DNA of 64,000 bases from an uncultured Eubacteriales bacterium (GTDB lineage Bacteria; Bacillota; Clostridia; Peptostreptococcales; Anaerovoracaceae), in assembly GCA_902786355.1 (NCBI GenBank), contig CADABZ010000001.1, positions 124,001-188,000 of the forward strand, given 5' to 3'. Below, piece after piece: positions 1 to 64,000 of this stretch (the first letter of the stretch is position 1; each line of letters starts with the position of its first letter). Made by a program: the position numbers and the translations under genes. The notes beneath the pieces were generated by a model. It ran no database searches. It was not told where the DNA came from and worked only from the letters and a program-made list of their open reading frames with translations.

Positions 1-624
1 TATGACCTTGCCGTCAAGCGGCGCAAAGTCTACCTTGAAATCTCCTGTATGGACTATATGTCCGCCCAGGAATCTGATCGAATAAGCCACAGAGTCAGCA
101 ATGCTGTGATTGGTCTGGATCGCTTCAATTCTGAATGATCCGATGCTGAAGATGTCGCCTGCTCTGATCACATGAGTCTCGCACCACAGCCCGTGTTCTT
201 CGAGCTTATGATCGATAAGACCCATTGCCAGCGGAGGCGCATATACCGGTACATTCAGTTCTTTGAGAAGATAAGGAATGCCTCCGATATGGTCTTCATG
301 TCCGTGTGTTATGATCAGGCCTTTGATCTTTTCGCTGTTCTCCTTGAGATAAGTGAAGTCCGGAATGACAAGGTCGATGCCGAACATCTCATATTCAGGA
401 AAAGCGAATCCGCAGTCTATGATGAGTATTTCGTTGTTGTATTCAATGAGAGTGCAGTTCTTTCCGATCTCATTGAGTCCGCCCAAAGGGATGACCTTAT
501 ATGGGCCACCCGCTGCAGACGGGATGCTTCTGCGTCTTGCGGAAGCTGCGGGCAAAGCGTCAGAGACGCTTTTGCCCGGATGGTTGTTGTGTCTTCTTCT
601 GTAGTTGTTTTTTAGTCTAGCCAT
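1..624 (-). CDS. rnj: Ribonuclease J, N-terminal part (runs off left edge)
   Basis: The reading frame from the ATG at 624 stays open to base 1, giving 208 codons of a protein normally about 550 residues long. RNase J is an endo- and 5'-3' exoribonuclease of the beta-CASP metallo-beta-lactamase family that matures and decays RNA. After a basic, low-complexity N-terminal extension of about 40 residues the core begins with VIPLGGLNEIGKNC. The zinc motif HGHEDHIGG and the later HTGDFK are intact. It lies 16 bp after the leuS stop codon and is probably the next gene of the same operon. No convincing Shine-Dalgarno sequence is seen before the ATG, so the start could be debated. Family assignment is secure; the C-terminal half is outside the window. 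Confidence 0.93.
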   Translation of the reverse strand, partial: MARLKNNYRRRHNNHPGKSVSDALPAASARRRSIPSAAGGPYKVIPLGGLNEIGKNCTLIEYNNEILIIDCGFAFPEYEMFGIDLVIPDFTYLKENSEKIKGLIITHGHEDHIGGIPYLLKELNVPVYAPPLAMGLIDHKLEEHGLWCETHVIRAGDIFSIGSFRIEAIQTNHSIADSVAYSIRFLGGHIVHTGDFKVDFAPLDGKVI

Positions 625-640
625 ATTGTTAACGGGCCGT

Positions 641-3142
641 TTATCTGACTACGAAATTGACGATCTTATTAGGAATAACAATAACCTTAACTATATTCTT
701 TCCTTCAGTCGCCTCCTTAACCTTTTCGAGTCTTCTGGCGGCCTCTTCTGTTTCCTCCTTGGTTGAATTGTTAGGCATAAGGAATTTATCCTTGAGTTTG
801 CCGTTGACCTGAACGATGATCTCTATCTCGTCTTTGACGAGTGCTTTTTCATCGTATACCGGCCATGACTGGTTATAAAGTCTGTCTTCATGACCGAGCT
901 GGCTCCACAGTTCTTCTGTGATATGCGGAGTGAAAGGATTGAGGACTGTAAGAAGAACCTCTATCGCTTTGTTGAAGAGCGGCAGATTCATCTCTGCGTG
1001 CTGCTTATATTTGTACATTTCGTTGACAAGCTCCATGATGCTTGCGATGGCAGTGTTGAAGTTGAATCTGCCGCCTGCATCCTCGCCAACCTTCTTGATG
1101 GTTGCATTGAGCATGAAGTTGAGGGACTTGTCATCTTCGTTCTCGCATACAGGTTCAGGGAACTCTCTCTGATCTCCTCTGATGGACTCAATATACTCGT
1201 ATACCAGTCTGTATACTCTTCCGAGGAATCTGTAGCTTCCTTCTACACCTTCATCTGACCAGTCAAGTTCCTTTTCAGGAGGTGCTGCGAAGAGTATGAA
1301 GAGTCTTGCTGTATCTGATCCGTATTTTGCCTGGATATCAGCAGGGCTGACAACATTGCCGAGGGACTTGGACATCTTGGCTTTCACATAGTTGCCTTCA
1401 GAATCTGTGTATCCCTTGATAACCATTCCCTGTGTGAGCAGGTTGCTGAACGGTTCTTCTGCATCGCAGAGTCCGAGGTCATGAAGAACCATCTGGAAGA
1501 ATCTTGCATACATCAGGTGAAGAATAGCATGCTCTACGCCGCCAATGTACTGATCGACGTTCATCCAGTAATTGACCTTCTCCGGGTCAAAAGCCATCTC
1601 CTCATTGTGAGCGTCGCAGTATCTGAGGAAGTACCAGGATGAATCAAGGAATGTATCCATGGTATCGATCTCTCTCTCAGCATCTCCGCCGCACTTAGGG
1701 CACTTGCAGGCTCTGAAAGTCTTGGATGTTGTCAGAGGGGAATCACCCTTTCCTGTGAACTCTACGTCTGTAGGAAGCAGAACAGGCAGGTTGTGTTCGT
1801 CCTCAGGGACCCATCCGCACTTCTCGCACCAGATCATAGGGATAGGTGTTCCCCAGTATCTCTGTCTGCTGATGAGCCAGTCTCTGAGCTTATAGTTGAC
1901 AGTCTTGTGTCCGAGGCCTTTTGCTTCAAGATCAGCTGTGATCTTAGCGATAGCCTCCTTGTTATTCATTCCGGTGTATTCTCCGGAGTTGATCATTGTT
2001 CCCTCAGCAATAGCTGCTTCCTGGAGATTATCGAGATCCACGTCAGGAACATCTACTACAGGGATGATGTCGAGACCGAATGCTTTTGCAAATTCGAAGT
2101 CTCTCTGGTCATGAGCCGGTACAGCCATGATAGCGCCGGTACCGTAATCCATGAGTACATAGTCAGAGATGAATATAGGAACCTTCTTGCCGTTGACAGG
2201 GTTTACAGCGTATCTGCCGATGAATTCTCCTGTCTTCTCCTTAGTCAGGGAAGTTCTCTCGAGCTCTGACTTGTGAGCGCTTGCTTCGACATATGCTTTT
2301 ACAGGTGCTTCATATTCAGTTCCTTCTGTAAGCTCAGATACATATGGATGCTCAGGTGAAAGAACCATATATGTGACACCGAAAAGTGTGTCAGGACGTG
2401 TTGTATATACTACGAGATCCTTGTCAAAACCATCGATGGCAAATGTGACCTCAGCACCTTCAGATCTTCCGATCCAGTTGCGCTGCATCGACTTGACCTT
2501 GTCAGGCCATCCCGGAAGCTCATCGAGGTTGGAGAGCAGTCTGTCAGCATAATCAGTGATCTTGAGGTACCACTGGCTGAGATGCTTCTTGGTTACAGGA
2601 GTGTGGCATCTCTCGCAGCATCCGTCAACTACCTGCTCATTGGCAAGTACTGTCTGGCAGTCCGGGCACCAGTTGACCGGGTTATCCTTCTTATATGCGA
2701 GACCCTTCTTGTAGAACTGAATGAAGATCCACTGCATCCATCTGTAATAGTCAGGCTTGCATGTAGCTACTTCCCTGTCCCAGTCATAGCTGAGGCCGAG
2801 AGACTTGAGCTGATCTCTCATGTCAGACATGTTCTGATTAGTCCATGTGAAAGGATGGATACCGTTCTTGATGGCAGCATTCTCAGCAGGAAGACCGAAA
2901 GAATCCCAGCCCATCGGATGAAGGACGTTGTATCCTTTCATCTTCTTGAATCTGGCAACAACATCACCGATGGAATAGTTTCTGACATGGCCCATGTGCA
3001 GCTTGCCTGACGGATATGGGAACATCTCAAGTACATAGTACTTTTCTCTGTCCATGTTATCCTCGGTTCTGAAGGCATTTTCCTCTTCCCAGATTTTCTG
3101 CCACTTGCTTTCTATAGCAGTGAAATCGTATTTGTCCCGCAT
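641..3142 (-). CDS. leuS: Leucyl-tRNA synthetase
   Basis: An 833-residue class I aminoacyl-tRNA synthetase that charges tRNA-Leu, full length for bacterial LeuRS. The HIGH-type signature is HMGH at residues 49-52 and KMSKS is at 589-593. Zinc-type cysteine pairs occur near residues 159-179 and 439-484. The CP1 editing domain shows the TTRPDTLFG motif at about 247-255, so proofreading is expected. The ATG at 3142 has an AAGGAG site 7 bases upstream. It follows rsfS with a 24-bp gap and precedes the RNase J gene. Nothing unusual was seen. Confidence 0.98.
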
Positions 3143-3166
3143 ATTTGTACTCCTTATTGTTTTAGA

Positions 3167-3508
3167 TTATCCGACCAGAATCGACTCGCAGTCGCTCCAT
3201 ATCTTTTCAAGTGTGTATTTATCTCTTGTCGACTCAGTGAAAAGATTTACAATAACATCTCCGCCGTCAACCAGAATCCATCCTGTATCCGGTCTTCCGT
3301 CTTTGCTCTTAGGTGTGATGCCAACCTCAGCAAATTTGTCCTCTACTTCATCTGCAAGAGCTCCAAGCTGTCTTTCAGATCCGCCTGTAGCGATGACGAA
3401 GTAGTCAGCGAATGATGATTTTTCAGCGATATCGATGATAACGACATCTCTTGCCTTCTTTTCACTGAGCAGATTGCCTATTGTCTGTGCAACTTCTTTG
3501 CTTTCCAT
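3167..3508 (-). CDS. rsfS: Ribosomal silencing factor RsfS
   Basis: A 113-residue protein of the RsfS/Iojap family, which binds ribosomal protein L14 on the 50S subunit and blocks subunit joining when nutrients are short. The family core is visible as DVVIIDIAEKSSFADYFVIA, followed by the GSERQ and DGRPDTGWILVD stretches and a C-terminal region near LEKIW. The start at 3508 is preceded by TAAGGAG, which sits inside the end of yqeK; only 2 bases separate the two genes, so translational coupling is likely. The yqeK-rsfS-leuS order is common in Firmicutes. Confidence 0.96.
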   Translation of the reverse strand: MESKEVAQTIGNLLSEKKARDVVIIDIAEKSSFADYFVIATGGSERQLGALADEVEDKFAEVGITPKSKDGRPDTGWILVDGGDVIVNLFTESTRDKYTLEKIWSDCESILVG

Positions 3509-3510
3509 CT

Positions 3511-4089
3511 TTACTCCTTACTGTTGATCCTGTCTATAATGAATTGTCTTGCTTCTACTGTATCCGCGTCCGGAGTCCTGCCCTTCATCTCAAGACGCTC
3601 CAGTGTGTAATCCATGATGAAGAGACATGCTCCGTCAAGATCTTCCGCAGCCTGGGCCTGAAGTTCTTCAAGTCCCGGGTAGCTTCGGTTCTCCTCTATC
3701 GCGTCTGATACATACACTATCTCCTCAAGAAGGCTCATGCCCCTGCGCCCTGTCGTGTGGCTTCTTACTGCATCAAGGACTTCTTCGTCATCGACTCCGA
3801 ACTCATCCTGCAATATGCATGCAGCTACCTTGGAGTGAGCCAGAGGATTATTGTCGATATACATATCCGGAAGGCCGTATTTCCTGACATAGCTGTTCAT
3901 CTCTTCATTCGTAAAACACTTAGCGATGTCATGATATCTTCCGGCAAAAGCCGCTTTTTCGATGTCTGCGCCGTATATTGCAGCAAGCTTTGAAGCCATT
4001 TTCTCAACACCGAGAGAATGAGTGTATCTCGACGGCTTCAGGTGCTGTTTCATGAATTCATCCAGTTCAGATTTCTTTGTACAGATCAT
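3511..4089 (-). CDS. yqeK: YqeK, HD-domain Ap4A hydrolase-like protein
   Basis: About 192 residues with an HD phosphohydrolase domain. YqeK proteins cleave diadenosine tetraphosphate symmetrically to ADP and act downstream of NadD in many Firmicutes. The metal motif is seen as GRYHDIAKC, with the upstream His in RYTHSLGVEKMA and a later RSHTTGRRGMS. The open frame extends to 4146, but that start would overlap nadD by 80 bases. I chose the ATG at 4089 because the following segment matches the usual family N-terminus. A GGAGAG lies rather far (about 14 bases) upstream, and an ATG at 4053 is an alternative. The overlap with nadD is 23 bases. Confidence 0.9.
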   Translation of the reverse strand: MICTKKSELDEFMKQHLKPSRYTHSLGVEKMASKLAAIYGADIEKAAFAGRYHDIAKCFTNEEMNSYVRKYGLPDMYIDNNPLAHSKVAACILQDEFGVDDEEVLDAVRSHTTGRRGMSLLEEIVYVSDAIEENRSYPGLEELQAQAAEDLDGACLFIMDYTLERLEMKGRTPDADTVEARQFIIDRINSKE

Positions 4090-4678
4090 GTCTAGCGATA
4101 TATCTCTCCACTTCCGGCGGAACCAGTCCGTCCAGAGATTCCCCATCCCGGACCCTTCGTCTTATCTCAGATGAAGATGCATCTACCGGCTCCATTTTCA
4201 TAACTGTTATGTCCGCATCGTATTTTTCCCGCAGGTATCTGATCTTTTCTATGCCTGCAGCATCATCTGTGTCAGGCCGGCGGGCTGTTATGAGAGAATA
4301 GTTTCTTAATATCTCCTCTCCGCAGTACCAGGTATCTACCTGCATTACAGAATCATAGCCTAGTATAAAACTCAGTTTCCCGCCAAGCAGTCTGCTCCAG
4401 TGCCTGAGTGTCTCCACCGTGTATGACGGACCTTCTTTGCTGAGTTCATACCTTGATACGCAGAATGAAGGATGATATCTGAGAACTGACTCTATCATCC
4501 TCACTCTGTCAGCGCCCGGGGTGACTCTGCGGTCCTGCTTGAACGGTGATACGTATGCAGGCATGAATATCACTTTGTCTATGCCGCACTCTGACGAAGC
4601 GTGCGATGCCAGTGCAATGTGACCGTTATGCACCGGATCGAATGATCCTCCATAGATAGCGTAATGTCTCTTATCCAT
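4067..4678 (-). CDS. nadD: Nicotinate-nucleotide adenylyltransferase
   Basis: A 203-residue nucleotidyltransferase that converts nicotinate mononucleotide and ATP to deamido-NAD in NAD synthesis. The GGSFDPVHNGH motif at the N-terminus and the ISSSEIRRR-type motif near the C-terminus (here SSSEIRRRV) are both present. The ATG at 4678 overlaps the aspS stop in a TAATG arrangement, so translation is probably coupled. The gene overlaps yqeK downstream. Length is standard. Confidence 0.96.
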   Translation of the reverse strand: MDKRHYAIYGGSFDPVHNGHIALASHASSECGIDKVIFMPAYVSPFKQDRRVTPGADRVRMIESVLRYHPSFCVSRYELSKEGPSYTVETLRHWSRLLGGKLSFILGYDSVMQVDTWYCGEEILRNYSLITARRPDTDDAAGIEKIRYLREKYDADITVMKMEPVDASSSEIRRRVRDGESLDGLVPPEVERYIARHDLYKEI

Positions 4679-6447
4679 TATGCTTCTGCGGATTCTGCAA
4701 GTGCTATACCGAGTTCTTCAAGCTGTCCTTCGCCTGCCGGAGCCGGAGCTTCGCATACAGGGCATTCAGCAGCCTGATTCTTAGGGAATGCAATTACTTC
4801 TCTTATGCTCTTCTCACCCAGGAGCAGCATGACGAGTCTGTCAAGACCGTATGCAAGTCCTGCATGAGGAGGTGCTCCGTACTTGAATGCTTCGATGAGG
4901 AACCCGAATTTTTCCTGGCATTCTTCATCAGTCAGTCCGAGGATGGTAAACATCTTCTTCTGGAGATCCTTGTCGTGAATTCTTACGCTTCCTCCGCCGA
5001 GCTCCACGCCGTTGAGGACGATATCGTAAGCGTCAGCATTGACTGAGAATACATCTGTATCAAGCTTGTCGAGCTCGTCGAGCTTAGGCTGAGTGAACGG
5101 ATGGTGAGTAGCTCTCATATTGCCCTCCTCATCCTTTTCGAACATCGGGAAGTCAACGACCCAGAGGAAGTTGAACTGATTGTCATCGAGCATTCCGAGC
5201 AGTCCTGCGATCCTTCTTCTGAGGAATCCGAGTGAGTCATAAGTAACCTTGGATGTTCCTGATACGATGAAGACGATATCTCCGCAAGTTGCGCCGCATT
5301 TGTCGAGAACAGCCTTCAGCTCCTCTTCGCTGAAGTATTTACCGATGGATGAGCTGATACCGGATTCTTCATATTTGATCCAGATAAGGCCCTTTGCGCC
5401 GTAGTGCTTTACTTCATTGGTGAGCTTGTCGATCTTCTTTCTTGAGAATTCTGAAGCTCCTCCCGGAACGCAGATGCCTCTGATGTCTCCGCCGGCAGCG
5501 AGATTGTCCGTGAAGAGCCCGAAGCTGCATCCTTCGAATACATCATTGAGCTTGATAAGCTCTATGTCAAAACGTGTATCCGGCTTGTCTGAGCCGTAGC
5601 GCTCCATAGCCTCAGCATATGTCATTCTAGGGAATGGTGTCTCAATGTCTATTCCCTTGACTTCCTTCATTACTCTCTTGAGGAATCCTTCCTGTACTTC
5701 GATGACTTCATCAACACCTGCAAATGACATCTCAAGGTCGATCTGAGTGAACTCCGGCTGTCTGTCAGCTCTGAGGTCCTCATCGCGGAAGCATTTTGCG
5801 ATCTGAAGATATCTGTCAGTGCCCGATACCATCAGGAGCTGCTTGAACATCTGCGGAGACTGCGGAAGAGCATAGAAGTATCCGTTGTGGATCCTGCTCG
5901 GTACGATATAGTCTCTTGCGCCTTCCGGTGTCGGCTTGATGAGGATAGGTGTTTCGACTTCTGTAAAGCCGTTCTCATCGAAGTAGTCTCTGCAGACCTT
6001 AACGACCTTGTGTCTGAAGGACAGATTTCTCTGCATCTTGTTCTTGCGGAGATCGAGATATCTGTACTTGAGTCTGAGGTTTTCGTCTACGTTGTCATCG
6101 TCTCTTACATAAATAGGAGGTGTATCAGCCTTGGAGTAGATAACCAGATCATCTGCAAATACTTCGATATCTCCTGTATCTATGTTGGCATTCTTGGAGG
6201 ATCTCTCCTTGACTGTACCCTTTACTCCGATGCAGAATTCGCTTCTGAGTGACTTTGCAGCCTCAAGGATCTCAGCAGGAGCATCTTCGTTGAATGTTAC
6301 CTGTGTGATTCCGGTCTTGTCTCTCAGATCGACGAAAACGAGGCTTCCGAGGCTTCTGGATTTCGCTACCCAACCATTGAGAGTTACATGTTTTCCTTCA
6401 TCGGCGAGCCTGAGCTCTCCGCACATGTGTGTTCTTTTAAATAACAT
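4678..6447 (-). CDS. aspS: Aspartyl-tRNA synthetase
   Basis: A class IIb synthetase of 589 residues with an N-terminal OB-fold anticodon-binding domain (about 15-100), class II motif 2 (CFRDEDLRADRQPEFTQID), a central GAD insertion and motif 3 (GLAYGLDRLVMLLLG) near the C-terminus. The open frame reaches a TTG at 6453, but the ATG at 6447 is preceded by AAGGAAGG at 8 bases and gives the usual N-terminus. It overlaps the end of hisS by 11 bases. Whether it is discriminating or also charges tRNA-Asn cannot be told without knowing if GatCAB is present elsewhere. Confidence 0.97.
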   Translation of the reverse strand: MLFKRTHMCGELRLADEGKHVTLNGWVAKSRSLGSLVFVDLRDKTGITQVTFNEDAPAEILEAAKSLRSEFCIGVKGTVKERSSKNANIDTGDIEVFADDLVIYSKADTPPIYVRDDDNVDENLRLKYRYLDLRKNKMQRNLSFRHKVVKVCRDYFDENGFTEVETPILIKPTPEGARDYIVPSRIHNGYFYALPQSPQMFKQLLMVSGTDRYLQIAKCFRDEDLRADRQPEFTQIDLEMSFAGVDEVIEVQEGFLKRVMKEVKGIDIETPFPRMTYAEAMERYGSDKPDTRFDIELIKLNDVFEGCSFGLFTDNLAAGGDIRGICVPGGASEFSRKKIDKLTNEVKHYGAKGLIWIKYEESGISSSIGKYFSEEELKAVLDKCGATCGDIVFIVSGTSKVTYDSLGFLRRRIAGLLGMLDDNQFNFLWVVDFPMFEKDEEGNMRATHHPFTQPKLDELDKLDTDVFSVNADAYDIVLNGVELGGGSVRIHDKDLQKKMFTILGLTDEECQEKFGFLIEAFKYGAPPHAGLAYGLDRLVMLLLGEKSIREVIAFPKNQAAECPVCEAPAPAGEGQLEELGIALAESAEA

Positions 6448-7684
6448 CTGCAAGACCTTCCTTTCTGACTTTAGTCTGCGAAGAATCGGACATCTTCTTG
6501 AGTGTTAGCTCTCCGCTTGCGACTTCATCATCACCTATAACTACTGTATATTCTGCACCGATCTTATCGGCGTATTTCATCTGTCCCTTGAGATTGCGCT
6601 CTCTTGTATCCATCTCAGCGCGTATGCCCTTCTGCCTGAGTTCATGCAGCAGCCTGACTGAATACTCTCTGGCCTCATTGCCGATCCAGGCTATGAATAT
6701 CTGAGGCTTCAGATCACCGCCGAAATCGTGGCCGGCCAGCTCCATCATCATAAGAAGACGCTCTTTGCCGAGGCCGAAGCCTACGCCCGGGATATCAGGG
6801 CCGCCGACTTCTTCGATAAGGTGGTCATATCTGCCGCCTCCGCACACAGTTCCCTGTGCACCGATCTTGTTAGTGATGAATTCGAAGGCGGTCTTGGTGT
6901 AGTAATCAAGACCTCTGACGATCGTAGGGTCTACTACATAACTGATGCCCATAGCATCGAGGTGGCTCTTTAGCTCCTCAAAATCTTTCCTGCAGTCATC
7001 GCAGAGATAGTCGAGCATCATCGGTGCGCCTTTGACAAGCTCTTTATCCTGAGGCGACTTGCAGTCGAGGATCCTCATCGGGTTTTTGTCAAATCTTGAC
7101 TTGCATGTATCGCACAGGCAGTCGAACTTAGGCCTGAGGAAGTCCTGCAGCGCTGTCCTGTGTACCGGTCTGCAGTTTCTGCAGCCTACGCTGGATATGT
7201 GAAGCTCGATATCATCAATGCCCATCCTTCTGAGAAAATCATATCCGAGTGCGATGATCTCCGCATCTGCGAGCATGCTGTGTGTACCGAAGTTCTCAAT
7301 TCCGAACTGATGGAACTCTCTGAGTCTTCCTGCCTGAGGCTTCTCGTATCTGAAGCACGGCGTGTTGTAATAGACTTTTGTCGGCTGGGTCATGGCATAC
7401 TGATTGCTCTCTATAAAAGATCTGACCGCAGGAGATGTGCCTTCCGGCTTGAGCGTGATGCTTCTGCCGCCCATATCGTTGAAGGTGTACATTTCCTTCT
7501 GTACTACATCGGTAGTATCTCCTATTCCCCTGTTGAACAGCTCAGTAGCTTCGAATACCGGAGTTCTGATCTCTTTGAATCCGTATTCAGCGCATATCTC
7601 AGCCCATTTCTTCTCGATGTACTGCCATTTGTAGGAATCACCCATGAGTACATCTTTGGTTCCCTTTGGCGCTTTAATTGCCAT
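6437..7684 (-). CDS. hisS: Histidyl-tRNA synthetase
   Basis: A class II synthetase of 415 residues. The catalytic core begins with KGTKDVL and includes REFHQFGIE (motif 2 region), the histidine-A signature GLDYYTKTAFEF and motif 3 around GVGFGLGKERLL. A C-terminal anticodon-binding domain follows (from about residue 325). A longer frame exists to 7738, but the ATG at 7684 has a textbook GGAGG at 6 bases and matches the family N-terminus. It sits between hemZ and aspS. hisS followed by aspS is a common pair. No T-box leader fits into the 13-bp gap after hemZ. Confidence 0.97.
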   Translation of the reverse strand: MAIKAPKGTKDVLMGDSYKWQYIEKKWAEICAEYGFKEIRTPVFEATELFNRGIGDTTDVVQKEMYTFNDMGGRSITLKPEGTSPAVRSFIESNQYAMTQPTKVYYNTPCFRYEKPQAGRLREFHQFGIENFGTHSMLADAEIIALGYDFLRRMGIDDIELHISSVGCRNCRPVHRTALQDFLRPKFDCLCDTCKSRFDKNPMRILDCKSPQDKELVKGAPMMLDYLCDDCRKDFEELKSHLDAMGISYVVDPTIVRGLDYYTKTAFEFITNKIGAQGTVCGGGRYDHLIEEVGGPDIPGVGFGLGKERLLMMMELAGHDFGGDLKPQIFIAWIGNEAREYSVRLLHELRQKGIRAEMDTRERNLKGQMKYADKIGAEYTVVIGDDEVASGELTLKKMSDSSQTKVRKEGLADVI

Positions 7685-7697
7685 TATTACCTCCGAA

Positions 7698-9098
7698 TTA
7701 TGATTGATAGTATTCGTTCTTGCGAGCGAGTATCTCATCGAACCGCTCGTTATATACTTTATAATTGTTCACATTGGCCACTCTCTCGAGGCGGTCCTCA
7801 TCAGGATAATAGACCTTGCCTATGCCGCCGGCTCCGAGTGCTATGATGGTCTGCTTTTCTTCCATGATCCTGATATTGTATATGGAATGCTTTCCAGGTC
7901 TGCAGTATCCGACGTTCTCGAGAGCTCCCATCTGATGCTTCTGCCTGTATATATAATACGGAACGAAGCCTGCTTCACGGAGCCTCTTTCTTGCATAACC
8001 GACCATTGCAGCGACTTTGTCAGTATCTCTTCTGTAATATTCCGGATCATTCTCTCTGAGCCTTGATCCGCGCTTGACCGACAGAGTGTGTATAGTGATA
8101 TTGTTGGCTCCGAGTGTAAGGATCTCTTCAAGCGTATCTCTGAAATCTGCTTCATCCTCTCCCGGAAGTCCTGCTATGAGATCAGCATTGATGACATCAA
8201 AGCTGTATTCGGATGCAAGTCTGTAGCCGCTGCGTATGTCTTCCGCAGTATGATCCCTGCCTATGCGGCGAAGTGTCTCATCCTTCATAGACTGTGGATT
8301 GATGCTTATGCGGCTTATGCCGTGAGACTTCATGACACCGAGCTTATCAGCTGTTATAGTGTCCGGTCTGCCGGCTTCTATAGTGAACTCTATGTCAGAA
8401 GGATCAACTGAGAAGCTTTCACTTACAGCATCTATCATGATCCCGAGCTGCTCCGCATTTAATGTCGTCGGTGTCCCGCCCCCGATATATATGCTTTCGA
8501 GGACAGTCCCGTGCTCTTTTGCCAGAGAGCCTGCATAGCTGATCTCTCTCAGGAGATTGTCAAAATACTCCTGAATATCTTCCTCAGGTGCGACTGTCGA
8601 TGCAAAAGCGCAGTATTCACACCTCGTCGGACAGAACGGGATACCGATATACAGTCCGGCAACTGAGGAAGGATCATCATTAAGAACGCTTATCTGGTAT
8701 TCAGCGATCTCTCTGAGAAGACTTATCTTCTCTTCCGAGACCAGGTATCTCTCTGAGAGAAGCTTCTCCATACCGCTGAGCGACCCTGATTCTCTGAGCA
8801 TCTCATATGCGAGCTTCAGCGGTCTCACTCCTGTAAGAGTGCCCCAGCCGCTTTCTCTGCCTGTGATATCAGAGAGAAGCCGGTAGAACTCCCTCTTGAT
8901 CTCATCCCGGTCAGAAGATCCGCTTCTGTTGATTATGAAGCTTCCTTCTCTCAGAGGAAGTCTTCCTCCCGGCATATTGATACCTATGACCTCAAACTCA
9001 TCATCTGCGAGAAATACTCTCGCAAGCTCAGAGTAATGATAGTCATTGGATATATTGTTTATATAAAATCTATACAAAGGGATTTGCCCTCTTTTCAT
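7698..9098 (-). CDS. hemZ: HemZ-type coproporphyrinogen dehydrogenase, radical SAM
   Basis: A 466-residue radical SAM protein of the HemN/HemZ family, thought to oxidise coproporphyrinogen III without oxygen; some members have heme-chaperone-like roles instead. An N-terminal region of about 160 residues precedes the cluster motif CPTRCEYC (CxxxCxxC) within YIGIPFCPTRCEYCAFAS. The glycine-rich SAM motif YIGGGTPTT follows. It overlaps the upstream metallo-hydrolase gene by 29 bases. The start at 9098 has only a weak, too-close AGGAT, so the true start may be a few codons downstream. In relation to the tetrapyrrole genes further right it could serve heme synthesis, but it is in a different operon. 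Confidence 0.9.
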   Translation of the reverse strand: MKRGQIPLYRFYINNISNDYHYSELARVFLADDEFEVIGINMPGGRLPLREGSFIINRSGSSDRDEIKREFYRLLSDITGRESGWGTLTGVRPLKLAYEMLRESGSLSGMEKLLSERYLVSEEKISLLREIAEYQISVLNDDPSSVAGLYIGIPFCPTRCEYCAFASTVAPEEDIQEYFDNLLREISYAGSLAKEHGTVLESIYIGGGTPTTLNAEQLGIMIDAVSESFSVDPSDIEFTIEAGRPDTITADKLGVMKSHGISRISINPQSMKDETLRRIGRDHTAEDIRSGYRLASEYSFDVINADLIAGLPGEDEADFRDTLEEILTLGANNITIHTLSVKRGSRLRENDPEYYRRDTDKVAAMVGYARKRLREAGFVPYYIYRQKHQMGALENVGYCRPGKHSIYNIRIMEEKQTIIALGAGGIGKVYYPDEDRLERVANVNNYKVYNERFDEILARKNEYYQS

Positions 9099-9687
9099 AT
9101 CCTATCTGAGTAGCAGGACCATGGCCAGGATATACGACAATGTTCTCATCGAGCGTATAAAGCCTGGTCCTGATCGAATGTTCCAGAGTCTCCCAGTCAC
9201 CTGTCTCAAGTGCAGTATTGCCTACTGACAGTCTGAAGAGTGTATCTCCTGTGAAAGCTTCCTCATCTGTGACAAAACAGATGCCGCCTTCAGTGTGGCC
9301 CGGAGTCTCTATGACTCTGAGCTTTGTCTCGCCGAGCGTGATGACATCTCCGTCTCTGAGAAGCTGGTCTGCTTCCGGACACGCCTCCCCGCCGTGAGAA
9401 ATAGCCATCCACTTATTGTCAGTGCCTCCGTGGAGGAGATATGTCTCGGCAGCCGGAGCCGCAAAAACAGCCTGCGGATATTTATCAAGATATCTCTTTG
9501 CTGCGGCATAGTGATCATAGTGACCATGTGTAAGCAGTACGTATCTCAGGTCTGTGATTACAGAAGCGGCCTGAGGTACGTAGTAACCCGGATCTATGAC
9601 CGCCTGGATGCCTGTGGCTGTATCTGTTATGAGATATGTGTTCTCCTGAAGCGGGCCCATGGAGAAGCAGTTGATTTTCAGGCTCAT
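9070..9687 (-). CDS. MBL-fold metallo-hydrolase (glyoxalase II-like)
   Basis: 205 residues of the metallo-beta-lactamase fold. The metal ligands are visible as THGHYDHYAA (HxHxDH), the GHTEG histidine, the FTGDTLF aspartate and the YPGHGP histidine near the C-terminus. Proteins of this size next to relA and hemZ in Firmicutes are usually annotated as hydroxyacylglutathione hydrolase-like; the real substrate is unknown. The start has GAGGT 6 bases upstream, overlapping the relA stop region. Confidence 0.92.
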   Translation of the reverse strand: MSLKINCFSMGPLQENTYLITDTATGIQAVIDPGYYVPQAASVITDLRYVLLTHGHYDHYAAAKRYLDKYPQAVFAAPAAETYLLHGGTDNKWMAISHGGEACPEADQLLRDGDVITLGETKLRVIETPGHTEGGICFVTDEEAFTGDTLFRLSVGNTALETGDWETLEHSIRTRLYTLDENIVVYPGHGPATQIGYEKRANPFV

Positions 9688-9691
9688 AATT

Positions 9692-11896
9692 CTACCTCGG
9701 TCTGAATACTCTTATAACACCCTCAACCTGTCTGAGAGCGGTAAGAAGTCTCTGCATCTGATGCATGTCTGTTATCTCGATCGTGATAAGTGTATTGGTA
9801 GTGCCAGGCTCTCCCGGTGTCAGGTTGAGTCCTACAACTTCTATATCGTAGTCATCGCACACCTTGGAAATATCCTTGAATATTCCCTTTCTCTCTTCTG
9901 AAACGACCTGAAGATCGACATAGTACTTACGGCTTGAATCCGGAGTATCCCAGTTGACGACTATCAGTCTTGCACGGTCTTCTTCCCTTAAATTCGTGAT
10001 ATTGGTGCAGTCTATCCTGTGGACTGTTATGCCCTTGCCCTTGGAGATATATCCGATGATCGGGTCTCCAGGTACAGGATTGCAGCATGTCGCACGTCTT
10101 ATGAGAAGATTGTCTGTTCCGCTTACAACTATTCCTGAATCGGATGTATCATGACGTCTCTCAGGTGTCTTCTTCTTGACTTCGATCTGATCCTTCTCTG
10201 TCTCTTTGACCTTGTTGTCAGCCTCATAGTATTCGATCAGCTTCTGTCCGAGCTTGGATACAGAATTGCCTCCCCTTGATATCTGGAGATACAGTTCGTT
10301 GACATCAGAACAGTTGAAATCCTTGACAGCCTTGAGGATATATGCGTTCTTGGCTACCTGCACAGGATCGTAGCCTTTTTTCTTGATGTAATTGTTGATA
10401 TTGGACTTGCCTCTTGTGACATCGCTGTTCTTCTCAGCCTTGCGAAGCCAGTTCCTTATCTTGTTGCGCGCCTGTGAGGTCTTGCAGATTTTGAGCCAGT
10501 CAATGCTCGGTCCGGATGAGTTAGCGGAGGTAACGATCTCGACGATATCTCCGTTGTTAAGCTTGTGGTCGATAGTGACCATCTTGCCGTTGACCTTGGC
10601 TCCGACACACCTTATTCCTACTTCTGTATGGATCTTGAAAGCAAAGTCCAGAGGTGTGCTGTCTGCCGGAAGCTCGACGACGTCGCCGCCCGGCGTGAAT
10701 ACGAATACCTGATAATCGAAGAGGTCCATCTTGAGAGTCTCAAGGAACTCAACCGAATCATCTGCATCCTTCTGCCACTCAAGAGCCTGCCTGAGCCATG
10801 CAAGCTTCTGCTCGCTCTCGTCCTGCTTGCCGGATATCTTGCCTTCTTTGTATTTCCAGTGAGCTGCGATACCGTATTCAGCGATGCGGTGCATCTCATA
10901 TGTACGTATCTGGATCTCGAAAGGTTCGCCGTTGTCACCGAGTACAGTCGTATGAAGCGACTGATACATATTAGGCTTCGGCATCGCGATGTAGTCCTTG
11001 AATCTGCCCGGTATAGGTTTCCATCTTGTGTGCACCATACCAAGAGCAGCATAGCAGTCTTTGACACTTGATACCAGAATTCTGACGGCGAGAAGATCGA
11101 AGATCTCATCGAGCTGCTTGTTCTGGAGCACCATCTTGCGGTAGATGCTGTATATGTGCTTTGAACGGCCTTTTACCTCATGCTGGATCCCGGCTTTGTC
11201 AAGCTCAGAGGATATCTCCGCAATAAGAGATTCCAGGTCTTTTTCGTATTTTTCACGTTTTGTCGTGACTGCTTCGGACAGTTTCTTGTATTCAAGCGGA
11301 TGGAGGAACTTAAGCGCAAGATCCTCAAGCTCGAACTTTATACTGAACATACCGAGTCTTCCGGCAAGAGGCGCATATATTTCGAGCGTTTCCATAGCTT
11401 TGCTCTGCCTCTTGTTGGTCGGCATATATTCAAGAGTCCTCATGTTGTGAAGCCTGTCGGCGAGTTTGATAATGAGGACTCTTATATCCTTGGACATGGC
11501 GAGGAACATCTTGCGGAAGTTCTCTGCCTGCACCTTCTCTGAGGAAGCATCGTATGAGATGTTTCCGAGTTTAGTGACACCGTCTACGAGTGCCGCGATC
11601 TTCTCGTCAAAATCTTCGACGAGCTGCTCTCTGGTATAGGCGGTGTCTTCTACTACATCGTGGAGGAGACCTGCAATGACAGTTTCATTGTCCATGCCAA
11701 ACCCGGCCAGTATCAAAGCTACTGCGATCGGGTGGATTATGTATGGCTCCCCGCTCTTACGGAACTGCCCTTCGTGCAGTCTGTGTGCAATCTCATAAGC
11801 TTTGACTATGGCCGAATCATCGTACTTAGGGTTGATCTCACAGATCTCCCTCATGAAATTTTCAGTTGACAAGTCATGGATCTTAGCAACTGCCAT
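9692..11896 (-). CDS. relA: Bifunctional (p)ppGpp synthetase/hydrolase (RelA/SpoT family)
   Basis: A 734-residue long RSH protein that makes and degrades the alarmones pppGpp and ppGpp. Seen in order: HD hydrolase domain with HDVVED near residue 80, synthetase domain with the YQSLHTTV segment near 310, a TGS domain starting around VFVFTPGGDVVELP, and a C-terminal ACT domain. The intact HD motif suggests hydrolase activity is retained, as in most Firmicutes Rel proteins. GGAGA lies 11 bases before the ATG. It is downstream of secDF and upstream of the metallo-hydrolase. Confidence 0.97.
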   Translation of the reverse strand: MAVAKIHDLSTENFMREICEINPKYDDSAIVKAYEIAHRLHEGQFRKSGEPYIIHPIAVALILAGFGMDNETVIAGLLHDVVEDTAYTREQLVEDFDEKIAALVDGVTKLGNISYDASSEKVQAENFRKMFLAMSKDIRVLIIKLADRLHNMRTLEYMPTNKRQSKAMETLEIYAPLAGRLGMFSIKFELEDLALKFLHPLEYKKLSEAVTTKREKYEKDLESLIAEISSELDKAGIQHEVKGRSKHIYSIYRKMVLQNKQLDEIFDLLAVRILVSSVKDCYAALGMVHTRWKPIPGRFKDYIAMPKPNMYQSLHTTVLGDNGEPFEIQIRTYEMHRIAEYGIAAHWKYKEGKISGKQDESEQKLAWLRQALEWQKDADDSVEFLETLKMDLFDYQVFVFTPGGDVVELPADSTPLDFAFKIHTEVGIRCVGAKVNGKMVTIDHKLNNGDIVEIVTSANSSGPSIDWLKICKTSQARNKIRNWLRKAEKNSDVTRGKSNINNYIKKKGYDPVQVAKNAYILKAVKDFNCSDVNELYLQISRGGNSVSKLGQKLIEYYEADNKVKETEKDQIEVKKKTPERRHDTSDSGIVVSGTDNLLIRRATCCNPVPGDPIIGYISKGKGITVHRIDCTNITNLREEDRARLIVVNWDTPDSSRKYYVDLQVVSEERKGIFKDISKVCDDYDIEVVGLNLTPGEPGTTNTLITIEITDMHQMQRLLTALRQVEGVIRVFRPR

Positions 11897-11928
11897 AGTG
11901 ATAAATGTCTCCGTTGATCAGATTATTA

Positions 11929-14214
11929 TTATTTGACTATACCGTCATTTTCACGTCTTCTGCTGTTTCTTCTGCGTTCCTTCTCTGCGCGCTCCTGCTG
12001 CTCTGCATACTTGGAAAGGCTCTCCTTTCTGGTCAGCTCATAGAAGAGCGGGCTGCAGAGGAAGATCGATGAATATGTACCTACGAATACACCGATCATC
12101 AGAGGGATAAGGAATGCTCTGAGTTCTGAGCTTGCCATTACGAACAGCGGGATCATAACAATGAGTGTTGTTACCGATGTCATGATGGATCTCGAAAGTG
12201 TCTGATTGACGCTTGTATTGATCAGCTCAGCATTCTGTTTTTTCTTGAAGAACTTGCTGTTCTCTCTGATTCTGTCGAATACTACGATAGTATCGTTGAT
12301 CGAGTATCCTACTACTGTCAGGATACCGGCGATGAACGGGTTGTTGATAGTAATGCGGAAAATCGCATATATCGAAAGTGTTACAAGTACATCGTGTCCG
12401 AGGCCGGCTACAGCAGCAAGTCCGTACTTCCATGTCCTGAATCTGAATCTGATGTAGACAAGCATGACTGCAGCAGCGATCAGGATGGACTTGATAGCAT
12501 TCTGTCTCAGGTCCTTACCTACTGTTGGTCCGAACTCTTCTGATGCGAGTACATCTTTATCATCGAAGCCGTACTTTTCCTGAAGTGTGTTGACTACTTC
12601 TGTACGCTCAGCTGACTTAAGGTCTTTGATAGTCCTTATGATGATCTGAGAGTGATTGTCAGATGCATATACGATAGTCGGGTCAAGATCATACTCTGCG
12701 ATAGTATCCTTGACTTCATCGATGGAAACTTCCTGTCCCATCTCGATCTGCATCATTGTACCGCCGGTGAAGTCGATACCGTAGTTGAAGCCTCTGAAGA
12801 GTGCGAATCCGAGACCGATTATGATCACGCATGCACTGATAGCATAGAACTTCTTTCTGTTCTCAATGAATCTGAAATTCAGCTTTGAAAGTGTTGCTGC
12901 AATTCCCTTAGGCTTTCCGTCATCGGTAAGTCCGAACATCCTGTTGGTTCCGAATGTCTTGCTCTCTGCGAGGAGTCCTACAAACAGCTGAGTGATGAAT
13001 ACAGCTGTGATGACGCTCATTACAGTACCGATCATCAGTGTGAGAGCAAAGCCCTTGACTGAAGTAGTACCGAAGAGATACAGAACGAATGCAGCTACAA
13101 GTGTAGTTGTCTGTGAGTCAACTACTGTAGAGAGGGCTGCGTGATAACCCATATCTACAGCGACCCTTACTGACTTGCCTTTGCTTATCTCTTCTCTGAT
13201 ACGTGTGAAGATGATGACGTTCGAGTCTACCGCCATACCTATTGACAGGATGATACCTGCAATACCAGGCAGTGTAAGTACTGAACCCATGCCTGCCATG
13301 ATCCAGAGTACGAGCTGTACGTACAGGAGCAGAGCGAGGTCAGCTACGACGCCGAGAGCTCCATAGTACAGAACCATGAGGATCAGTACGAGTACGAGTC
13401 CGATAGCACCGGCCTTGACGCTGAGTGCAAGAGCGTTAGCTCCGATTGTAGCTGTCTGTACGGATGAATTGATCTCAGTCAGGTTAGCCGGGAGAGCACC
13501 GCCGCGGATGAGTGCGGAGAGTCCCGATGCCTCTGTCTCAGAGAATCCGCCCGGCCTGGTGATCTCGCAGGATCTTGAGTTGATCTTCTCCTTGACAGTA
13601 GGAGCTGAAATGACCTCGTCATCGAGTGCGATAACGATAGCTCTGCTGTCTACAGTATTACCGTTTTCATCGGTCATTTTCGCTTCAACTTCTCCGGTAA
13701 CAGCTTTGCCTGTAGCATCAGCAAACAGCTTGCTTCCTTCGTTGGTGAAGTCGATAGTGATCTTGTAGCCTCCGTTGTTAGTATCAGTAGCTATCTGTGA
13801 ATCACTTATTCCTTCTCCTGTCAGAGCAAGAGTTCCGTCTGCGAGGAAAAACTGGAGCTGTGCCGTTCTGCCTATCTGCTCGATAGCTTCTTCAGCGTTC
13901 TCTACTCCAGGCATCTCTACTCTGATCCTGTTGTTTCCTTCGATCGAGACCTGAGCCTCGCTGATACCCATCGCGTTGACTCTGTTCTCGAGAACGCTCT
14001 TGGTCTGGTTCATGATCTGTGTAAGTTCTGTTCCGGTCTCCTTGGTATCAGCTTCAAGAAGGACATAGACACCGCCGTTGATATCAAGTCCGTACTTGAG
14101 CTCTTTGCCCAGAGAACCGACCTTGTCGCCTATTCCGAAGAATGAGACCAGCCATGAACCGATCAGTAAAATAATCACAAGTACTGCAAAAAATTTCTTT
14201 CTTCCTGTCTTCAT
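11929..14214 (-). CDS. secDF: Protein translocase subunit SecDF (fused)
   Basis: About 761 residues; SecD and SecF are fused, as in many Firmicutes. It uses the proton motive force to help Sec-dependent export. The N-terminal membrane segment (FAVLVIILLIGSWLV) is followed by the extracellular P1 domain, the first six-helix block (around residues 265-420), and a second SecF half beginning with FAISACVIIIGLGFALFRG-like sequence. The frame extends to a TTG at 14235, but that codon has no ribosome site; I used the ATG at 14214, with AAGG close upstream, at moderate certainty. The gene has its own promoter (14296-14324). Confidence 0.96.
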   Translation of the reverse strand: MKTGRKKFFAVLVIILLIGSWLVSFFGIGDKVGSLGKELKYGLDINGGVYVLLEADTKETGTELTQIMNQTKSVLENRVNAMGISEAQVSIEGNNRIRVEMPGVENAEEAIEQIGRTAQLQFFLADGTLALTGEGISDSQIATDTNNGGYKITIDFTNEGSKLFADATGKAVTGEVEAKMTDENGNTVDSRAIVIALDDEVISAPTVKEKINSRSCEITRPGGFSETEASGLSALIRGGALPANLTEINSSVQTATIGANALALSVKAGAIGLVLVLILMVLYYGALGVVADLALLLYVQLVLWIMAGMGSVLTLPGIAGIILSIGMAVDSNVIIFTRIREEISKGKSVRVAVDMGYHAALSTVVDSQTTTLVAAFVLYLFGTTSVKGFALTLMIGTVMSVITAVFITQLFVGLLAESKTFGTNRMFGLTDDGKPKGIAATLSKLNFRFIENRKKFYAISACVIIIGLGFALFRGFNYGIDFTGGTMMQIEMGQEVSIDEVKDTIAEYDLDPTIVYASDNHSQIIIRTIKDLKSAERTEVVNTLQEKYGFDDKDVLASEEFGPTVGKDLRQNAIKSILIAAAVMLVYIRFRFRTWKYGLAAVAGLGHDVLVTLSIYAIFRITINNPFIAGILTVVGYSINDTIVVFDRIRENSKFFKKKQNAELINTSVNQTLSRSIMTSVTTLIVMIPLFVMASSELRAFLIPLMIGVFVGTYSSIFLCSPLFYELTRKESLSKYAEQQERAEKERRRNSRRRENDGIVK

Positions 14215-14295
14215 TTCCTTATAAAAACCTTTCAATGTATGATCGTTTTAATGACTAAAATGACATAGTAAGTCATTTAAACAATAATTCAATCT

Positions 14296-14324
14296 ATTGT
14301 ATCTGATTACGATTGAAATTTCAA
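14296..14324 (-). promoter_or_regulatory. Promoter of the secDF-relA operon
   Basis: Reading the minus strand, TTGAAA (14324-14319) and TACAAT (14301-14296) are separated by exactly 17 bases. The -35 box begins inside the U-tract of the yajC terminator, so the two signals are back to back. Predicted transcription start is near 14289, about 75 bases before the secDF start codon. Confidence 0.8.
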
Positions 14325-14350
14325 CAAAAAGCACCTCCCGGAGGAGGTGC
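14321..14350 (-). terminator. Rho-independent terminator of tRNA-yajC unit
   Basis: GCACCTCC and GGAGGTGC (14331-14350) form a perfect 8-bp stem with loop CGGA. On the minus strand it is followed directly by TTTTTGTTGA. It separates yajC from secDF. Confidence 0.92.
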
Positions 14351-14381
14351 CTGATGTATTAATTTCTATACCGCGTGCGTC

Positions 14382-14777
14382 TTATTCTGCAGCTTCTTCG
14401 GAGTCCTCAGCCTTTCTTGAAAGCTTCTTAGGAGTGACCTTCTTATCTCTGTCCGGTCTCTTCTCTTCTTCAGGTTCAGCTTCTTCTTTCTTAGGTGCAT
14501 CCTTTACAGCATCGCTTCTTGTGACACTTGCGATAGCAGTCTTGAGAAACTCGATCTTGTTTCTTCCGGAAGCAGTCTCAACTACGACTGTCTTTTCAGT
14601 GATCTTAGTGATCTTTCCTACGACTCCCCCGATAGTGATGATCTCATCTCCTACCTGCAGACTTGATCTCATCTCCCTGTCTTCTTTATCTTTCTTCCTC
14701 TGAGGTCTGATCATCATAAAATAGATCATTGCGATGAAAACGACCAGAAGCAAAATGTTAGCTACAGATGACTGCAT
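14382..14777 (-). CDS. yajC: Preprotein translocase subunit YajC
   Basis: 131 residues with one N-terminal membrane helix (NILLLVVFIAMIYFMMIRP) followed by the typical QRKKDKEDREM segment and the small SH3-like part (LQVGDEIITIGGVVGKI). The C-terminal 45 residues are charged and low-complexity. YajC associates with SecDF. AAGGAGG precedes the ATG by 6 bases. Unusually for this pair, a terminator lies between yajC and secDF, so the two are uncoupled; yajC is likely read from the tRNA promoter. Confidence 0.95.
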   Translation of the reverse strand: MQSSVANILLLVVFIAMIYFMMIRPQRKKDKEDREMRSSLQVGDEIITIGGVVGKITKITEKTVVVETASGRNKIEFLKTAIASVTRSDAVKDAPKKEEAEPEEEKRPDRDKKVTPKKLSRKAEDSEEAAE

Positions 14778-14825
14778 AATACCCTCCTTAGTATGAGAAA
14801 TGTATGTTCAATTATCAGTTTTAGA

Positions 14826-14912
14826 TGGTACCGGTGGTGGGGCTCGAACCCACATGATGTTGCCATCACCGGATTTTGAATCCGGCGCGTCTGCCAATTC
14901 CGCCACACCGGC
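14826..14912 (-). tRNA. tRNA-Leu (anticodon CAA)
   Basis: 87 bases including an encoded CCA. The acceptor GCCGGTG pairs with CACCGGT (a G-U at the first pair). The anticodon stem CCGGA/TCCGG carries loop TTCAAAA, giving CAA, which reads UUG. A long variable arm (TGATG GCAA CATCA) marks it as class II. The T arm GTGGG TTCGAGC CCCAC is intact. Confidence 0.96.
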
Positions 14913-14924
14913 ATAATGGCAGGT

Positions 14925-14951
14925 CACCAATTTTTGTAAAAAAAATTGGTG
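14925..14951. repeat. 11-bp inverted repeat between the two tRNA genes
   Basis: CACCAATTTTT (14925-14935) and AAAAATTGGTG (14941-14951) are perfect inverted copies around the loop GTAAA. One arm includes the CCA end of tRNA-Leu(GAG), so the RNA hairpin would hide that 3' end in the precursor. It may act in tRNA processing; it is not followed by a classic U-tract. Confidence 0.7.
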
Positions 14952-15029
14952 TGGATGACTGGACTCGAACCAGCACGGTTGCCCACATGGCCCTCAACCA
15001 TGCGCGTCTGCCTATTCCGCCACATCCAC
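14947..15029 (-). tRNA. tRNA-Leu (anticodon GAG)
   Basis: 83 bases including CCA. The acceptor GTGGATG pairs with CATCCAC. The anticodon stem CATGG/CCATG carries loop TTGAGGG, giving GAG, which reads CUC and CUU. Variable arm and T arm (CTGG TTCGAGT CCAG) are intact. It is the first gene after the promoter. Confidence 0.96.
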
Positions 15030-15042
15030 ACGTCAATTATGT

Positions 15043-15071
15043 ATTATAGAGACCCGATTACTAAAAATCAA
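15043..15071 (-). promoter_or_regulatory. Strong promoter of the tRNA-Leu pair
   Basis: Minus-strand TTGATT (15071-15066), a 17-base spacer, and a perfect TATAAT (15048-15043). Transcription should start about 7 bases before tRNA-Leu(GAG). AT-rich sequence lies upstream, as expected for a stable RNA promoter. Confidence 0.88.
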
Positions 15072-15105
15072 GTAAAATTTTAAAAAGTTTTGTATTGATT
15101 TTAGT

Positions 15106-15142
15106 GCGGAAGTGAAAGCCGGAAAAAAGCCCCCACTTCCGC
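15106..15142 (-). terminator. Stem-loop after the methyltransferase operon
   Basis: GCGGAAGTG (15106-15114) and CACTTCCGC (15134-15142) form a perfect 9-bp stem with a 19-base loop, about 30 bases after the stop codon at 15172. The minus-strand downstream sequence is A-rich, not U-rich, so it may be a weak terminator or a 3'-end stabiliser. Confidence 0.5.
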
Positions 15143-15171
15143 GATAAATCATTTTTACTCTTCCTGGTGCC

Positions 15172-16278
15172 CTAGTCGTCTGCATTTAGAAGTTCTTCGT
15201 CGATCGGATAGCGGCCGAATATCCTGGCAGCATCCATAAGCGCCTGCAGATTCTCTGCCGGTGTATCCATCGGTGTCTGACAGCCCGAAGTCAGAGTGAA
15301 ACCATTAGGAGAATCCCACGCCTTGCGTATGCACTCTCTTCCGGATCTCAGTACATCCTGAGGTGTTCCGAGTCTGATAACATCAACAGGCGGAATATTG
15401 CCCTGGATACCCATATGAGGTCCGAGTACGTGTTTAGCTTCCTCAAGGTCCTCGATATTGTCAAGGCCGAATACGCCTATTCCTGTCTCATTGAGAGTTT
15501 CCCAGAGCTTGCGCGAGCCGCCGCATATGTGAAGACCGCAGCCGCCACCGTTCTTTTTGATGAAATCTACATTGTGCTGGAAATAAGGAAGCGAGAACTC
15601 CTTGTACTGTTTGACTCTGAGAAGCGATGTAGTGCTTACAGGATCAGCAAAACCTATTCCGATGCCCATTTCAAGCATTCTTGCAATATATCTCTCGTTG
15701 TTCTCGGTGATGACTTCCATAAGCTGCTTGACCTTATCAGGCTTTTTGACCATGCCGATAAGAAGGTTCTCTGTACCTACGACCATGGCAGCTATAGTAA
15801 GCGGGCCTGTGACTGTACCGCTGACAGGCACCTTGTCGCCGAGCTTCTGCTTGACAAGTCTGAGTCCTTCGAGGATGATCGGAAGTCTTCCGTCCTTGTC
15901 AACATCAACAAGCTTAGCCTTGTCAACTTCATCAAGGCTTGCAAGAGCAGGCTTCTCGAGCTGAGCGATGTTGTGATCGAAGTATTTGATCTGGGATCCC
16001 ATCGCCTCTGCCATTCCTCTCAGTGTCGTTGAAAGGCCTGCACCGTCTGAATGGAATGTATCGTAGATGTACTCTTCGAGTTCGAGCATCTTCTGAGATG
16101 AGAAATAGTAATCTTTTACCTTGAGTCCTATCATAGGCGCAAGTGTCTCACCTGTATCGATACAGCACATTATACGGTCTACTTCTTTGCCTTTACTGAG
16201 AAGTCTGTCTCTTTCAATAGCTGTAAGTTCGTCCTTCGGCACTTCAAGTCCGTGTCCGTACTGTTCAATGATTCCCAT
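15172..16278 (-). CDS. UroD-fold corrinoid methyltransferase A (MtaA/CmuA-like)
   Basis: 368 residues of the uroporphyrinogen decarboxylase superfamily. Members without decarboxylase function move methyl groups to or from corrinoid proteins using a zinc-bound thiolate. The zinc motif is visible as LHICGG (His-x-Cys) near residue 247 with the third ligand in TSGCQTP near residue 335. It is the last gene of an operon with a corrinoid protein and its activator, so a methyl-transfer role is far more likely than heme synthesis. It resembles homologue D (22311-23459) in layout (GCGLHICGG, PPVDVIRLGT, SGCQTPMDTP). Substrate unknown. AGAGGA lies 7 bases before the ATG. Confidence 0.85.
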   Translation of the reverse strand: MGIIEQYGHGLEVPKDELTAIERDRLLSKGKEVDRIMCCIDTGETLAPMIGLKVKDYYFSSQKMLELEEYIYDTFHSDGAGLSTTLRGMAEAMGSQIKYFDHNIAQLEKPALASLDEVDKAKLVDVDKDGRLPIILEGLRLVKQKLGDKVPVSGTVTGPLTIAAMVVGTENLLIGMVKKPDKVKQLMEVITENNERYIARMLEMGIGIGFADPVSTTSLLRVKQYKEFSLPYFQHNVDFIKKNGGGCGLHICGGSRKLWETLNETGIGVFGLDNIEDLEEAKHVLGPHMGIQGNIPPVDVIRLGTPQDVLRSGRECIRKAWDSPNGFTLTSGCQTPMDTPAENLQALMDAARIFGRYPIDEELLNADD

Positions 16279-16303
16279 ATATGATTCCTCTCTTCAATGA
16301 AAT

Positions 16304-16990
16304 TTATATATATTCAAAGTCATCTTCCGTTATATATTCTCCGGGCTGCTTAACTATGATATCTTCATCCCAGTCACCGGTAATAAGTCTGCGAAGCGGC
16401 TCATTTCCGCCCTTCACGATGCTTTTGTTAAGGTTAAGCTGGCGAATGCATTCATCTGCATAATCCAGAACAGGGCCGAGCTCATAGCATCCGGTATCTA
16501 TTACGGTCACATCAGTGTAAGATCCGAGCATAAGACGCATCAGTTTCTTACCTTTGCGCTCGCCGTATTTCTCAAGATAATTATCAAGCATGGTCAGAAG
16601 AGCACCTTCATCGCGGCTCCAGCCTCCTGTAAGATACATATGGCCTGCACTCAGATAGTTCCGCCGGTCTCTCTTTCCCGTGCAGAGCATCATATTGACA
16701 CAGTCATCGAATGCAGGCATCGCAATGACCGCATGCTCTGAATGCCACCCTACAGCGCCTTTGCCGCACAGTCCGTATGCAAGCATTATAATGTCAGCTC
16801 CTTCTGACTCAGCTCTGCTGATCTCTGACTGTATCACCTCACGGAGCTTGTCAGGATCATTATGGTGACCTCTCTCCTGCCACCACACTTCGATATCATG
16901 TATGTCAAAGGATTCGAAGACAGCATTTATCTCATCCTCGATCATTGAACACGCTATCAGTATTTTCCTGCCCTCTGCTCCTCCGTACAC
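16304..16990 (-). CDS. DUF1638 protein
   Basis: About 228 residues matching the DUF1638 family, which is often found beside corrinoid methyltransferase genes and has no established biochemical function. Conserved-looking features are an N-terminal KILIACSMIEDE strand, YGLCGKG, several cysteines (DDCVNMMLC, DTGCYELG) and an HH pair after WWQERG. Two GTG starts are possible, at 17008 and 16990; I prefer 16990 because GAGGAG lies 10 bases upstream. The cysteine pattern would suit metal or cofactor binding, but this is inference. Confidence 0.72.
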   Translation of the reverse strand: MYGGAEGRKILIACSMIEDEINAVFESFDIHDIEVWWQERGHHNDPDKLREVIQSEISRAESEGADIIMLAYGLCGKGAVGWHSEHAVIAMPAFDDCVNMMLCTGKRDRRNYLSAGHMYLTGGWSRDEGALLTMLDNYLEKYGERKGKKLMRLMLGSYTDVTVIDTGCYELGPVLDYADECIRQLNLNKSIVKGGNEPLRRLITGDWDEDIIVKQPGEYITEDDFEYI

Positions 16991-17013
16991 TGTTCTGTAG
17001 CTCCTCACTGCTT

Positions 17014-17883
17014 CTATTTCATACGTATCTCACGGAATCTGCCGTGAGCGAGTTTTACTCCGACATTCTTGATGCATACCTGTCCTGCGATCTTCACCTT
17101 ACCCTTCATTGAAAGCATCGCTTCCATGAAATCGATCCCTTCCTCAAGCTGATGATCAACGAATTCAGCATGATCTGTATCAATAAGAGCATATGTGAAT
17201 TTAGGACACAGCAGGAATATGCAGCTGTCATCGATCACCCCGGTTACTCTGCGTATGAACGGATCATAGAAATCCTCGACTGCATTGACAAGGTACTTAG
17301 GTCCGAGGATATCAAGAGAGCCTGCTGAATCAGAGAATATGAAGATATCCACGCCGGCCTTCTTGCCTTCCTCGATATATCTTATAAGTTCATCAGAGAA
17401 CTTGCTGAATACCTGACGCATCTTGTCTCTGTCTTTTCGGTATGCCTTGAAGACGAGGCGCGGCTCCATAAGAGCGTTGAGGATCGTAAACGGGCCTGTG
17501 ATCTCAAGACAGACATTTTCTCCTGCGTCTTTCATGGCTCTGCAGGCATCAAGCACCTCATGGATCCTCTTAGTGCCGAAATCTATCGAAGGAAGAGCGA
17601 GCACTTCATCAGCACTGGTGCAGATAGGATCTTTGGCTCTCGGACCGGTGTTAGCATCACCGTAATTGAGAACAGCGCCCAGAGATTCAGCTTCTATCGT
17701 TCTGCAGAAAGGAAGCAGCACAAAATCAGACTTGTCATGAGCCTTGATAGCTCTGGCAAGTATCTGCATGGTATCGCTGTGCATATAAGCATCAGGAAAC
17801 TCGAGTCCGAGTCCTGCTGTTGTCTCTGCACTGATGCCGACAGAATTGGAATACGTGCATTTGAATTCTCTGATATTACTCAT
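17014..17883 (-). CDS. UroD-fold methyltransferase homologue B, short and lacking zinc ligands
   Basis: 289 residues related to homologue C (18634-19653): both share FCxTxEAExLGA, GPFTILNAL/GPVSVASSV-type segments and FIFSDSAGS/ALSDPSG. The expected HICG zinc motif reads LLCP here, so the histidine is lost, and the protein stops about 45 residues early, before the third zinc ligand. The following gene starts within a few bases, so there is no room for a frameshifted tail. AGGAGG sits 5 bases before the ATG at 17883; the frame is open further upstream to 17937. It may be a regulatory or structural partner rather than an enzyme. Confidence 0.75.
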   Translation of the reverse strand: MSNIREFKCTYSNSVGISAETTAGLGLEFPDAYMHSDTMQILARAIKAHDKSDFVLLPFCRTIEAESLGAVLNYGDANTGPRAKDPICTSADEVLALPSIDFGTKRIHEVLDACRAMKDAGENVCLEITGPFTILNALMEPRLVFKAYRKDRDKMRQVFSKFSDELIRYIEEGKKAGVDIFIFSDSAGSLDILGPKYLVNAVEDFYDPFIRRVTGVIDDSCIFLLCPKFTYALIDTDHAEFVDHQLEEGIDFMEAMLSMKGKVKIAGQVCIKNVGVKLAHGRFREIRMK

Positions 17884-17896
17884 TCTGTTCCTCCTG

Positions 17897-18634
17897 TTAT
17901 GCAAACGGATCGGGGTCAGGACCGCCCGCGTGATCATCTCTGGTATACTCCAGCAGCAGTGCAGTTATCTCGACCCTTCCGGTGTCTGCTGATTTTGTGA
18001 GATATTCTCTCAGCGCTTCCGGCTTTATGAGACCTCTCGCCAGCATATATCTGACAGCATCGCTGCTTCTTCTGTTGATAGCCAGGTCAAGAAGAGACTT
18101 GCTTCGTCCTTCTGTATATCCGTCTATCACGCTGCTGCCTTCTTCCGGCTGGTGTTCTTCCATGTAGGTCAGAGCAGCAAGATATCTTGCAGACGGCGGA
18201 AGCCTGTGTATATTGGCAGGATCGGTGTATACCTTTCTCAGGTTCCTGCATGTCGAAAAAGCTGTCCTCTCTATTGTTTCTACTGAATCGGGAATAGTGA
18301 CAGCATACAGAGCATGACATCCTTCAAACATATCAGTTCCAAGGACAGTCAGTCCCTCTGGCAGACACAGCTCCCTTATATTCCAGCATTTCTGAAACAG
18401 TCCGGCACCTATTGCTTCCACACTTGCCGGAAGCTTAAGCTCTCTTAGCGAATAGCAGTCAGCGAAAGCATAATTGCCTATGCGTCTGACACTGTCCGGA
18501 ATGCTGAGCGCAATAAGACTGTCGCAGCCGGAGAATGCCAGCTCCGCGATCTCCGCAACACTGTCCGGAACGATATATTTCGGAGAAGAATTATCGAATT
18601 TTATAAGTCTGCTGCCCTGTATCTGTGTGCCCAT
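17897..18634 (-). CDS. Cytoplasmic leucine-rich-repeat (BspA-type) protein with ankyrin-like tail
   Basis: 245 residues. About five BspA/LRR_5 repeats (consensus VxxIxxxAFxxCxxLxxLxIPDSVxxIG) span residues 18-140. The tail from about 165 (LLDLAINRRSSDAVRYMLARG) looks like ankyrin-type helices. There is no signal peptide, so it should stay in the cytoplasm. The ATG overlaps the stop of the upstream methyltransferase gene (TAATG). Repeat proteins of this kind usually bind other proteins; a scaffold for the methyl-transfer complex is possible but is inference. Confidence 0.8.
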   Translation of the reverse strand: MGTQIQGSRLIKFDNSSPKYIVPDSVAEIAELAFSGCDSLIALSIPDSVRRIGNYAFADCYSLRELKLPASVEAIGAGLFQKCWNIRELCLPEGLTVLGTDMFEGCHALYAVTIPDSVETIERTAFSTCRNLRKVYTDPANIHRLPPSARYLAALTYMEEHQPEEGSSVIDGYTEGRSKSLLDLAINRRSSDAVRYMLARGLIKPEALREYLTKSADTGRVEITALLLEYTRDDHAGGPDPDPFA

Positions 18635-19653
18635 TATTCACCGAATGTCTCAACCGTCTTCAGAACAGCCTGTACATTCTTAAGTTCTGATCCCATGCCG
18701 AGGCCGCATGCCGGCGAGATAATGTCTGAACCATTGCTGTAGCAGGCTCTGGTGAGCTTCTCTACAGTATTCTCATCCTGCATCTCGATGGCAAAAGTGC
18801 TGACGTTGCCCATGATAGCCTTGCCCGGAAGATTCTTCCTGGCCTCTCTGAGTGATACGACAGCATCGAAGCTGAATGCATCGCTTCTGATCTTAGCGAC
18901 CTTGTCATATACAGATTTCATCTGTCCGCAGATGTGCACGATGCTCTTCGCACCGGCTTCTCTGACTGCATCAACTACCTGATTGATATAGGTAACTGCA
19001 TATTCATCGAAAAATCTCGGGCCGAGGATCTCTCCTGTCCCGCTCGGATCTGAAAGTGCGATGACATCTGCTCCTGCTTCGACCTCTGCGACCGCAAAGC
19101 GTATGATCTCATCTGTTACAAACTGCATGTATTCATGCGCAAGCTCTCTCTTCTGTCTGAGCTGCTTATAATATCTTGTCGGCTCACATACTGAGCTTGC
19201 TACGCTTACAGGTCCTACGACATTGCCGATAATAGGATAATCGCTTGTCTCTGCCCTGAGGAGTCTTATGGCGTCAAGTGTGACCTTCGCTCTGCCCGAT
19301 TCAAGATCCATCGGTGTGAGTTTTCCATAGTCCTCGACTGTATCGATAGCATATCCTGTTACATGAGGCTCAAAGAACTGTGTTCCCAGAGTGCATGAAG
19401 CACCGAGGCCTTCAGCTTCAACTGTCATGCAGAACGGCACACCGTAGTTTTCGAAACATTTTTCGTCTACTATTGCCTTTGCAAGATCTGCCATCATCCT
19501 GGCATCGGTGTGTGCTTCCGGGAGGTACACACCGCATACATCCTGAAGAGACTTAGTGACCATATTCATCATGCCTCCCGGGCAGATGCATGCAGGTCTG
19601 TCGACCTTCTTTCCGGACAATATTTTGATAAGTCTTTCGTTTGCTGTAGTCAT
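18634..19653 (-). CDS. UroD-fold corrinoid methyltransferase C (MtaA/MtbA-like)
   Basis: 339 residues, the closest of the four to methylcobamide:coenzyme M-type methyltransferases in layout: start NERLIKILSGKKVDRPACICPGG, then GVPFCMTVEAEGLG, GPVSVASSV, and the zinc motif VHICGQ near residue 240 with the third ligand in SPACGLGMG near residue 310. Zinc-thiolate methyl transfer to or from the corrinoid protein is expected. In a bacterium without coenzyme M the acceptor would more likely be tetrahydrofolate or another thiol; this cannot be read from the sequence. AGAAGG precedes the start. Confidence 0.86.
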   Translation of the reverse strand: MTTANERLIKILSGKKVDRPACICPGGMMNMVTKSLQDVCGVYLPEAHTDARMMADLAKAIVDEKCFENYGVPFCMTVEAEGLGASCTLGTQFFEPHVTGYAIDTVEDYGKLTPMDLESGRAKVTLDAIRLLRAETSDYPIIGNVVGPVSVASSVCEPTRYYKQLRQKRELAHEYMQFVTDEIIRFAVAEVEAGADVIALSDPSGTGEILGPRFFDEYAVTYINQVVDAVREAGAKSIVHICGQMKSVYDKVAKIRSDAFSFDAVVSLREARKNLPGKAIMGNVSTFAIEMQDENTVEKLTRACYSNGSDIISPACGLGMGSELKNVQAVLKTVETFGE

Positions 19654-19674
19654 ATATTCACCTTCTGTCAGATA

Positions 19675-21483
19675 TCATCTGAACACCGGGAAGATCAGGC
19701 ATTCAGAGAGGAGTCTTTCATAGTTATCTGTGGCACCGAGTTCGAGATAATCCATCTCATGAGCAAGCTCTTCCATCTCACGCTTTACTTTGCCGGACAT
19801 GAGAGCCATATATGCGCCTGTCTTGGATGTGTTTCCGACATAGCTTATCCGGTCTTCAACTTCGAAAGGCAGTATCCCGGTTCCGGTTATGCTCTGCGCA
19901 GGAAGATGAGCTCCGAACTGGCCGGCTATGAGGACCTTATCGAGATCCTCCATTCCTATTCCGGCGCGCTTCATAAGAGCCATGAATCCTGAAAGGATCG
20001 CTCCTTTTGCAAGCTGGACCTGACGGATATCTCCCTGTGTGATGTAGAGAGGCTCTGAGTTTTCGCTGCCTTCTGTCATGCGGAAAGACCTTTTGCCTTC
20101 TTCGTCAACACTTATGTATTTTGATCTGTAATCCGAACTGTCGAACTTGTCTGCCTTGACAAAAGCTCCGGTCTTGCGGACTATTCCTGTCCTCAGAAGT
20201 TCTTTGGTAACTGTAAGGATGCCGCTTCCGCATATACCGGAAGGTTCGCAGTCACCTATGACTTTAAGACCGATCCCGTCTTCACCGATCGTGATGTCTT
20301 CTATAGCTCCTTCTGCGGCACGCATACCGGAGCTTATATTCATTCCTTCGAGCGCCGGTCCTGCAGCACACGAACATGACATAAGCCTGCCGTGGCTTGC
20401 AAGGACTATCTCGCCGTTGGTTCCGATATCTATGAATATCACATTGCCTGGCTCTGACTTAAGATCGCAGACATATGCTCCGGCAACGATATCAGCTCCT
20501 ATATAGGCTGATACTGACGGAAGACAGTACAGTCTTGCTCCCGTTGCTCCCTTAAGTCCTATGGAGTCCGCTCTTACGTCTTTGGCTCTTGCGAATACAG
20601 GAGCAAAAGGCGCCTTGCCTATAGGCCTTGCATCCACACCCATAAGCATATGCATCATAGTGCAGTTGGCACCTACAGAAAACTCGTATATCTGATCGAT
20701 GCTTATACCCTGCCTGCTGCATACAGAAGCTACCATTTTGTTGATGGAACCGACTATGGCTTTCTGAAGCTTTTCTCTACCGTCCTGAGGATGCTCTATC
20801 TCATATGTGATCCTTGTCAGAACATCCAGACCGAAGAACTTCTGTGCATTGATCTCAGAAGCATGTCCAAGCTCTTCACCTGTATTCATGTCTATAAGGG
20901 AGCATACGACAGTAGTAGTTCCGATATCTATCGCAACGCCGTACATAGCTGCTGACGTATCTCCGGGCTCGAGTGCTGTGACTTTGTTCCCGTGTATGAC
21001 GGCGGTATAGCTTCCCGGCATCATATCGTGTCCGCACAGAGCCTCATAGGCAAAGCCTGATGCACCTGTCTCTTCAAGTATCTGATCCTCGAAAGGAGTC
21101 TGATCCTCAAGAGTCGGCTTATGTATAGTTACAGGCATCTTGATGATATCAAGGTCAAATTCAAAATCAGGCATATATCCCGATGCAAGGACATCGTGCT
21201 TTTTCTCTTTCTGAAGAAGCTCGATCTCAATATCCGAAGATGGATAAACAAGGCAGGCCAGCCTTATTCCCTGTTCTATCTCTTCTTCTCTCAGGATACC
21301 TCTCTCAGTCTCTGAGACATCACCTGCATCACCGCCCGTGATCCTGACCCTGCATTTTCCGCAGAGGCCCTTGCCTCCGCATGCATTGTCTATGAACAGA
21401 CCGGCATCAAGCATTATGTCCATAAGACTCCTGCCTGCTTTGAATTCGTATCGTTCTGATCCTGCTGTTGTTAGAAATGGCAT
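19675..21483 (-). CDS. RACo-type reductive activator of corrinoid protein
   Basis: About 602 residues. An N-terminal 2Fe-2S ferredoxin domain shows CGGKGLCGKC plus a later CLVYP cysteine. It is followed by a linker and a C-terminal ASKHA ATPase domain (DUF4445) with the phosphate motif AIDIGTTTVVCSLID and IDIGTNGEI. RACo proteins use ATP to push an electron onto inactive Co(II) corrinoid, returning it to Co(I). The open frame reaches 21546; I chose the ATG at 21483 with AGGAG 11 bases upstream. It sits between the corrinoid protein and the methyltransferases, as expected. Confidence 0.93.
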   Translation of the reverse strand: MPFLTTAGSERYEFKAGRSLMDIMLDAGLFIDNACGGKGLCGKCRVRITGGDAGDVSETERGILREEEIEQGIRLACLVYPSSDIEIELLQKEKKHDVLASGYMPDFEFDLDIIKMPVTIHKPTLEDQTPFEDQILEETGASGFAYEALCGHDMMPGSYTAVIHGNKVTALEPGDTSAAMYGVAIDIGTTTVVCSLIDMNTGEELGHASEINAQKFFGLDVLTRITYEIEHPQDGREKLQKAIVGSINKMVASVCSRQGISIDQIYEFSVGANCTMMHMLMGVDARPIGKAPFAPVFARAKDVRADSIGLKGATGARLYCLPSVSAYIGADIVAGAYVCDLKSEPGNVIFIDIGTNGEIVLASHGRLMSCSCAAGPALEGMNISSGMRAAEGAIEDITIGEDGIGLKVIGDCEPSGICGSGILTVTKELLRTGIVRKTGAFVKADKFDSSDYRSKYISVDEEGKRSFRMTEGSENSEPLYITQGDIRQVQLAKGAILSGFMALMKRAGIGMEDLDKVLIAGQFGAHLPAQSITGTGILPFEVEDRISYVGNTSKTGAYMALMSGKVKREMEELAHEMDYLELGATDNYERLLSECLIFPVFR

Positions 21484-21602
21484 ATTATCTGTATCTCCTG
21501 ATAACATTAACTGCGGGCCAGCCAGTCTGTATGCTTCATCATGCATGCAGACTACAGACCCGCATATTGTGATTGCGTTTTACAAGTCAGATGGAGCCGG
21601 CA

Positions 21603-22259
21603 TTATTCTGCGATACCGCAGAGTTTTTTTGCGACCTCGACTGCCTCAACAGCGTTTCTTGAATATCCGTCAGCGCCTATGTCTTCAGCATATTTCATGG
21701 ATATAGGGCTTCCGCCTACCATGACCTTGACACTGTCTCTCATGCCCTGATCCTTGAGCTTCTGAATAACTTCTCTCATTCCAGGCATAGTGGTAGTCAT
21801 AAGTGTCGACATCATGATAAGATCAGCATCTACTTCCTTAGCCTTTTCTACGAAGCTGTCGAGAGGAACGTCTCTTCCGAGGTCATACATCTCGAAGCCG
21901 GCAGTCTCCATCATGATCTTGACGAGGTTCTTGCCGATATCATGTGTATCGCCTTCAACGACACCGATGACGGCTTTCTTCCGGTCACCTGCAGCCGAAT
22001 CTTCAGGCAGATGCGGACGAAGTACATCAAGTCCGGCATACATAGCATCCGAGCACAAAAGGAGGTCTGTTACGAAGTACTCTTCCTGATCGTACATATC
22101 ACTTGCACGGTTCATTCCGTCAACGAGTCCGTGAAGGATACCGTCAAGTGGATCATATCCGGCTTCTATGTACTCTTCACAGACATCAGCGATCTCCTCA
22201 TCCTCCATCTCGAATACATAGTCAGACATCTTCTGCAGTAATTCTTCTTTGCTTGCCAT
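21603..22259 (-). CDS. Methyltransferase cognate corrinoid protein (MtaC/MttC-like)
   Basis: 218 residues with a four-helix cap (about 1-90) and a Rossmann B12-binding domain. The base-off/His-on signature GDTHDIGKN is at residues 103-111, with the S/T pair MSTLMTTT and VMVGGSPIS further on. The protein carries the methyl group between the donor-specific and acceptor-specific methyltransferases. GGAGA lies about 11 bases before the start. It is second in the operon. Close relatives serve methylamine, methanol or aryl-ether demethylation; which of these applies is unknown. Confidence 0.95.
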   Translation of the reverse strand: MASKEELLQKMSDYVFEMEDEEIADVCEEYIEAGYDPLDGILHGLVDGMNRASDMYDQEEYFVTDLLLCSDAMYAGLDVLRPHLPEDSAAGDRKKAVIGVVEGDTHDIGKNLVKIMMETAGFEMYDLGRDVPLDSFVEKAKEVDADLIMMSTLMTTTMPGMREVIQKLKDQGMRDSVKVMVGGSPISMKYAEDIGADGYSRNAVEAVEVAKKLCGIAE

Positions 22260-22310
22260 TGTTGTTCAATCTCCTTTTATCTGAATTGCGTTTTTATCTT
22301 ATATCAGTTG

Positions 22311-23459
22311 TTATTCCTTCGTATTGACTGCATCCATGAGGGCGTCTTCAGCAATACCGAGCGGAAGCATGCCCTTGCGTGCTCCTCTGCCGTACTTGCG
22401 TGCAGCAAATATGAAAGCATCAAAATTCTCTCTTGGTGTTCCGATCGGGACCTGGCATCCTGTTCCGAGAGTGTATCCATTCTCGGCTTCAGAACCTTTG
22501 ATGATGCACTGCTTGCATGTCTCGATGACATCATCGATAGTACCGTTGAGCATTACGTCTACAGGAGCGACATTTCCGACGAGTCCGAACACAGGACCCA
22601 TCTTGTCTCTTGCAGCCGAAAGATCTTCCATGTTGTCTACACTGAAGCTTGCGACCTTGAGCTTGAGCATGTCATCCCACAGTGGAGAAGTCTTGCCGCA
22701 GATGTGGATCCCAGGCTTCTTTCCGAGTGTCTGTGTGAGGCCTTCGATCAGGTATTCAAGATAAGGCTCTGAGAACTTCTTGTAGTTCCTCTTGCCGAGG
22801 ATGTCAGCACAGCTGATAGGATCGCAGATAGTGCATCCGCCACCGCCGAATTCGTCAGCGAACATCTCAGCATATGCAACAGTGTAATCTACAGTCCATT
22901 TCAGAAGGTCATTGAGCTTATCAGCATTCCTGACAGTATCTCTGAGGATCATCTCTACAGGTCTGATAAGAGAAGCATTGGTGAATGGTCCTGCGACAGG
23001 CATAGCAATGCCCATTTCCGGGAATGCTTCTTTCAGTTCGATACCTCTCTGAAGTACCGAAAGGAAGACCGGATTCTTCTTAGGGTTATCTTTCATCAGC
23101 TCCGGCAGCATAGACCAGTCTGTGAGAACAGGCTTGACAACTCTGTCTATACCTACTTCAGGAAAATATATCTCAGAGCCAACAGCCTGTGCCATTGTCC
23201 TCAGTCTCAGTCCTGAAGCGAGGCCTACGATGTTGAACTCCTCTTTTCTTCTCCGGATGACATCAATGTGGACTTTGACATCATTTCTCCACTGAGCTGT
23301 AGTATATCCGAAAATATTGGCCATAGCTTCCTCGTTGCTCTGGATAGAGAAAGGAATGTGGTCTACTGTTTCACCGGCAGCATATTTCTGCGCACGTTCA
23401 CCCTGAGACATTGTCTCGGGATATTTTTCCATTTCACGTTTCAGTTCTTCGTAAGTCAT
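22311..23459 (-). CDS. UroD-fold corrinoid methyltransferase D
   Basis: 382 residues, first gene of the operon. Zinc motif PGIHICGKT near residue 250 and third ligand in LGTGCQVPIGTP near residue 342 are intact. Extra cysteines occur in GGGGCTICDP. It pairs with homologue A by sequence and may be the donor-specific (MT I) partner; O-demethylase MT I enzymes of acetogens also belong to this superfamily as far as I recall. AAGGGG lies 6 bases before the ATG. The promoter with a palindromic operator-like site lies just upstream. Confidence 0.86.
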   Translation of the reverse strand: MTYEELKREMEKYPETMSQGERAQKYAAGETVDHIPFSIQSNEEAMANIFGYTTAQWRNDVKVHIDVIRRRKEEFNIVGLASGLRLRTMAQAVGSEIYFPEVGIDRVVKPVLTDWSMLPELMKDNPKKNPVFLSVLQRGIELKEAFPEMGIAMPVAGPFTNASLIRPVEMILRDTVRNADKLNDLLKWTVDYTVAYAEMFADEFGGGGCTICDPISCADILGKRNYKKFSEPYLEYLIEGLTQTLGKKPGIHICGKTSPLWDDMLKLKVASFSVDNMEDLSAARDKMGPVFGLVGNVAPVDVMLNGTIDDVIETCKQCIIKGSEAENGYTLGTGCQVPIGTPRENFDAFIFAARKYGRGARKGMLPLGIAEDALMDAVNTKE

Positions 23460-23489
23460 GATATCCCCTTATAACAACGTAAATAACTG

Positions 23490-23513
23490 TCATTGTCATT
23501 ATAACGGCAATGA
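23490..23513 (-). promoter_or_regulatory. 24-bp palindrome over the -10 box of the methyltransferase operon
   Basis: The site has outer arms TCATTG and CAATGA and a central TTATAA; 20 of 24 positions obey the symmetry. On the minus strand it contains TATAAT (23503-23498), a good -10 box, about 40 bases before the start codon, but there is no recognisable -35 box. This suggests a dimeric regulator binds here. A second TATAAT and a small inverted repeat (23526-23542) lie just upstream. Confidence 0.6.
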
Positions 23514-23581
23514 CCGACTGATTATTATAGGAATCCCCTATACTGAGCTTCCGATATTATTCATTATTGTGATACGAGAAG

Positions 23582-25081
23582 TCAGATATCAAGTTCTCTG
23601 ATCTCTTCTGCTATCTCGATATCTCTTTCGCTGAGAAGAAGCGTTTTGTTGTGTCTGTAGTAAGCTTCACAGCCATAAGTGCTGATAAAGCTGACACTTT
23701 CCGGATCCGCAGTGAGTTCTGTCAGTATGAGGAGCATCTCTTTTCCGTCACCCCAGCATTCTTCTGCAACTCTGAACAGGTTTTCAAGTTTTGAACCTGC
23801 TGCCGCTGCCTTTTTGTTATGCTGGCTGACTCTCATTGCATAGTCATCGCGGATGATGTCAAAATTATCTTCGTATGACTGGCGGTCTGAGATCTTTGCG
23901 GCGATATCATAGAGTATGCCGGCTGTCCGCAGAAGACGGTTTCCTTCTTCTTTTGTGACCGATCGGGCTCTGAGTCCGTCAGACCTTCTGCTTTCGATGT
24001 CTCTGATGATCATTTCCAGCGATCTTACAGGAGGCAGAGCTCTGTCACTTGCAGCATACTGTTTTATGCATGATCTGACAGACTCAAGCAGCCTTCTGTC
24101 TTCCATGCAGGCTCTGATATCTGCATCTGCACTTCCAAGCAGAAGCCCTATCAGAGTGTACACTTCATCGAATCCGGCACTTGCTATCCTCTCCTTCATC
24201 TCTTCTGTAAGATTGCCTGAGAGCATCTCGTCTACCGGATACTGAGTCCTGTATTTTCTGTACAGATCAAGATATACAGAGAATTCCCTTGCTATGTTCT
24301 CATTCTGAAGGTACTGGACAATAAGATCTTCATCAGCTTCGAGGCCGTTTCTGTCATAGAGTATGAGCATCTTGCTCAGGTCTTCCCAGCCTCTCGGTGT
24401 TACGATCGTCCTGCCTGAAACAGTTGTCTCGACAGAATAGAAGCGGTCACGTCTGCTTCCGAGAAAACTCATTACTGCAGGATGAACACCTGCCTGAAGC
24501 GCATACTGTCTCCATGCTTCAAAGTCAGGTTCGACATTTATCTTTTTGAGTCTGTCGAGTGTGACCACGTCAAACTCACGGGCTGACTCATTGTATTCCG
24601 GCGGATTGCCGGCAGTTACGATGATCCATCCGTCCGGTATGCGGTGTCCGCCGAAGACCTTATACTGCAGGAACTGCAGCATCAGCGGAGAGAGAGTCTC
24701 GGATACACAGTTGATCTCATCGAGGAAGAGTATTCCTTCTCTTACGCCGGTCTCCTCCATCAGCTCATATACAGAAGCGATTATCTCACTCATCGTATAT
24801 TCTGTAACATCGTATTCTCTGCCGCCGAAAGTCTTTCTTGATATAAACGGTAGTCCGATCGCACTCTGACGGGTATGATGAGTCATTGAGTACGTGATAA
24901 GGCCTATTCCGAGCTCTGAAGAGATCTGCTCCATTATTGCAGTCTTGCCTATTCCCGGAGGACCTATGAGGAGAAGCGGTCTCTGCTTATCCACAGGGAT
25001 CTCATAGTTTCCGAGATCGTCCTTAGTCAGATATGCTCTGACTGCGCTTTTGACCTGTTCCTTGGCTTTGCTGATATTCAT
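23582..25081 (-). CDS. MoxR-family AAA+ ATPase
   Basis: 499 residues with a MoxR/CbbQ-type AAA+ domain: Walker A GPPGIGKT at about 40-47, Walker B ILFLDEIN at about 117-124, and an AGNPPEYN sensor region. The C-terminal 230 residues are helical and unassigned. MoxR ATPases act with VWA-domain partners as chaperones for metal-cofactor or complex assembly. The start overlaps the stop of the VWA gene (ATGA) with GGAGC 8 bases upstream, so the two are coupled. It is the last gene of the cobalamin operon and lies directly upstream of the corrinoid methyltransferase promoter. Confidence 0.9.
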   Translation of the reverse strand: MNISKAKEQVKSAVRAYLTKDDLGNYEIPVDKQRPLLLIGPPGIGKTAIMEQISSELGIGLITYSMTHHTRQSAIGLPFISRKTFGGREYDVTEYTMSEIIASVYELMEETGVREGILFLDEINCVSETLSPLMLQFLQYKVFGGHRIPDGWIIVTAGNPPEYNESAREFDVVTLDRLKKINVEPDFEAWRQYALQAGVHPAVMSFLGSRRDRFYSVETTVSGRTIVTPRGWEDLSKMLILYDRNGLEADEDLIVQYLQNENIAREFSVYLDLYRKYRTQYPVDEMLSGNLTEEMKERIASAGFDEVYTLIGLLLGSADADIRACMEDRRLLESVRSCIKQYAASDRALPPVRSLEMIIRDIESRRSDGLRARSVTKEEGNRLLRTAGILYDIAAKISDRQSYEDNFDIIRDDYAMRVSQHNKKAAAAGSKLENLFRVAEECWGDGKEMLLILTELTADPESVSFISTYGCEAYYRHNKTLLLSERDIEIAEEIRELDI

Positions 25082-26421
25082 TCTAATTGCTCCTGTATAT
25101 CTTCATCTCTTAGAACTACTTTCATTGCCCACGCCGGAACATCCGGAGTGCTGTATCCGTCATCAAGAAAGATGAACGCAGTTCTGTATTCAGGCATTTT
25201 CTCAGGAAATGTCCCCAGGCCGTCGGTAAAATATAGAAGACCTCTCAGGTCCGAAAACTGTCCCTGCTTTATAAGGTCATCCACATATCTGAAGACGGGT
25301 CTGAAATCTGTTCCCCCGAGTCCGCGTATCTGCATATCTGCAAGATATCTGTCCATATCATCAGTATCGGTGATGACTGTATCTGACTGTATATCTGCAT
25401 CACACTGTATGATGTGAATATTCACTGAAGAAGCGAAAGAATCCTTCTCTTTCAGTATATTATATGTCTTCTGGATAAAAAGCCGTACCTTTTCACCGGC
25501 TACTGATCCTGATGTATCGATGGCTATAACGAAGTCATGGATCCGGCTGCTGTCTCTGTATTCGAGCGGTTCGATCAGAGGCATTCGGCCGTATTTTGAC
25601 AGGCCATAGGTGTAATAGATATAGTCAAACTCATCGTCTGATATCTTCATGTCCTCGTGAGAAACTGCGAACTGTCTGAGAAAAGCCGAATAATCATATC
25701 TCTCGCGGTTGACTGCACGGAGATTCTGGATCATTGAAGATGACTCGCGGCCTCTTACTCTTGCATACATCTCTATCTCCATCTGGACATGCTCTGCGAT
25801 CTCATTCCAGTCATATATTACGGACTGGTCAGGAAGATCCATTACAGAGGTCATACCTGCTGCCTGTCCGTGATCTGCAGGCACTTCATCTTCTCTTAAG
25901 TACCACAGGGAGTGATCATCGCAGAGGAAGATTTCTTTGAGTTCTTCAGTCCGGCGCTCATCTTCCGGCTCAGTCCTCAGATAAGCATAAATCTTCTCAG
26001 CTGTCAGGAAGCCGGTTTTCCGCCTCAGCTGCCTTGTTATATATTCCTGTCTGTTCCTATGGTCTGTATCAGTGCATACAAGGCCGAGCTCATTGATAAC
26101 TGCCTCCGAAGCTATGTCACATGAAAGATCCCACATCTCTCTGTCCACAGATCTTCCGGTAAAAGGATGATGGAAAACACAGTGAAGCACGGTGTGCAGA
26201 TATGCACGGTTGACGCTTTCTTTCGAAGCGGAATAAGCTCTGAGTATGTATACAGGATCGAAGAAAAGTGTCCGTCCGTGTGAAGCTATCGAGCCATCAT
26301 AAACAGCTCTGTCCTGAAAAGTCAGAGCTGTATCGAGATACCTCAGGTTGACAAGCAGTCTGTTCCTTGCGATATCAAGCACGTCATTGGCTAATTCTGT
26401 TATGCGTCCTTCATCAGCCAC
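25078..26421 (-). CDS. VWA-domain protein with degenerate metallopeptidase-like N-terminus (DUF2201-like)
   Basis: 447 residues. The C-terminal von Willebrand A domain keeps the MIDAS residues: IDTSGS (near 303), GGTDF and YFTDG. The N-terminal part contains HTVLHCVFHH, at the place where DUF2201 proteins have a zinc-protease-like motif; the catalytic Glu of HExxH is replaced by Thr, so protease activity is doubtful. The start is a GTG with GAGGT 10 bases upstream. It is paired with the MoxR ATPase. The arrangement recalls CobS/CobT of aerobic cobaltochelatase, but there is no CobN here. Confidence 0.85.
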   Translation of the reverse strand: MADEGRITELANDVLDIARNRLLVNLRYLDTALTFQDRAVYDGSIASHGRTLFFDPVYILRAYSASKESVNRAYLHTVLHCVFHHPFTGRSVDREMWDLSCDIASEAVINELGLVCTDTDHRNRQEYITRQLRRKTGFLTAEKIYAYLRTEPEDERRTEELKEIFLCDDHSLWYLREDEVPADHGQAAGMTSVMDLPDQSVIYDWNEIAEHVQMEIEMYARVRGRESSSMIQNLRAVNRERYDYSAFLRQFAVSHEDMKISDDEFDYIYYTYGLSKYGRMPLIEPLEYRDSSRIHDFVIAIDTSGSVAGEKVRLFIQKTYNILKEKDSFASSVNIHIIQCDADIQSDTVITDTDDMDRYLADMQIRGLGGTDFRPVFRYVDDLIKQGQFSDLRGLLYFTDGLGTFPEKMPEYRTAFIFLDDGYSTPDVPAWAMKVVLRDEDIQEQLE

Positions 26422-26427
26422 TTATAA

Positions 26428-26883
26428 CTATACCTCTTTGAGAAGCTCACGGATCTTTGCCGATATCTCAGCCGCCTTCTGATGATCCTCGCCGCTCGCA
26501 GTGACACCTATGACGACAGAGTCTTTTCTGGCCAGGCCCGGGAAGAAGAAATCGCACAGAGTCTGGTCACTGGCGACATTGACAGTGATATTCCTCCTGC
26601 GGCACATTCCGGCGATCTTTATATCCGTTCCCTGATGTCCTGTATTGATCATTGCTATATCAGCACCGTCAAGGTCGGTCTCATCAAATCTCTTCCTGAG
26701 ATATGTGATATATCCGGCATTGGCAAGCTTGATGATCTCAGGTTCAGCCTCAGGCGACACGACTGTGATCAAGCCGGCAAATTCATACATGCTGATTATC
26801 CTCCGCACGGCTATCCTGCCGCCTCCGACAAAGAGCACATTCTTATCTGACATGTCTACAAACATTGGAAAATACAGACCCAT
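26428..26883 (-). CDS. Precorrin-2 dehydrogenase (SirC/CysG N-terminal-like)
   Basis: 151 residues, shorter than the usual 200 or so. The NAD-binding motif VGGGRIAVRR and the TVVSPEAEPEI strand identify the siroheme synthase N-terminal family, which oxidises precorrin-2 to sirohydrochlorin. The conserved stretch NVASDQTLCDFFFPGL contains the likely catalytic Asp. The helical C-terminal domain is cut to about 20 residues. GGAGG lies 4 bases before the ATG at 26883; a longer frame to 26961 lacks support. It supplies the substrate for CbiK in the same operon. hemA, its usual neighbour, is absent. Confidence 0.88.
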   Translation of the reverse strand: MGLYFPMFVDMSDKNVLFVGGGRIAVRRIISMYEFAGLITVVSPEAEPEIIKLANAGYITYLRKRFDETDLDGADIAMINTGHQGTDIKIAGMCRRRNITVNVASDQTLCDFFFPGLARKDSVVIGVTASGEDHQKAAEISAKIRELLKEV

Positions 26884-26908
26884 AGTTCCTCCGGTTCTGT
26901 TACTGATT

Positions 26909-27535
26909 CTAATCGTAATATTTTTTCTTGATAAAATGATTGAGCACGCCGCCGACGACAATTATCGCCAGAGCGATGTATATCACTTTCATGGCCGCTT
27001 GCTGCGTATCGATTATAGTCCTGCCGTTGTCATCAAGCTCGATCTTAAGAGCTCCTTCCGGCAGACTCGAAGCGAGAAAAGCGATATCGCGGTCATACCA
27101 TTTATCTTTTTTCTTGCTGTATGCGGCGCATGGTATCTCCAGATTGAGTGCCGGCACTTCGATCGTGAACTGGCCGTATCCTGTGGATTCATCTGCCCTG
27201 ATCCATTCAGACGGATCCGCAGCAGCCGCTTCTGCGGCGCTTCCGGGATATACGTATTTATAGCTTGTGCTCGATATGGTTATGACTGCGTGCATATCGC
27301 TTCCGGACTTAGTCAGCTCAGCATCAGTGATCCTGAAATACTGAGAGGTTGACAGTACTTTGGCCGGATAAGTGCCGTCTTCAATATCCATCGGGTATAC
27401 AGCAGTCATGTCATATATCAGTGTGCCTGATCCGCTCTTGTCACTGCTGCTTTGCTGCACTGCAAAAACTGTGCATCCGCACAGAATGATGAGCAGTATC
27501 GATATGAGACAGATAAGGCAGCGATGGTGCTTCAT
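26909..27535 (-). CDS. Membrane-anchored surface protein with a domain shared with 51051-51911
   Basis: 208 residues: N-terminal export signal with a possible lipobox (IILCGC), one extracellular domain (about 45-160) and a C-terminal membrane helix (VIYIALAIIVVGGVLNHFI) with a short basic tail. The domain aligns by eye with the first domain of the lipoprotein at 51051-51911: both have EDGTY, a PG-A--AA segment, a VPALxxE strand and KWYD. The fold resembles NEAT-type heme-binding domains in size and strand pattern, but this is a guess. It is likely part of a tetrapyrrole, cobamide or metal uptake system with the nearby transporter genes. AAAGGA precedes the start. Confidence 0.75.
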   Translation of the reverse strand: MKHHRCLICLISILLIILCGCTVFAVQQSSSDKSGSGTLIYDMTAVYPMDIEDGTYPAKVLSTSQYFRITDAELTKSGSDMHAVITISSTSYKYVYPGSAAEAAAADPSEWIRADESTGYGQFTIEVPALNLEIPCAAYSKKKDKWYDRDIAFLASSLPEGALKIELDDNGRTIIDTQQAAMKVIYIALAIIVVGGVLNHFIKKKYYD

Positions 27536-27556
27536 TGATATATATCCTTTACTGTA

Positions 27557-28288
27557 TTAGAGGTTTTTCTTCTTGTATATGAAGAATACTGATATTCCGC
27601 CGAGTATGACAAGATACGCCAGCAGTATGACTATGCCGGTCAGATCCGGTGATTCACCATATGAAATACTCCTGATCATTGCGCTTGCCTGGGAGAGCGG
27701 AAGTATCTCTATTATCTGGCGGAAACCGTCCGGCATCTCCTCTGTTGAGAAGAATGTATTACACAGAAATGACATAGGCATGATTATGTACGTATTGAAT
27801 CTCGGTGCATCGGAGTATGTCTTTGACAGAAACGACAGCACGAGAGCAAGCGTCGCGAAGACCATACCGTTGAGCAGCATGATCAGAAAGGAAAGTCCGT
27901 TGAATATAAGGTTATATCTGACAGGTATAGTGAGTATGAGTATTACAGCCGCAGCATACATGCCTCTCAGGCTCCCTCCTATCACCTGTCCGAGAATGAA
28001 CTGCCACAGAGGTGTCGGCGATACCATTACCTGATCAAGGGCCTTCTCATAAAGCCTCTGGACACTCATGTTCTGAGCTATGGCGCTGAAGCTTCCTGTC
28101 ATCGTGACCATTGCCACAAGACCCGGGACGAGAAAGAATATATAAGGCTGCCCGTGGGAAGTCGTCCTTATGCCAAGTCCGAACACTATAAGGTACATCA
28201 AAGGAGAGATCATCGCTGCTACGGTGATCTTGTAGAAATCCCTTCTGAATTCGACCCATTTTTCCCAGAGTACTGTTATAATGCCCAT
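27557..28288 (-). CDS. ABC-2 type transporter permease (DrrB-like)
   Basis: 243 residues with about six membrane helices, of the ABC-2 family that usually works in export. It begins with a cytoplasmic segment ending in EFRRDFYKITVAAMISP, and has the typical VSPTPLWQFILGQVIGG motif in the middle. It is the partner of the ATPase encoded directly upstream (8-bp gap). The substrate is unknown. Its place between cbiL and precorrin-2 dehydrogenase suggests a link with tetrapyrroles or cobalt. Confidence 0.88.
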   Translation of the reverse strand: MGIITVLWEKWVEFRRDFYKITVAAMISPLMYLIVFGLGIRTTSHGQPYIFFLVPGLVAMVTMTGSFSAIAQNMSVQRLYEKALDQVMVSPTPLWQFILGQVIGGSLRGMYAAAVILILTIPVRYNLIFNGLSFLIMLLNGMVFATLALVLSFLSKTYSDAPRFNTYIIMPMSFLCNTFFSTEEMPDGFRQIIEILPLSQASAMIRSISYGESPDLTGIVILLAYLVILGGISVFFIYKKKNL

Positions 28289-28295
28289 TCTTATT

Positions 28296-29132
28296 CTATG
28301 TGATCTTTCTGCCGGCGCACTCTACGAAAACATCCTCGAGTGTGGTAGCGCGAAGTGCTGCATCCGGACCGGCTGTCTCAAGATATCTTATGGCTTCCTC
28401 ACGTGAACCAAAATGTCTGCTGGTAAGCGACATCTCTCCTGTCTGTTCGACAGTGAACCTTCCGAGTTCATCGATGAGTGCCCGAGGAGTATCCAGCTTC
28501 TGAAGTCTGCCGCGGTTGATCATGGCCACTCTGTCGCAGAGAGCTTCTGCTTCTTCGATATAATGCGTGGTCAGTAGGATCGTCATGTCCCTGTCATTGA
28601 CCTGCCTCAGCAGGTTCCACATCTGACGCCTCGAAAGAGCATCCATTCCTGCGGTAGGTTCGTCCAGCAGGAGTATCTCAGGTTTTATGAGAAGAGCGCG
28701 GCAGATCATAAGTTTTCTCTTCATTCCGCCGGACAGATGCCTGACTGTGCGGCGATGGAAGTCAGATAAGCCTGCGAATTCGAAAAGCTCATCTGTTCTG
28801 CTTCTGATTTCCTTCTTCGGAAGAAAATAAAGGCGCCCCTGATATTCCATGACTTCATCCATTGTCATATCCTGGCGCATAGAGTATTCCTGAGTTATGA
28901 CGGCGAGCTTGCGTTTCTGTTCGGATGCCGCTCTTGTAAGCGGTTTCCCGTCAATAAATATCCCGCCTGATGTAGGAAGCAGCACAGTTGACAGCATGCT
29001 TATAGTAGTTGTCTTGCCTGCCCCGTTAGGTCCGAGCAGACCAAAAAACTCGCCGGTCTCTATCCTCAGAGACAGGTTGTCAACTGCAGTAAAATCGCCG
29101 AATTTCTTGGTAAGCTCACGAACTTCGATCAT
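28296..29132 (-). CDS. ABC transporter ATP-binding protein (DrrA-like)
   Basis: 278 residues with Walker A GPNGAGKTT, the signature LSGGMKRKL and Walker B LLLDEPTAGMD followed by the TTHYIEEAE switch histidine. The C-terminal 60 residues are typical of DrrA/CcmA-like exporters. It pairs with the ABC-2 permease just downstream. No CbiMNQO cobalt importer is seen in the operon, so this unit could take a related role, but its family normally exports. Confidence 0.92.
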   Translation of the reverse strand: MIEVRELTKKFGDFTAVDNLSLRIETGEFFGLLGPNGAGKTTTISMLSTVLLPTSGGIFIDGKPLTRAASEQKRKLAVITQEYSMRQDMTMDEVMEYQGRLYFLPKKEIRSRTDELFEFAGLSDFHRRTVRHLSGGMKRKLMICRALLIKPEILLLDEPTAGMDALSRRQMWNLLRQVNDRDMTILLTTHYIEEAEALCDRVAMINRGRLQKLDTPRALIDELGRFTVEQTGEMSLTSRHFGSREEAIRYLETAGPDAALRATTLEDVFVECAGRKIT

Positions 29133-29140
29133 ATAAGGCT

Positions 29141-29833
29141 TCAGTCTTTCCTGTGTTTAGCTACAAGGAGTGTCAGATAACCTGCGTCATCCGGTATCTC
29201 CTCGAGATCTCTGTATAAGTGTTCATTTTCCATGGTGCAGTTCTCTGCGCCCTGCACATCAAGGCCGCTTCTTCTGAGTATATCTTTGACATCTGCCATG
29301 TGGCTTGCAGATTTCATAAGCACATAATTGCCCGGTGATCTGAGATGCTCGTCATTGATATGAAGAGCAGGCAGTATGTGAAGAGGCTCATCCCACTCTG
29401 AGAGAGATATGCCAAGAGAAGCAGCAGCTCCGCAGAATGATGTGACACCGCTGACCAGCTCCACTTTATAGCCGTCCGCCTCAAGCAGATGCTGAATATA
29501 GCTGAAAGTGCAGTATACTGTCGGATCTCCGAGAGTAAGATAGATTACATTCTTTCCTGCGTCAAGATAGCTCTCTATGGTATCAGCTGCTTTGCGGTGA
29601 CTGATACTGATAGCTTCCCGGTCCATGAACATAGGCATAACGATGCTGATAAGCTCCTTGTCAGCAAGTTCAGGCACAGCAGCAGCGGCGATCTCATAAG
29701 CTTTTGTCTGCTGCGGGACCTTGCCGGGAAGTGCGATTATATCATTTTCACGTATAAGTCTGCATGCCTTCAGTGTCATAAGCTCCGGGTCGCCCGGCCC
29801 TACGCCCACTCCATAAGCTGTTCCTTTATTCAT
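29141..29833 (-). CDS. cbiL: Cobalt-precorrin-2 C20-methyltransferase
   Basis: 230 residues of the tetrapyrrole SAM-methyltransferase family (GVGVGPGDPELMTLKA at the start, TLGDPTVYCTF, and LVSGVTSFCGAAA). CbiL methylates C20 of cobalt-sirohydrochlorin, the first corrin-specific step. The start at 29833 has GGGGGA 5 bases upstream and overlaps the hemC-cobA-hemD stop by 8 bases. A longer frame to 29854 is unlikely. Confidence 0.94.
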   Translation of the reverse strand: MNKGTAYGVGVGPGDPELMTLKACRLIRENDIIALPGKVPQQTKAYEIAAAAVPELADKELISIVMPMFMDREAISISHRKAADTIESYLDAGKNVIYLTLGDPTVYCTFSYIQHLLEADGYKVELVSGVTSFCGAAASLGISLSEWDEPLHILPALHINDEHLRSPGNYVLMKSASHMADVKDILRRSGLDVQGAENCTMENEHLYRDLEEIPDDAGYLTLLVAKHRKD

Positions 29834-32267
29834 ACTTTTCCCCCTGCTCTTCAAGTTTTGAGACGAGTGATTCGAGTGTCGCTTCGTCTGAGATGAACGT
29901 CTGCATTCCGTACTGACCGGCCTGGGCTGCAGTCTGCCTGCCTATGCATATTGCTTTTATACCGGTAAGGTCATCAAGTCCGCATCCTTTTGCAAATCCT
30001 CTGACTGTGGAAGCGCTGGTGAATACAGCATATGTATCAGGATCGCTGAAGACTTTCTCCGCGTCGAACCAGTCAAAGCTCCTGTACTCTGTATCATAGG
30101 TTGCGATATCTTCGATAACTGCGCCTTTGACTGCTGAAAGTTCTTCAACGAGTTCTTTGTTTCCGATCCTTGCTCTCGGTATAAGGACTCTGTCTCCGTC
30201 TCTCAGCATGCGCGAGAGCTCCCTTCCGAGGTGAAGGCCATCATATACCGATGGTATCATGTCCGGTCTGATCCCGTATTTCTTAAGCTCAGCTTCAGAT
30301 CCTTTTCCCATACAGGCGATCCGGCTGTATGCAAGATCACGTATATCATTTTCCTGAAGGAAGGTATCCATGAAGACACGGACACCGCTCGGGCTTGTGA
30401 ATACTATCCATTCATATTTTCCGGCAGCAATATTTCTGCAGGCTCTTTCAGGCTCACCATGCTCGTGAACAGGTTCTATCCTTATCGTCGGCAGTTCGAT
30501 GACTTCGGCACCTTTCTCTCTGAGCATCGCAGAAAGCCGTGAGCTGAGTTCTCTCGGTCTTGTGACGACCGCACGGATGCCGGACAGCGGAAGAGCTGGC
30601 CGCCAGCTGAATTTATCAGAAAGAGCAGCCACGTCACCTATAACTATCACAGCAGGTGTTTTGACTTTCTGTCTGCGGGCTTCCTGTTCAAGCTCTTCGA
30701 GAGTGGATCGTATTAGTCTCTGTTCTGAGGTCGTTCCTTTCTCCACGATCGCAGCAGGAGTATCAGGATCCATTCCTGCACTCAGAAGCCCACCGCATAT
30801 GGAAGGGATCGATGATATACCCATCAGGAAGACCAGTGTGCCGCCGGCTTCTGTCAGAGCAACATAGTCTATGTTATGTGTGTTGTCTTTGCGCCTGTGA
30901 CCTGTGATCACATGAACGGATGAACACAGATCTCTGTGAGTGACCGGGATGCCTGCATATGCAGGTGCCGCAAAGGCACTTGTGATCCCCGGGACGATCT
31001 CGTAGGAGATACCGTTCTCGCTGAGAAGCTCAAGCTCTTCACCGCCCCGTCCGAAGACAAAAGGATCGCCGCCTTTGAGTCTGACTACCTTCCTGCCTTC
31101 CATAGCTTTGTCAAGGATCAGCCTGTTGATCTTCTCCTGTTCAAGCGTATGTCTTCCGGATCGTTTCCCGACATAAATAAGCTCAGCGCTGTCAGGCACA
31201 TATGACATTATTCCGGATCCTACAAGTGCATCGTATATTACAGTATCTGCAGAAGACAGAACATCTCTGCCCCTGATCGTCAGAAGGCCTGCATCACCCG
31301 GACCTGCTCCGACAAGCCATACCTTGCCGGGCCCTTTTGGCTTCTGTGTCCTGCCTTCCATCTCATCGCCGATCATTCTTGCGAGCTTGGCTCCGAGGCT
31401 GGATGCATCTGAAACCGGGCCGCTTATATGAGATCTGAACAGCCTGTCCCGTTCAGCATCATATCTCATTCCGGTGATGTTGACTGTATCATCTCTGACC
31501 CACGAATAGGCAGTATCAGGCGAGCCGCAGTCCGCTCCGGCTTCTCTTATGAAAGCCCTCTCAGCTTCCGCACATATCCTCGACTCGCGGCAGTCTGCCC
31601 CGCTGAGGAATGCAAAAGTATCCGAAGCCCTGACCTGTACGCCGAGTATTCCCTGGCAGGGAGCCGGGATCATCTCTTCCGGTCCGAAATATCTGCTGAT
31701 CCGATGAGTGAGGCCAAGTCTTTTGACTCCGGCAGCAGCGAGAATGATCGCTGAGTACTGTCCTTCATCAAGTTTTCTTATACGTGTCTCAACATTGCCT
31801 CTTACCGGAGCTGTTTCTATGCCGGGATACAGCTCTTTGATCTGCAGAGCTCTTCTCAGGCTGGAAGTTCCTACAGGAAGAGACGGATCTATTTCGTCTT
31901 TTCCTTCCGGGAGTATAAGTACATCCCTCGGGTCCTCCCTGATAGAGTATGCTGCAAGCGGCAGATCTTCAGGGATGTCAAGCGGCATATCCTTAAGGCT
32001 GTGGACAGTGATATCTGCTTCACCTGTTCTGAGAGCATTATCAAGCTCCCTGACAAAAAGACCTTTGCCTCCGATCTTATCAAGTGTCCTGTCAAGTATC
32101 CTGTCGCCTGTAGTCTTCATGGTCACCAGATCAGTGATTATCCACGGGTCTGTATGACGGATGCTGTCTCTGACTATCTCCGCCTGTATGACGGCGAGTC
32201 TGCTTTCCCTGCATGCTATTCTGATCCTGCGTCTGTAATAATTCATTGCTTCTGTCCGTACCGGCAT
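29826..32267 (-). CDS. HemC-CobA-HemD trifunctional fusion
   Basis: 813 residues carrying three successive enzymes. Residues 1-305 are porphobilinogen deaminase (GGKGLFVRELDNAL, ITVHSLKDMP, dipyrromethane Cys in AGADCGSP near 247). Residues 314-556 are uroporphyrinogen III C-methyltransferase (VGAGPGDAGLLTIRG, VVRLKGGDPFVFGRGGEE). Residues 561-813 are uroporphyrinogen III synthase (VVTRPRELSSRL, VFTSPSGVRVF, FTSASTVRGF). Together they turn porphobilinogen into precorrin-2. The ATG at 32267 overlaps the hemB stop as TGATG; an ATG at 32246 is an alternative. CobA-HemD fusions are common in Clostridia; adding HemC is rarer. Confidence 0.95.
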   Translation of the reverse strand: MPVRTEAMNYYRRRIRIACRESRLAVIQAEIVRDSIRHTDPWIITDLVTMKTTGDRILDRTLDKIGGKGLFVRELDNALRTGEADITVHSLKDMPLDIPEDLPLAAYSIREDPRDVLILPEGKDEIDPSLPVGTSSLRRALQIKELYPGIETAPVRGNVETRIRKLDEGQYSAIILAAAGVKRLGLTHRISRYFGPEEMIPAPCQGILGVQVRASDTFAFLSGADCRESRICAEAERAFIREAGADCGSPDTAYSWVRDDTVNITGMRYDAERDRLFRSHISGPVSDASSLGAKLARMIGDEMEGRTQKPKGPGKVWLVGAGPGDAGLLTIRGRDVLSSADTVIYDALVGSGIMSYVPDSAELIYVGKRSGRHTLEQEKINRLILDKAMEGRKVVRLKGGDPFVFGRGGEELELLSENGISYEIVPGITSAFAAPAYAGIPVTHRDLCSSVHVITGHRRKDNTHNIDYVALTEAGGTLVFLMGISSIPSICGGLLSAGMDPDTPAAIVEKGTTSEQRLIRSTLEELEQEARRQKVKTPAVIVIGDVAALSDKFSWRPALPLSGIRAVVTRPRELSSRLSAMLREKGAEVIELPTIRIEPVHEHGEPERACRNIAAGKYEWIVFTSPSGVRVFMDTFLQENDIRDLAYSRIACMGKGSEAELKKYGIRPDMIPSVYDGLHLGRELSRMLRDGDRVLIPRARIGNKELVEELSAVKGAVIEDIATYDTEYRSFDWFDAEKVFSDPDTYAVFTSASTVRGFAKGCGLDDLTGIKAICIGRQTAAQAGQYGMQTFISDEATLESLVSKLEEQGEKYE

Positions 32268-33271
32268 CAGCCGATAATTCCTTCTCTTATGCATTCAGCG
32301 AGTTCTTTCGCATAATATGTCTCGTATATGGAAGCTCCTGCACGATATGCGGAGACTGCCATCTCACACATTATTTTCTTTTCATCGACCCAGCCTTTTT
32401 CAGCGGCAGCCTTGACCATGGCATACTCACCGCTGACACTGTATGTAGCAACCGGGATATCCGTACGTTCATATACATCTCTGATGATATCCTGGCACGA
32501 CATGCACGGCTTGACCATTACGATATCAGCTCCTTCTTCAACATCCAGGAGTGCTTCTTTGATCGCTTCTCTTCTGTTGTGAAAATCCATCTGATAGCTT
32601 CTGCGGTCACCGAAGGACGGTGCTGATCCGGCAGCTTCTCTGAACGGGCCATAGAATGACGAAGCGAATTTTGAAGCATATGACATGATCGGAATATCTG
32701 TGAATCCGTTCGCATCAAGAGCACTTCTTATAGCTGCTACTCTGCCGTCCATCATATCTGACGGAGCTACCATATCTGATCCGGCAAGAGCATGTGAAAC
32801 AGCTGTTTCCTGCAGCAGCTTCAGCGTTTTGTCGTTATCCACATCATGTCTTCCGCGGCATTCACATACTACGCCGCAGTGGCCGTGTGAAGTATATTCG
32901 CACAGGCATACATCTGTTATAACATACATTTCAGGATATTTGTTCTTGATATAGCTGACAGCGCGCTGGATTATACCATCCTCAGCATATGCCTGAGTAC
33001 CCATTTCGTCCTTATGGTCAGGTATACCGAAGAGCATTATGCTGCTGACACCTGCTTCAAGGAGTTCTTCTATACATCTGTCTGTCATATCCACAGTATA
33101 TCTGTACTGCCCGGGAAGTGCACTGATCTCGCAGACCTGTGATTTTCCGTCCATGACAAACATCGGATAGATAAGCGAAGATTCACTTATTCTTGTTTCT
33201 CTTACCATCCTGCGTAGTTCGGGGGTGCTGCGCAACCTTCTCGGTCTGTTGATTAGTTCCATAATCTGCAT
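32267..33271 (-). CDS. hemB: Delta-aminolevulinic acid dehydratase (porphobilinogen synthase)
   Basis: 334 residues, full length. Schiff-base lysines are in MSYASKFAS and VMVKPCM. The zinc site DVCLCEYTSHGHCG has all three cysteines, so this is the zinc-dependent class. It condenses two aminolevulinate molecules. Weak purine-rich sequence lies upstream of the ATG; an ATG three codons on is possible. hemA and hemL are missing from the operon, so aminolevulinate must come from elsewhere. Confidence 0.96.
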   Translation of the reverse strand: MQIMELINRPRRLRSTPELRRMVRETRISESSLIYPMFVMDGKSQVCEISALPGQYRYTVDMTDRCIEELLEAGVSSIMLFGIPDHKDEMGTQAYAEDGIIQRAVSYIKNKYPEMYVITDVCLCEYTSHGHCGVVCECRGRHDVDNDKTLKLLQETAVSHALAGSDMVAPSDMMDGRVAAIRSALDANGFTDIPIMSYASKFASSFYGPFREAAGSAPSFGDRRSYQMDFHNRREAIKEALLDVEEGADIVMVKPCMSCQDIIRDVYERTDIPVATYSVSGEYAMVKAAAEKGWVDEKKIMCEMAVSAYRAGASIYETYYAKELAECIREGIIG

Positions 33272-33333
33272 ACTCTCTTTCTCTGTTTTATATTGTTAAG
33301 CAAAAGGTCTTGTCAGATCCGGTTGCGGGATCT

Positions 33334-33570
33334 CTATTTTCTGATCATTTCCATGATCCTGTCGTAATTCTCAGCTCTGTGAGGGAATGTGCAACCGGTA
33401 CAGACCTTGATAGTCTTTTCGTCCCTCACCTTGTACTTCGGCTCTCCCGGACATCTGTCGAGGTGATACATCGGGCAGTAGCAGAAGAGGCAGTTGAGCT
33501 CTTCTATCCCCTGATGACAAGGGTAGTATTCACATTCTCTGTTTTCAAAAAACCTGCTTGAATTGTCCAT
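33334..33570 (-). CDS. Small cysteine-rich protein of cobalamin clusters
   Basis: 78 residues with nine cysteines (RECEYYPCH, LNCLFCYCP, DRCPGE, VCTGCTFPH), matching the cysteine-rich small domain family found as a single gene or fused to cobalamin enzymes. Metal or iron-sulfur binding is likely; function is unknown. It overlaps the end of cbiA by 26 bases, and its own ribosome site is weak, so translation may depend on cbiA. Confidence 0.85.
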   Translation of the reverse strand: MDNSSRFFENRECEYYPCHQGIEELNCLFCYCPMYHLDRCPGEPKYKVRDEKTIKVCTGCTFPHRAENYDRIMEMIRK

Positions 33571-34951
33571 ATCTTATCATCTCTTCTTTCAGCTGCAATA
33601 TGATCTCAGGGCATGAATCGTACCACAGATGAGGATAGCCCCATATGTGTCCTTTATCTGCATGGATGCAGTCCCATTCAGCGTGACCTCCGGGCTTTAC
33701 GGCGTGAGCATCTGTTCCGTTATTGTCACTGTCAAAATAATGGAATTCATGGCCTTTTACTTTAAGCCCGTCCGGAAAGCTTATATCTATATATCCGAAT
33801 CTTCCCAGTCTGCCTGTATAGTGGCTGTCTCCTCTGATGACACCGCACATTGGCCAGCTCCTGCCTTCCTGATCTGTAAGAGTATCAAGAAGATACATGA
33901 AGCCTCCGCACTCAGCAAGGCCCGGCATGCCGTTTTCAATGGCCTGCCTTACAGAATCCTTCATAGAAGTATTGGCAGAAAGCCTGTCGGCATAAAGCTC
34001 AGGATAGCCGCCTCCGAGAAGTATTCCGTCAGCTTCAGGAGGCACCGAGCTGTCATGAAGCGGTGAGAATTCCAGTATACTTATACCGGCATTCTCAAGG
34101 CTGTGCAGGTTTTCCTCATAGTAGAAGCAGAAAGCTTCATCTCTCGCTACAGCTATGACCGGTGCTGTTCCCTGAGGATCCGGGTCTGTAACATGTCTGC
34201 TGTGATCAGTTATATTGCCGGAAACTGCCGGTTCACAGGTGCTGCACTCTCCCATTATGCTCATAAGAGCATCCATATCGATATGTTTCTCCAGAAGATC
34301 TGAAGCAGCATCGATCTGACTTGTCATATCGCTTATCTCGTGCGGCATGACAAGTCCGAGGTGCCTGCTCTCAAGATGGATATCTGATGAGGACGGAATG
34401 CCTCCGAGAAGATTCACATCTTCCGGTATACAGCCTGAGATCAGCGGCGAGATCTTACGGTAGTACTGAGGTGATATACGGTTTAGTATGATACCTTTTA
34501 TCAGGCCGTATGTATCGTCTGACAGGATGCCTTTGATCAGTGAGGTCATCGTCTGACCCATACCTTTGACATCCATCACAAGTACTACAGGAGTATCTGT
34601 GATCCTCGCTATATCATAGCATGAGCCTCTCATATCAGGCGAGCTTCCTGCAGCCTGGACTCCGCTGACAGTTATGCCGTCATAGATACCCATGACGCCC
34701 TCTATCACAGCATATTCATGAGCAGAACGCGATATTATCGATCTTATCTCATCCTCATCTGAGAAAAAGCTGTCAAGGTTGCCGCCTGGTATGCCGAGAA
34801 CGCGCCTGTGGAACATCGGATCGATATAGTCAGGTCCGCATTTGAAAGAAGCCGGATCAAGTCCCCGTCTTGCAAGCAGCCTGAGAAGAGCGCATGTCAT
34901 GAGAGTTTTGCCGCTGCCGCTTGCAGGAGCTGCTATCATTACACGCTTCAT
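33545..34951 (-). CDS. cbiA: Cobyrinate a,c-diamide synthase
   Basis: 468 residues. The N-terminal dethiobiotin-synthetase-like ATPase domain has ASGSGKT, and FKCGPDYIDPMFH is typical of CbiA. The C-terminal glutamine amidotransferase domain has LLGGGYPELYAD and the nucleophile in LAECGGFMYL. It amidates the a and c side chains of cobyrinate. The start overlaps the preceding stop (ATGA) with GGGAGG 6 bases upstream. Confidence 0.96.
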   Translation of the reverse strand: MKRVMIAAPASGSGKTLMTCALLRLLARRGLDPASFKCGPDYIDPMFHRRVLGIPGGNLDSFFSDEDEIRSIISRSAHEYAVIEGVMGIYDGITVSGVQAAGSSPDMRGSCYDIARITDTPVVLVMDVKGMGQTMTSLIKGILSDDTYGLIKGIILNRISPQYYRKISPLISGCIPEDVNLLGGIPSSSDIHLESRHLGLVMPHEISDMTSQIDAASDLLEKHIDMDALMSIMGECSTCEPAVSGNITDHSRHVTDPDPQGTAPVIAVARDEAFCFYYEENLHSLENAGISILEFSPLHDSSVPPEADGILLGGGYPELYADRLSANTSMKDSVRQAIENGMPGLAECGGFMYLLDTLTDQEGRSWPMCGVIRGDSHYTGRLGRFGYIDISFPDGLKVKGHEFHYFDSDNNGTDAHAVKPGGHAEWDCIHADKGHIWGYPHLWYDSCPEIILQLKEEMIRYGQFKQVF

Positions 34952-36972
34952 ATGCTGCCTCCCGACTGCTTCTGTATCTGTCCCCGGAGGGTGAAAGAAG
35001 CGATCATGACAGGATTTTCTGCTGTCATCAGATGATATCTTCCGAGCTCTCTTGATCTCGATACAGATACCTGTTCTATATTAAGATCCTCTATGTCAAA
35101 CTCTCTTACAGCTGACTGTATCTCAGCGATAGTCTCAAGGCTTACAGCATTGATGACTACTCTGGTCCCATCCGGCAGCGAGTTGATAATATCCATAAGC
35201 CTGCCATTGCTACCTCCGATGAACGCATGCGTCGGTGGCGTAAGGCCGGCAAGAGCTTCCGGTGCACAGCCTTTTACGACAGTTATGTTGGAAGCTCCGA
35301 AAGCTTCAGCATTTGAACGGATCAGTTCACATGCCTCGTCCTTCATCTCGATAGCGTATACGCTTACAGAATCACTCAGCCCGGCAGATTCGCAAGCAAT
35401 TGAGCCGCTGCCGCTTCCGATATCATAGAGTACAGAGCCTTTTCTGAGCCCGAGTCTCAGTATGCTTAAGTGTCTGACTGATTCTTTGGTCATCGGGACT
35501 TTGCCTCTTATGAACTTATCATCGGCAATTACCGGCATAAGAAGAGGCTCATGTGCATCCGGATTGGTGATGACTGCTATATACAGCCCTTTCTTTTCTA
35601 TATTCAGGCATTCATCATGCGTCAGATGAAGTATCTCTTCTTCCGGATATGAGAGCTGATAGCCCAGAGTCACCGTAGTATTCGATAATTTATTATCGTT
35701 AAGAAGCGTCCCGATCTTCCTGACATCCTTATCTCCGGACAGAAGCACGACAGTTTTGTTCCTGCGCTTCACGGTACTGATAAAATCCGCGACAGCTATG
35801 CGGTCATCAGACCTTCCGTGAAGGCTTATCAGGCCTGCATCCGTATAATCTTCGCCTGTAACTGCAGCGAAGTAAGCGAAAGAAGATATTCCCGGCAGAG
35901 TATTTATTTCATATTCATAACCTTTCTCCTCAAGCCATGATGAAAGCTCCTTCTTCATGCGAAGCGCCCCGCTCGAGAAGCCTGTATCACCTGAGAACAG
36001 TACCGCTATCCGTTCAGGGCATTTCTCTTCTATTACAGGTATTATGTCCTTTGCTCTGTAGTATGGATATGCAGGTCTGTCCTGATACGAAGCTATCATC
36101 CTGCCGGCTCCGAAGAGTATCCCGGCTATTTTGACTGCTTCACTGGCTTCGCGAGTCATATGTGAAGCATCTCCCGGACCGGTGCCGACCAGATCTATAT
36201 GTATATGTCTTCTCGCAGCACTGCCTGTGCTGAAGTATTTTCTGAGAGCCTCATCAACTGTAAGGCCTGTTTCTTCCTGCGGTCTTCCGATCATGTATAC
36301 AGAAATGCCTGCGTCAGCTGCTGCTTTGAGCTTTTCCGGCAGCCCTCCGGCTCTTCCGCTTGATTTTGTGACCATGATGCTGATCCCGAAATGCTTTATA
36401 ACTGCACTGTTGAGCTGAGCAGAAAACGGCCCCTGCATTGCTATTACATTTCTTCCTGTGATCCCGGCATCCGAGCACAGTCTTATGCTCTCCTCTGAAG
36501 GCAGGACTCTTACATACAGTCTTTCGCAGAGTCCCTCCTTCGCGGTGAACACCTTAAGATCCTTGCTTCCTGTAGTGAGCAGGATATTTCCTTCCGATGC
36601 AGCAAGAGCCTCAGCACAGCTCTCGGGACTGTCAAAATATCTTATATCGCCGGCTACGGATGTTTCCGGTCTGTAGATCCTCACGTATTCTCTGCCCGTC
36701 TCTTCGCAAGCTGAGCGGATGTTTTCGGATACTGCATCAGCGTACGGGTGAGTGGCATCGAAAACTATGCTTCCTTCTACTGAGATAAGATCTTTCATCT
36801 GATCTGCGTCAAGGCGGCCCTCACGCACATCAGCGTGCTCATCAGGATGCATCACAAGTCTGCCGTAGCCCGTTGCCACGCATACTATATGGTCAGTCTG
36901 CATTGCTGACAGGGCTTCCGACAGTGTTCTGCCTTCAGTTGTTCCGGAGAAAATTACAGGTCTTAAGTCCAT
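34948..36972 (-). CDS. CbiJ-CbiE-CbiT trifunctional fusion
   Basis: 674 residues: cobalt-precorrin-6A reductase (about 1-245; IFSGTTEGR, FDATHPYA, TTGSKDL), cobalt-precorrin-7 C5-methyltransferase CbiE (about 256-470; VGTGPGDASHMT, FSGDTGF, LPGISSFAYFAA) and cobalt-precorrin-6B C15-methyltransferase/decarboxylase CbiT (about 485-674; KVPMTKESVR, SAM motif YDIGSGSGSI). CbiE-CbiT fusion is the CobL arrangement; joining CbiJ at the front is less usual. These are consecutive steps, so channelling is plausible. GAGGGA lies upstream of the ATG. Confidence 0.95.
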   Translation of the reverse strand: MDLRPVIFSGTTEGRTLSEALSAMQTDHIVCVATGYGRLVMHPDEHADVREGRLDADQMKDLISVEGSIVFDATHPYADAVSENIRSACEETGREYVRIYRPETSVAGDIRYFDSPESCAEALAASEGNILLTTGSKDLKVFTAKEGLCERLYVRVLPSEESIRLCSDAGITGRNVIAMQGPFSAQLNSAVIKHFGISIMVTKSSGRAGGLPEKLKAAADAGISVYMIGRPQEETGLTVDEALRKYFSTGSAARRHIHIDLVGTGPGDASHMTREASEAVKIAGILFGAGRMIASYQDRPAYPYYRAKDIIPVIEEKCPERIAVLFSGDTGFSSGALRMKKELSSWLEEKGYEYEINTLPGISSFAYFAAVTGEDYTDAGLISLHGRSDDRIAVADFISTVKRRNKTVVLLSGDKDVRKIGTLLNDNKLSNTTVTLGYQLSYPEEEILHLTHDECLNIEKKGLYIAVITNPDAHEPLLMPVIADDKFIRGKVPMTKESVRHLSILRLGLRKGSVLYDIGSGSGSIACESAGLSDSVSVYAIEMKDEACELIRSNAEAFGASNITVVKGCAPEALAGLTPPTHAFIGGSNGRLMDIINSLPDGTRVVINAVSLETIAEIQSAVREFDIEDLNIEQVSVSRSRELGRYHLMTAENPVMIASFTLRGQIQKQSGGSI

Positions 36973-36980
36973 GATGTCCC

Positions 36981-37712
36981 TCAGATAATATAGCCTCTAG
37001 GAGTCACAAGGCGGTCTCCCGAAATGAAGCTTTTTGAATTGCCTATGAATACGGTCGTGAACATATCTACCTTCGAATCCCTGAGTTCGGAGATCGTGCA
37101 GACATGATGTTCTGTGCCTTCACGGCCTATATTTCTTACATAGCCGCACGCTCTGTCTTCCGGTATGCTCTCCATCAGAATATCGCATGCCTTCTGAAGA
37201 TAGTCGTGCCTTTTGCGGCTTGACGGATTGTATATCGCTATCGCAAAATCCCCGTCAGCTGCAGCGCGCAGTCTCTTTTCGATGACCTCCCACGGCGTAA
37301 GCAGATCTGAAAGGCTTATTACGCAGAAATCATGATTAAGAGGAGCGCCGAGGACAGCAGCACCGCTCGATGCAGCAGTTATCCCCGGTATGATCTCGAT
37401 ATCATCAGTCATCCCGTATTCTGAAGCGAGTTCGAGCATCAGAGAAGCCATGCCGTAGATCCCGGCATCGCCGCTGCAGATAATTGCTGTATTCTTACCC
37501 TTGCCGGCCTGCTCAAAGCACATACGGCATCTTTCGACTTCCTGCTTCATAGGAGTTGAAAGAAATTCCTTATCTCTGAATCTGTTTCCGAGAAGTTCAA
37601 GATATACCGTATATCCTATGATCACATCAGCGCTGTCAAGTGCACTGAGTGCCTGCTCTGTCATCATCGATTCTTCGCCGGGTCCCATCCCAACGACTGT
37701 GATCTTAGCCAT
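36981..37712 (-). CDS. cbiH: Cobalt-precorrin-3 C17-methyltransferase
   Basis: 243 residues, SAM-dependent, ring-contracting methyltransferase. Motifs: VVGMGPGEESMMT, CSGDAGIYGMASL, PGITAASSGAAVLGAPL and YNPSSRKR, the last being diagnostic for CbiH/CobJ. GAGGT lies 5 bases before the start. Length is standard for the stand-alone enzyme. Confidence 0.95.
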   Translation of the reverse strand: MAKITVVGMGPGEESMMTEQALSALDSADVIIGYTVYLELLGNRFRDKEFLSTPMKQEVERCRMCFEQAGKGKNTAIICSGDAGIYGMASLMLELASEYGMTDDIEIIPGITAASSGAAVLGAPLNHDFCVISLSDLLTPWEVIEKRLRAAADGDFAIAIYNPSSRKRHDYLQKACDILMESIPEDRACGYVRNIGREGTEHHVCTISELRDSKVDMFTTVFIGNSKSFISGDRLVTPRGYII

Positions 37713-37729
37713 AAATACCTCTTCTCCGA

Positions 37730-38710
37730 TCAGTTTCCGGCCTGACTCTTCCTTAAGGCTACAGCTATGGTCATACCGTCTGCTGCTGTCTTCTTCACTG
37801 CAAGCTCGTGATCTCTTCCGGCAGCAGCTGCTGCAGCTCTTTCACATACATTATCGACTCCGACTGCCCGGAGCACTCTTTCAGATGATGAGAAGCTTCC
37901 CGGTACTTTTGCAAGGACCGAGGCTTCAAATGTAATAAGAGGAGCTCTCAGGTATTCTGAGAGTCTGATGATGCCTTCTTCATCCTTCTTGACATCTATA
38001 GTCGCGACAGCTCCTACATCAGAGATATCGATCCCGTTGTCTTCAAGCACCTTCTCAGCGAAAGCCCGAAGCTCGCTGAAGGACTTGCCTCTGCGGCAGC
38101 CGACCCCGAGAGCGTATTTCTTAGGACAGAGCACTATGGAAGCCATACTTCTGAATTCTTCTGAGCCTTCGCTGATAATGTCATCAGTTATAAGGACATC
38201 TGTCTGTGTCTCAGGCGGGAAATCCTTGATGCATATCGTTACAGCCTTGCCGCTGAGAGCTGAAGATGACACCTTTGCGATGCCTTCACGGTTGACTATC
38301 CGAAGGCCGTTTTCCTTAGCGAACAGATCAACAGAGAAAGCACCACTTACATCTGTGGCTGTAGTCAGGACAGGCTGTGCGCCGATCGATCCTGCAACTG
38401 CCAGTGCAAGCTCATTGGCTCCTCCCATATGCCCGGACAGTATCGGTACAGCGAATCTGCCCTCTTCGTCTATAACAATCACAGGCGGATCTGTCAGTTT
38501 ATCTTTGAGATATGGGGCTATTGATCTGACAGCTATTCCGGCAGCACCGATGAATACAAGAGCATCTCTGTCCCTGAATGCTTCTCTGCATATCTGTGCG
38601 GCAGAGGTTCCCCTCGGGACTGCCTGGGCATCGTGATCCGTCAGAGCAGCAGCCATCTTCTCGGCAAGAGCATATCCTTTCTCTGTGAAGCTGATTATCC
38701 TGACGCGCAT
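37730..38710 (-). CDS. cbiG: Cobalt-precorrin-5A hydrolase
   Basis: 326 residues. CbiG opens the delta-lactone ring and releases acetaldehyde. N-terminal part: FIGAAGIAVRSIAPYLKDK and VLSGHMGGANELA. C-terminal part: GVGCRRGKSFSELRAF and the TFEASVLAKVPGS region. GGAGG precedes the ATG by 6 bases. It lies between cbiF and cbiH, its pathway neighbours. Confidence 0.95.
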   Translation of the reverse strand: MRVRIISFTEKGYALAEKMAAALTDHDAQAVPRGTSAAQICREAFRDRDALVFIGAAGIAVRSIAPYLKDKLTDPPVIVIDEEGRFAVPILSGHMGGANELALAVAGSIGAQPVLTTATDVSGAFSVDLFAKENGLRIVNREGIAKVSSSALSGKAVTICIKDFPPETQTDVLITDDIISEGSEEFRSMASIVLCPKKYALGVGCRRGKSFSELRAFAEKVLEDNGIDISDVGAVATIDVKKDEEGIIRLSEYLRAPLITFEASVLAKVPGSFSSSERVLRAVGVDNVCERAAAAAAGRDHELAVKKTAADGMTIAVALRKSQAGN

Positions 38711-38711
38711 A

Positions 38712-39506
38712 TCAATCCTCCGGTCTGATCACAGCATCTCGGAATTCTGTACTGAACGATGGTTCATATAACTTTGATCTCTCATAACCGTGCCCTGCGA
38801 GCACTTCTCCGACAAGCACAAGAGCTGTTTTGCGTATACCGTGCTCAGCCGCAGTCTCTGCAAGTGTGCTGACTGTACAGTAGTGATATTCTTCTTCAGG
38901 CCATGTCGCCTTGTATATTATTGCCGCTGGAGTGTCTTCACTGTAGCCTCCTGCAATAAGTCTGCGGGAAAGCTCTTCTAGCATTCCAGTGCTCAGATAT
39001 ATCGCCATCGATGCATGATGTGCAGCCCAGCTCTCGATACTTTCGCTCTCAGGAACATCAGTCCTTCCTGCCATTCTTGTAAGTATGAGAGACTGTGATA
39101 TTCCTGGCAGAGTATATTCAAGATCCATTGATGCAGCAGCACCGAAAGCAGCTGTAACACCCGGACAAGACTCGTATGTGATGCCAAGGCTGTCAAGCTC
39201 ATCCATCTGCTCACGCACAGCTCCGTAGAGGCTCGGATCACCTGTATGCAGGCGGCAGACTTTTCTGCCATCTGATGAAGCTTTCTTCATGACTTCGATC
39301 ACTTCTTCAAGTGTCATCTTTGCGCTGTTATATATCTCAGCGTCTTCCCTTGCATATTCAAGAAGCTCGGGATTGACTAGCGATCCGGCATATATGATTA
39401 CATCACTTGACGCTATGATATCTCTTCCGCGTACTGTTATAAGATCTTTGGCTCCCGGACCTGCACCGACAAAGTACACGCCGGCTCCTGATGAACTCTT
39501 AACCAT
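38712..39506 (-). CDS. cbiF: Cobalt-precorrin-4 C11-methyltransferase
   Basis: 264 residues of the tetrapyrrole methylase family, with VGAGPGAKDLITVRG, YAGSLVNPELLEY, RLHTGDPSLYGAVREQ and PGVTAAFGAAAS, a combination specific to CbiF/CobM. It overlaps the cbiD stop by 8 bases and has GGGAGA upstream. Only 1 base separates it from the cbiG start region, so tight coupling is likely. Confidence 0.96.
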   Translation of the reverse strand: MVKSSSGAGVYFVGAGPGAKDLITVRGRDIIASSDVIIYAGSLVNPELLEYAREDAEIYNSAKMTLEEVIEVMKKASSDGRKVCRLHTGDPSLYGAVREQMDELDSLGITYESCPGVTAAFGAAASMDLEYTLPGISQSLILTRMAGRTDVPESESIESWAAHHASMAIYLSTGMLEELSRRLIAGGYSEDTPAAIIYKATWPEEEYHYCTVSTLAETAAEHGIRKTALVLVGEVLAGHGYERSKLYEPSFSTEFRDAVIRPED

Positions 39507-40626
39507 TCCATTTCTCCCTGTTATCAGCGATCATCTGTGCAGCACCTTCTGATGCGGCAAGCTGTCCCTGTTCCTTTGTATACATGATGCATTCAATACT
39601 GAGATCCTGACCTGCACGTCTTCTGAGATAGTACATGATCCTGTCCATAAGGCCCGACGCAACGTCATACATGCATCCTAAGCTGCTTAGCACACTGAAG
39701 GCCTCTTCTGTAGTCAGACAGTCAAGGATCCTCAGAAGCTCTGCATGAGGCACTCCTCTTCTGAGTGCTTCTGCACATATTATTTCCATCCTCGCGTCTG
39801 CTTCTTTCGAGTGCGTATTCATGATGCCGCCGGCGACTTTTACAAGTTTTCCTGCATGCCCTGTAATGAGCATACCTTCGAAGCCGGTCTCTGCTACCAT
39901 GTCTATCGTCTCGCCGATGAAATTGCTGCATTTGACGCTTCTGTCAAGATCCACTCCATATGTCTCACGCATGAAATCTATGCCGTAATTGCCTGGGGAG
40001 ATAAAAGCGGTCCTGCAGCCTTCAGCGTATTTCTGCCTGAGTTCAACTCTTATGGTGTCGAGCACAGCCTGCCTGCTCATAGGCTCTACGATACCTGATG
40101 TGCCTATGATCGAGATGCCGCCTTCGATACCGAGCCTCGGATTGAATGTATGCTCAGCGATCTTGTCACCGCCCGGAACAGAGATGATCACATGGATGTT
40201 TCCCCTGTGATCATACGCATCGAGGACTTCAGCAACTTCATCTCTTATCATCCTGCGCGGGACAGAATTGATCGCTGCATTTCCCGGAGGCTGATCGAGA
40301 CCTGGTCTTGTGACCCTTCCGACACCTTCTCCGCCGTCGATATGTATACGTTCATCTGATGGTGATTCTTCTGCAAGAGAGACTTCAGCATATATGAGCG
40401 CTCCTGTAGTCACATCTGGGTCGTCGCCGCCGTCTTTTCTGACAGCACATCTGACACTGACAGGAGTTCTGCGGATATCCAGTATCTGTGCATCAAAAGG
40501 CACGCCTGAAGGCGTTATGATACTGATCCTGTCCACAGTGCCGCCGGAAAGAAGCATCCTGCATGCAGCCTTGGCAGCTGCAGCCGCGCAGCTTCCGGTA
40601 GTGAATCCTTTTCGCATCTCCTGCAT
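39499..40626 (-). CDS. cbiD: Cobalt-precorrin-5B C1-methyltransferase
   Basis: 375 residues. The diagnostic N-terminal GFTTGSCAAAAAKAA and the GGEGVGRVTRPGL, GIEGGISIIGTSGIVEPMS and ITGHAGKLVKVAGGI segments are all present. CbiD methylates C1 in the anaerobic pathway, so its presence marks the early-cobalt-insertion route. The start could be the ATG at 40626 or the one three codons downstream. Confidence 0.96.
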   Translation of the reverse strand: MQEMRKGFTTGSCAAAAAKAACRMLLSGGTVDRISIITPSGVPFDAQILDIRRTPVSVRCAVRKDGGDDPDVTTGALIYAEVSLAEESPSDERIHIDGGEGVGRVTRPGLDQPPGNAAINSVPRRMIRDEVAEVLDAYDHRGNIHVIISVPGGDKIAEHTFNPRLGIEGGISIIGTSGIVEPMSRQAVLDTIRVELRQKYAEGCRTAFISPGNYGIDFMRETYGVDLDRSVKCSNFIGETIDMVAETGFEGMLITGHAGKLVKVAGGIMNTHSKEADARMEIICAEALRRGVPHAELLRILDCLTTEEAFSVLSSLGCMYDVASGLMDRIMYYLRRRAGQDLSIECIMYTKEQGQLAASEGAAQMIADNREKWNG

Positions 40627-40635
40627 GATCTGTCT

Positions 40636-41277
40636 CTATCTTTCCATGCCGTACAGCAGCGCATTGACGATGGCAGCGGCGATATTGCTTCCGCCCTTCC
40701 TGCCGCGGTTTACTATGTACGGCATGTCTGTTTCAAGTATGAGTTCCTTTGCTTCCACGACATTGACAAAACCGACCGGTACGCCGATTATGAAGTCTGC
40801 AGCAAACTCCTTCTCGTCATACAGCCGTCTGAGAGTAATAAGTGCTGTCGGCGCATTGCCTACAGCGAATATAGCCCTGCCTCCGCGGGCTTTGATATCT
40901 CTGGCAGCATGCTCCATGCTGACTGAGGCTCTGGTGATGCCCCTGCTCCTGGCTTCAGAAGCTACGTCTTCATCAGCCATGTAGCAGTAAACTCTGCCGC
41001 CGTACTCTGCCAGACGCTTTTTGTTGATGCCGGTAAGGGCCATGTTGGTATCAGTGATGATATCTGCACCAGAAGCTATCAGTTCTCTTGCCTTCTGAAC
41101 TGCTTCAGGCGAGAATTTCAGAGTCTTAGCATACTCAAAATCTGCTGATGTATGGATAGCCCGTCTTATGACAGGGTCCTGCACAGGATCAAGACTTATA
41201 CCCATACTTTCAAGCTCTTCTGCAATTATCTCAAAACTTCTCTTCTCGATATCGCCGGGTAAGATATGCTCTATCAT
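40636..41277 (-). CDS. cbiC: Cobalt-precorrin-8 methylmutase
   Basis: 213 residues. CbiC moves a methyl group from C11 to C12 to give cobyrinate. The catalytic histidine lies in RRAIHTSADFEYAK, and the DTNMAL and GNAPTAL motifs are typical. GVPVGFVN near the C-terminus is also conserved. AGGAG is about 13 bases before the ATG, a little far. Confidence 0.96.
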   Translation of the reverse strand: MIEHILPGDIEKRSFEIIAEELESMGISLDPVQDPVIRRAIHTSADFEYAKTLKFSPEAVQKARELIASGADIITDTNMALTGINKKRLAEYGGRVYCYMADEDVASEARSRGITRASVSMEHAARDIKARGGRAIFAVGNAPTALITLRRLYDEKEFAADFIIGVPVGFVNVVEAKELILETDMPYIVNRGRKGGSNIAAAIVNALLYGMER

Positions 41278-41287
41278 GACTGCCGTT

Positions 41288-42406
41288 TCACTCCTGATAA
41301 ATTCTTCTCAGGACATCTGTCAGAATAACGTTATCTTCGTGTCTTCTGACTGCGATCCTGTAATATGTTTCATCTAGTCCGTGGAAATTCGCGCATCTCC
41401 TGATAAGTATCCCGTTCGCCAGAAGCTTCTCGTACAGGCCGGACTCAGTCCTGATTAGAAGATAATTCGCATCTCCCGGATACACTCTGATCCCGAGAGA
41501 CTCAAGCTCTCCGGTAAGATACACACGTTCCCGTGCAATTTCAGCTGCTGCCCTGCTTATATAATCTGAATCAGTCATCAGCTCAGATGCTGCAGCGCCA
41601 GTCCGTTCAGCTATACGGGATATGTTCCACTCAGGAAGGTGTTTTCTTATCTTATCGGCTGCGGAAATGTCGTCGGTTATTATGTATCCCAGTCTTATCC
41701 CCGGGATGGCAAAGGTCTTGGTGAAAGCTCTGAGATGAAGCACAGTTCCGAAGGCTGCATCACTGCTGCCTTTTCCATGCGGGAGTCCTGAGCTGCCTCT
41801 GCCTGTCAGAGGGCGGAAGCATTCGTCGATCATCAGCACCGCACCGCATGCAGCACATTTCTCAGCTATACGGACGATAAGCTCTTCATCTGTAAGTCTT
41901 CCGGTCGGGTTGTTCGGATCTGTAATGAAGACCATATCAGTATCTTCACTGATCATGTCCAGGATGCCTTCGCCAAGCTCAAAATCATCTGACTCACTGA
42001 GAGGATATTCTGTGATCGCTGCTTCCGATGCGCGAAGAGCAGTCTCATAGCCGGAATAACACGGAGCCGTTATAAGAGCCTTATGAGGCATAAAAGCGTG
42101 TACTGCTGCCATGATAAGCTCCGATGCTCCGCTTCCGCAGACGATCTTCTCCGGATCAGTATTTTCTGCCTTTGCAAGAACAGTTCTGAGCTCTATGTGA
42201 TACGGATCCGGATAATGAGTTATCTCATCAAGGCCCTTAAGAGCAGCGCTCCGGATCTTCTCAGGCACTCCAAGAGGATTCAGACTGACTGAATAATCAA
42301 GTTTCACCTCGTTTCGGTACACATCACCGCCGTGCACTGCCTGCGGACATGCATATCCGTTTTCTGCAGCTTTTGTATTCTGATGAATTGGAGCTTTCTG
42401 TATCAT
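41288..42406 (-). CDS. cobD: Threonine-phosphate decarboxylase (CobD-like, PLP)
   Basis: 372 residues, fold-type I PLP enzyme related to histidinol-phosphate aminotransferase. Start region HGGDVY and LDYSVSLNPLG are characteristic of CobD. The PLP lysine is in RAFTKTFAIPGIRLGY; the ring-binding Asp is in TDPNNPTGR. It makes aminopropanol phosphate for the nucleotide loop. Its position beside cbiB supports this over an amino-acid aminotransferase role. The ribosome site is weak. Confidence 0.92.
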   Translation of the reverse strand: MIQKAPIHQNTKAAENGYACPQAVHGGDVYRNEVKLDYSVSLNPLGVPEKIRSAALKGLDEITHYPDPYHIELRTVLAKAENTDPEKIVCGSGASELIMAAVHAFMPHKALITAPCYSGYETALRASEAAITEYPLSESDDFELGEGILDMISEDTDMVFITDPNNPTGRLTDEELIVRIAEKCAACGAVLMIDECFRPLTGRGSSGLPHGKGSSDAAFGTVLHLRAFTKTFAIPGIRLGYIITDDISAADKIRKHLPEWNISRIAERTGAAASELMTDSDYISRAAAEIARERVYLTGELESLGIRVYPGDANYLLIRTESGLYEKLLANGILIRRCANFHGLDETYYRIAVRRHEDNVILTDVLRRIYQE

Positions 42407-42425
42407 TACGCTTCTACTGGTATAT

Positions 42426-43439
42426 CTATAACTTCAGAACGATCAGCATCAGGGCTATGCACATAAGTACGCCAAGAACTGATGCCGCGGTCATAAGCCT
42501 GTTGACTCTTACGATATCTTCTGTCTCAATTTCCCTTACCGGATCACCGATATACGGCTTATGCACTATCCTGCCGAAATACTGTGCGTCTCCGGCAAGC
42601 TGGATCCCGAGGGCGCCGGCACATGCGCTTTCAGTCTGTGCTGCATTCGGACTTTTATGATTATATCTGTCGCGCCTCCATATCCTGAAAGCACGGGCAC
42701 CATCGAATTCACGGCCGCATATGTAGCACGCAGCTATCATAAGGAGCGCGCTGATCCTGGCAGGGATATAATTGACAGCATCATCAAGCTTAGCGGCCAC
42801 TGTACCAAAATTCATATAGCGGTCATTTAGGTATCCGATCATGGAATCCATTGTATTTATGGATTTATAGACAAGCCCGAGGATCGGAGTACCCAGAGCT
42901 GTATACAGCATCGGAGCTATAACGCCATCGGAAAAATTCTCAGCAACTGTCTCAACAGCAGCCTTGGTGATGCCCTTGTTATCCAGCACAGACGTATCCC
43001 GCCCGACTATCATGGAAACAGCCTTTCTGGCACCTTCTGTATCGCATTTCCTGAGCTCATGATACACTTTCATGCTCTCTTTTCTGAGACTTGTCATTGC
43101 CAGGACATAGCATGTAAGGACAGCTTCGACTATAATACCGAGGTTTACCGAAATTTTATATGGTAAAACAACAGCTGCTCCTGCGGCTGCTGCAGTGATC
43201 AGTATCACCAGGACCGCGAGAAGAGCTCCCTTCCGCCTTTCAAGACTTCCGTCTCTCAGTGAAGGATCAGTCTTATCTGCCGGGATCTCACCGAGAAGCT
43301 TCCTGTCCAGAAAAGCTATCAGACTGCCTATCCATTTCACCGGATGGGGTATATTGTGGGGGTCTCCAATCACGATATCCATCACGAAGCCCGCCGCAAA
43401 AGCGATCATATGAGCCTGCAGAAGTGATATTTCCTGCAT
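42426..43439 (-). CDS. cbiB: Adenosylcobinamide-phosphate synthase
   Basis: 337 residues, integral membrane protein that attaches aminopropanol phosphate to adenosylcobyric acid. The family N-terminus is seen as DIVIGDPHNIPHPVKWIG, with AVETVAENFSDGVIAPM further on. Several membrane helices follow. GGAGG lies 6 bases before the ATG at 43439 (a second ATG is at 43442). This start lies 152 bases inside the upstream phosphatase gene in another frame, an unusually long overlap. Confidence 0.94.
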   Translation of the reverse strand: MQEISLLQAHMIAFAAGFVMDIVIGDPHNIPHPVKWIGSLIAFLDRKLLGEIPADKTDPSLRDGSLERRKGALLAVLVILITAAAAGAAVVLPYKISVNLGIIVEAVLTCYVLAMTSLRKESMKVYHELRKCDTEGARKAVSMIVGRDTSVLDNKGITKAAVETVAENFSDGVIAPMLYTALGTPILGLVYKSINTMDSMIGYLNDRYMNFGTVAAKLDDAVNYIPARISALLMIAACYICGREFDGARAFRIWRRDRYNHKSPNAAQTESACAGALGIQLAGDAQYFGRIVHKPYIGDPVREIETEDIVRVNRLMTAASVLGVLMCIALMLIVLKL

Positions 43440-43980
43440 CATCAGCCTCCAGTTCTATAACATATCCCATGCCGTTGGGAACATTGAAATCAAAATAGTC
43501 TCTGCCCGTCACAAAGCTCATCACTGCCATCAGTGTCCCGCCGTGTGCAACTGTATATACCGCTTCGCGTTCTTCTCTGACTGCCTCGGCTAGGATCTTC
43601 TTAAGACCTCTCAGTACTCTTTCTCTGAATATCCCGATGCTTTCTCCACCCGGTATAATAGCGAGACCTCCGCTGTCAAGCCATGCCTGATAATCAGGAT
43701 CTCCATCGAGCATGCTGTGGTTTTTCGCCTCGAAGATGCCGAAGTCCATCTCCATGATCTCATTAACTACTATCTGCTCCTTGCCGGGGAACATTATCTC
43801 TGCAGTCTGCCTTGCTCTCAGCATCGGGCTGACGAAAAGAATACTGTTCTGAGGGACATCTCTTACAGGCTGAAGGATATCTATCCCCTCCTGTATCAGA
43901 GGCATATCCGTCCTGCAGCCTGAGAATTTTCTTTCAACATTATCCTGAGTGATACTGTGCCTTATAAGATAAAATTTCAT
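43288..43980 (-). CDS. cobC: Histidine phosphatase, probable alpha-ribazole-5'-phosphate phosphatase
   Basis: 230 residues of the phosphoglycerate mutase-like superfamily. The catalytic motif is altered to LIRHSITQDN (RHG is usual; here RHS), with FVSPMLRARQTAE, MDFGIFEAKNHSML and a distal VAHGGTLMAVM histidine. The last 50 or so codons overlap cbiB in a different frame and look like a non-conserved tail. Context within the cob genes suggests removal of the phosphate from alpha-ribazole phosphate. AAGGAC precedes the start. Confidence 0.85.
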   Translation of the reverse strand: MKFYLIRHSITQDNVERKFSGCRTDMPLIQEGIDILQPVRDVPQNSILFVSPMLRARQTAEIMFPGKEQIVVNEIMEMDFGIFEAKNHSMLDGDPDYQAWLDSGGLAIIPGGESIGIFRERVLRGLKKILAEAVREEREAVYTVAHGGTLMAVMSFVTGRDYFDFNVPNGMGYVIELEADDAGNITSAGSYDRFCGGLRDGYRDWRPPQYTPSGEMDRQSDSFSGQEASR

Positions 43981-44013
43981 AAATTCTGTCCTTCCGGGAT
44001 CTTATCAGTAATC

Positions 44014-44826
44014 CTACTGCTGCATTATTATGACTGATACTGCAGAAGCAGCGATCAGAGCCGTTTCGCAGACTGTGACGAGCCAGCCGGCTGTATCACC
44101 AGTTATACCACCGAGGTGCTTATAGCTCATATGCCTGTACCAGGCGAAGACACATCCCGCAGAGATGATCCCAAGGATCCCGGTCTGCAGGTCAAGTCTC
44201 AGCATTACGACACAGGCAGCTATCATCCATACAACGACGATGACTATATTGGCCGTGCGACCTTCTCCTGCCGTCTGAGCCTCATAATACAGCATTCCTT
44301 CTTTCTTCGCAGACTTAAAAGTCAGTACAGAAAGCGCACTCAGGCTTCTTGAAAGTATGAAACCTGCTGCTGTGCACAGTACAGGCGCTGCTTCGCTGTC
44401 TGACAGATCCGAAGCGGCATAAGCGAATGTCACAACGGTCACAGCTGCAGCGACATATATAAGGCCGCAGAGAGCAAGCCTGATGACTGCAAAAGCTCCT
44501 ATGTGAGGATCCTTGAGAATCCTGAGCTTTTCCTCTCTGTCAGCATATGAACTGAGCGCATCTGAGACATCCATAAAACCGTCAATGTGAAAGCCTCCTG
44601 TCAGCAGGACCGGTACAGCTGTCATCAGAAGTGCCGCTGCTGCAGGCGGTATTGACAGTCTCACGGAAGCGAAGAATACCGCTGTATATATGAGGCCTAT
44701 AACAGCACCGACCAGCGGGAAAGCAGCCATGCTGTATGTCATGTCTTTCTTCCTCCATTCAAAATGCGGCATCGGTATTCTTGAGTACTGCGCGAATGTC
44801 ACAGCGATAGTTCTCAGAAGTTTCAT
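44014..44826 (-). CDS. cobS: Adenosylcobinamide-GDP ribazoletransferase (cobalamin synthase)
   Basis: 270 residues with about six to seven membrane helices. The CobS signature is clear: FAQYSRIPMP at the N-terminus and GGFHIDGFMDVSDALSSY with the metal-binding Asp residues. The HIGAFAVIRLALCGLIY and KHLGGITGDTAGW segments also fit. It joins the lower-ligand nucleotide to adenosylcobinamide-GDP in the membrane. AGGAG lies 7 bases before the ATG, and the cobU stop is 2 bases upstream. Confidence 0.95.
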   Translation of the reverse strand: MKLLRTIAVTFAQYSRIPMPHFEWRKKDMTYSMAAFPLVGAVIGLIYTAVFFASVRLSIPPAAAALLMTAVPVLLTGGFHIDGFMDVSDALSSYADREEKLRILKDPHIGAFAVIRLALCGLIYVAAAVTVVTFAYAASDLSDSEAAPVLCTAAGFILSRSLSALSVLTFKSAKKEGMLYYEAQTAGEGRTANIVIVVVWMIAACVVMLRLDLQTGILGIISAGCVFAWYRHMSYKHLGGITGDTAGWLVTVCETALIAASAVSVIIMQQ

Positions 44827-44828
44827 GT

Positions 44829-45329
44829 TTATCTCCTGCCGGCTGTCAGATCAGTGACCTTATCTGCCAGAATACTCAGTCTGTGATTGATCCTGTCCAT
44901 CGTCAGAGCGTACATTATGGTTTCAGAATCAAAATCATCTGTGATATCGAAATGATTGGTTACTATCACGGTATTTCTTACGCTCAGGGCAAGCCTGCTG
45001 ATATCTGAAACTATCTTCTCAGCGCACTTGTCTGCCGGCGTATGTCTTGCAAACATCTCATTGGCAGCCAGATTAGAAACACACTCAAGAAGGACCGTGC
45101 TGTCTTCAGGAAGAGAGATATCTCCCGCATCAAAAGGGACCTCGATCGTAGTAAAGCCCTTGCCTTCCCGCATACTGCGGTGTTTTGCGACACGCATCCT
45201 GCCTTCTTCACCATAAGGTATCATCGTGGCGATATAGTATCTGGTTGTATCTCCGGCTATCTCAGGAACGGTCTTTTCAGCAAGAGCCGACTTTCCTGAA
45301 TCAGGTGTGCCGATAATGAGGTGTATCAT
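44829..45329 (-). CDS. cobU: Adenosylcobinamide kinase/guanylyltransferase
   Basis: 166 residues. The P-loop is GTPDSGKSALAE at the N-terminus; the guanylylated histidine is in RVAKHRSMR near residue 50. LLECVSNLAANEMF and VIVTNHF are the remaining family motifs. It activates adenosylcobinamide with GDP. A little shorter than the E. coli-type enzyme (about 180). Confidence 0.93.
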   Translation of the reverse strand: MIHLIIGTPDSGKSALAEKTVPEIAGDTTRYYIATMIPYGEEGRMRVAKHRSMREGKGFTTIEVPFDAGDISLPEDSTVLLECVSNLAANEMFARHTPADKCAEKIVSDISRLALSVRNTVIVTNHFDITDDFDSETIMYALTMDRINHRLSILADKVTDLTAGRR

Positions 45330-45338
45330 AGTCTCTTA

Positions 45339-46436
45339 TCAATCGTCTGCATCAGAACCAAGTCGGACATACTGCCCGACTTCGGTTTCATTAAATCTCA
45401 GCCCGTCCTTGTAAAGTGCCATTGCCATATCCAGAAGCGGGAAAAGCATGACGGCTCCTGTGCCCTCTCCGAGTGCCATATCTGCATCTATAACAGGCAC
45501 GAGTCCAAGCTCTTTCATGATCTGTCTCATTCCCGGCTCTCTGCCTACGTGGGATGCTATCATCGCATCACTGCATCCCGGGCAGATCCTCTCAGCGACC
45601 AGAGCTGCAGCGGCGCTGACGATACCGTCTATTACGACAGGAACATGATATACTGCTCCTCCGATAAACATACCGGCCATACCTGCGATATCAAGGCCTC
45701 CTACACAGCAGAGTGCATGAAATGCATATTCGGAACTGCTGCGATCTGTGCTGCCTGCAGTCTCTTTCCACTCATCCATGAGATTGCTGACAGCAGTTCT
45801 GACGACCTCAGTCTTTCTGTCAAGACCTTCGTCACTGAGTCCTGCACCTCTGCCTGTGACTTCCTGAGCAGGTATCCCGAGAAGAGCAGATATCAGTGCG
45901 GCGCTGGTTGTAGTATTGCCTATGCCCATCTCGCCGGCAGCGATCACAGTGCAGCCTTCTTCTTTGCACATTCTTATGATCTCGGTTCCGTGCTTTATGG
46001 CAGCACTTGCCTCGGCTCTTGTCATGGCATGGCTTGTCAGAAAGTCTCGGGTCCCTCTGCGGACTTTCATATTCAGGACACCTTCAGGACTTCCCTCCAT
46101 ATTGATCCCGATATCCACAGGAAGGGTCTCAACGCCTGCAGCTGATGCCATCCGGCATACAGAGCTTGTTCCCTGTCCCATCCAGGCGGCGACCTCTCTG
46201 GTCACATCCTGACCGGACTGGCTGATTCCCTGACAGACGACACCGTTATCTGCACACATCATAACAACAGCTCTTCTTGCTACAGACGGATCAGCCGTTC
46301 CCTGCACAGCACCGATCTTTGCAACGATGTCTTCAAATCTTCCGAGACTGTCAAGAGGTTTTGCAATGCTGTCCCATCTGCTCTTTATCTCTGTGTATAT
46401 TCTTTCATCATAAGGTTGTATGTCTATCTTTTTCAT
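45339..46436 (-). CDS. cobT: Nicotinate-nucleotide-dimethylbenzimidazole phosphoribosyltransferase
   Basis: 365 residues. It makes the alpha-ribazole phosphate that becomes the lower ligand. Visible motifs: [63 protein letters not shown] and the C-terminal [15 protein letters not shown] with the catalytic Glu. The start overlaps the CbiP stop (ATGA) with GAGG close upstream. No base-making genes (bluB, bza) are in the window, so the lower ligand cannot be predicted. Confidence 0.96.
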
Positions 46437-47914
46437 TTTGCCTCTTCAAGTATTCTGTATATCTTATCCATATCCAGCGATGAACGCAGGATATCTGCGA
46501 GTCTGTCGAATTCTTTTTCCCTGAATTCCCTGTGGTCAACTGCATCTCCGCCTTTATATGCAATGCCCTTGCGCTCAGCCAGTGTTCTGACAACTGCTTC
46601 GGCGATCTCACCGCGGTCGAAGAATCCGTGGATGTAAGTGCCGTAGATGTTATCTGAGCAGATGCCGGTGCCGTCTGACGTAAAATCTGTATACGAGTCT
46701 CCGCGCGGTGTCGTCACTCCCATATGTATCTCATATCCTTCAACAGTCATCCCGCTGAGACCGGAGAAGACCCCTGGTGCACCGCAGCAGGTGCCGGTGA
46801 ACTGCTCTGTCCGCTTGTCTCCGGCAAGTACTGTATCTGCAGGAAGGAGTCCGAGCCCTCTGATCTCGCCGCCGCCCTCGACATTATCAGGATCTGAGAT
46901 GCTGCATCCGAGCATCTGATAGCCTCCGCATATGCCGAATACCGGGATGCCCTTTCTGCTGCATTCGTTTACGGCTTCCTCAAAGCCTTTATCCCTGATC
47001 CATCTCAGATCGGCACTCGTGCTCTTGGAGCCCGGCAGTATCAGCATATCAGGTGTTCCGAGATCCTGTATATCCGAAATATACCTTACGGAGACCTGAG
47101 GGAACTGCTCGAATACGTCCATATCCGTAAAATTCGAGATCTTAGGGGTTTTTATGACTGCAATGTCTATCTCTCCTCTTCTCCTGGAAAAAAGCCTCTC
47201 AGAGAGAGAATCCTCATCCTCGACACGCACGTCCATATAAGGCACGACCCCTGCAACAGGCACTCCGCCTCTTTCTTCAAGCATCCTGATGCCGCTGTCA
47301 AGGAGACTGGCATCTCCGCGGAATTTGTTGATTATAAGGCCTTTGACTCTGTCCTTTTCCTGCGGCTCGAGAAGCATCAGTGTGCCAAGAAGCTGGGCAA
47401 AAACTCCGCCGCGGTCGATATCACCGACAAGCAGCACAGGTGCATCGAACATCTCTGCTATTCCCATGTTGACTATGTCGTTCTCCTTGAGATTGATCTC
47501 AGCCGGAGATCCCGCACCCTCGATCACGATTATATCTGCTACCTCTGAAAGCTTCGAAAAGGCTTCTTTTATTACCGGTATCAGCTCAGTCTTGAAGGCA
47601 AAATAATCTCTCGCCTTCATATTGCCGATCGACCTTCCGTTAACGATGACCTGAGAGCCTTCATCGTCAGTCGGCTTGAGAAGTATCGGATTCATGCAGA
47701 CCATCGGCTCTATGCCTGCGGCTTCTGCCTGAACGACCTGGGCTCTTCCCATCTCAAGGCCTTCCTTCGTAGCGAAGGAATTCAGAGCCATATTCTGTGA
47801 TTTGAACGGGGCGACTCTGTATCCGTCCTGCCTGAATATCCGGCACAGGCCTGCGGCAAGAAGGCTCTTGCCTGCATTGGACATAGTCCCCTGTATCATT
47901 ATAACCTTAGCCAT
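46433..47914 (-). CDS. cbiP: Adenosylcobyric acid synthase
   Basis: 493 residues. N-terminal ATPase-like domain ([32 protein letters not shown]) and C-terminal glutamine amidotransferase with the nucleophile in [10 protein letters not shown] and the catalytic His in the IHGFFD region. It amidates side chains b, d, e and g. The start overlaps the ABC ATPase stop (TAATG). Confidence 0.96.
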
Positions 47915-48732
47915 TATCTTTTTACCTGATCATCGCTTTCTGTATGTACTTCCGGATGTCTTGTGATGCTGCCGATAAAGCTTACATAAAGCTCTGTCAG
48001 CCTGCCGCGTTCCATCCCGTACAGTCTGCTGACAGCTTCATCGGTGAAGACTTCGTCCGGAGCTCCTGTCATCTCTATTCTTCCATCAGAGGAGATGCAT
48101 ATCACCCTGTCGGATATCATGTGAGCGAGCTCGAGCTCGTGCATAGACATGATGACTCCTATATCTCTGTCTCTGACAAGGTTTCTGAGAAGATCCAGAA
48201 ATTCCAGCTTGTGACGTATATCCAGATATGAAGTCGGCTCATCGAGTATCATTATCTCCGGTTCCTGGCTTATCGCTCTTGCAAGAAGCACCCTCTGCCT
48301 CTGCCCGTCGCTGATCTCGTGATAATCTCTGTCAGCGATCTCAGATACATGCACAAGATCCATCGATTCTCTTACGATCTGTCTGTCGTCCGAAGACAAA
48401 ATGCCGAGTCTTCCGGTATAAGGATATCTGCCAAGAGATACGACCTCCTCGCAGGTAATCCTTTCGCTCGACGCTTTTTCGGTAAGCATCACTGACTGCA
48501 TCCTTGCGATCTCATTGGACGAGTATGATCCGCGTTCTTTTTCACTTATGTAGATGACTCCTCCGACAGGTTCTAGCTGACCTGCTATCGTCTTGAGCAC
48601 AGTCGATTTGCCTGCACCGTTAGGTCCGATCAGTGTCACGATCTCGCCTTTTCTTATCTCCATATCCACGCCGGCAACTACGATCCTGCGTTCATACCCC
48701 GTATCGAGGTGCTCTGTTCTGATTATCGCCAT
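47914..48732 (-). CDS. ABC transporter ATP-binding protein, FecE/BtuD type
   Basis: 272 residues with Walker [10 protein letters not shown], signature [15 protein letters not shown] and Walker [12 protein letters not shown], followed by the switch region SMHELELA. It completes a FecCD-family importer with the next two genes. The riboswitch-controlled context supports cobamide or cobinamide uptake; siderophore or heme uptake cannot be excluded by sequence. Confidence 0.93.
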
Positions 48733-48736
48733 GCCG

Positions 48737-49753
48737 TCACCTTGCCTTCCTCTCGAGGAGCATGAATATTACGACAGGTGCGCCGAATACAGCGGTCATC
48801 GTGCTTATGCTCATCTCCGTAGGTGCGAAGAGGTTCCTGGCGAGCAGATCGCAGAACAGACAGAAAGCAGCTCCGCCAAGGAAGCACTGAGGCACCATGA
48901 CTATAGGACGTGAGGTTTTTGTCACTGATCTGATGATGTGAGGAACAGCAATTCCTACGAATGAGATCGGACCTGCAAATGCTGTTACCGTAGCAGACAG
49001 CAGGCTTGAAAGAGTGATGAGTCCTATCCTGAATGATCTGAGGTTGACGCCGACGCTTCTCGCATACTGCTCTCCCATCTGAAAAGCGGTCATAGGCTTG
49101 GAGAGCATAAAAGCAGCGATAACAGCAAGGCTGACTACGACAGTCAGTGTCCTCACGTTATCCCAGCTGACAGCCGAGAAGCTTCCCATAGACCAGTTGT
49201 GAAGATTGACTATATTGGAGTCATCAGCGAATGTCACAAGAAACTCAGTGACCGCAGAGCATATGTATCCAACCATCACTCCGCATACTATAAGGACAGA
49301 CATGCTCCGTATCCTGCGGGATATGATCAGTATGATCCCGGTCACTGCAACCGATCCGGCAAAAGCTGCTATGACCAGCATAAGAGAGCTGGTCATCAGT
49401 CCCGCGCGCAGGACGTATACCATCGTCAACGCGACGCAGAGTTTTGCGCCTGAAGAGATCCCCAGTATGTACGGACCTGCGATTGGATTGGCGAAAAAAG
49501 TCTGAAGAAGGAATCCGGATACAGAAAGAGCTCCTCCAAGAAATACAGCAGCCAGTATCCTCGGCATACGGATATCCCACACGATACGGCCGAATTTTGA
49601 AGCTGTCTCGTGCGAGAAAAGTATGCTCAGAGCTTCTCCTGCTGTCATGGAGGAACTTCCCATCAGAATATTGAGCATGATAAGAACGGCTAGGATCAGC
49701 GCAAGCGCTGCATATATGAGCCTTATCCTTATCGCTTCATTACTGACTTTCAC
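48737..49753 (-). CDS. ABC transporter permease, FecCD/BtuC family
   Basis: 338 residues with about ten membrane helices. Typical motifs are RMPRILAAVFLGGALSVSGFLLQTFFANPIAGPYILGISSG in pieces (RMPRILAAV, NPIAGPYILGIS) and GPISFVGIAVPHIIR near the C-terminus. The start is a GTG with GGAGA 8 bases upstream. It lies between the binding protein and the ATPase. Confidence 0.93.
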   Translation of the reverse strand: MKVSNEAIRIRLIYAALALILAVLIMLNILMGSSSMTAGEALSILFSHETASKFGRIVWDIRMPRILAAVFLGGALSVSGFLLQTFFANPIAGPYILGISSGAKLCVALTMVYVLRAGLMTSSLMLVIAAFAGSVAVTGIILIISRRIRSMSVLIVCGVMVGYICSAVTEFLVTFADDSNIVNLHNWSMGSFSAVSWDNVRTLTVVVSLAVIAAFMLSKPMTAFQMGEQYARSVGVNLRSFRIGLITLSSLLSATVTAFAGPISFVGIAVPHIIRSVTKTSRPIVMVPQCFLGGAAFCLFCDLLARNLFAPTEMSISTMTAVFGAPVVIFMLLERKAR

Positions 49754-49801
49754 GTGTGCTGTCTCCGTTACAGGGATATTATTGATAATACCGGTCTCAT
49801 A

Positions 49802-50965
49802 TTATCTGCTCAGAAGATGGAAATATTCCATGTCTTCATCAGAATCCGCTCCTGCGAATATCTTATTCATCTCAAGGGTCATGTCAGCAGCTCCCGTAGT
49901 CTTCTGGAAAGTGCTGGCATCTGTGCACCATACCCGGCCTTCTTTGACTGCAGCAAAGTCAGCGAAGCGGTCTGACATATCAGTCAGATCATCGATCGTT
50001 TCAAGATCGCCTTCAATGGTGCTGTTGTAGATGAGTATATCAGCATCTACAGCTTTATCATAGAACGCTTCCATCTGCATGTTCATAGTTGAAAGCGCGT
50101 TATCTTCGTCTTCTGTAATACCATCCAGCGCATATGTGCCGCCGGCGGTCTCTATCATCTTCGTTACATAGTCTCCCGGTTTTCTGACTACTACAGATCC
50201 GTTTGAATTGACAGAGAAGAATGCAACCGAAGGCGGTTCAGTTATCGAATCGGTATCGATGCTGCTTATCTTCTCTTCTGCCTCGCTGAAGTAAGCTTCT
50301 GCCTCAACTGTTTTGCCGAAAAGCAGGCCGTAAAGCTTGATCCATTCAAGACGTCCGAGCGGATCGGATTCATAGCTTGATCTCTCTACGAGAACCGGGA
50401 TCCCAACTTCCTCGATCTCTTCTTTGACCTGAGGGCTGTGATATATCATCGTGGACTCTATGGCAAGATCCACATCAGCTTCGAGAAGAGCCTCATAGTC
50501 AGGAGCACGGTATTTGCCTATATAACGTATTTTATCGCTTTCTACGAGCTTCTTTATCTTCTCTATTCCCCAGTCTGAAGCAGCTGTACTTGTCATCACG
50601 ACAGAGTCGAGCGCCCCTGCGGCATCTATAACATCCATCGCAGAGGATGCTGCATTGTATACCGAATGTACCGGTGCGCATATGACTGTCATCTCACCGA
50701 TCTCTTCATCCGGCAGCCATGCAGGAAGCTCATCAGAGCCTTCGATGACCAGGTATTTAAGACCATCCTCAATACTGACTACAGCAATACCGTCATCGTA
50801 ATAGTCCACATGGAACTGATCAGCATACTTAAGTTCCATGCTGCCCGTGCGATGTTCTTCGAGAACATTTTCGGCTTTCTCCTGCTTCTCATCACTGCTG
50901 CAGCCGGCAAGGAGCAGCGCGATGAGGATCGCTGATATCATCAGCAGTATCTTGCTTCTTTTCAT
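49802..50965 (-). CDS. ABC transporter substrate-binding lipoprotein (class III, BtuF-like)
   Basis: 387 residues. Signal peptide with lipobox LLAGC, Cys at 22. Two lobes of the periplasmic-binding class III fold follow, with APVHSVYNAASSAMDVIDAAG, PDYEALLEADVDLAIES and ERSSYESDPLGRLEWIKLYG. It should deliver cobamide or a related tetrapyrrole to the permease. No clear ribosome site is seen right before the ATG. An intercistronic hairpin lies upstream (51003-51035). Confidence 0.9.
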   Translation of the reverse strand: MKRSKILLMISAILIALLLAGCSSDEKQEKAENVLEEHRTGSMELKYADQFHVDYYDDGIAVVSIEDGLKYLVIEGSDELPAWLPDEEIGEMTVICAPVHSVYNAASSAMDVIDAAGALDSVVMTSTAASDWGIEKIKKLVESDKIRYIGKYRAPDYEALLEADVDLAIESTMIYHSPQVKEEIEEVGIPVLVERSSYESDPLGRLEWIKLYGLLFGKTVEAEAYFSEAEEKISSIDTDSITEPPSVAFFSVNSNGSVVVRKPGDYVTKMIETAGGTYALDGITEDEDNALSTMNMQMEAFYDKAVDADILIYNSTIEGDLETIDDLTDMSDRFADFAAVKEGRVWCTDASTFQKTTGAADMTLEMNKIFAGADSDEDMEYFHLLSR

Positions 50966-51002
50966 AAGACAGAAAAATATAAGTTGATTTGTTATAACAG
51001 CA

Positions 51003-51035
51003 CAGAGATCCCGCCGTCGTACAGCAGGATCTCTG
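51003..51035 (-). other. Intercistronic hairpin before the binding-protein gene
   Basis: CAGAGATCCTGC and GCGGGATCTCTG on the minus strand pair over 12 positions (one G-T) around a 9-base loop. There is no U-tract, so it is more likely an mRNA processing or stabilising element that raises binding-protein yield than a terminator. Confidence 0.6.
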
Positions 51036-51050
51036 CATTATGTAATTATA

Positions 51051-51911
51051 CTATTTTACCGATGAAGAATCGAATGTAAGTGTGTATTCGATCTCATGCG
51101 GCTCGCTCATAGCTGTTGTATCAGCAATGACAGTCATAGGCTTGTCGAAATAAAACACCGGTATCTCAAATACCGAATTCCCGTCTTCATTCACAGGAAG
51201 GTATTTCTCGCCGTCTACTATCATGTAATCGTAATGAGGGCTGCTCCATTCGATAACTGCAGTGCAGTTGTCCCCGCTGACTCTGATCACAGCCGGTGAA
51301 GAAACGGACGCTTTGCCTGTCCCTCCTTCGAGAGCAACATCGACTTTGTGTTCTCCGTCCTCAAGCTCAGGAGCTTCGGATGTGCCGGCAGACTCTTCAG
51401 CAGCAGGCTCCTCTGAACCCTCTGCCGCAGCATGAATGTCATCGCCTGGTACAGGATCTGAGACTACGACCTTGTGATCATACCATTTGCCCTTGGTCCC
51501 CAGAAGCGCCAGATCGAATTCCTCATCCAGTGCAGGAACAGGAACATCAAATCCGTACACTTCATCCTCGTAGCCATCGCTGTAGGTAACGGTATCTTCA
51601 GTCGGCTCGAGAAGCTCAGCTCCGTCCTTTGCCGCATCCTCGGCTGTGCCCGGGAAGAGGTTGACTATCTTCTTGGACTGAAGGCTGACATGTATCGTCA
51701 TCTTTCCGTCTTTGACAGTCAGTATTCCCTTATCATTATTGGCCTCGCTGACATGGAACATCGAGTTGTCGGTAGTGAATGTTGCAACATAAGTTCCATC
51801 CTCAATGCCCGGATCAGCAGGCTTCTCAGCACTGCCGCAGCCTGCTGCCAAGAGCAGCACAGCTGTCAGCAGAGCTGTTAATACTATTCTGGTGTATTTT
51901 GCTTTTTTCAT
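51051..51911 (-). CDS. Surface lipoprotein with two NEAT-like/unassigned domains
   Basis: 286 residues. Signal peptide and lipobox (LLLAAGC, Cys 25). Domain 1 (about 35-150) matches the protein at 26909-27535 (EDGTY, FPGTAEDAA, VPALDEE, KWYD). A Glu/Ala-rich linker follows, then domain 2 (about 185-286) with SSPHYDYMIVDGEKYLP and a DTTAMSEPHEIEYTL strand. The tyrosine-rich strand recalls heme-binding NEAT domains, but I cannot confirm it. Lying between a surface CbiK and the importer, it is a candidate tetrapyrrole-binding receptor. Confidence 0.78.
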   Translation of the reverse strand: MKKAKYTRIVLTALLTAVLLLAAGCGSAEKPADPGIEDGTYVATFTTDNSMFHVSEANNDKGILTVKDGKMTIHVSLQSKKIVNLFPGTAEDAAKDGAELLEPTEDTVTYSDGYEDEVYGFDVPVPALDEEFDLALLGTKGKWYDHKVVVSDPVPGDDIHAAAEGSEEPAAEESAGTSEAPELEDGEHKVDVALEGGTGKASVSSPAVIRVSGDNCTAVIEWSSPHYDYMIVDGEKYLPVNEDGNSVFEIPVFYFDKPMTVIADTTAMSEPHEIEYTLTFDSSSVK

Positions 51912-51914
51912 AGA

Positions 51915-53144
51915 TTACTGTGCCATTGCTTCAGCAGTGTGTGCTATGTAGATCTGCTGGATATCTGCTATGCGGCCAAGACCTTCGATCTGGCATGATA
52001 CATTCTCAGCACCCAGTCCTGCTCCTGTATCAACAGGTGCGTCAGCGCCTTCTACCTCGAACTCACCACCGTTGACGAATCCGTAGTACCAAGATCCCTC
52101 TTCGTCTCCGGCCATGTCGTTGTTTGCGTGATCACCTGCAACAACCATGAGAGGTCTCAGAATGACCTTAGTGTAGCCTGCATCCTCAAGAGCCTTCTTG
52201 ACTGCAGGGAATGCTGTATCTTCAGGCTTGCCTTCAACAGTTCCGATGAATACGTTCTCATATCCGAGCTGCTTCATCTGCTCCTGCATCTGGTCATAAG
52301 TTACGTTGGCTTCGTGTGAAGTTCCGTGTCCCATCAGGACGAATGCTGTTCCGTCTGCAGCAGCTGCCTCAAGAGAATCATAATCACTTGCAGCTACAGC
52401 CTCAGCGACAACAGCTTTTGCAGTAGCTTCCTTGTCAGCGTTGATAACAGTTGCATCCTCGCCTACTGATCCGAGAAGCGGTTCTGCGACCTTGACGGAC
52501 TCGAATTTATCTTTGAAGTTTTCGAGGGATGCATTGAACTCATCATACTCTGCACCATGCATCAGGTGTGTAGGCTGAACAACAAGGTTCTTTACACCGT
52601 TGTCAACAGCTCTCTGAAGAGCCTGATCTACGTTGTCGATCTTCTCTCCGTCACGTGCATAGATGTGGTTGATGATGATCTGTGCAGTAAATGCTCTTCT
52701 TACTGACCAGTCAGGATAAGCTTCCTGAAGCGCCTTTTCGATACCGCCGATATCAGCTGCACGGCTGTCGTTGAAAGATGTACCGAAGCTTACTACGAGG
52801 AGCTCATTTTCTCCAATCTCATCCTGATTGAGAGGATCATCCTTGGATGCATCTCCTGTATCTAGTCCGAAGTAATCAGGGCTTGCTTCCTCACCTTCGA
52901 CCTTCTGTTTCTGCTCGTCTGTAAGTGCATCCCATGCTGCCTTTGCAGCTTCACACTGAGCATAGGTATCATCAGTATATTCCTGTACATAGATAGCATC
53001 GATCAGTGCTGCACATTCTGCTGCCGGATCAGCTTCAGTCTTTGCTTCTTCGGTCTTCTCACCGCTGCCTGAACCGCAGCCGGCCAGAAGCGAGAACGAG
53101 AATATCATAGTGATTCCGAGTAACAGTGTTAAAAATTTCTTCAT
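51915..53144 (-). CDS. Lipoprotein-anchored CbiK-type metal chelatase
   Basis: 409 residues. Signal peptide with lipobox LLAGCGSG (Cys 23), then an acidic linker and small helical segment to about residue 110, then a full CbiK domain. That domain starts ELLVVSFGTSF and keeps the active-site histidines in VQPTHLMHG and GDHANNDMAG, plus VLMGHGTS. CbiK inserts cobalt into sirohydrochlorin; an exported version is known from Desulfovibrio. Here it should sit on the outside of the cell membrane. First gene after the riboswitch, with AAGGAG 9 bases before the ATG. Confidence 0.93.
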   Translation of the reverse strand: MKKFLTLLLGITMIFSFSLLAGCGSGSGEKTEEAKTEADPAAECAALIDAIYVQEYTDDTYAQCEAAKAAWDALTDEQKQKVEGEEASPDYFGLDTGDASKDDPLNQDEIGENELLVVSFGTSFNDSRAADIGGIEKALQEAYPDWSVRRAFTAQIIINHIYARDGEKIDNVDQALQRAVDNGVKNLVVQPTHLMHGAEYDEFNASLENFKDKFESVKVAEPLLGSVGEDATVINADKEATAKAVVAEAVAASDYDSLEAAAADGTAFVLMGHGTSHEANVTYDQMQEQMKQLGYENVFIGTVEGKPEDTAFPAVKKALEDAGYTKVILRPLMVVAGDHANNDMAGDEEGSWYYGFVNGGEFEVEGADAPVDTGAGLGAENVSCQIEGLGRIADIQQIYIAHTAEAMAQ

Positions 53145-53277
53145 GCCGATTTTCTCCTTTTCTCCAATGACTTAATTCAGGCTTAACCCTGACCTGCACT
53201 GTATCGAAGGTCCGGACAGTTCCGGCAGTGACAATGTCAAAAGAAAAGCCTTCTTACCACTCACGGCAAAAAGGTGA

Positions 53278-53302
53278 CAGAAAACAAGGAACATTGTTCC
53301 TT
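53278..53302 (-). terminator. Candidate intrinsic terminator in the riboswitch expression platform
   Basis: AAGGAAC and GTTCCTT (53286-53302) form a perfect 7-bp stem with a 3-base loop, followed on the minus strand by GTTTTCTG. It lies about 85 bases after the aptamer and 134 bases before the first start codon. The stem is AT-rich, so it is a candidate only. Confidence 0.4.
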
Positions 53303-53387
53303 AAGACTGTACGACCAATTCCTCGTGATCCGGAAACTCTCCGCGGCGCCCTGCACTGCTTGCGGATCGCAGAGGGTTTCCTGTACA

Positions 53388-53560
53388 AAGCACCGGCAGG
53401 TCTCCTGGCTTAAGAACATAGCATGTAAGTCCGCCTTCCCGGGGTCGTTAAACTCCCAGTGACATAATGGGCTTACACGTTCTATCACAGTGACGGGATC
53501 GCGCAGGATTCTGACCTGCTTCCCTATTATCCCCGCAAAGCTGCAGGGCACCGGATGCTT
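53388..53560 (-). promoter_or_regulatory. Cobalamin riboswitch aptamer
   Basis: The minus strand carries the B12 box AGCCAGGAGACCTGCC (53410-53395), the core GGTCAGAATCC, GCGGGGATAATAGGGAA and GCCCATTATGTCACTGGGA. The 5' AAGCATCCGG and 3' CCGGTGCTT pair as P1 with one bulged T. It begins about 25 bases after the predicted transcription start and precedes the CbiK lipoprotein gene by about 240 bases, so it should repress the whole 29-gene operon when adenosyl- or methylcobalamin is plentiful. Confidence 0.96.
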
Positions 53561-53590
53561 CATGTTATTAATGAATTGCAGTGCTTAAAT

Positions 53591-53619
53591 ATTTTAACAC
53601 CGGTCATTTGCTGTAGCAA
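53591..53619 (-). promoter_or_regulatory. Promoter of the cobalamin operon
   Basis: Minus-strand TTGCTA (53619-53614) and TAAAAT (53596-53591) with a 17-base spacer, just downstream of the cytosolic cbiK gene and just upstream of the riboswitch. Confidence 0.75.
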
Positions 53620-53642
53620 GCTGTCTGGCGTTCTATTGAAAT

Positions 53643-54464
53643 TCAGAATAGAGCTGCAGCCTTCATTGCATGGCTTACATATATATCTCTGACAGCCGGG
53701 ATCTGTCCAAGTCCTTCGATGATGCATACAGTCTCATATCCGGCAGCCGTGAACCTTGAATACCATGAGTCAGGATCATCTGCCGATGCCATATCGTTAA
53801 TTGCGTGATTCCCAGCTGTCAGCATCAGAGGTCTCAGTACTGCTCTGGTGTAATCTTCTCTGTTCACACTGGCGAGCACATCTTCAAGAGAAGGCCTGGC
53901 TTCTGCGGTCCCGATATAATAATTGTTTTTTCCTCTGGCGTATAGCGCTTCCTGTATCCTAACATATACATCATTGGATGATGCAGATGTTCCGTGTCCC
54001 ATGAAGACGACAGCAGTACGGCCATCGTCATACTGATCAGAAGCATCGACCAGAGCTTCTGCAGTCCTGCTGATATCTTCCTCTGAAGAAAGCAGCGGCT
54101 CCCCGAGAGAGATGCCTACGAATCTGTCCTCGTATTCAGTCAGGATCGTGCGGATTTTGTCATATTCAAGTCCCTTTGTAAGATGAAGAGGCTGCACCAC
54201 AAGATGACTGACACCGTTCTCTGCTGCTCTTTCAAGTGCTTCGCTGAGGTTATCGATAATGATTCCTTCCCTTTTCCTGATGATATTGATTATCATCTGA
54301 GAAGTGAACGCTCTGCAGACATTGTAAGCATCTCCTGCAGCAGCTTTGATCGCATCCTCTGTAGCGTCTATATTCAGTCTCCTGCTTTCAGGTGAAGCGG
54401 TACCGAAGCTCACTACAAGAAGCTCCTTCTTTCCGGCTTCAACATGTTCATTCAGATTATTCAT
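53643..54464 (-). CDS. cbiK: Sirohydrochlorin cobaltochelatase, cytosolic
   Basis: 273 residues with no signal peptide. CbiK motifs: ELLVVSFGTASPESRR, VQPLHLTKGLEYDK, VVFMGHGTSAS and RPLMLTAGNHAINDMAS, giving both active-site histidines. It inserts cobalt into sirohydrochlorin for the B12 pathway. AGGAG lies 8 bases before the ATG at 54464. It is a paralogue of the lipoprotein at 51915-53144 but lies outside the riboswitch, in a unit with the unknown gene upstream, so it should escape cobalamin repression. Confidence 0.93.
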   Translation of the reverse strand: MNNLNEHVEAGKKELLVVSFGTASPESRRLNIDATEDAIKAAAGDAYNVCRAFTSQMIINIIRKREGIIIDNLSEALERAAENGVSHLVVQPLHLTKGLEYDKIRTILTEYEDRFVGISLGEPLLSSEEDISRTAEALVDASDQYDDGRTAVVFMGHGTSASSNDVYVRIQEALYARGKNNYYIGTAEARPSLEDVLASVNREDYTRAVLRPLMLTAGNHAINDMASADDPDSWYSRFTAAGYETVCIIEGLGQIPAVRDIYVSHAMKAAALF

Positions 54465-54489
54465 TGATTGATCTCCTGTCAGGCAGTGC

Positions 54490-54921
54490 CTAGTCATCAT
54501 CCTCATCCTCGAAGAAGTAATATCCGATGTCTCTCTTCCTCACGCCTTTATAGCAGGCCTGAAGATGGACCGCGATAGCATCCCGTATATCTTTCTCAAG
54601 AGGTATGGCCCCTCTTGCGGAATCTGACTTCGGATAGTAAGGCTCGGCGTATATTGCACCTTTCTGCCCGGTAACTATTTTTTTGCCGCCAAAGCAGTTC
54701 TCGTTGATCACATCTGCGATAACTTTTTCCGTTCCTTCGGTTATCATCATAATGGTCATGGCATCATCCCAGTCAAGCTGCGGATAGTTCTTTCTCCAGT
54801 CAGCTACGAACCGCTTCTGACGTTTCTCAGTAAAAAGATCGAAGAACCTGCTCGCAGCATCCTTCCGAAGTTCGAGATCGTCTATCGTTGTCCCCAGCCC
54901 GTATGCAAAAGCTGTACCCAT
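54490..54921 (-). CDS. Uncharacterised protein upstream of cbiK
   Basis: 143 residues that I do not recognise. The N-terminus is MGTAFAYGLG, the middle is helical and aromatic (RQKRFVADWRKNYPQLDW), and the C-terminus is a run of acidic residues. There is no signal peptide or membrane segment. GAGGAGG sits 6 bases before the ATG at 54921, so it is certainly translated well. It is 25 bases upstream of cbiK and probably co-transcribed, suggesting a role in cobalt or tetrapyrrole handling; a metal-binding acidic tail is conceivable. Confidence 0.7.
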   Translation of the reverse strand: MGTAFAYGLGTTIDDLELRKDAASRFFDLFTEKRQKRFVADWRKNYPQLDWDDAMTIMMITEGTEKVIADVINENCFGGKKIVTGQKGAIYAEPYYPKSDSARGAIPLEKDIRDAIAVHLQACYKGVRKRDIGYYFFEDEDDD

Positions 54922-54997
54922 ATTTACCTCCTCTATCCTGATCACCGGCACAGGCAGTAATCACCCCTGCCGTGAAAACCCTGCGTGTTTAAAACAT

Positions 54998-55027
54998 AGT
55001 ATCACAACAAACGTTCTCCTCACACAA
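54998..55027 (-). promoter_or_regulatory. Possible promoter of the unknown gene-cbiK unit
   Basis: Minus-strand TTGTGT (55027-55022), an 18-base spacer and GATACT (55003-54998), preceded by TG as an extended -10. Fit is only moderate. It lies in the 277-bp divergent spacer between this unit and the plus-strand gene at 55199. Confidence 0.35.
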
Positions 55028-55141
55028 AATAATCATGCAGGTCATGTCTGATACTGTAAATAAGAACTATTGAATATTTCTATACAAAACGTTTTTTTAT
55101 TGTGTATGCGCCCCAAAAGATGGAAAATTATATACGGTGCT

Positions 55142-55164
55142 GAACGGCGCAAATACCGCCGTTC
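55142..55164 (+). other. 5'-leader hairpin of the double-cubane protein gene
   Basis: GAACGGCG and CGCCGTTC form a perfect 8-bp stem with a 7-base loop, ending about 18 bases before the GGGAGG ribosome site of the gene at 55199. No U-tract follows. It may stabilise the mRNA or bind a regulator. Confidence 0.55.
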
Positions 55165-55198
55165 CTGATAAACAGATATCAACGGGAGGAAAGAATTA

Positions 55199-56350
55199 AT
55201 GGAAATCATCAAAGAACTGCCAGCTGTGTTTGAAGAATTCGCAGAAGCAAGAAGAAATGCCTTCATCAATGTCAAGAACGTCAAGGATAAGGGTATCCCT
55301 GTAATCGGTTCTTATTGCACATATTTTCCTCAGGAACTCGCTATTGCTGCAGGTTGTGCTACTGTAGGACTGTGCTCAACATCCGGTGAGACTATCCCTG
55401 CTGCTGAGAAGGATCTTCCGGCTAACCTCTGCCCTCTGATCAAATCCAGCTACGGATTTGCCAAGGAAGACAAGTGCCCGTTCTTCTATTTCAGTGACAT
55501 CGTTATCGGTGAGAATACATGTGACGGCAAGAAGAAGATGTACGAGCTCATGAAGGATTTCAAGGACGTATTCATCATGGATCTTCCTAATTCACAGAGT
55601 GAGAACGGACTCAAGCTCTACAAGGACGAGCTTCTGAGACTTAAGGCTTACATCGAGAAGAAGTTTGATATCACCATCACTGATGAGGATATGCGCAAAG
55701 CTGTCAAGCTCGAAAACGAGATCAGAGTTGCCAAGAAGCACCTCATCGACACTATGAAAAACGATCCATGCCCGGTTTCCGGACTCGATATGTTCAAGGT
55801 CCTCTACGGAAGCGGCTTCAAGTTCGACCACACTCAGATCGTACCTGAGGTTGAGGCTGTTAAGGAGAAGATCGAGAAGGAACTCGCAGAAGGCAAGAAC
55901 GTCGGCAAGAGACCTCGCATCGTCATCACAGGATGCCCTATCGGAGGAGTTACAGAGAAGGTCATCAAGGCTGTTGAAGATAATGGCGGCGTAGTAGTTG
56001 CAATGGAGAACTGCGTAGGCGCTAAGCAGTATGACAGACTGATCGACGAAGATGCTGAGGACATCTGGGAAGCAACAGCATACAGATATCTGCAGATCGG
56101 ATGCTCGGTCATGACACCTAACCCTAACAGATATGACCTTCTCGGAAGGACAATCGATGAGTATAAGGCAGACGGCGTACTCGAGATGACACTCCAGGCT
56201 TGCCACACATACAATGTAGAGCACAAGTCAATCGAGAGATTCGTAACTGAAGAGAAGAAGATCCCTTACTTCATGGTAGAGACTGACTACTCAACAGCTG
56301 ACGTAGCTCAGCTGAACACACGTATCGCAGCCTTCATCGAAATGCTGTAA
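55199..56350 (+). CDS. Double-cubane cluster protein (YjiM-like, 2-hydroxyacyl-CoA dehydratase family)
   Basis: 383 residues, the only plus-strand gene. It belongs to the 2-hydroxyacyl-CoA dehydratase subunit (HgdB/YjiM) family. Cysteines lie in GSYCTYFP, ANLCPL, ENTCDGKKK, TGCPIGG, MENCVG and QACHTYN, the pattern of proteins binding a double-cubane [8Fe-9S] cluster that reduce small molecules after ATP-driven activation. The true substrate is unknown. GGGAGGAAAG precedes the ATG; the gene has its own leader hairpin and terminator. Codon choice is rich in AAG, GAC and ATC as in highly expressed genes. Its activator could be the protein encoded at the right window edge. Confidence 0.88.
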   Translation: MEIIKELPAVFEEFAEARRNAFINVKNVKDKGIPVIGSYCTYFPQELAIAAGCATVGLCSTSGETIPAAEKDLPANLCPLIKSSYGFAKEDKCPFFYFSDIVIGENTCDGKKKMYELMKDFKDVFIMDLPNSQSENGLKLYKDELLRLKAYIEKKFDITITDEDMRKAVKLENEIRVAKKHLIDTMKNDPCPVSGLDMFKVLYGSGFKFDHTQIVPEVEAVKEKIEKELAEGKNVGKRPRIVITGCPIGGVTEKVIKAVEDNGGVVVAMENCVGAKQYDRLIDEDAEDIWEATAYRYLQIGCSVMTPNPNRYDLLGRTIDEYKADGVLEMTLQACHTYNVEHKSIERFVTEEKKIPYFMVETDYSTADVAQLNTRIAAFIEML

Positions 56351-56386
56351 TACACATCTTCATTTCAGCAGGATGATAATAACAAT

Positions 56387-56418
56387 GCCCGCAGATCCAG
56401 GTCTGCGGGCAGTTTTCT
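56387..56418 (+). terminator. Terminator after the double-cubane protein gene
   Basis: GCCCGCAGA and TCTGCGGGC form a 9-bp perfect stem with a 6-base loop (56387-56410), followed by AGTTTTCTTAG on the plus strand. It may also slow transcription from coaE on the other strand. Confidence 0.88.
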
Positions 56419-56443
56419 TAGTAAGAATTAAAGCAGATTCAAG

Positions 56444-57031
56444 TCAGATCGCTTCGAGAAGCCGGTCTACAGCAGCTTTCAGCTCGTCCACGCTGCCGTT
56501 ATTGTACAGTACGGCATCAGCCTTTGATACTTTGACATCCTCATCAGACTGCGAGTCCATGATAAGGTCGATGATCTGAGGGTCGATATTATCACGCTTC
56601 ATCACGCGGTCTCTTCGTACCTCATAATCAGCAGTTACGACCCATACCTGGTCATATCTGTCCTCCTGATGAGTCTCGAACAGCAGCGGGATATCGAAGA
56701 ACAGAGCTTTTTCTCCTGCTGCCTCCTTTTCTTTCCGGATTTTTTCGATATCTTCAAGGACAACCTTTGTAGTTCCTTCTTCGAGGATCTTTTTGTATTT
56801 CGGTGCCTGGAACACGAGATCTCTCATCGCGCCCCTGTTGAGACTTCCGTCTGCATTGATAAAATCCGGTCCGAAGTGCTCCATGATATACGGCATGGCC
56901 TTGCCTCCCGGACCTGTCATTTCGCGGGACATGCGGTCAGCATCTATCACAGTAAATCCTCTGGAAATGATGTGATCTGTCACAGTTGATTTTCCGGCTC
57001 CTATGCCGCCGGTTATAGCTATAGTGATCAT
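56444..57031 (-). CDS. coaE: Dephospho-CoA kinase
   Basis: 195 residues. P-loop GGIGAGKSTV at the N-terminus, DADRMSREM and the FDIPLLFETH segment are diagnostic. It phosphorylates dephospho-CoA in the last step of CoA synthesis. GGAGG lies 8 bases before the ATG. It directly follows polA, a frequent pair in bacteria. Confidence 0.96.
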   Translation of the reverse strand: MITIAITGGIGAGKSTVTDHIISRGFTVIDADRMSREMTGPGGKAMPYIMEHFGPDFINADGSLNRGAMRDLVFQAPKYKKILEEGTTKVVLEDIEKIRKEKEAAGEKALFFDIPLLFETHQEDRYDQVWVVTADYEVRRDRVMKRDNIDPQIIDLIMDSQSDEDVKVSKADAVLYNNGSVDELKAAVDRLLEAI

Positions 57032-57063
57032 TTCATGATCCTCCTTCGTATAATTCAGATCTG

Positions 57064-59730
57064 TTATTTCAGGTCATACCATGTTTTGCCTGAATGTATG
57101 TCACAGGTAAGCTCAACGGCAAGATCAGCAGCACCTGTCATGCACTTCTCAAGTACATCTCTCACTTCAGCTTCTTCAGACTCAGGACCCTCTACGATGA
57201 GTTCATCGTGGATCTGGAGTATCAGTTTTGACTTAAGACCTCTCCTGTCAAGCTCGGCTGAAACAGAGTTCATGGCGAATTTGATTATATCCGCCGCAGT
57301 TCCCTGTATTGGAGTATTCATAGCGAGCCTCTTCGCCAGTTCCTTCTCCATGTACTTTCTTGATGAGAATTCAGGGATCTGCCTTATCCTTCCGTAGTGT
57401 GTCCTGACTGCCCTGTTCTTCTCGCCTTCTTCTATCATGCTGTCAAGATACTTTTTGACTGCAGCATGCTTTGCAAAATAGTCATTGATATACCTTTGAC
57501 CTTCGGCGCGCGATATATTGAGGCTCTCTCCGAGGCCGAAACCGCTCATGCCATATACGACCCCGAAGTTGACCGCCTTGGCCTTTGTCCTGTCAAGAGG
57601 AGTGACTTCATCTTCAGGGATCTCAAAAACTCTCGACGCAGTTGCGCGATGGATATCCTTGCCGTTCCTGAAATCGCTTATAAGAGACTCATCACCGCTG
57701 AGCGATGCAAGTATCCTGAGCTCTATCTGTGAGTAGTCTGAACCTGTGAACACGTTATCTTCAGAGCTTACTATGAATGCTTTTCTTATAAGCCTTCCGT
57801 AATCATCTCTGATAGGGATGTTCTGCAGATTAGGATCCGTGCAGCTCAGTCTTCCTGTCGCGGCGACGGTCTGCATGAAATGCGGACGGACTTTGCCGTC
57901 TTCGCCTATCACTGTGCTGAGGCCCTCGACGTAAGTGCTTCTGAGCTTGGCCAGCTTCCTGTATTCGAGCACATCAGAAACGATGCTGTGATCTTCTTTC
58001 AGCTTGTCGAGGATGTCGGCAGCTGTCGAATAACTGCCTGTTTTGCCCTTTGCCTTAGGGTAAGGGATATTCAGCTCTTCGAACAGGATGCTTCCGAGCT
58101 GCTTAGGAGAATTGATATTGAATTCCCTGCCGGCCTCGCTGTAGATCTTCTGCTCGAGAACAGAGATCTTATCTGTCAGCTCACTGCCGATCGATCCGAG
58201 GATCTCAGGATCACATGTAATGCCCGAAAGCTCCATTCCGGCTATAGTCGATACAAGCGGCATCTCGCATTCGTCAAAAAGCTTCCTTGTCCCGGCCTCA
58301 TCGAGTAGAGCGCTCTGTCTGTGCATAATAAGCACGGAGCAGTAAGCTCTCATGAGGCAGTCCTCTTCTGCAAGCTGCTGACTGCTGTAATTGAGATCAT
58401 CGCTCATGATCCGTGCGTATTCTTCGTCTGCAACATATCCTGCATGTCTGAGCAGGAGCTTGTCCATCGGATATTTCTGCCTGTTAGGATCGAGCAGATA
58501 CTCAGCTATAGTGACATCATGATACGGGATCAGCTTAATATCCGCCATGCTGAGAGCCGAATAGATGATCTTCTTGAGACCGCATCCGCACAGCCTGTAG
58601 CTTCTGGAAGAAAGCTCACCGAGAACAAGAGCAGCATCCATCGGTGTTATCATCTGGGTGCATCCGATGCCTTCAGCAGGATAATACAGTGCAAAACCCG
58701 TGATCTGTGCCGGTGCGAGATGGTTGTTGTCACATGCGGCTTCGATCGATACTATGCTGCCCTCAGGGACTTCAGATATGAATTCTCTGAAGCCTGTCCT
58801 GTGGATACCTGCGAATGATTCTTTTATGTCTTTTCCCTGCTCAGTATCAGCTGCAGCTGAAGTATCTGCGCCCTCAGACTGAAGTTTTCTGATGAAAGAA
58901 TTGAATTCAAGCTCTGTATACAGCTCGATGAGACGAGGCATATCAGGCTCTCTGAATCTGAGTTCATCCCATGTGAATTCAACAGGAACGTCTGTATCGA
59001 TAGTAGCCAGCCACTTCGAAAGTCTGGCCGATTCGATGTTCGCCCTGATGTTCTCACCCATCTTGCCCTTGATCTCATCTGCATGATCGAGCACAGACTC
59101 AAGAGTGCCGTATTCTGTCAGAAGAGCTATTCCCTTCTTCTCACCTATACCCGGTATGCCCGGAATATTATCTGACTTGTCTCCCATGAGGCCCTTCAGG
59201 TCGATAAACTGCTTCGGTGTAAGCGAGTAACGTTCCATCATAGCAGCCTCATCGTACAGGTCAAATTCGCTCATTCCGCGCTTGTTGATAAGCACATTGA
59301 CTTCCGGGCTTACAAGCTGAAGTTCATCCTTGTCACCGGAAATAACGAGCGTCTTAAGGCCTGCCTCAGTTGCCCTGCGTGAGAGTGTCCCGATCAGATC
59401 GTCAGCTTCGTATCTCGGCTTTTCGACGACTGCTATGTTCATAGCATCGAGAACTTTGTGAAGCCATGGGATCTCCGAGAGAAGCTCTATCGGAGTCTGC
59501 TGTCTTCCGGCCTTGTAGCCGTCGTATCGTTCGTGTCTGAACGTCTTTTCTTTCATATCAAAGGCTACAGCCATATAGTCCGGCTCATAGTCTTTGACTA
59601 TCTTTCCGAGCATATTGATGAAAGCAAAAATGCCCTGAGTATGTATGCCTTTGGATGTTACCATAGGCCTCATGGCAAAATACGCTCTGAACAGAAGACT
59701 GTTTCCATCGATCAGTATGAGTTTTTCCAT
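57064..59730 (-). CDS. polA: DNA polymerase I
   Basis: 888 residues. Domains in order: 5'-3' exonuclease (about 1-290; IDGNSLLFRAYFA, GDKDELQLVSP, KSDNIPGIPGIGEK), a 3'-5' exonuclease-like domain (about 310-480), and the polymerase domain (GSDYSQIELRILA, RTKAKAVNFGVVYGMSGFGL, QIHDELIVEGP). The proofreading motif that normally reads DxE is VSIEAA here, so the exonuclease domain is probably inactive, as in Bacillus-type Pol I. The ribosome site is weak. It is followed by coaE. Confidence 0.97.
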   Translation of the reverse strand: MEKLILIDGNSLLFRAYFAMRPMVTSKGIHTQGIFAFINMLGKIVKDYEPDYMAVAFDMKEKTFRHERYDGYKAGRQQTPIELLSEIPWLHKVLDAMNIAVVEKPRYEADDLIGTLSRRATEAGLKTLVISGDKDELQLVSPEVNVLINKRGMSEFDLYDEAAMMERYSLTPKQFIDLKGLMGDKSDNIPGIPGIGEKKGIALLTEYGTLESVLDHADEIKGKMGENIRANIESARLSKWLATIDTDVPVEFTWDELRFREPDMPRLIELYTELEFNSFIRKLQSEGADTSAAADTEQGKDIKESFAGIHRTGFREFISEVPEGSIVSIEAACDNNHLAPAQITGFALYYPAEGIGCTQMITPMDAALVLGELSSRSYRLCGCGLKKIIYSALSMADIKLIPYHDVTIAEYLLDPNRQKYPMDKLLLRHAGYVADEEYARIMSDDLNYSSQQLAEEDCLMRAYCSVLIMHRQSALLDEAGTRKLFDECEMPLVSTIAGMELSGITCDPEILGSIGSELTDKISVLEQKIYSEAGREFNINSPKQLGSILFEELNIPYPKAKGKTGSYSTAADILDKLKEDHSIVSDVLEYRKLAKLRSTYVEGLSTVIGEDGKVRPHFMQTVAATGRLSCTDPNLQNIPIRDDYGRLIRKAFIVSSEDNVFTGSDYSQIELRILASLSGDESLISDFRNGKDIHRATASRVFEIPEDEVTPLDRTKAKAVNFGVVYGMSGFGLGESLNISRAEGQRYINDYFAKHAAVKKYLDSMIEEGEKNRAVRTHYGRIRQIPEFSSRKYMEKELAKRLAMNTPIQGTAADIIKFAMNSVSAELDRRGLKSKLILQIHDELIVEGPESEEAEVRDVLEKCMTGAADLAVELTCDIHSGKTWYDLK

Positions 59731-59757
59731 ATGTGTGACCGCCTGTAATATACAATG

Positions 59758-59782
59758 CCGATCCCGGAAAGAACGGGACCGG
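59758..59782 (-). other. Hairpin between the P1 peptidase gene and polA
   Basis: CCGATCCCG and CGGGACCGG pair around GAAAGAA with a single mismatch. No U-tract follows in either direction. It may be a weak terminator or an mRNA processing site. Confidence 0.4.
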
Positions 59783-59820
59783 CTTTATAGTGACTTATCA
59801 TCATTGTCCGGGAAAAGAAA

Positions 59821-61359
59821 CTACTTGCGTATGATATCTCTTGCAGCCGGGAGACCGTATGCACTTTCTGCGGAGTGTGCACCGTCTATGATCGCATACT
59901 GCAGCACGTCTGTGGCAAGAGCTGCGAAAGCGTCAAAATTCACTTCCTGCGTGCATGTCGACATAACGAATATCGTGTCGCCGTCAAGCGTGGTGTGAAC
60001 CGGCTTGATCGCTCTGGCATAAGCATCATGGAGTATGGATGCAAGCTTGTTAGCCTGTGACTTTGTGATGATGGCATTGGTAATTACGCATGATATCGTA
60101 GTGTTGAAAGCGATATCGTAACCCATGTCCGCCTTATCCTCAGGACTCAGGCGGAATTCGTCATCTTCCTCCTCAGCAGCATCACTCTGAGCATCTTCTG
60201 CTGCAGCCTCTGTTTCCTGCGGCTGGACTTCAGCTGCTGTCTGTTCAGGCTCTGCAACTGCAGGTTCAGGTTCTGGCTCCGGAATCACTTCAGAAGCTTC
60301 TACAGCCGCTTCTGCTTCAGCTGCATATTCATGAGGCTGAATGTCAGCTTCTGTCTGCTCAGGCTCTGCTGCTTCCGGTTCAGGTGCCGGCTCCGGAATT
60401 GCTTCAGGAGCTTCTGCAGCTGCATATGATTCCTGCAGGTACAGATCTTCCGGATGCTCTACCTGTTCATATGATGGCTCAGGAGCTTCAGCTGTTACTG
60501 CCATTTCCTGAGTTTCTTCAGCCTGTTCTGCTTCTGCCAGCTGAGACTGCTCAAGCTGATATGATGCCATCAGAGCTCTTGCTATATCTTCCTTCTCATT
60601 GCCTGTGCTCTCCGGCTCAGGTTCTGCTGTAGTCCTTGACTCTTCTTCAGCCATACGGCGTATATCGTATATATCAAGATCAGGCTGCGACTCCGGATGT
60701 ATCATGCCCTTGAGGACTTTGACAGTTCCCTGGATCTCAGTTCCGCCCTGGCTTCTGAGACCAGCTATGATATTTCCTGCTCCGTTGTAGATATCTGCAC
60801 ATGCATTGACAGCTGATATAGCACCGACCTGGATAAGGTCATCTCCGCAAGCAAAAGTTCCGAGTCCGGTCTTCATAGCTCTTTCCATGCCGAGCATCTT
60901 TCCGACTGATGCTCCTGTGCCGGCTCCGTGATTGCCTGCTTCAAAAATATCGGCATACGCATTCTCAACAGCCTGTCTGCCCATATCGACGTCAGGGAAA
61001 ACATCACTCCGTCCGACCTGCAGATCGAAAAGTGATGCACCTGTTATGATAGGAACTGCAACATCTCCCACTCTGAAGCCTACTCCTCTTTCTGCGAGTG
61101 ATCTCATTACTCCTGAAGCAGCTTCAAGGCCGAAGGCAGAACCGCCGCTGAGTACAACGGCATTGATTTTCTCTACGGTGTTTTCCGAACGGAGAAGATC
61201 GGTCTCTCTTGTTGCCGGAGCTCCGCCCCGTACATCTACTCCTGCTACTGCGCTGTCTTCTGCGATGACGACTGTGACTCCGGTACCGGCTTCAGCGTCT
61301 TCTGCATTTCCCAGCCTGAATCCTTTGATTTCACTGATGTCGATCTTTTTTAGTTTCAT
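59821..61359 (-). CDS. P1/DmpA family self-processing aminopeptidase with long acidic insertion
   Basis: About 512 residues, where family members usually have 320-360. Residues 1-220 and 400-512 match the P1 (S58) family of N-terminal-nucleophile aminopeptidases: GGAPATRETDLL, VVLSGGSAFGLEAASGVM, GAGTGASVGK and, at about 418-424, the self-cleavage site FNTTISC (cut expected between Asn and Thr). Between them lie about 185 residues rich in Glu, Pro and Ala with two tandem 38-residue repeats (IPEPxPEPxxAEPEQT). The insertion ends just before the cleavage site, so it would form the tail of the alpha subunit. I chose the ATG at 61359 (GGGGA 8 bases upstream); ATGs at 61368 and 61374 are alternatives. 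Confidence 0.9.
   Translation of the reverse strand: MKLKKIDISEIKGFRLGNAEDAEAGTGVTVVIAEDSAVAGVDVRGGAPATRETDLLRSENTVEKINAVVLSGGSAFGLEAASGVMRSLAERGVGFRVGDVAVPIITGASLFDLQVGRSDVFPDVDMGRQAVENAYADIFEAGNHGAGTGASVGKMLGMERAMKTGLGTFACGDDLIQVGAISAVNACADIYNGAGNIIAGLRSQGGTEIQGTVKVLKGMIHPESQPDLDIYDIRRMAEEESRTTAEPEPESTGNEKEDIARALMASYQLEQSQLAEAEQAEETQEMAVTAEAPEPSYEQVEHPEDLYLQESYAAAEAPEAIPEPAPEPEAAEPEQTEADIQPHEYAAEAEAAVEASEVIPEPEPEPAVAEPEQTAAEVQPQETEAAAEDAQSDAAEEEDDEFRLSPEDKADMGYDIAFNTTISCVITNAIITKSQANKLASILHDAYARAIKPVHTTLDGDTIFVMSTCTQEVNFDAFAALATDVLQYAIIDGAHSAESAYGLPAARDIIRK
60190..60420 (-). repeat. Two tandem 114-bp repeats inside the P1 peptidase gene
   Basis: Each unit encodes 38 residues with the core IPEPxPEPxxAEPEQTxA. 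The DNA copies share long runs such as the segment coding for the core, with scattered silent and amino-acid changes. They are in frame and could expand or shrink by recombination. Confidence 0.85.
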
Positions 61360-61401
61360 TTCTGGCATCCCCATAGACAATAAATTTCCATATTTTTATT
61401 T

Positions 61402-61432
61402 ATTGTACCATATTCTAAATATATTTTCTCAA
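61402..61432 (-). promoter_or_regulatory. Promoter of the P1 peptidase gene
   Basis: Minus-strand TTGAGA (61432-61427), a 19-base spacer and TACAAT (61407-61402) with an extended TG before the -10 box (TGGTACAAT). It begins right after the terminator of the 6S RNA candidate. The spacer is long, which the extended -10 may compensate. Confidence 0.65.
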
Positions 61433-61433
61433 T

Positions 61434-61614
61434 AAAAAACCCGGAATACCGTTAAGCCATTAATTGACGCCCTATCGTTAACTGATAAGGTGGGTACTTC
61501 CTGAGCATGGTTTCTGTAGTCCACTCATTGGAGGCTGTACATAATACTTCCGCATCGGAATCCCTTTAAGAAAGTGTAGGTTCAATTAAAGATACTCAAC
61601 GCATATCCCAGGAA
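61434..61614 (-). ncRNA. ssrS: 6S RNA candidate
   Basis: No protein fits this stretch. On the minus strand a roughly 180-base RNA can fold as one long rod. The ends CCTGGGATAT and GTATTCCGGG pair, then GTTGAG/CTTAAC and TTAATTGA/TCAATTAA. A central bubble (ACCTACACTTTCTTAAA) is followed by GGG-TTCC pairing with GGAA-CCC and an upper hairpin containing GTACAGCCTCC and ACCATGCTCAGG. The closing stem is followed by TTTTTT. This rod-with-bubble shape and these motifs match my memory of Firmicutes 6S RNA, which mimics an open promoter and binds sigma-A RNA polymerase. Exact ends are estimates. Confidence 0.75.
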
Positions 61615-61655
61615 ATGGGATCTATGCCATATGCTGCGTGGTGCAGCTGATATTA

Positions 61656-62375
61656 TCAGTCAAGATCCAGATCGCAGTTGAAGTAGACCTTCTGAACGTC
61701 GTCATTGTCCTCAAGGGAAGTGATCAGCTTGGTCAGTGACTTGACTGCACTGTCGTCTGATACGTTTGCTTCCATTGAAGGGATCTGCTCGACCTCTGCT
61801 TCAACGATCTCATATCCGGCATCCTTGATAGCCTGATGTACGTCATTGAAAGCAGATGGCTCTGTTCTGATCTCAAAGTTGTCTTCGTTGACGATCATAT
61901 CGTCAGCGCCGGCATCGAGAGCTACCATCATTACTTCATCCTCATCAAGATCTTCTGAGTCGATGATGATAACGCCCTTGCGTGAGAACATATATGAAAC
62001 GCAGCCAGGTGTTCCGAGATTTCCGCCATTCTTATCAAATACGGATCTTACAAATGAAGCTGTCCTGTTCTTGTTGTCTGTCAGAGCTTCTACGATAACA
62101 GCTACTCCGCTTGGACCGTAACCTTCAAACTGAAGCTCTTCATAGGATTCGCCGCCGAGTTCTCCGGTACCCTTCTTGATGGCTCTGTTGATGTTGTCGT
62201 TAGGCATTCCTATCGACTTTGCCTTGTCGATTGCTACTCTGAGTGAAGGGTTGAATTCAGGATCTCCGCCGCCCTTGGCTGCTACGATGATCTGTCTTGA
62301 ATACTTTGTAAACATTGCAGAACGCTTAGAGTCCTGCGCTGATTTTCTGTTAGCTATTGTTCCATGTCTGCCCAA
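61656..62375 (-). CDS. yebC: YebC/PmpR-family protein (translation or transcription regulator)
   Basis: 239 residues of the YebC family, now linked to relief of ribosome stalling as well as transcription control. The N-terminus MGRHGTIANRKSAQDSKRSA differs from the usual GHSKWANIKHRK but keeps its shape; GYGPSGVAVIVEALTDNKNR and the acidic EDNDDVQKVYFN C-terminus are typical. The frame opens at a GTG at 62384, but AAGGAGG abuts that codon; the TTG at 62375 has the correct 8-base spacing, so a TTG start is most likely. Confidence 0.94.
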   Translation of the reverse strand: MGRHGTIANRKSAQDSKRSAMFTKYSRQIIVAAKGGGDPEFNPSLRVAIDKAKSIGMPNDNINRAIKKGTGELGGESYEELQFEGYGPSGVAVIVEALTDNKNRTASFVRSVFDKNGGNLGTPGCVSYMFSRKGVIIIDSEDLDEDEVMMVALDAGADDMIVNEDNFEIRTEPSAFNDVHQAIKDAGYEIVEAEVEQIPSMEANVSDDSAVKSLTKLITSLEDNDDVQKVYFNCDLDLD

Positions 62376-62423
62376 TGGAGACACCTCCTTTGATATCTGT
62401 TTCTGTTCTTCTCTTACAGTATA

Positions 62424-64000
62424 CTACTTAGACTCAGTTTCTTCAAGATTCTTGAAGGCTGTGGACATCATAAGCTTGATCCGGTTGAGCTGATTGACAT
62501 TCGATGCACCAGGATCATAATCGATCGCAACTATGTTGGCTTTCTCGTCGTACTGTCTGAGCGCCTTGAGCATGCCCTTGCCGGCTACATGGTTAGGCAG
62601 GCAGGCAAAAGGCTGCAGACACAGGATGTTTTTGACGCCTGAATCGATAAGGTCAACCATCTCGCCGGTAAGCAGCCATCCTTCTCCGCACTGGTTTCCT
62701 ACCGAGATGAACCTCTCTGCATTGGCGGCAGTCTCTTCGATATGAGCATCAGGTACGAACCTCTTGCTCTGCTCGCAGGCCTGCCTTGCGTATTTGCGGT
62801 AGGATTCAATGAAGCTTATCATTACCTTGTTGATAACCATCGACTTCCATGTCCCCGAAAGATTGTTGTAATTGTATATCTTATTGAGGAACCCGTATTC
62901 GAAGAAGTCTATGAATGAAGGTACGACAGCTTCTCCGCCTTCTTCTTCGATAGTCTCAACGAGGTTGTTGTTCGCGTTCGGATGGTATTTTACAAGTATC
63001 TCTCCGACAATGCCGACTCTCGGCTTGACTACATCCTCATGGATCGGGATGCTGTCAAAATCTCTGACTATAGCAAAGAGATTCTTTTTGAACTCTTTCT
63101 TGCTGAGATCCATGGAGTTGCGTACGATCTTGTCAAACCATGAATCCATGACAGACTGCGCGCTTCCCTTCTCTATCTCGTAAGGTCTGATCCTGTAGAG
63201 ACATTTCATCATAAGGTCTCCGTACAGAGCTCCATATACAAGTGAAAGAGCCAGTCTTGGCGTTATGCTGAAGCCCGGGTTTCTCTCGAGTCCTACCATA
63301 TTGAATGATATGACAGGGATCTGCTCCATACCGAGGTCTTTGAGGGCTTTTCTGAGAAGAGCTACGTAGTTGCTCGCCCTGCATCCTCCGCCTGTCTGGG
63401 ACATGAAGACACCGGTCTTGCGCAGGTCATATTTACCTGACTTGAGAGCATAGATTATCTGACCGAGAGTGACGATAGTAGGATAGCATGCGTCATTATT
63501 AACATAACGAAGGCCTTCTTCCTCGGATTCTTTTGTAACTGCAGGAAGCAGGACAGCGTTATAGCCGGCTGCCCTCATTACAGGCTCAAAGTACTGGAAA
63601 TGTATAGGCGACATCTGCGGTACGAGGAGCGTGTAGCCGTCATTTCTCATCTCTTTTGTGAAGAGTTTGCGCTTATATGGCTTATTGATCCTGCGGGATT
63701 TAGTTCCGAGCTTATCTCTTTCCTCAAGAGCTGCCTTGAGTGATCTGATACGGATCTTGGCTGCTCCGAGGTTAGCGCCTTCATCTATCTTGAGGACAGT
63801 ATACAGCTTGTTGTTCTGCTGGAGAAGCTCATCCACCTCGTCAGTAGTTACAGCATCAAGTCCGCATCCGAAGGAGTTGAGCTGTATGACCTCAAGGTCA
63901 TCTCTCTGACCTGCATATACAGCTGCCTTATAGAGTCTTGAATGATATACCCACTGGTCGAGGATACGGAGCGGTCTTTCGGTCCTGACCTTCCAGCTTA
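62424..64000 (-). CDS. Acyl-CoA dehydratase activase, C-terminal part (runs off right edge)
   Basis: The frame is open from the stop at 62424 to the window end, at least 525 codons; a GTG inside at 63836 is not the real start. The segment [17 protein letters not shown] followed by [19 protein letters not shown] is characteristic of large (about 1400-residue) 2-hydroxyglutaryl-CoA dehydratase activase-like proteins, which carry ASKHA ATPase domains at the N-terminus and a DUF2229-type region. Further conserved-looking cysteines are in [26 protein letters not shown] and [10 protein letters not shown]. It may use ATP to feed electrons to a double-cubane or dehydratase partner such as the protein at 55199-56350. 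Confidence 0.88.

Follow-up and report, generated by a model that had tools for sequence, protein, structure and literature searches.

A corrinoid methyl-transfer module behind a cobalamin operon in an Anaerovoracaceae genome: a version of the mlp gene cluster with a candidate link to selenium control

The window, a 64,000-nucleotide stretch of DNA from an uncultured Eubacteriales bacterium of the Anaerovoracaceae, a gut-type anaerobe, carries a cobalamin riboswitch, a near-complete B12 operon of the anaerobic type downstream of it and, behind the operon, a corrinoid module (Table 1). In the operon the domain search found CbiK, BtuFCD, CbiP, CobT/U/S, CobC, CbiB, CobD, CbiC/D/G/J, TP methylases, a CobB-like protein, HemB, HemCD and a CysG-like protein, and its widest internal gap is 273 bp (33271-33545). 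From CbiK at 53144 to the AAA gene at 23582 we count 28 genes, or 29 if a second CbiK upstream of the riboswitch is included; the preliminary description gave 29 genes. The last two genes, for the AAA and vWA proteins, are probably members of the module because both adjoin such a module directly in another genus (L039). The module genes follow in the order U1, corrinoid protein, RACo, U2, LRR, U3, DUF1638, U4. That description was right to see a module on the operon's strand and to count four UroD-fold homologues, one of which, the short U3, has no zinc site; the gap from the start of U1 to the end of the operon is 122 bp and not 123 bp, and the range it gives, 22311-53619, holds the B12 operon and U1 only, the module itself lying at 15172-23459. 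The order vWA-AAA-U1-corrinoid protein-RACo-U2-LRR-U3-DUF1638 is complete in seven close relatives (L053, L054, L055, L060, L064, L065, L067), so the grouping goes beyond chance.

Table 1. Features of the locus, with positions in the window.
Feature	Position	Strand	Basis
U4, UroD-fold methyltransferase, H-C-C zinc ligands, own subclade beside Mlp2	15172-16278	-	PF01208 238.5 bits
DUF1638 protein, putative RACo partner in corrinoid reactivation	16304-17008	-	PF07796 115.7 bits
U3 (Mlp1), short UroD-fold protein, 307 aa	17014-17937	-	PF01208 63.8 bits; tree
BspA-type LRR protein, C-terminal ankyrin-like part (latter by eye)	17897-18634	-	PF13306
U2 (Mlp3), UroD-fold methyltransferase	18634-19653	-	NF004889 386 bits > 244; tree; zinc ligands
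RACo/Ram, ATP-dependent reductive activase of corrinoid protein	19675-21546	-	PF14574, PF17651, Fer2
Corrinoid protein (methyl carrier)	21603-22259	-	PF02310 + PF02607
U1, UroD-fold methyltransferase, H-C-C zinc ligands, Mlp2-related subclade	22311-23459	-	PF01208 154.7 bits; tree; ligands
Predicted module promoter	23498-23542	-	palindrome 23526-23542 (TATAGG-N5-CCTATA); TATAAT 23498-23503
AAA ATPase (MoxR-like), pairs with vWA protein	23582-25081	-	PF00004/PF07728
vWA/DUF2201 protein	25078-26421	-	PF09967, PF13203
Cobalamin biosynthesis and uptake operon, CysG-like to CbiK	26428-53144	-	Pfam matches; gap survey
Cobalamin riboswitch	53378-53571	-	RF00174, 111 bits
Weak selenium-operator-like palindrome upstream of riboswitch (suggestive only)	53634-53650	-	11.8, joint fourth best in 64 kb
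Selenium-operator-like palindrome	55068-55084	+	115 bp before DCCP; 17.4, top in window; exact consensus match in genome scan
DCCP, double-cubane-cluster reductase, selenium-associated	55199-56350	+	NF040772 503.6 bits > 350

On synteny, tree position and zinc ligands we assign the module to the published mlp gene clusters (MGCs; PMC10418091), with U2 as Mlp3, U3 as Mlp1, and U1 and U4 as relatives of Mlp2, the labels being transferred by gene order from the description of the C. ljungdahlii cluster in that paper. The gene order matches the MGCs of C. drakei, a named MGC carrier (PMC10418091), and C. carboxidivorans. The corrinoid protein is 68% identical to that of the C. drakei MGC and scores 209.6 bits against TIGR02370, slightly under the cut-off of 215.3; U2 groups with the Mlp3 proteins of both clostridia (99 in the tree) and U3 shares a clade (100) with the product of the UroD gene that comes first in the C. 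drakei MGC. Intergenic gaps are at most 56 bp (an MGC may have up to 2 kb), and all genes lie on one strand with none divergent between them. No H4folate methyltransferase gene is found near the corrinoid module; the profile search gave no PF00809 match within the 20 kb used in defining MGCs, or anywhere in the draft genome. Like the type 1 MGCs of C. ljungdahlii and C. drakei, the module encodes Mlp1, Mlp3, a corrinoid protein and Ram, has DCCP nearby and selenium machinery in the genome, and contains His-Cys-Cys methyltransferases. The ligands are present in U1, U2 (H240, C242, C316) and U4, and in 33/33 members of the U1 group, 82/82 of the U2 alignment and 13/14 of the U4 group; they are absent from U3, an exception that the MGC definition allows for Mlp1 (PMC10418091). 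Such ligands mark the S/Se type of methyltransferase, and ClMlp2 transfers methyl from methylcobalamin to selenide (PMC10418091).

The module differs from the type 1 MGCs in having two Mlp2-side paralogues, U1 and U4, in place of a strict Mlp2. The draft genome has five URO-D matches, namely the four module proteins and a UroD-B12 fusion on contig C31, and none is a strict Mlp2 orthologue; one is present in L053, L055 and L067. A tree test rejected a single clade of U4 and Mlp2 (p 0.00055) but not one of U1 and Mlp2 (p 0.098). The module also has extra DUF1638, LRR and AAA-vWA genes, sits behind a B12 operon and carries the operator motif that we propose below. The link of DUF1638 to corrinoid reactivation comes from genetics in P. 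inhibens (PMC5764234). Of the other known systems, the coenzyme M methyltransferases MtaA and MtbA (structure 4ay7) share the fold family and the H-C-C zinc site, and U2 reaches 204 bits with the MtaA model (cut-off 400) and 195 with that of MtbA (cut-off 600); U1 gives 131 bits, under the cut-off, with the mtaA_cmuA model. SdmABC of Methanococcus voltae and M. maripaludis, likened here by its description in the available text of PMC10418091 and PMC11097638, combines a corrinoid protein and UroD-type methyltransferases with a link to selenium, and the SdmABC-like operon of M. maripaludis is raised upon selenium depletion (PMC11097638). It is archaeal, and its use of dimethylselenide is known from genetics.

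The genome, a draft that is 95% complete and within that limit permits statements of absence, contains a tRNA-Sec, a selD gene with an in-frame TGA, and SelA- and SelB-like genes (named by eye), the selenocysteine machinery that distinguishes the selenium group of type 1 MGCs. Beside selD lies a LysR regulator that passes the LysR_Sec_metab model (NF040786, 308.5 bits > 250), resembling the LysR_Se/HrsM selenium regulators in the available text of PMC5322559. DCCP has been tied to selenium (PMC10418091) and adjoins U4 in L055, L059 and L060. Across the family the co-occurrence of Mlp3 with SelD is weak (6/10 against 43/138, p 0.067); the closer Mlp3 proteins all occur with SelD (5/5, p 0.0035, a split chosen afterwards), and these p values, like the others given here, are optimistic since the compared rows are kin. 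In the four genomes of the family that have an Mlp3 but no SelD match above the cut-off (G006, G024, G030, G051), the Mlp3 is more distant (41-44%).

The gap upstream of U1 contains a palindrome centred 30.5 bp before a TATAAT box, and the two are aligned in the corresponding gaps of relatives. Read-through from the riboswitch alone is thus not required, which leaves a reading of the adjacency as co-transcription with the B12 operon unsupported; we predict instead that this MGC has its own palindrome-bearing promoter, a feature new here. A scan for promoters in general gave about as many matches as chance predicts (28 against 27.5 expected) and is by itself uninformative. The MGC promoters of nine relatives, with the window left out, supplied an operator matrix and the consensus TATWGA-N5-TCWATA; the palindrome in the gap before U1 fits this matrix weakly, scoring 9.8 and ranking tenth in the window. 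The best site in the window precedes DCCP, a score that is not rare alone, the best site across 40 simulated windows reaching 20.1. In the same genome the motif also stands before yedF, the LysR_Se/selD locus and a Sec-lyase-like gene, and in relatives before yedE, selD, proline reductase and cbiD.

The exact consensus occurs 21 times, against 2 for the reversed pattern, in those six of the searched genomes that have tRNA-Sec, SelD and a LysR_Se homologue (G000, G082, G135, G093, G076, G008). Twelve of the 21 sites precede selenium or MGC genes by at most 350 bp (the consensus was chosen after 7 of these had been seen with the matrix), one lies before cbiD and the other eight are not followed by any selenium, MGC or B12 gene; of the 14 newly found sites, selenium genes account for 5 and cbiD for 1. 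Outside the genus, sites scoring at least 11 precede 28/83 MGC core genes and 44/318 other genes (p 6e-5), with no enrichment at DCCP genes (2/11). In G020, G088, G030 and G004, 0/19 examined sites were by genes of the selenium, MGC or cbiD type. The sole exact site in G008, which has both an MGC and the LysR, precedes a permease, and the lysR/selD locus of G135 has no site above 11.9. Crp/Fnr was considered as regulator of the palindrome and set aside once good sites turned up beside LysR_Se and other selenium genes. No operator motif for LysR_Se was seen in the available text of PMC5322559 or among the papers listed by literature searches, and the palindrome is offered here as a candidate cis-site for that regulator. 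A further site in this genome, on contig C17, adjoins a NuoE/NuoF/[FeFe]-hydrogenase-like set, where a link to selenium was not apparent.

Operator-like sites common to the MGC, the selenium genes and cbiD tie the MGC, and perhaps the B12 supply, to selenium control, and this sharing suggests recovery of selenium (or sulfur) rather than growth on methyl groups. We favour, with a probability of roughly 0.7, the reading that the module is an MGC that recovers selenium, perhaps sulfur, from methylated small molecules. We infer that an H-C-C zinc enzyme of the Mlp2/SdmC side, U4 and/or U1, would bind a methyl-selenide or methyl-sulfide and methylate the Co(I) centre of the corrinoid protein, so that selenide is released for use by SelD; a second enzyme, probably U2, would move the methyl group from the corrinoid protein to a thiol, possibly homocysteine. 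RACo and DUF1638 would return oxidised Co(II) to Co(I), and U3, with its three-cysteine signature, would stand outside the usual zinc methyl transfer. Control of transcription would probably lie in the gap upstream of U1, with the LysR encoded beside selD binding there, and DCCP, perhaps the B12 operon too, may belong to the same regulon. The role and timing of such corrinoid clusters, which are widespread among gut anaerobes, become testable through the operator, the regulator and a predicted response to selenium starvation.

Recovery of selenium has to be weighed against other uses of the same enzymes. The preliminary description held that the organism lives partly on demethylation, as a methylotroph feeding methyl groups from methoxyaromatics, betaines or methylamines into one-carbon metabolism. 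O-demethylases are indeed also built of a corrinoid protein, an activase and UroD-fold enzymes, and CdmB, a methyltransferase of the UroD superfamily, acts on chloromethane. O-demethylase MT I enzymes, however, have carboxylate zinc ligands or no zinc and work with a pterin-binding MT II (PMC10418091; zinc remarks in PMC13222342), which sets OdmB, VdmB and MtvB apart from the H-C-C enzymes U1, U2 and U4. The module is orthologous to MGCs, and the 95%-complete draft gave no profile match to the pterin-binding methyltransferase domain (PF00809), MTHFR, MetE or Prismane/CODH, so that methylotrophy would have no known methyl sink; we consider it very improbable. Genome-wide, the search for a classic substrate methyltransferase covered the UroD and pterin-binding families. 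The suggestion of an undescribed substrate with UroD-fold enzymes as both partners is supported as to the partners, in that the enzymes probably acting on the donor and acceptor sides all have the UroD fold, but the arrangement has already been published as the MGC (PMC10418091). That these proteins might instead be heme-pathway decarboxylases, the outcome named earlier as refuting, is hardly credible: all four match PF01208, but U1, U2 and U4 reach only 43-77 bits against a hemE equivalog cut-off of 303 and score higher with MtaA/CmuA models, U3 gives no hemE match, three have conserved zinc ligands, and a corrinoid protein and its activase adjoin.

A more serious competitor, though still an unlikely one, is methyl-sulfur or methionine salvage, in which the UroD enzymes would demethylate methylthio compounds (MTA-derived) and deliver the methyl group via the corrinoid protein to homocysteine, giving folate-free methionine. 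The absence of MetE, MTHFR and pterin-domain matches would suit this, as would the one stand-alone homocysteine methyltransferase in the draft; MetI-like (15), MetQ-like (11) and NhaC-type (16) transporters recur at MGC-bearing and family loci (one representative of each tested), and L062 and L063 have a class II aldolase-like gene and a DeoR-like regulator (by eye) upstream of U1. The promoter motif points instead toward selenium genes, and genomes with Mlp3 and no SelD above the cut-off hold only its distant forms. Salvage and selenium recovery are compatible with each other.

The kind of cluster was already known (PMC10418091); new here, besides the operator motif, are a signature in U3/Mlp1 and a gene trio. 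C27, C244 and C288 are invariant in U3/Mlp1 proteins (82/82 rows), and the usual zinc site is complete in 0/67, lost across the whole sampled family. Mlp1 has hitherto been classed with the zinc methyltransferases; judged by these residues U3 is probably not one of the usual type, and a differing signature that is fully conserved in the sample needs explaining before reaction schemes are drawn. Speculatively, a single selenium programme, with TATWGA-N5-TCWATA as LysR_Se operator, might couple B12 synthesis to methyl-selenide demethylation, with U3/Mlp1 as a new three-cysteine UroD-fold protein (a handler of metal, Fe-S or selenium) and the vWA-AAA-LRR trio as its maturase, a combination that we doubt more than we believe. 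An antiphage reading of the AAA-vWA pair had been considered, and PADLOC gave weak matches to AAA models only. The trio accompanies the MGC in two genera: the LRR protein is found in 15/80 named loci, all of close relatives, and in L039.

By general criteria the module is an mlp gene cluster (MGC), in a derived form of type 1. The organism's own draft genome (2.5 Mb, 63 contigs, 95% complete), in which the window occupies 124001-188000 of contig C1, contains five URO-D matches, namely the UroD-fold proteins U1 to U4 and one UroD-B12 fusion. U2 exceeded the cut-off of the methylcobalamin:CoM methyltransferase subfamily model (386 versus 244 bits), and U1, U3 and U4 matched the same methyltransferase group under its cut-offs. 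HemE identity was considered and rejected: hemE scores were 43-77 bits against a cut-off of 303 and U3 gave no match, so the grouping of all four homologues with HemE decarboxylases that the preliminary description had allowed for was not seen. A U2-family scan of one genome per species (84,980 species) gave at least 495 relatives among 588 stretches, and 80 loci were kept; among the matches listed, the nearest named records to U2 (96% identity) were gut and rumen 'Mogibacterium sp.' and 'uncultured Clostridiales' genomes. The gene order in C. drakei (L110) and C. carboxidivorans (L112), CobW-like, U3-like, UroD, corrinoid protein (CP), U2-like and reductive activase (RACo), is that of the C. 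ljungdahlii cluster of Kountz & Balskus (PMC10418091), which identifies U3 as Mlp1 and U2 as Mlp3. In a 97-row tree U2 grouped with C. drakei Mlp3 (support 99) and U3 with C. drakei Mlp1 (support 100; stem of 2.2 changes per column). Beside Mlp2 stood two subclades (100 each), one with U1 and one with U4. Constraining U4 into Mlp2 was rejected (p 0.00055); constraining U1 was not (p 0.098). True Mlp2 is kept in close relatives (L053, L055, L067) between DUF1638 and an NhaC-like gene, with further genes intervening in the last two, and is absent from the five URO-D matches of the own draft genome. Order and tree thus place the module among published mlp gene clusters (PMC10418091) and not in an unknown pathway. 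It is of a known kind; what it adds is a link to regulation that can be tested and a set of conserved cysteines in Mlp1 that was not expected.

The B12 operon and adjoining module are real, but the range first drawn around them, 22311..53619, leaves out most module genes, which reach 15172. Intergenic spacing inside the module is at most 56 bp, and the vWA-AAA pair lies 122 bp from it. Two CbiK-type cobalt chelatases, the first with an N-terminal extension, flank the cobalamin riboswitch, and the B12 operon includes genes, retained in close relatives, for an ABC-2 permease and an ATPase with no assigned cargo.

Features of the window, contig C31 of the same genome (L036) and two relatives' loci
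Feature	Position	Strand	Detail
U4	15172-16278	minus	end of module U1, CP, RACo, U2, LRR, U3, DUF1638, U4
U1	22311-23459	minus	start of module
AAA gene	23582-25081	minus	pairs with vWA
vWA gene	25078-26421	minus	pairs with AAA
B12 biosynthesis and uptake operon	ends at CysG-like gene 26428	minus	
ABC-2 permease and ATPase	27557-29132		
First CbiK	51915-53144		
Cobalamin riboswitch	53378-53571	minus	
Second CbiK	53643-54506		
Matrix site upstream of riboswitch	53634		11.8, joint fourth in window
Top matrix site	55068-55084		17.4, 115 bp before DCCP
Double-cubane protein (DCCP)	55199-56350		503.6 bits, cut-off 350
Window's own MGC matrix site			9.8, rank 10 in window
C31 UroD-B12-domain fusion	5355-7148	minus	
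C31 DUF2284	7323-7883	minus	
C31 homocysteine methyltransferase	8051-9310	plus	
L062 aldolase-like, DeoR-like genes	408-1070, 1385-2161		
L063 aldolase-like, DeoR-like genes	4330-4989, 5291-6070		

The MGC is apparently part of a selenium regulon. The genome encodes SelD with an in-frame TGA, tRNA-Sec (69.6 bits, cut-off 47), SelA-like and SelB-like genes (named by eye) and, adjoining selD, a LysR regulator that passes NF040786 'selenium metabolism-associated' (308.5 versus 250). Mlp3 was found at E <= 1e-50 in 10 of 148 family genomes; SelD occurs in six of these 10 versus 43 of the other 138 (p 0.067), and in all five with Mlp3 of at least 47% identity (p 0.0035, for a split chosen afterwards).

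In close relatives the gap before U1 holds an operator-like palindrome centred about 29.5 bp ahead of a TATAAT box (TAAATT in two). At least eight consensus matches are present in 12 of 13 upstream regions, L068 being the exception; one of the 12, in L063, fits the matrix poorly (3.4), and the palindromes of L065 and L067 are identical. The symmetrised matrix was built from nine relatives' sites, leaving out the window, L063 and the duplicate. Seven window sites scored at least 11 versus 2.2 +/- 1.5 expected from 40 simulated windows, the second- and third-ranked lying inside genes; the best simulated site reached 20.1, above the window's best, so a single high site proves little. Family loci that had been retrieved for their MGC, methionine or selenium genes total 333,937 bases, and in them 12 sites reached a score of at least 13 (lowest 13.7; chance expectation for 13.5 and above, 1.6 +/- 1.0). 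Of the 12, eight are upstream of lysR, selD, selA, DCCP or an MGC, three inside genes and one over the annotated start of the L039 vWA gene. Outside the genus, sites of at least 11 precede 28 of 83 MGC core genes with upstream gaps of at least 100 bp, versus 44 of 318 other genes (p 6e-5; 2e-4, 2e-4 and 0.015 at thresholds 12, 13 and 14), and two of 11 DCCP genes.

Among the genomes searched with the consensus TATWGANNNNNTCWATA, which was set after inspection of matrix matches, six have tRNA-Sec, SelD and a homologue of the selenium-type regulator LysR_Se. In these six the consensus occurred 21 times (the own genome 6, G082 3, G135 4, G093 3, G076 4, G008 1), the reversed-pattern control giving 1, 0, 0, 0, 1 and 0. 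Inspection of all 21 placed 12 at most 350 bp upstream of selenium or MGC genes: DCCP, an ACT-HTH/LysR pair, yedF and a Sec-lyase-like PLP gene in the own genome; lysR in G082; MGC and selA/selD in G093; selD (two sites) and PrdC/proline racemase in G076; yedE and yedF in G135. Seven of the 12 were known from the matrix scan (DCCP, both lysR, both G093 and both selD sites); among the 14 new exact sites, five adjoin selenium genes, and another, in G076, precedes the cbiD of a cobalamin gene set by 116 bp. Three of the other eight are inside genes; those outside genes precede a DUF3793 gene, either a hydrogenase set or a 340-aa gene, an ABC permease, a rhodanese-like lipoprotein and, in G008, a further permease, some of these labels having been given by eye. 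Comparison of two sets of ten proteins with family models confirmed YedF (164.7 > 110 bits), YedE (528 > 200), PrdC (625 > 490), CbiD and Se/S carrier; the PLP gene scored 407 versus 525 for Sec lyase SclA and passed the cysteine desulfurase family (432 versus 377). G008, whose single site precedes a permease and no selenium or MGC gene, and the G135 selD locus (best matrix site 11.9) do not follow the operator rule. In four comparison genomes, where nothing above cut-off was seen for tRNA-Sec (G020, which has SelD) or for SelD (G088, G030 and G004), none of the 19 sites examined out of 24 (18 labelled by BLAST, one by eye) lay beside selenium, MGC or B12-type genes; a PrdC-like match (31%) in G020 sits 1,033 bp from an exact site. 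G024 has one exact site, before a UroD-like gene, and no exact site was found in G051 or G006. On G004 contigs C5, C20, C21, C25 and C35, TATAGAATAATTCTATA-like palindromes recur, several paired about 230 bp apart, and are probably a repeated element.

We infer that LysR_Se binds the operator-like site; the passages of PMC5322559 that define LysR_Se, YedE, YedF and DUF3343 name no binding site. ClMlp2 methylates selenide using methylcobalamin (PMC10418091), and in M. maripaludis the SdmABC-like operon is reported to go up when selenium is depleted (PMC11097638). The neighbouring B12 operon, under its riboswitch, would be the supply line for the module, and is perhaps also under selenium control, as the G076 cbiD site and the weak site at 53634 suggest. 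A role in sulfur or methionine salvage is possible, because S and Se chemistry share the ligand set and MetIQ-type transporters recur among the neighbouring genes.

That the organism lives partly on demethylation, as was proposed, finds no backing in the draft genome: it gave no match to PF00809, MetE C-terminal PF01717, MTHFR PF02219 or prismane/CODH PF03063, found in 13, 10, 11 and 5 of 14 control genomes, which makes it unlikely that methyl groups feed growth by way of folate. Homocysteine or some other thiol could receive the methyl group. The draft genome has one homocysteine methyltransferase as a stand-alone protein (PF02574), encoded on contig C31 some 900 bp away from the UroD-B12 fusion; the corresponding G082 genes overlap within a single operon (L170). 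This set is possibly a pterin-free methionine synthase. A second RACo joins it in G076 (Pfam), G093 and G004 (by eye).

We aligned U2 H240, C242 and C316 to residues of structure 4ay7 that we take to be the zinc ligands of MtaA. H-C-C is retained in Mlp3 (82/82), Mlp2 (25/26), U1 (33/33), U4 (13/14) and 46 of 63 other UroD rows of various types, and is complete in none of 67 U3/Mlp1 rows, where the histidine is kept in one, the middle cysteine in all and the third ligand in none. PMC10418091 gives the Mlp ligands as HCC with several Mlp1 excepted, whereas here the exception covers the whole sampled Mlp1 clade. Every one of the 82 U3-family rows (the 67 plus further U3 best matches) has C27, C288 and, at the middle ligand position, C244. 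U3 may, to judge from gene context, have a role wider than the MGC, because U3-like proteins (25-38% identity) occur without adjoining U2 in other family genomes (L041-L045, L047).

In Phaeobacter, making methionine by the B12-dependent route requires DUF1638 and a RamA-like protein (PMC5764234); Ruegeria has both at higher abundance on N-osmolytes (PMC12478193). Recurrent neighbours across named and family loci, tested as one representative per protein cluster, included CobW-type GTPases (28 loci), NhaC-type (16), MetI-like (15) and MetQ-like (11) proteins. AAA and vWA occur in 11 and LRR in 15 of 80 named loci, with the MGC in close relatives; in many of the remaining loci the sequence stops within 10 kb. 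The vWA-AAA pair and BspA-type LRR protein are MGC-linked in two genera (23582-26421 in the window; 10272-14089, in different order, in L039 of G076), and the set might be a maturation system. Upstream of U1 in L062 there is a gene resembling class II aldolases together with a DeoR-like regulator that runs divergently, and in L063 such a pair lies between AAA and U1; the names were given by eye, and the pair hints at MTA salvage.
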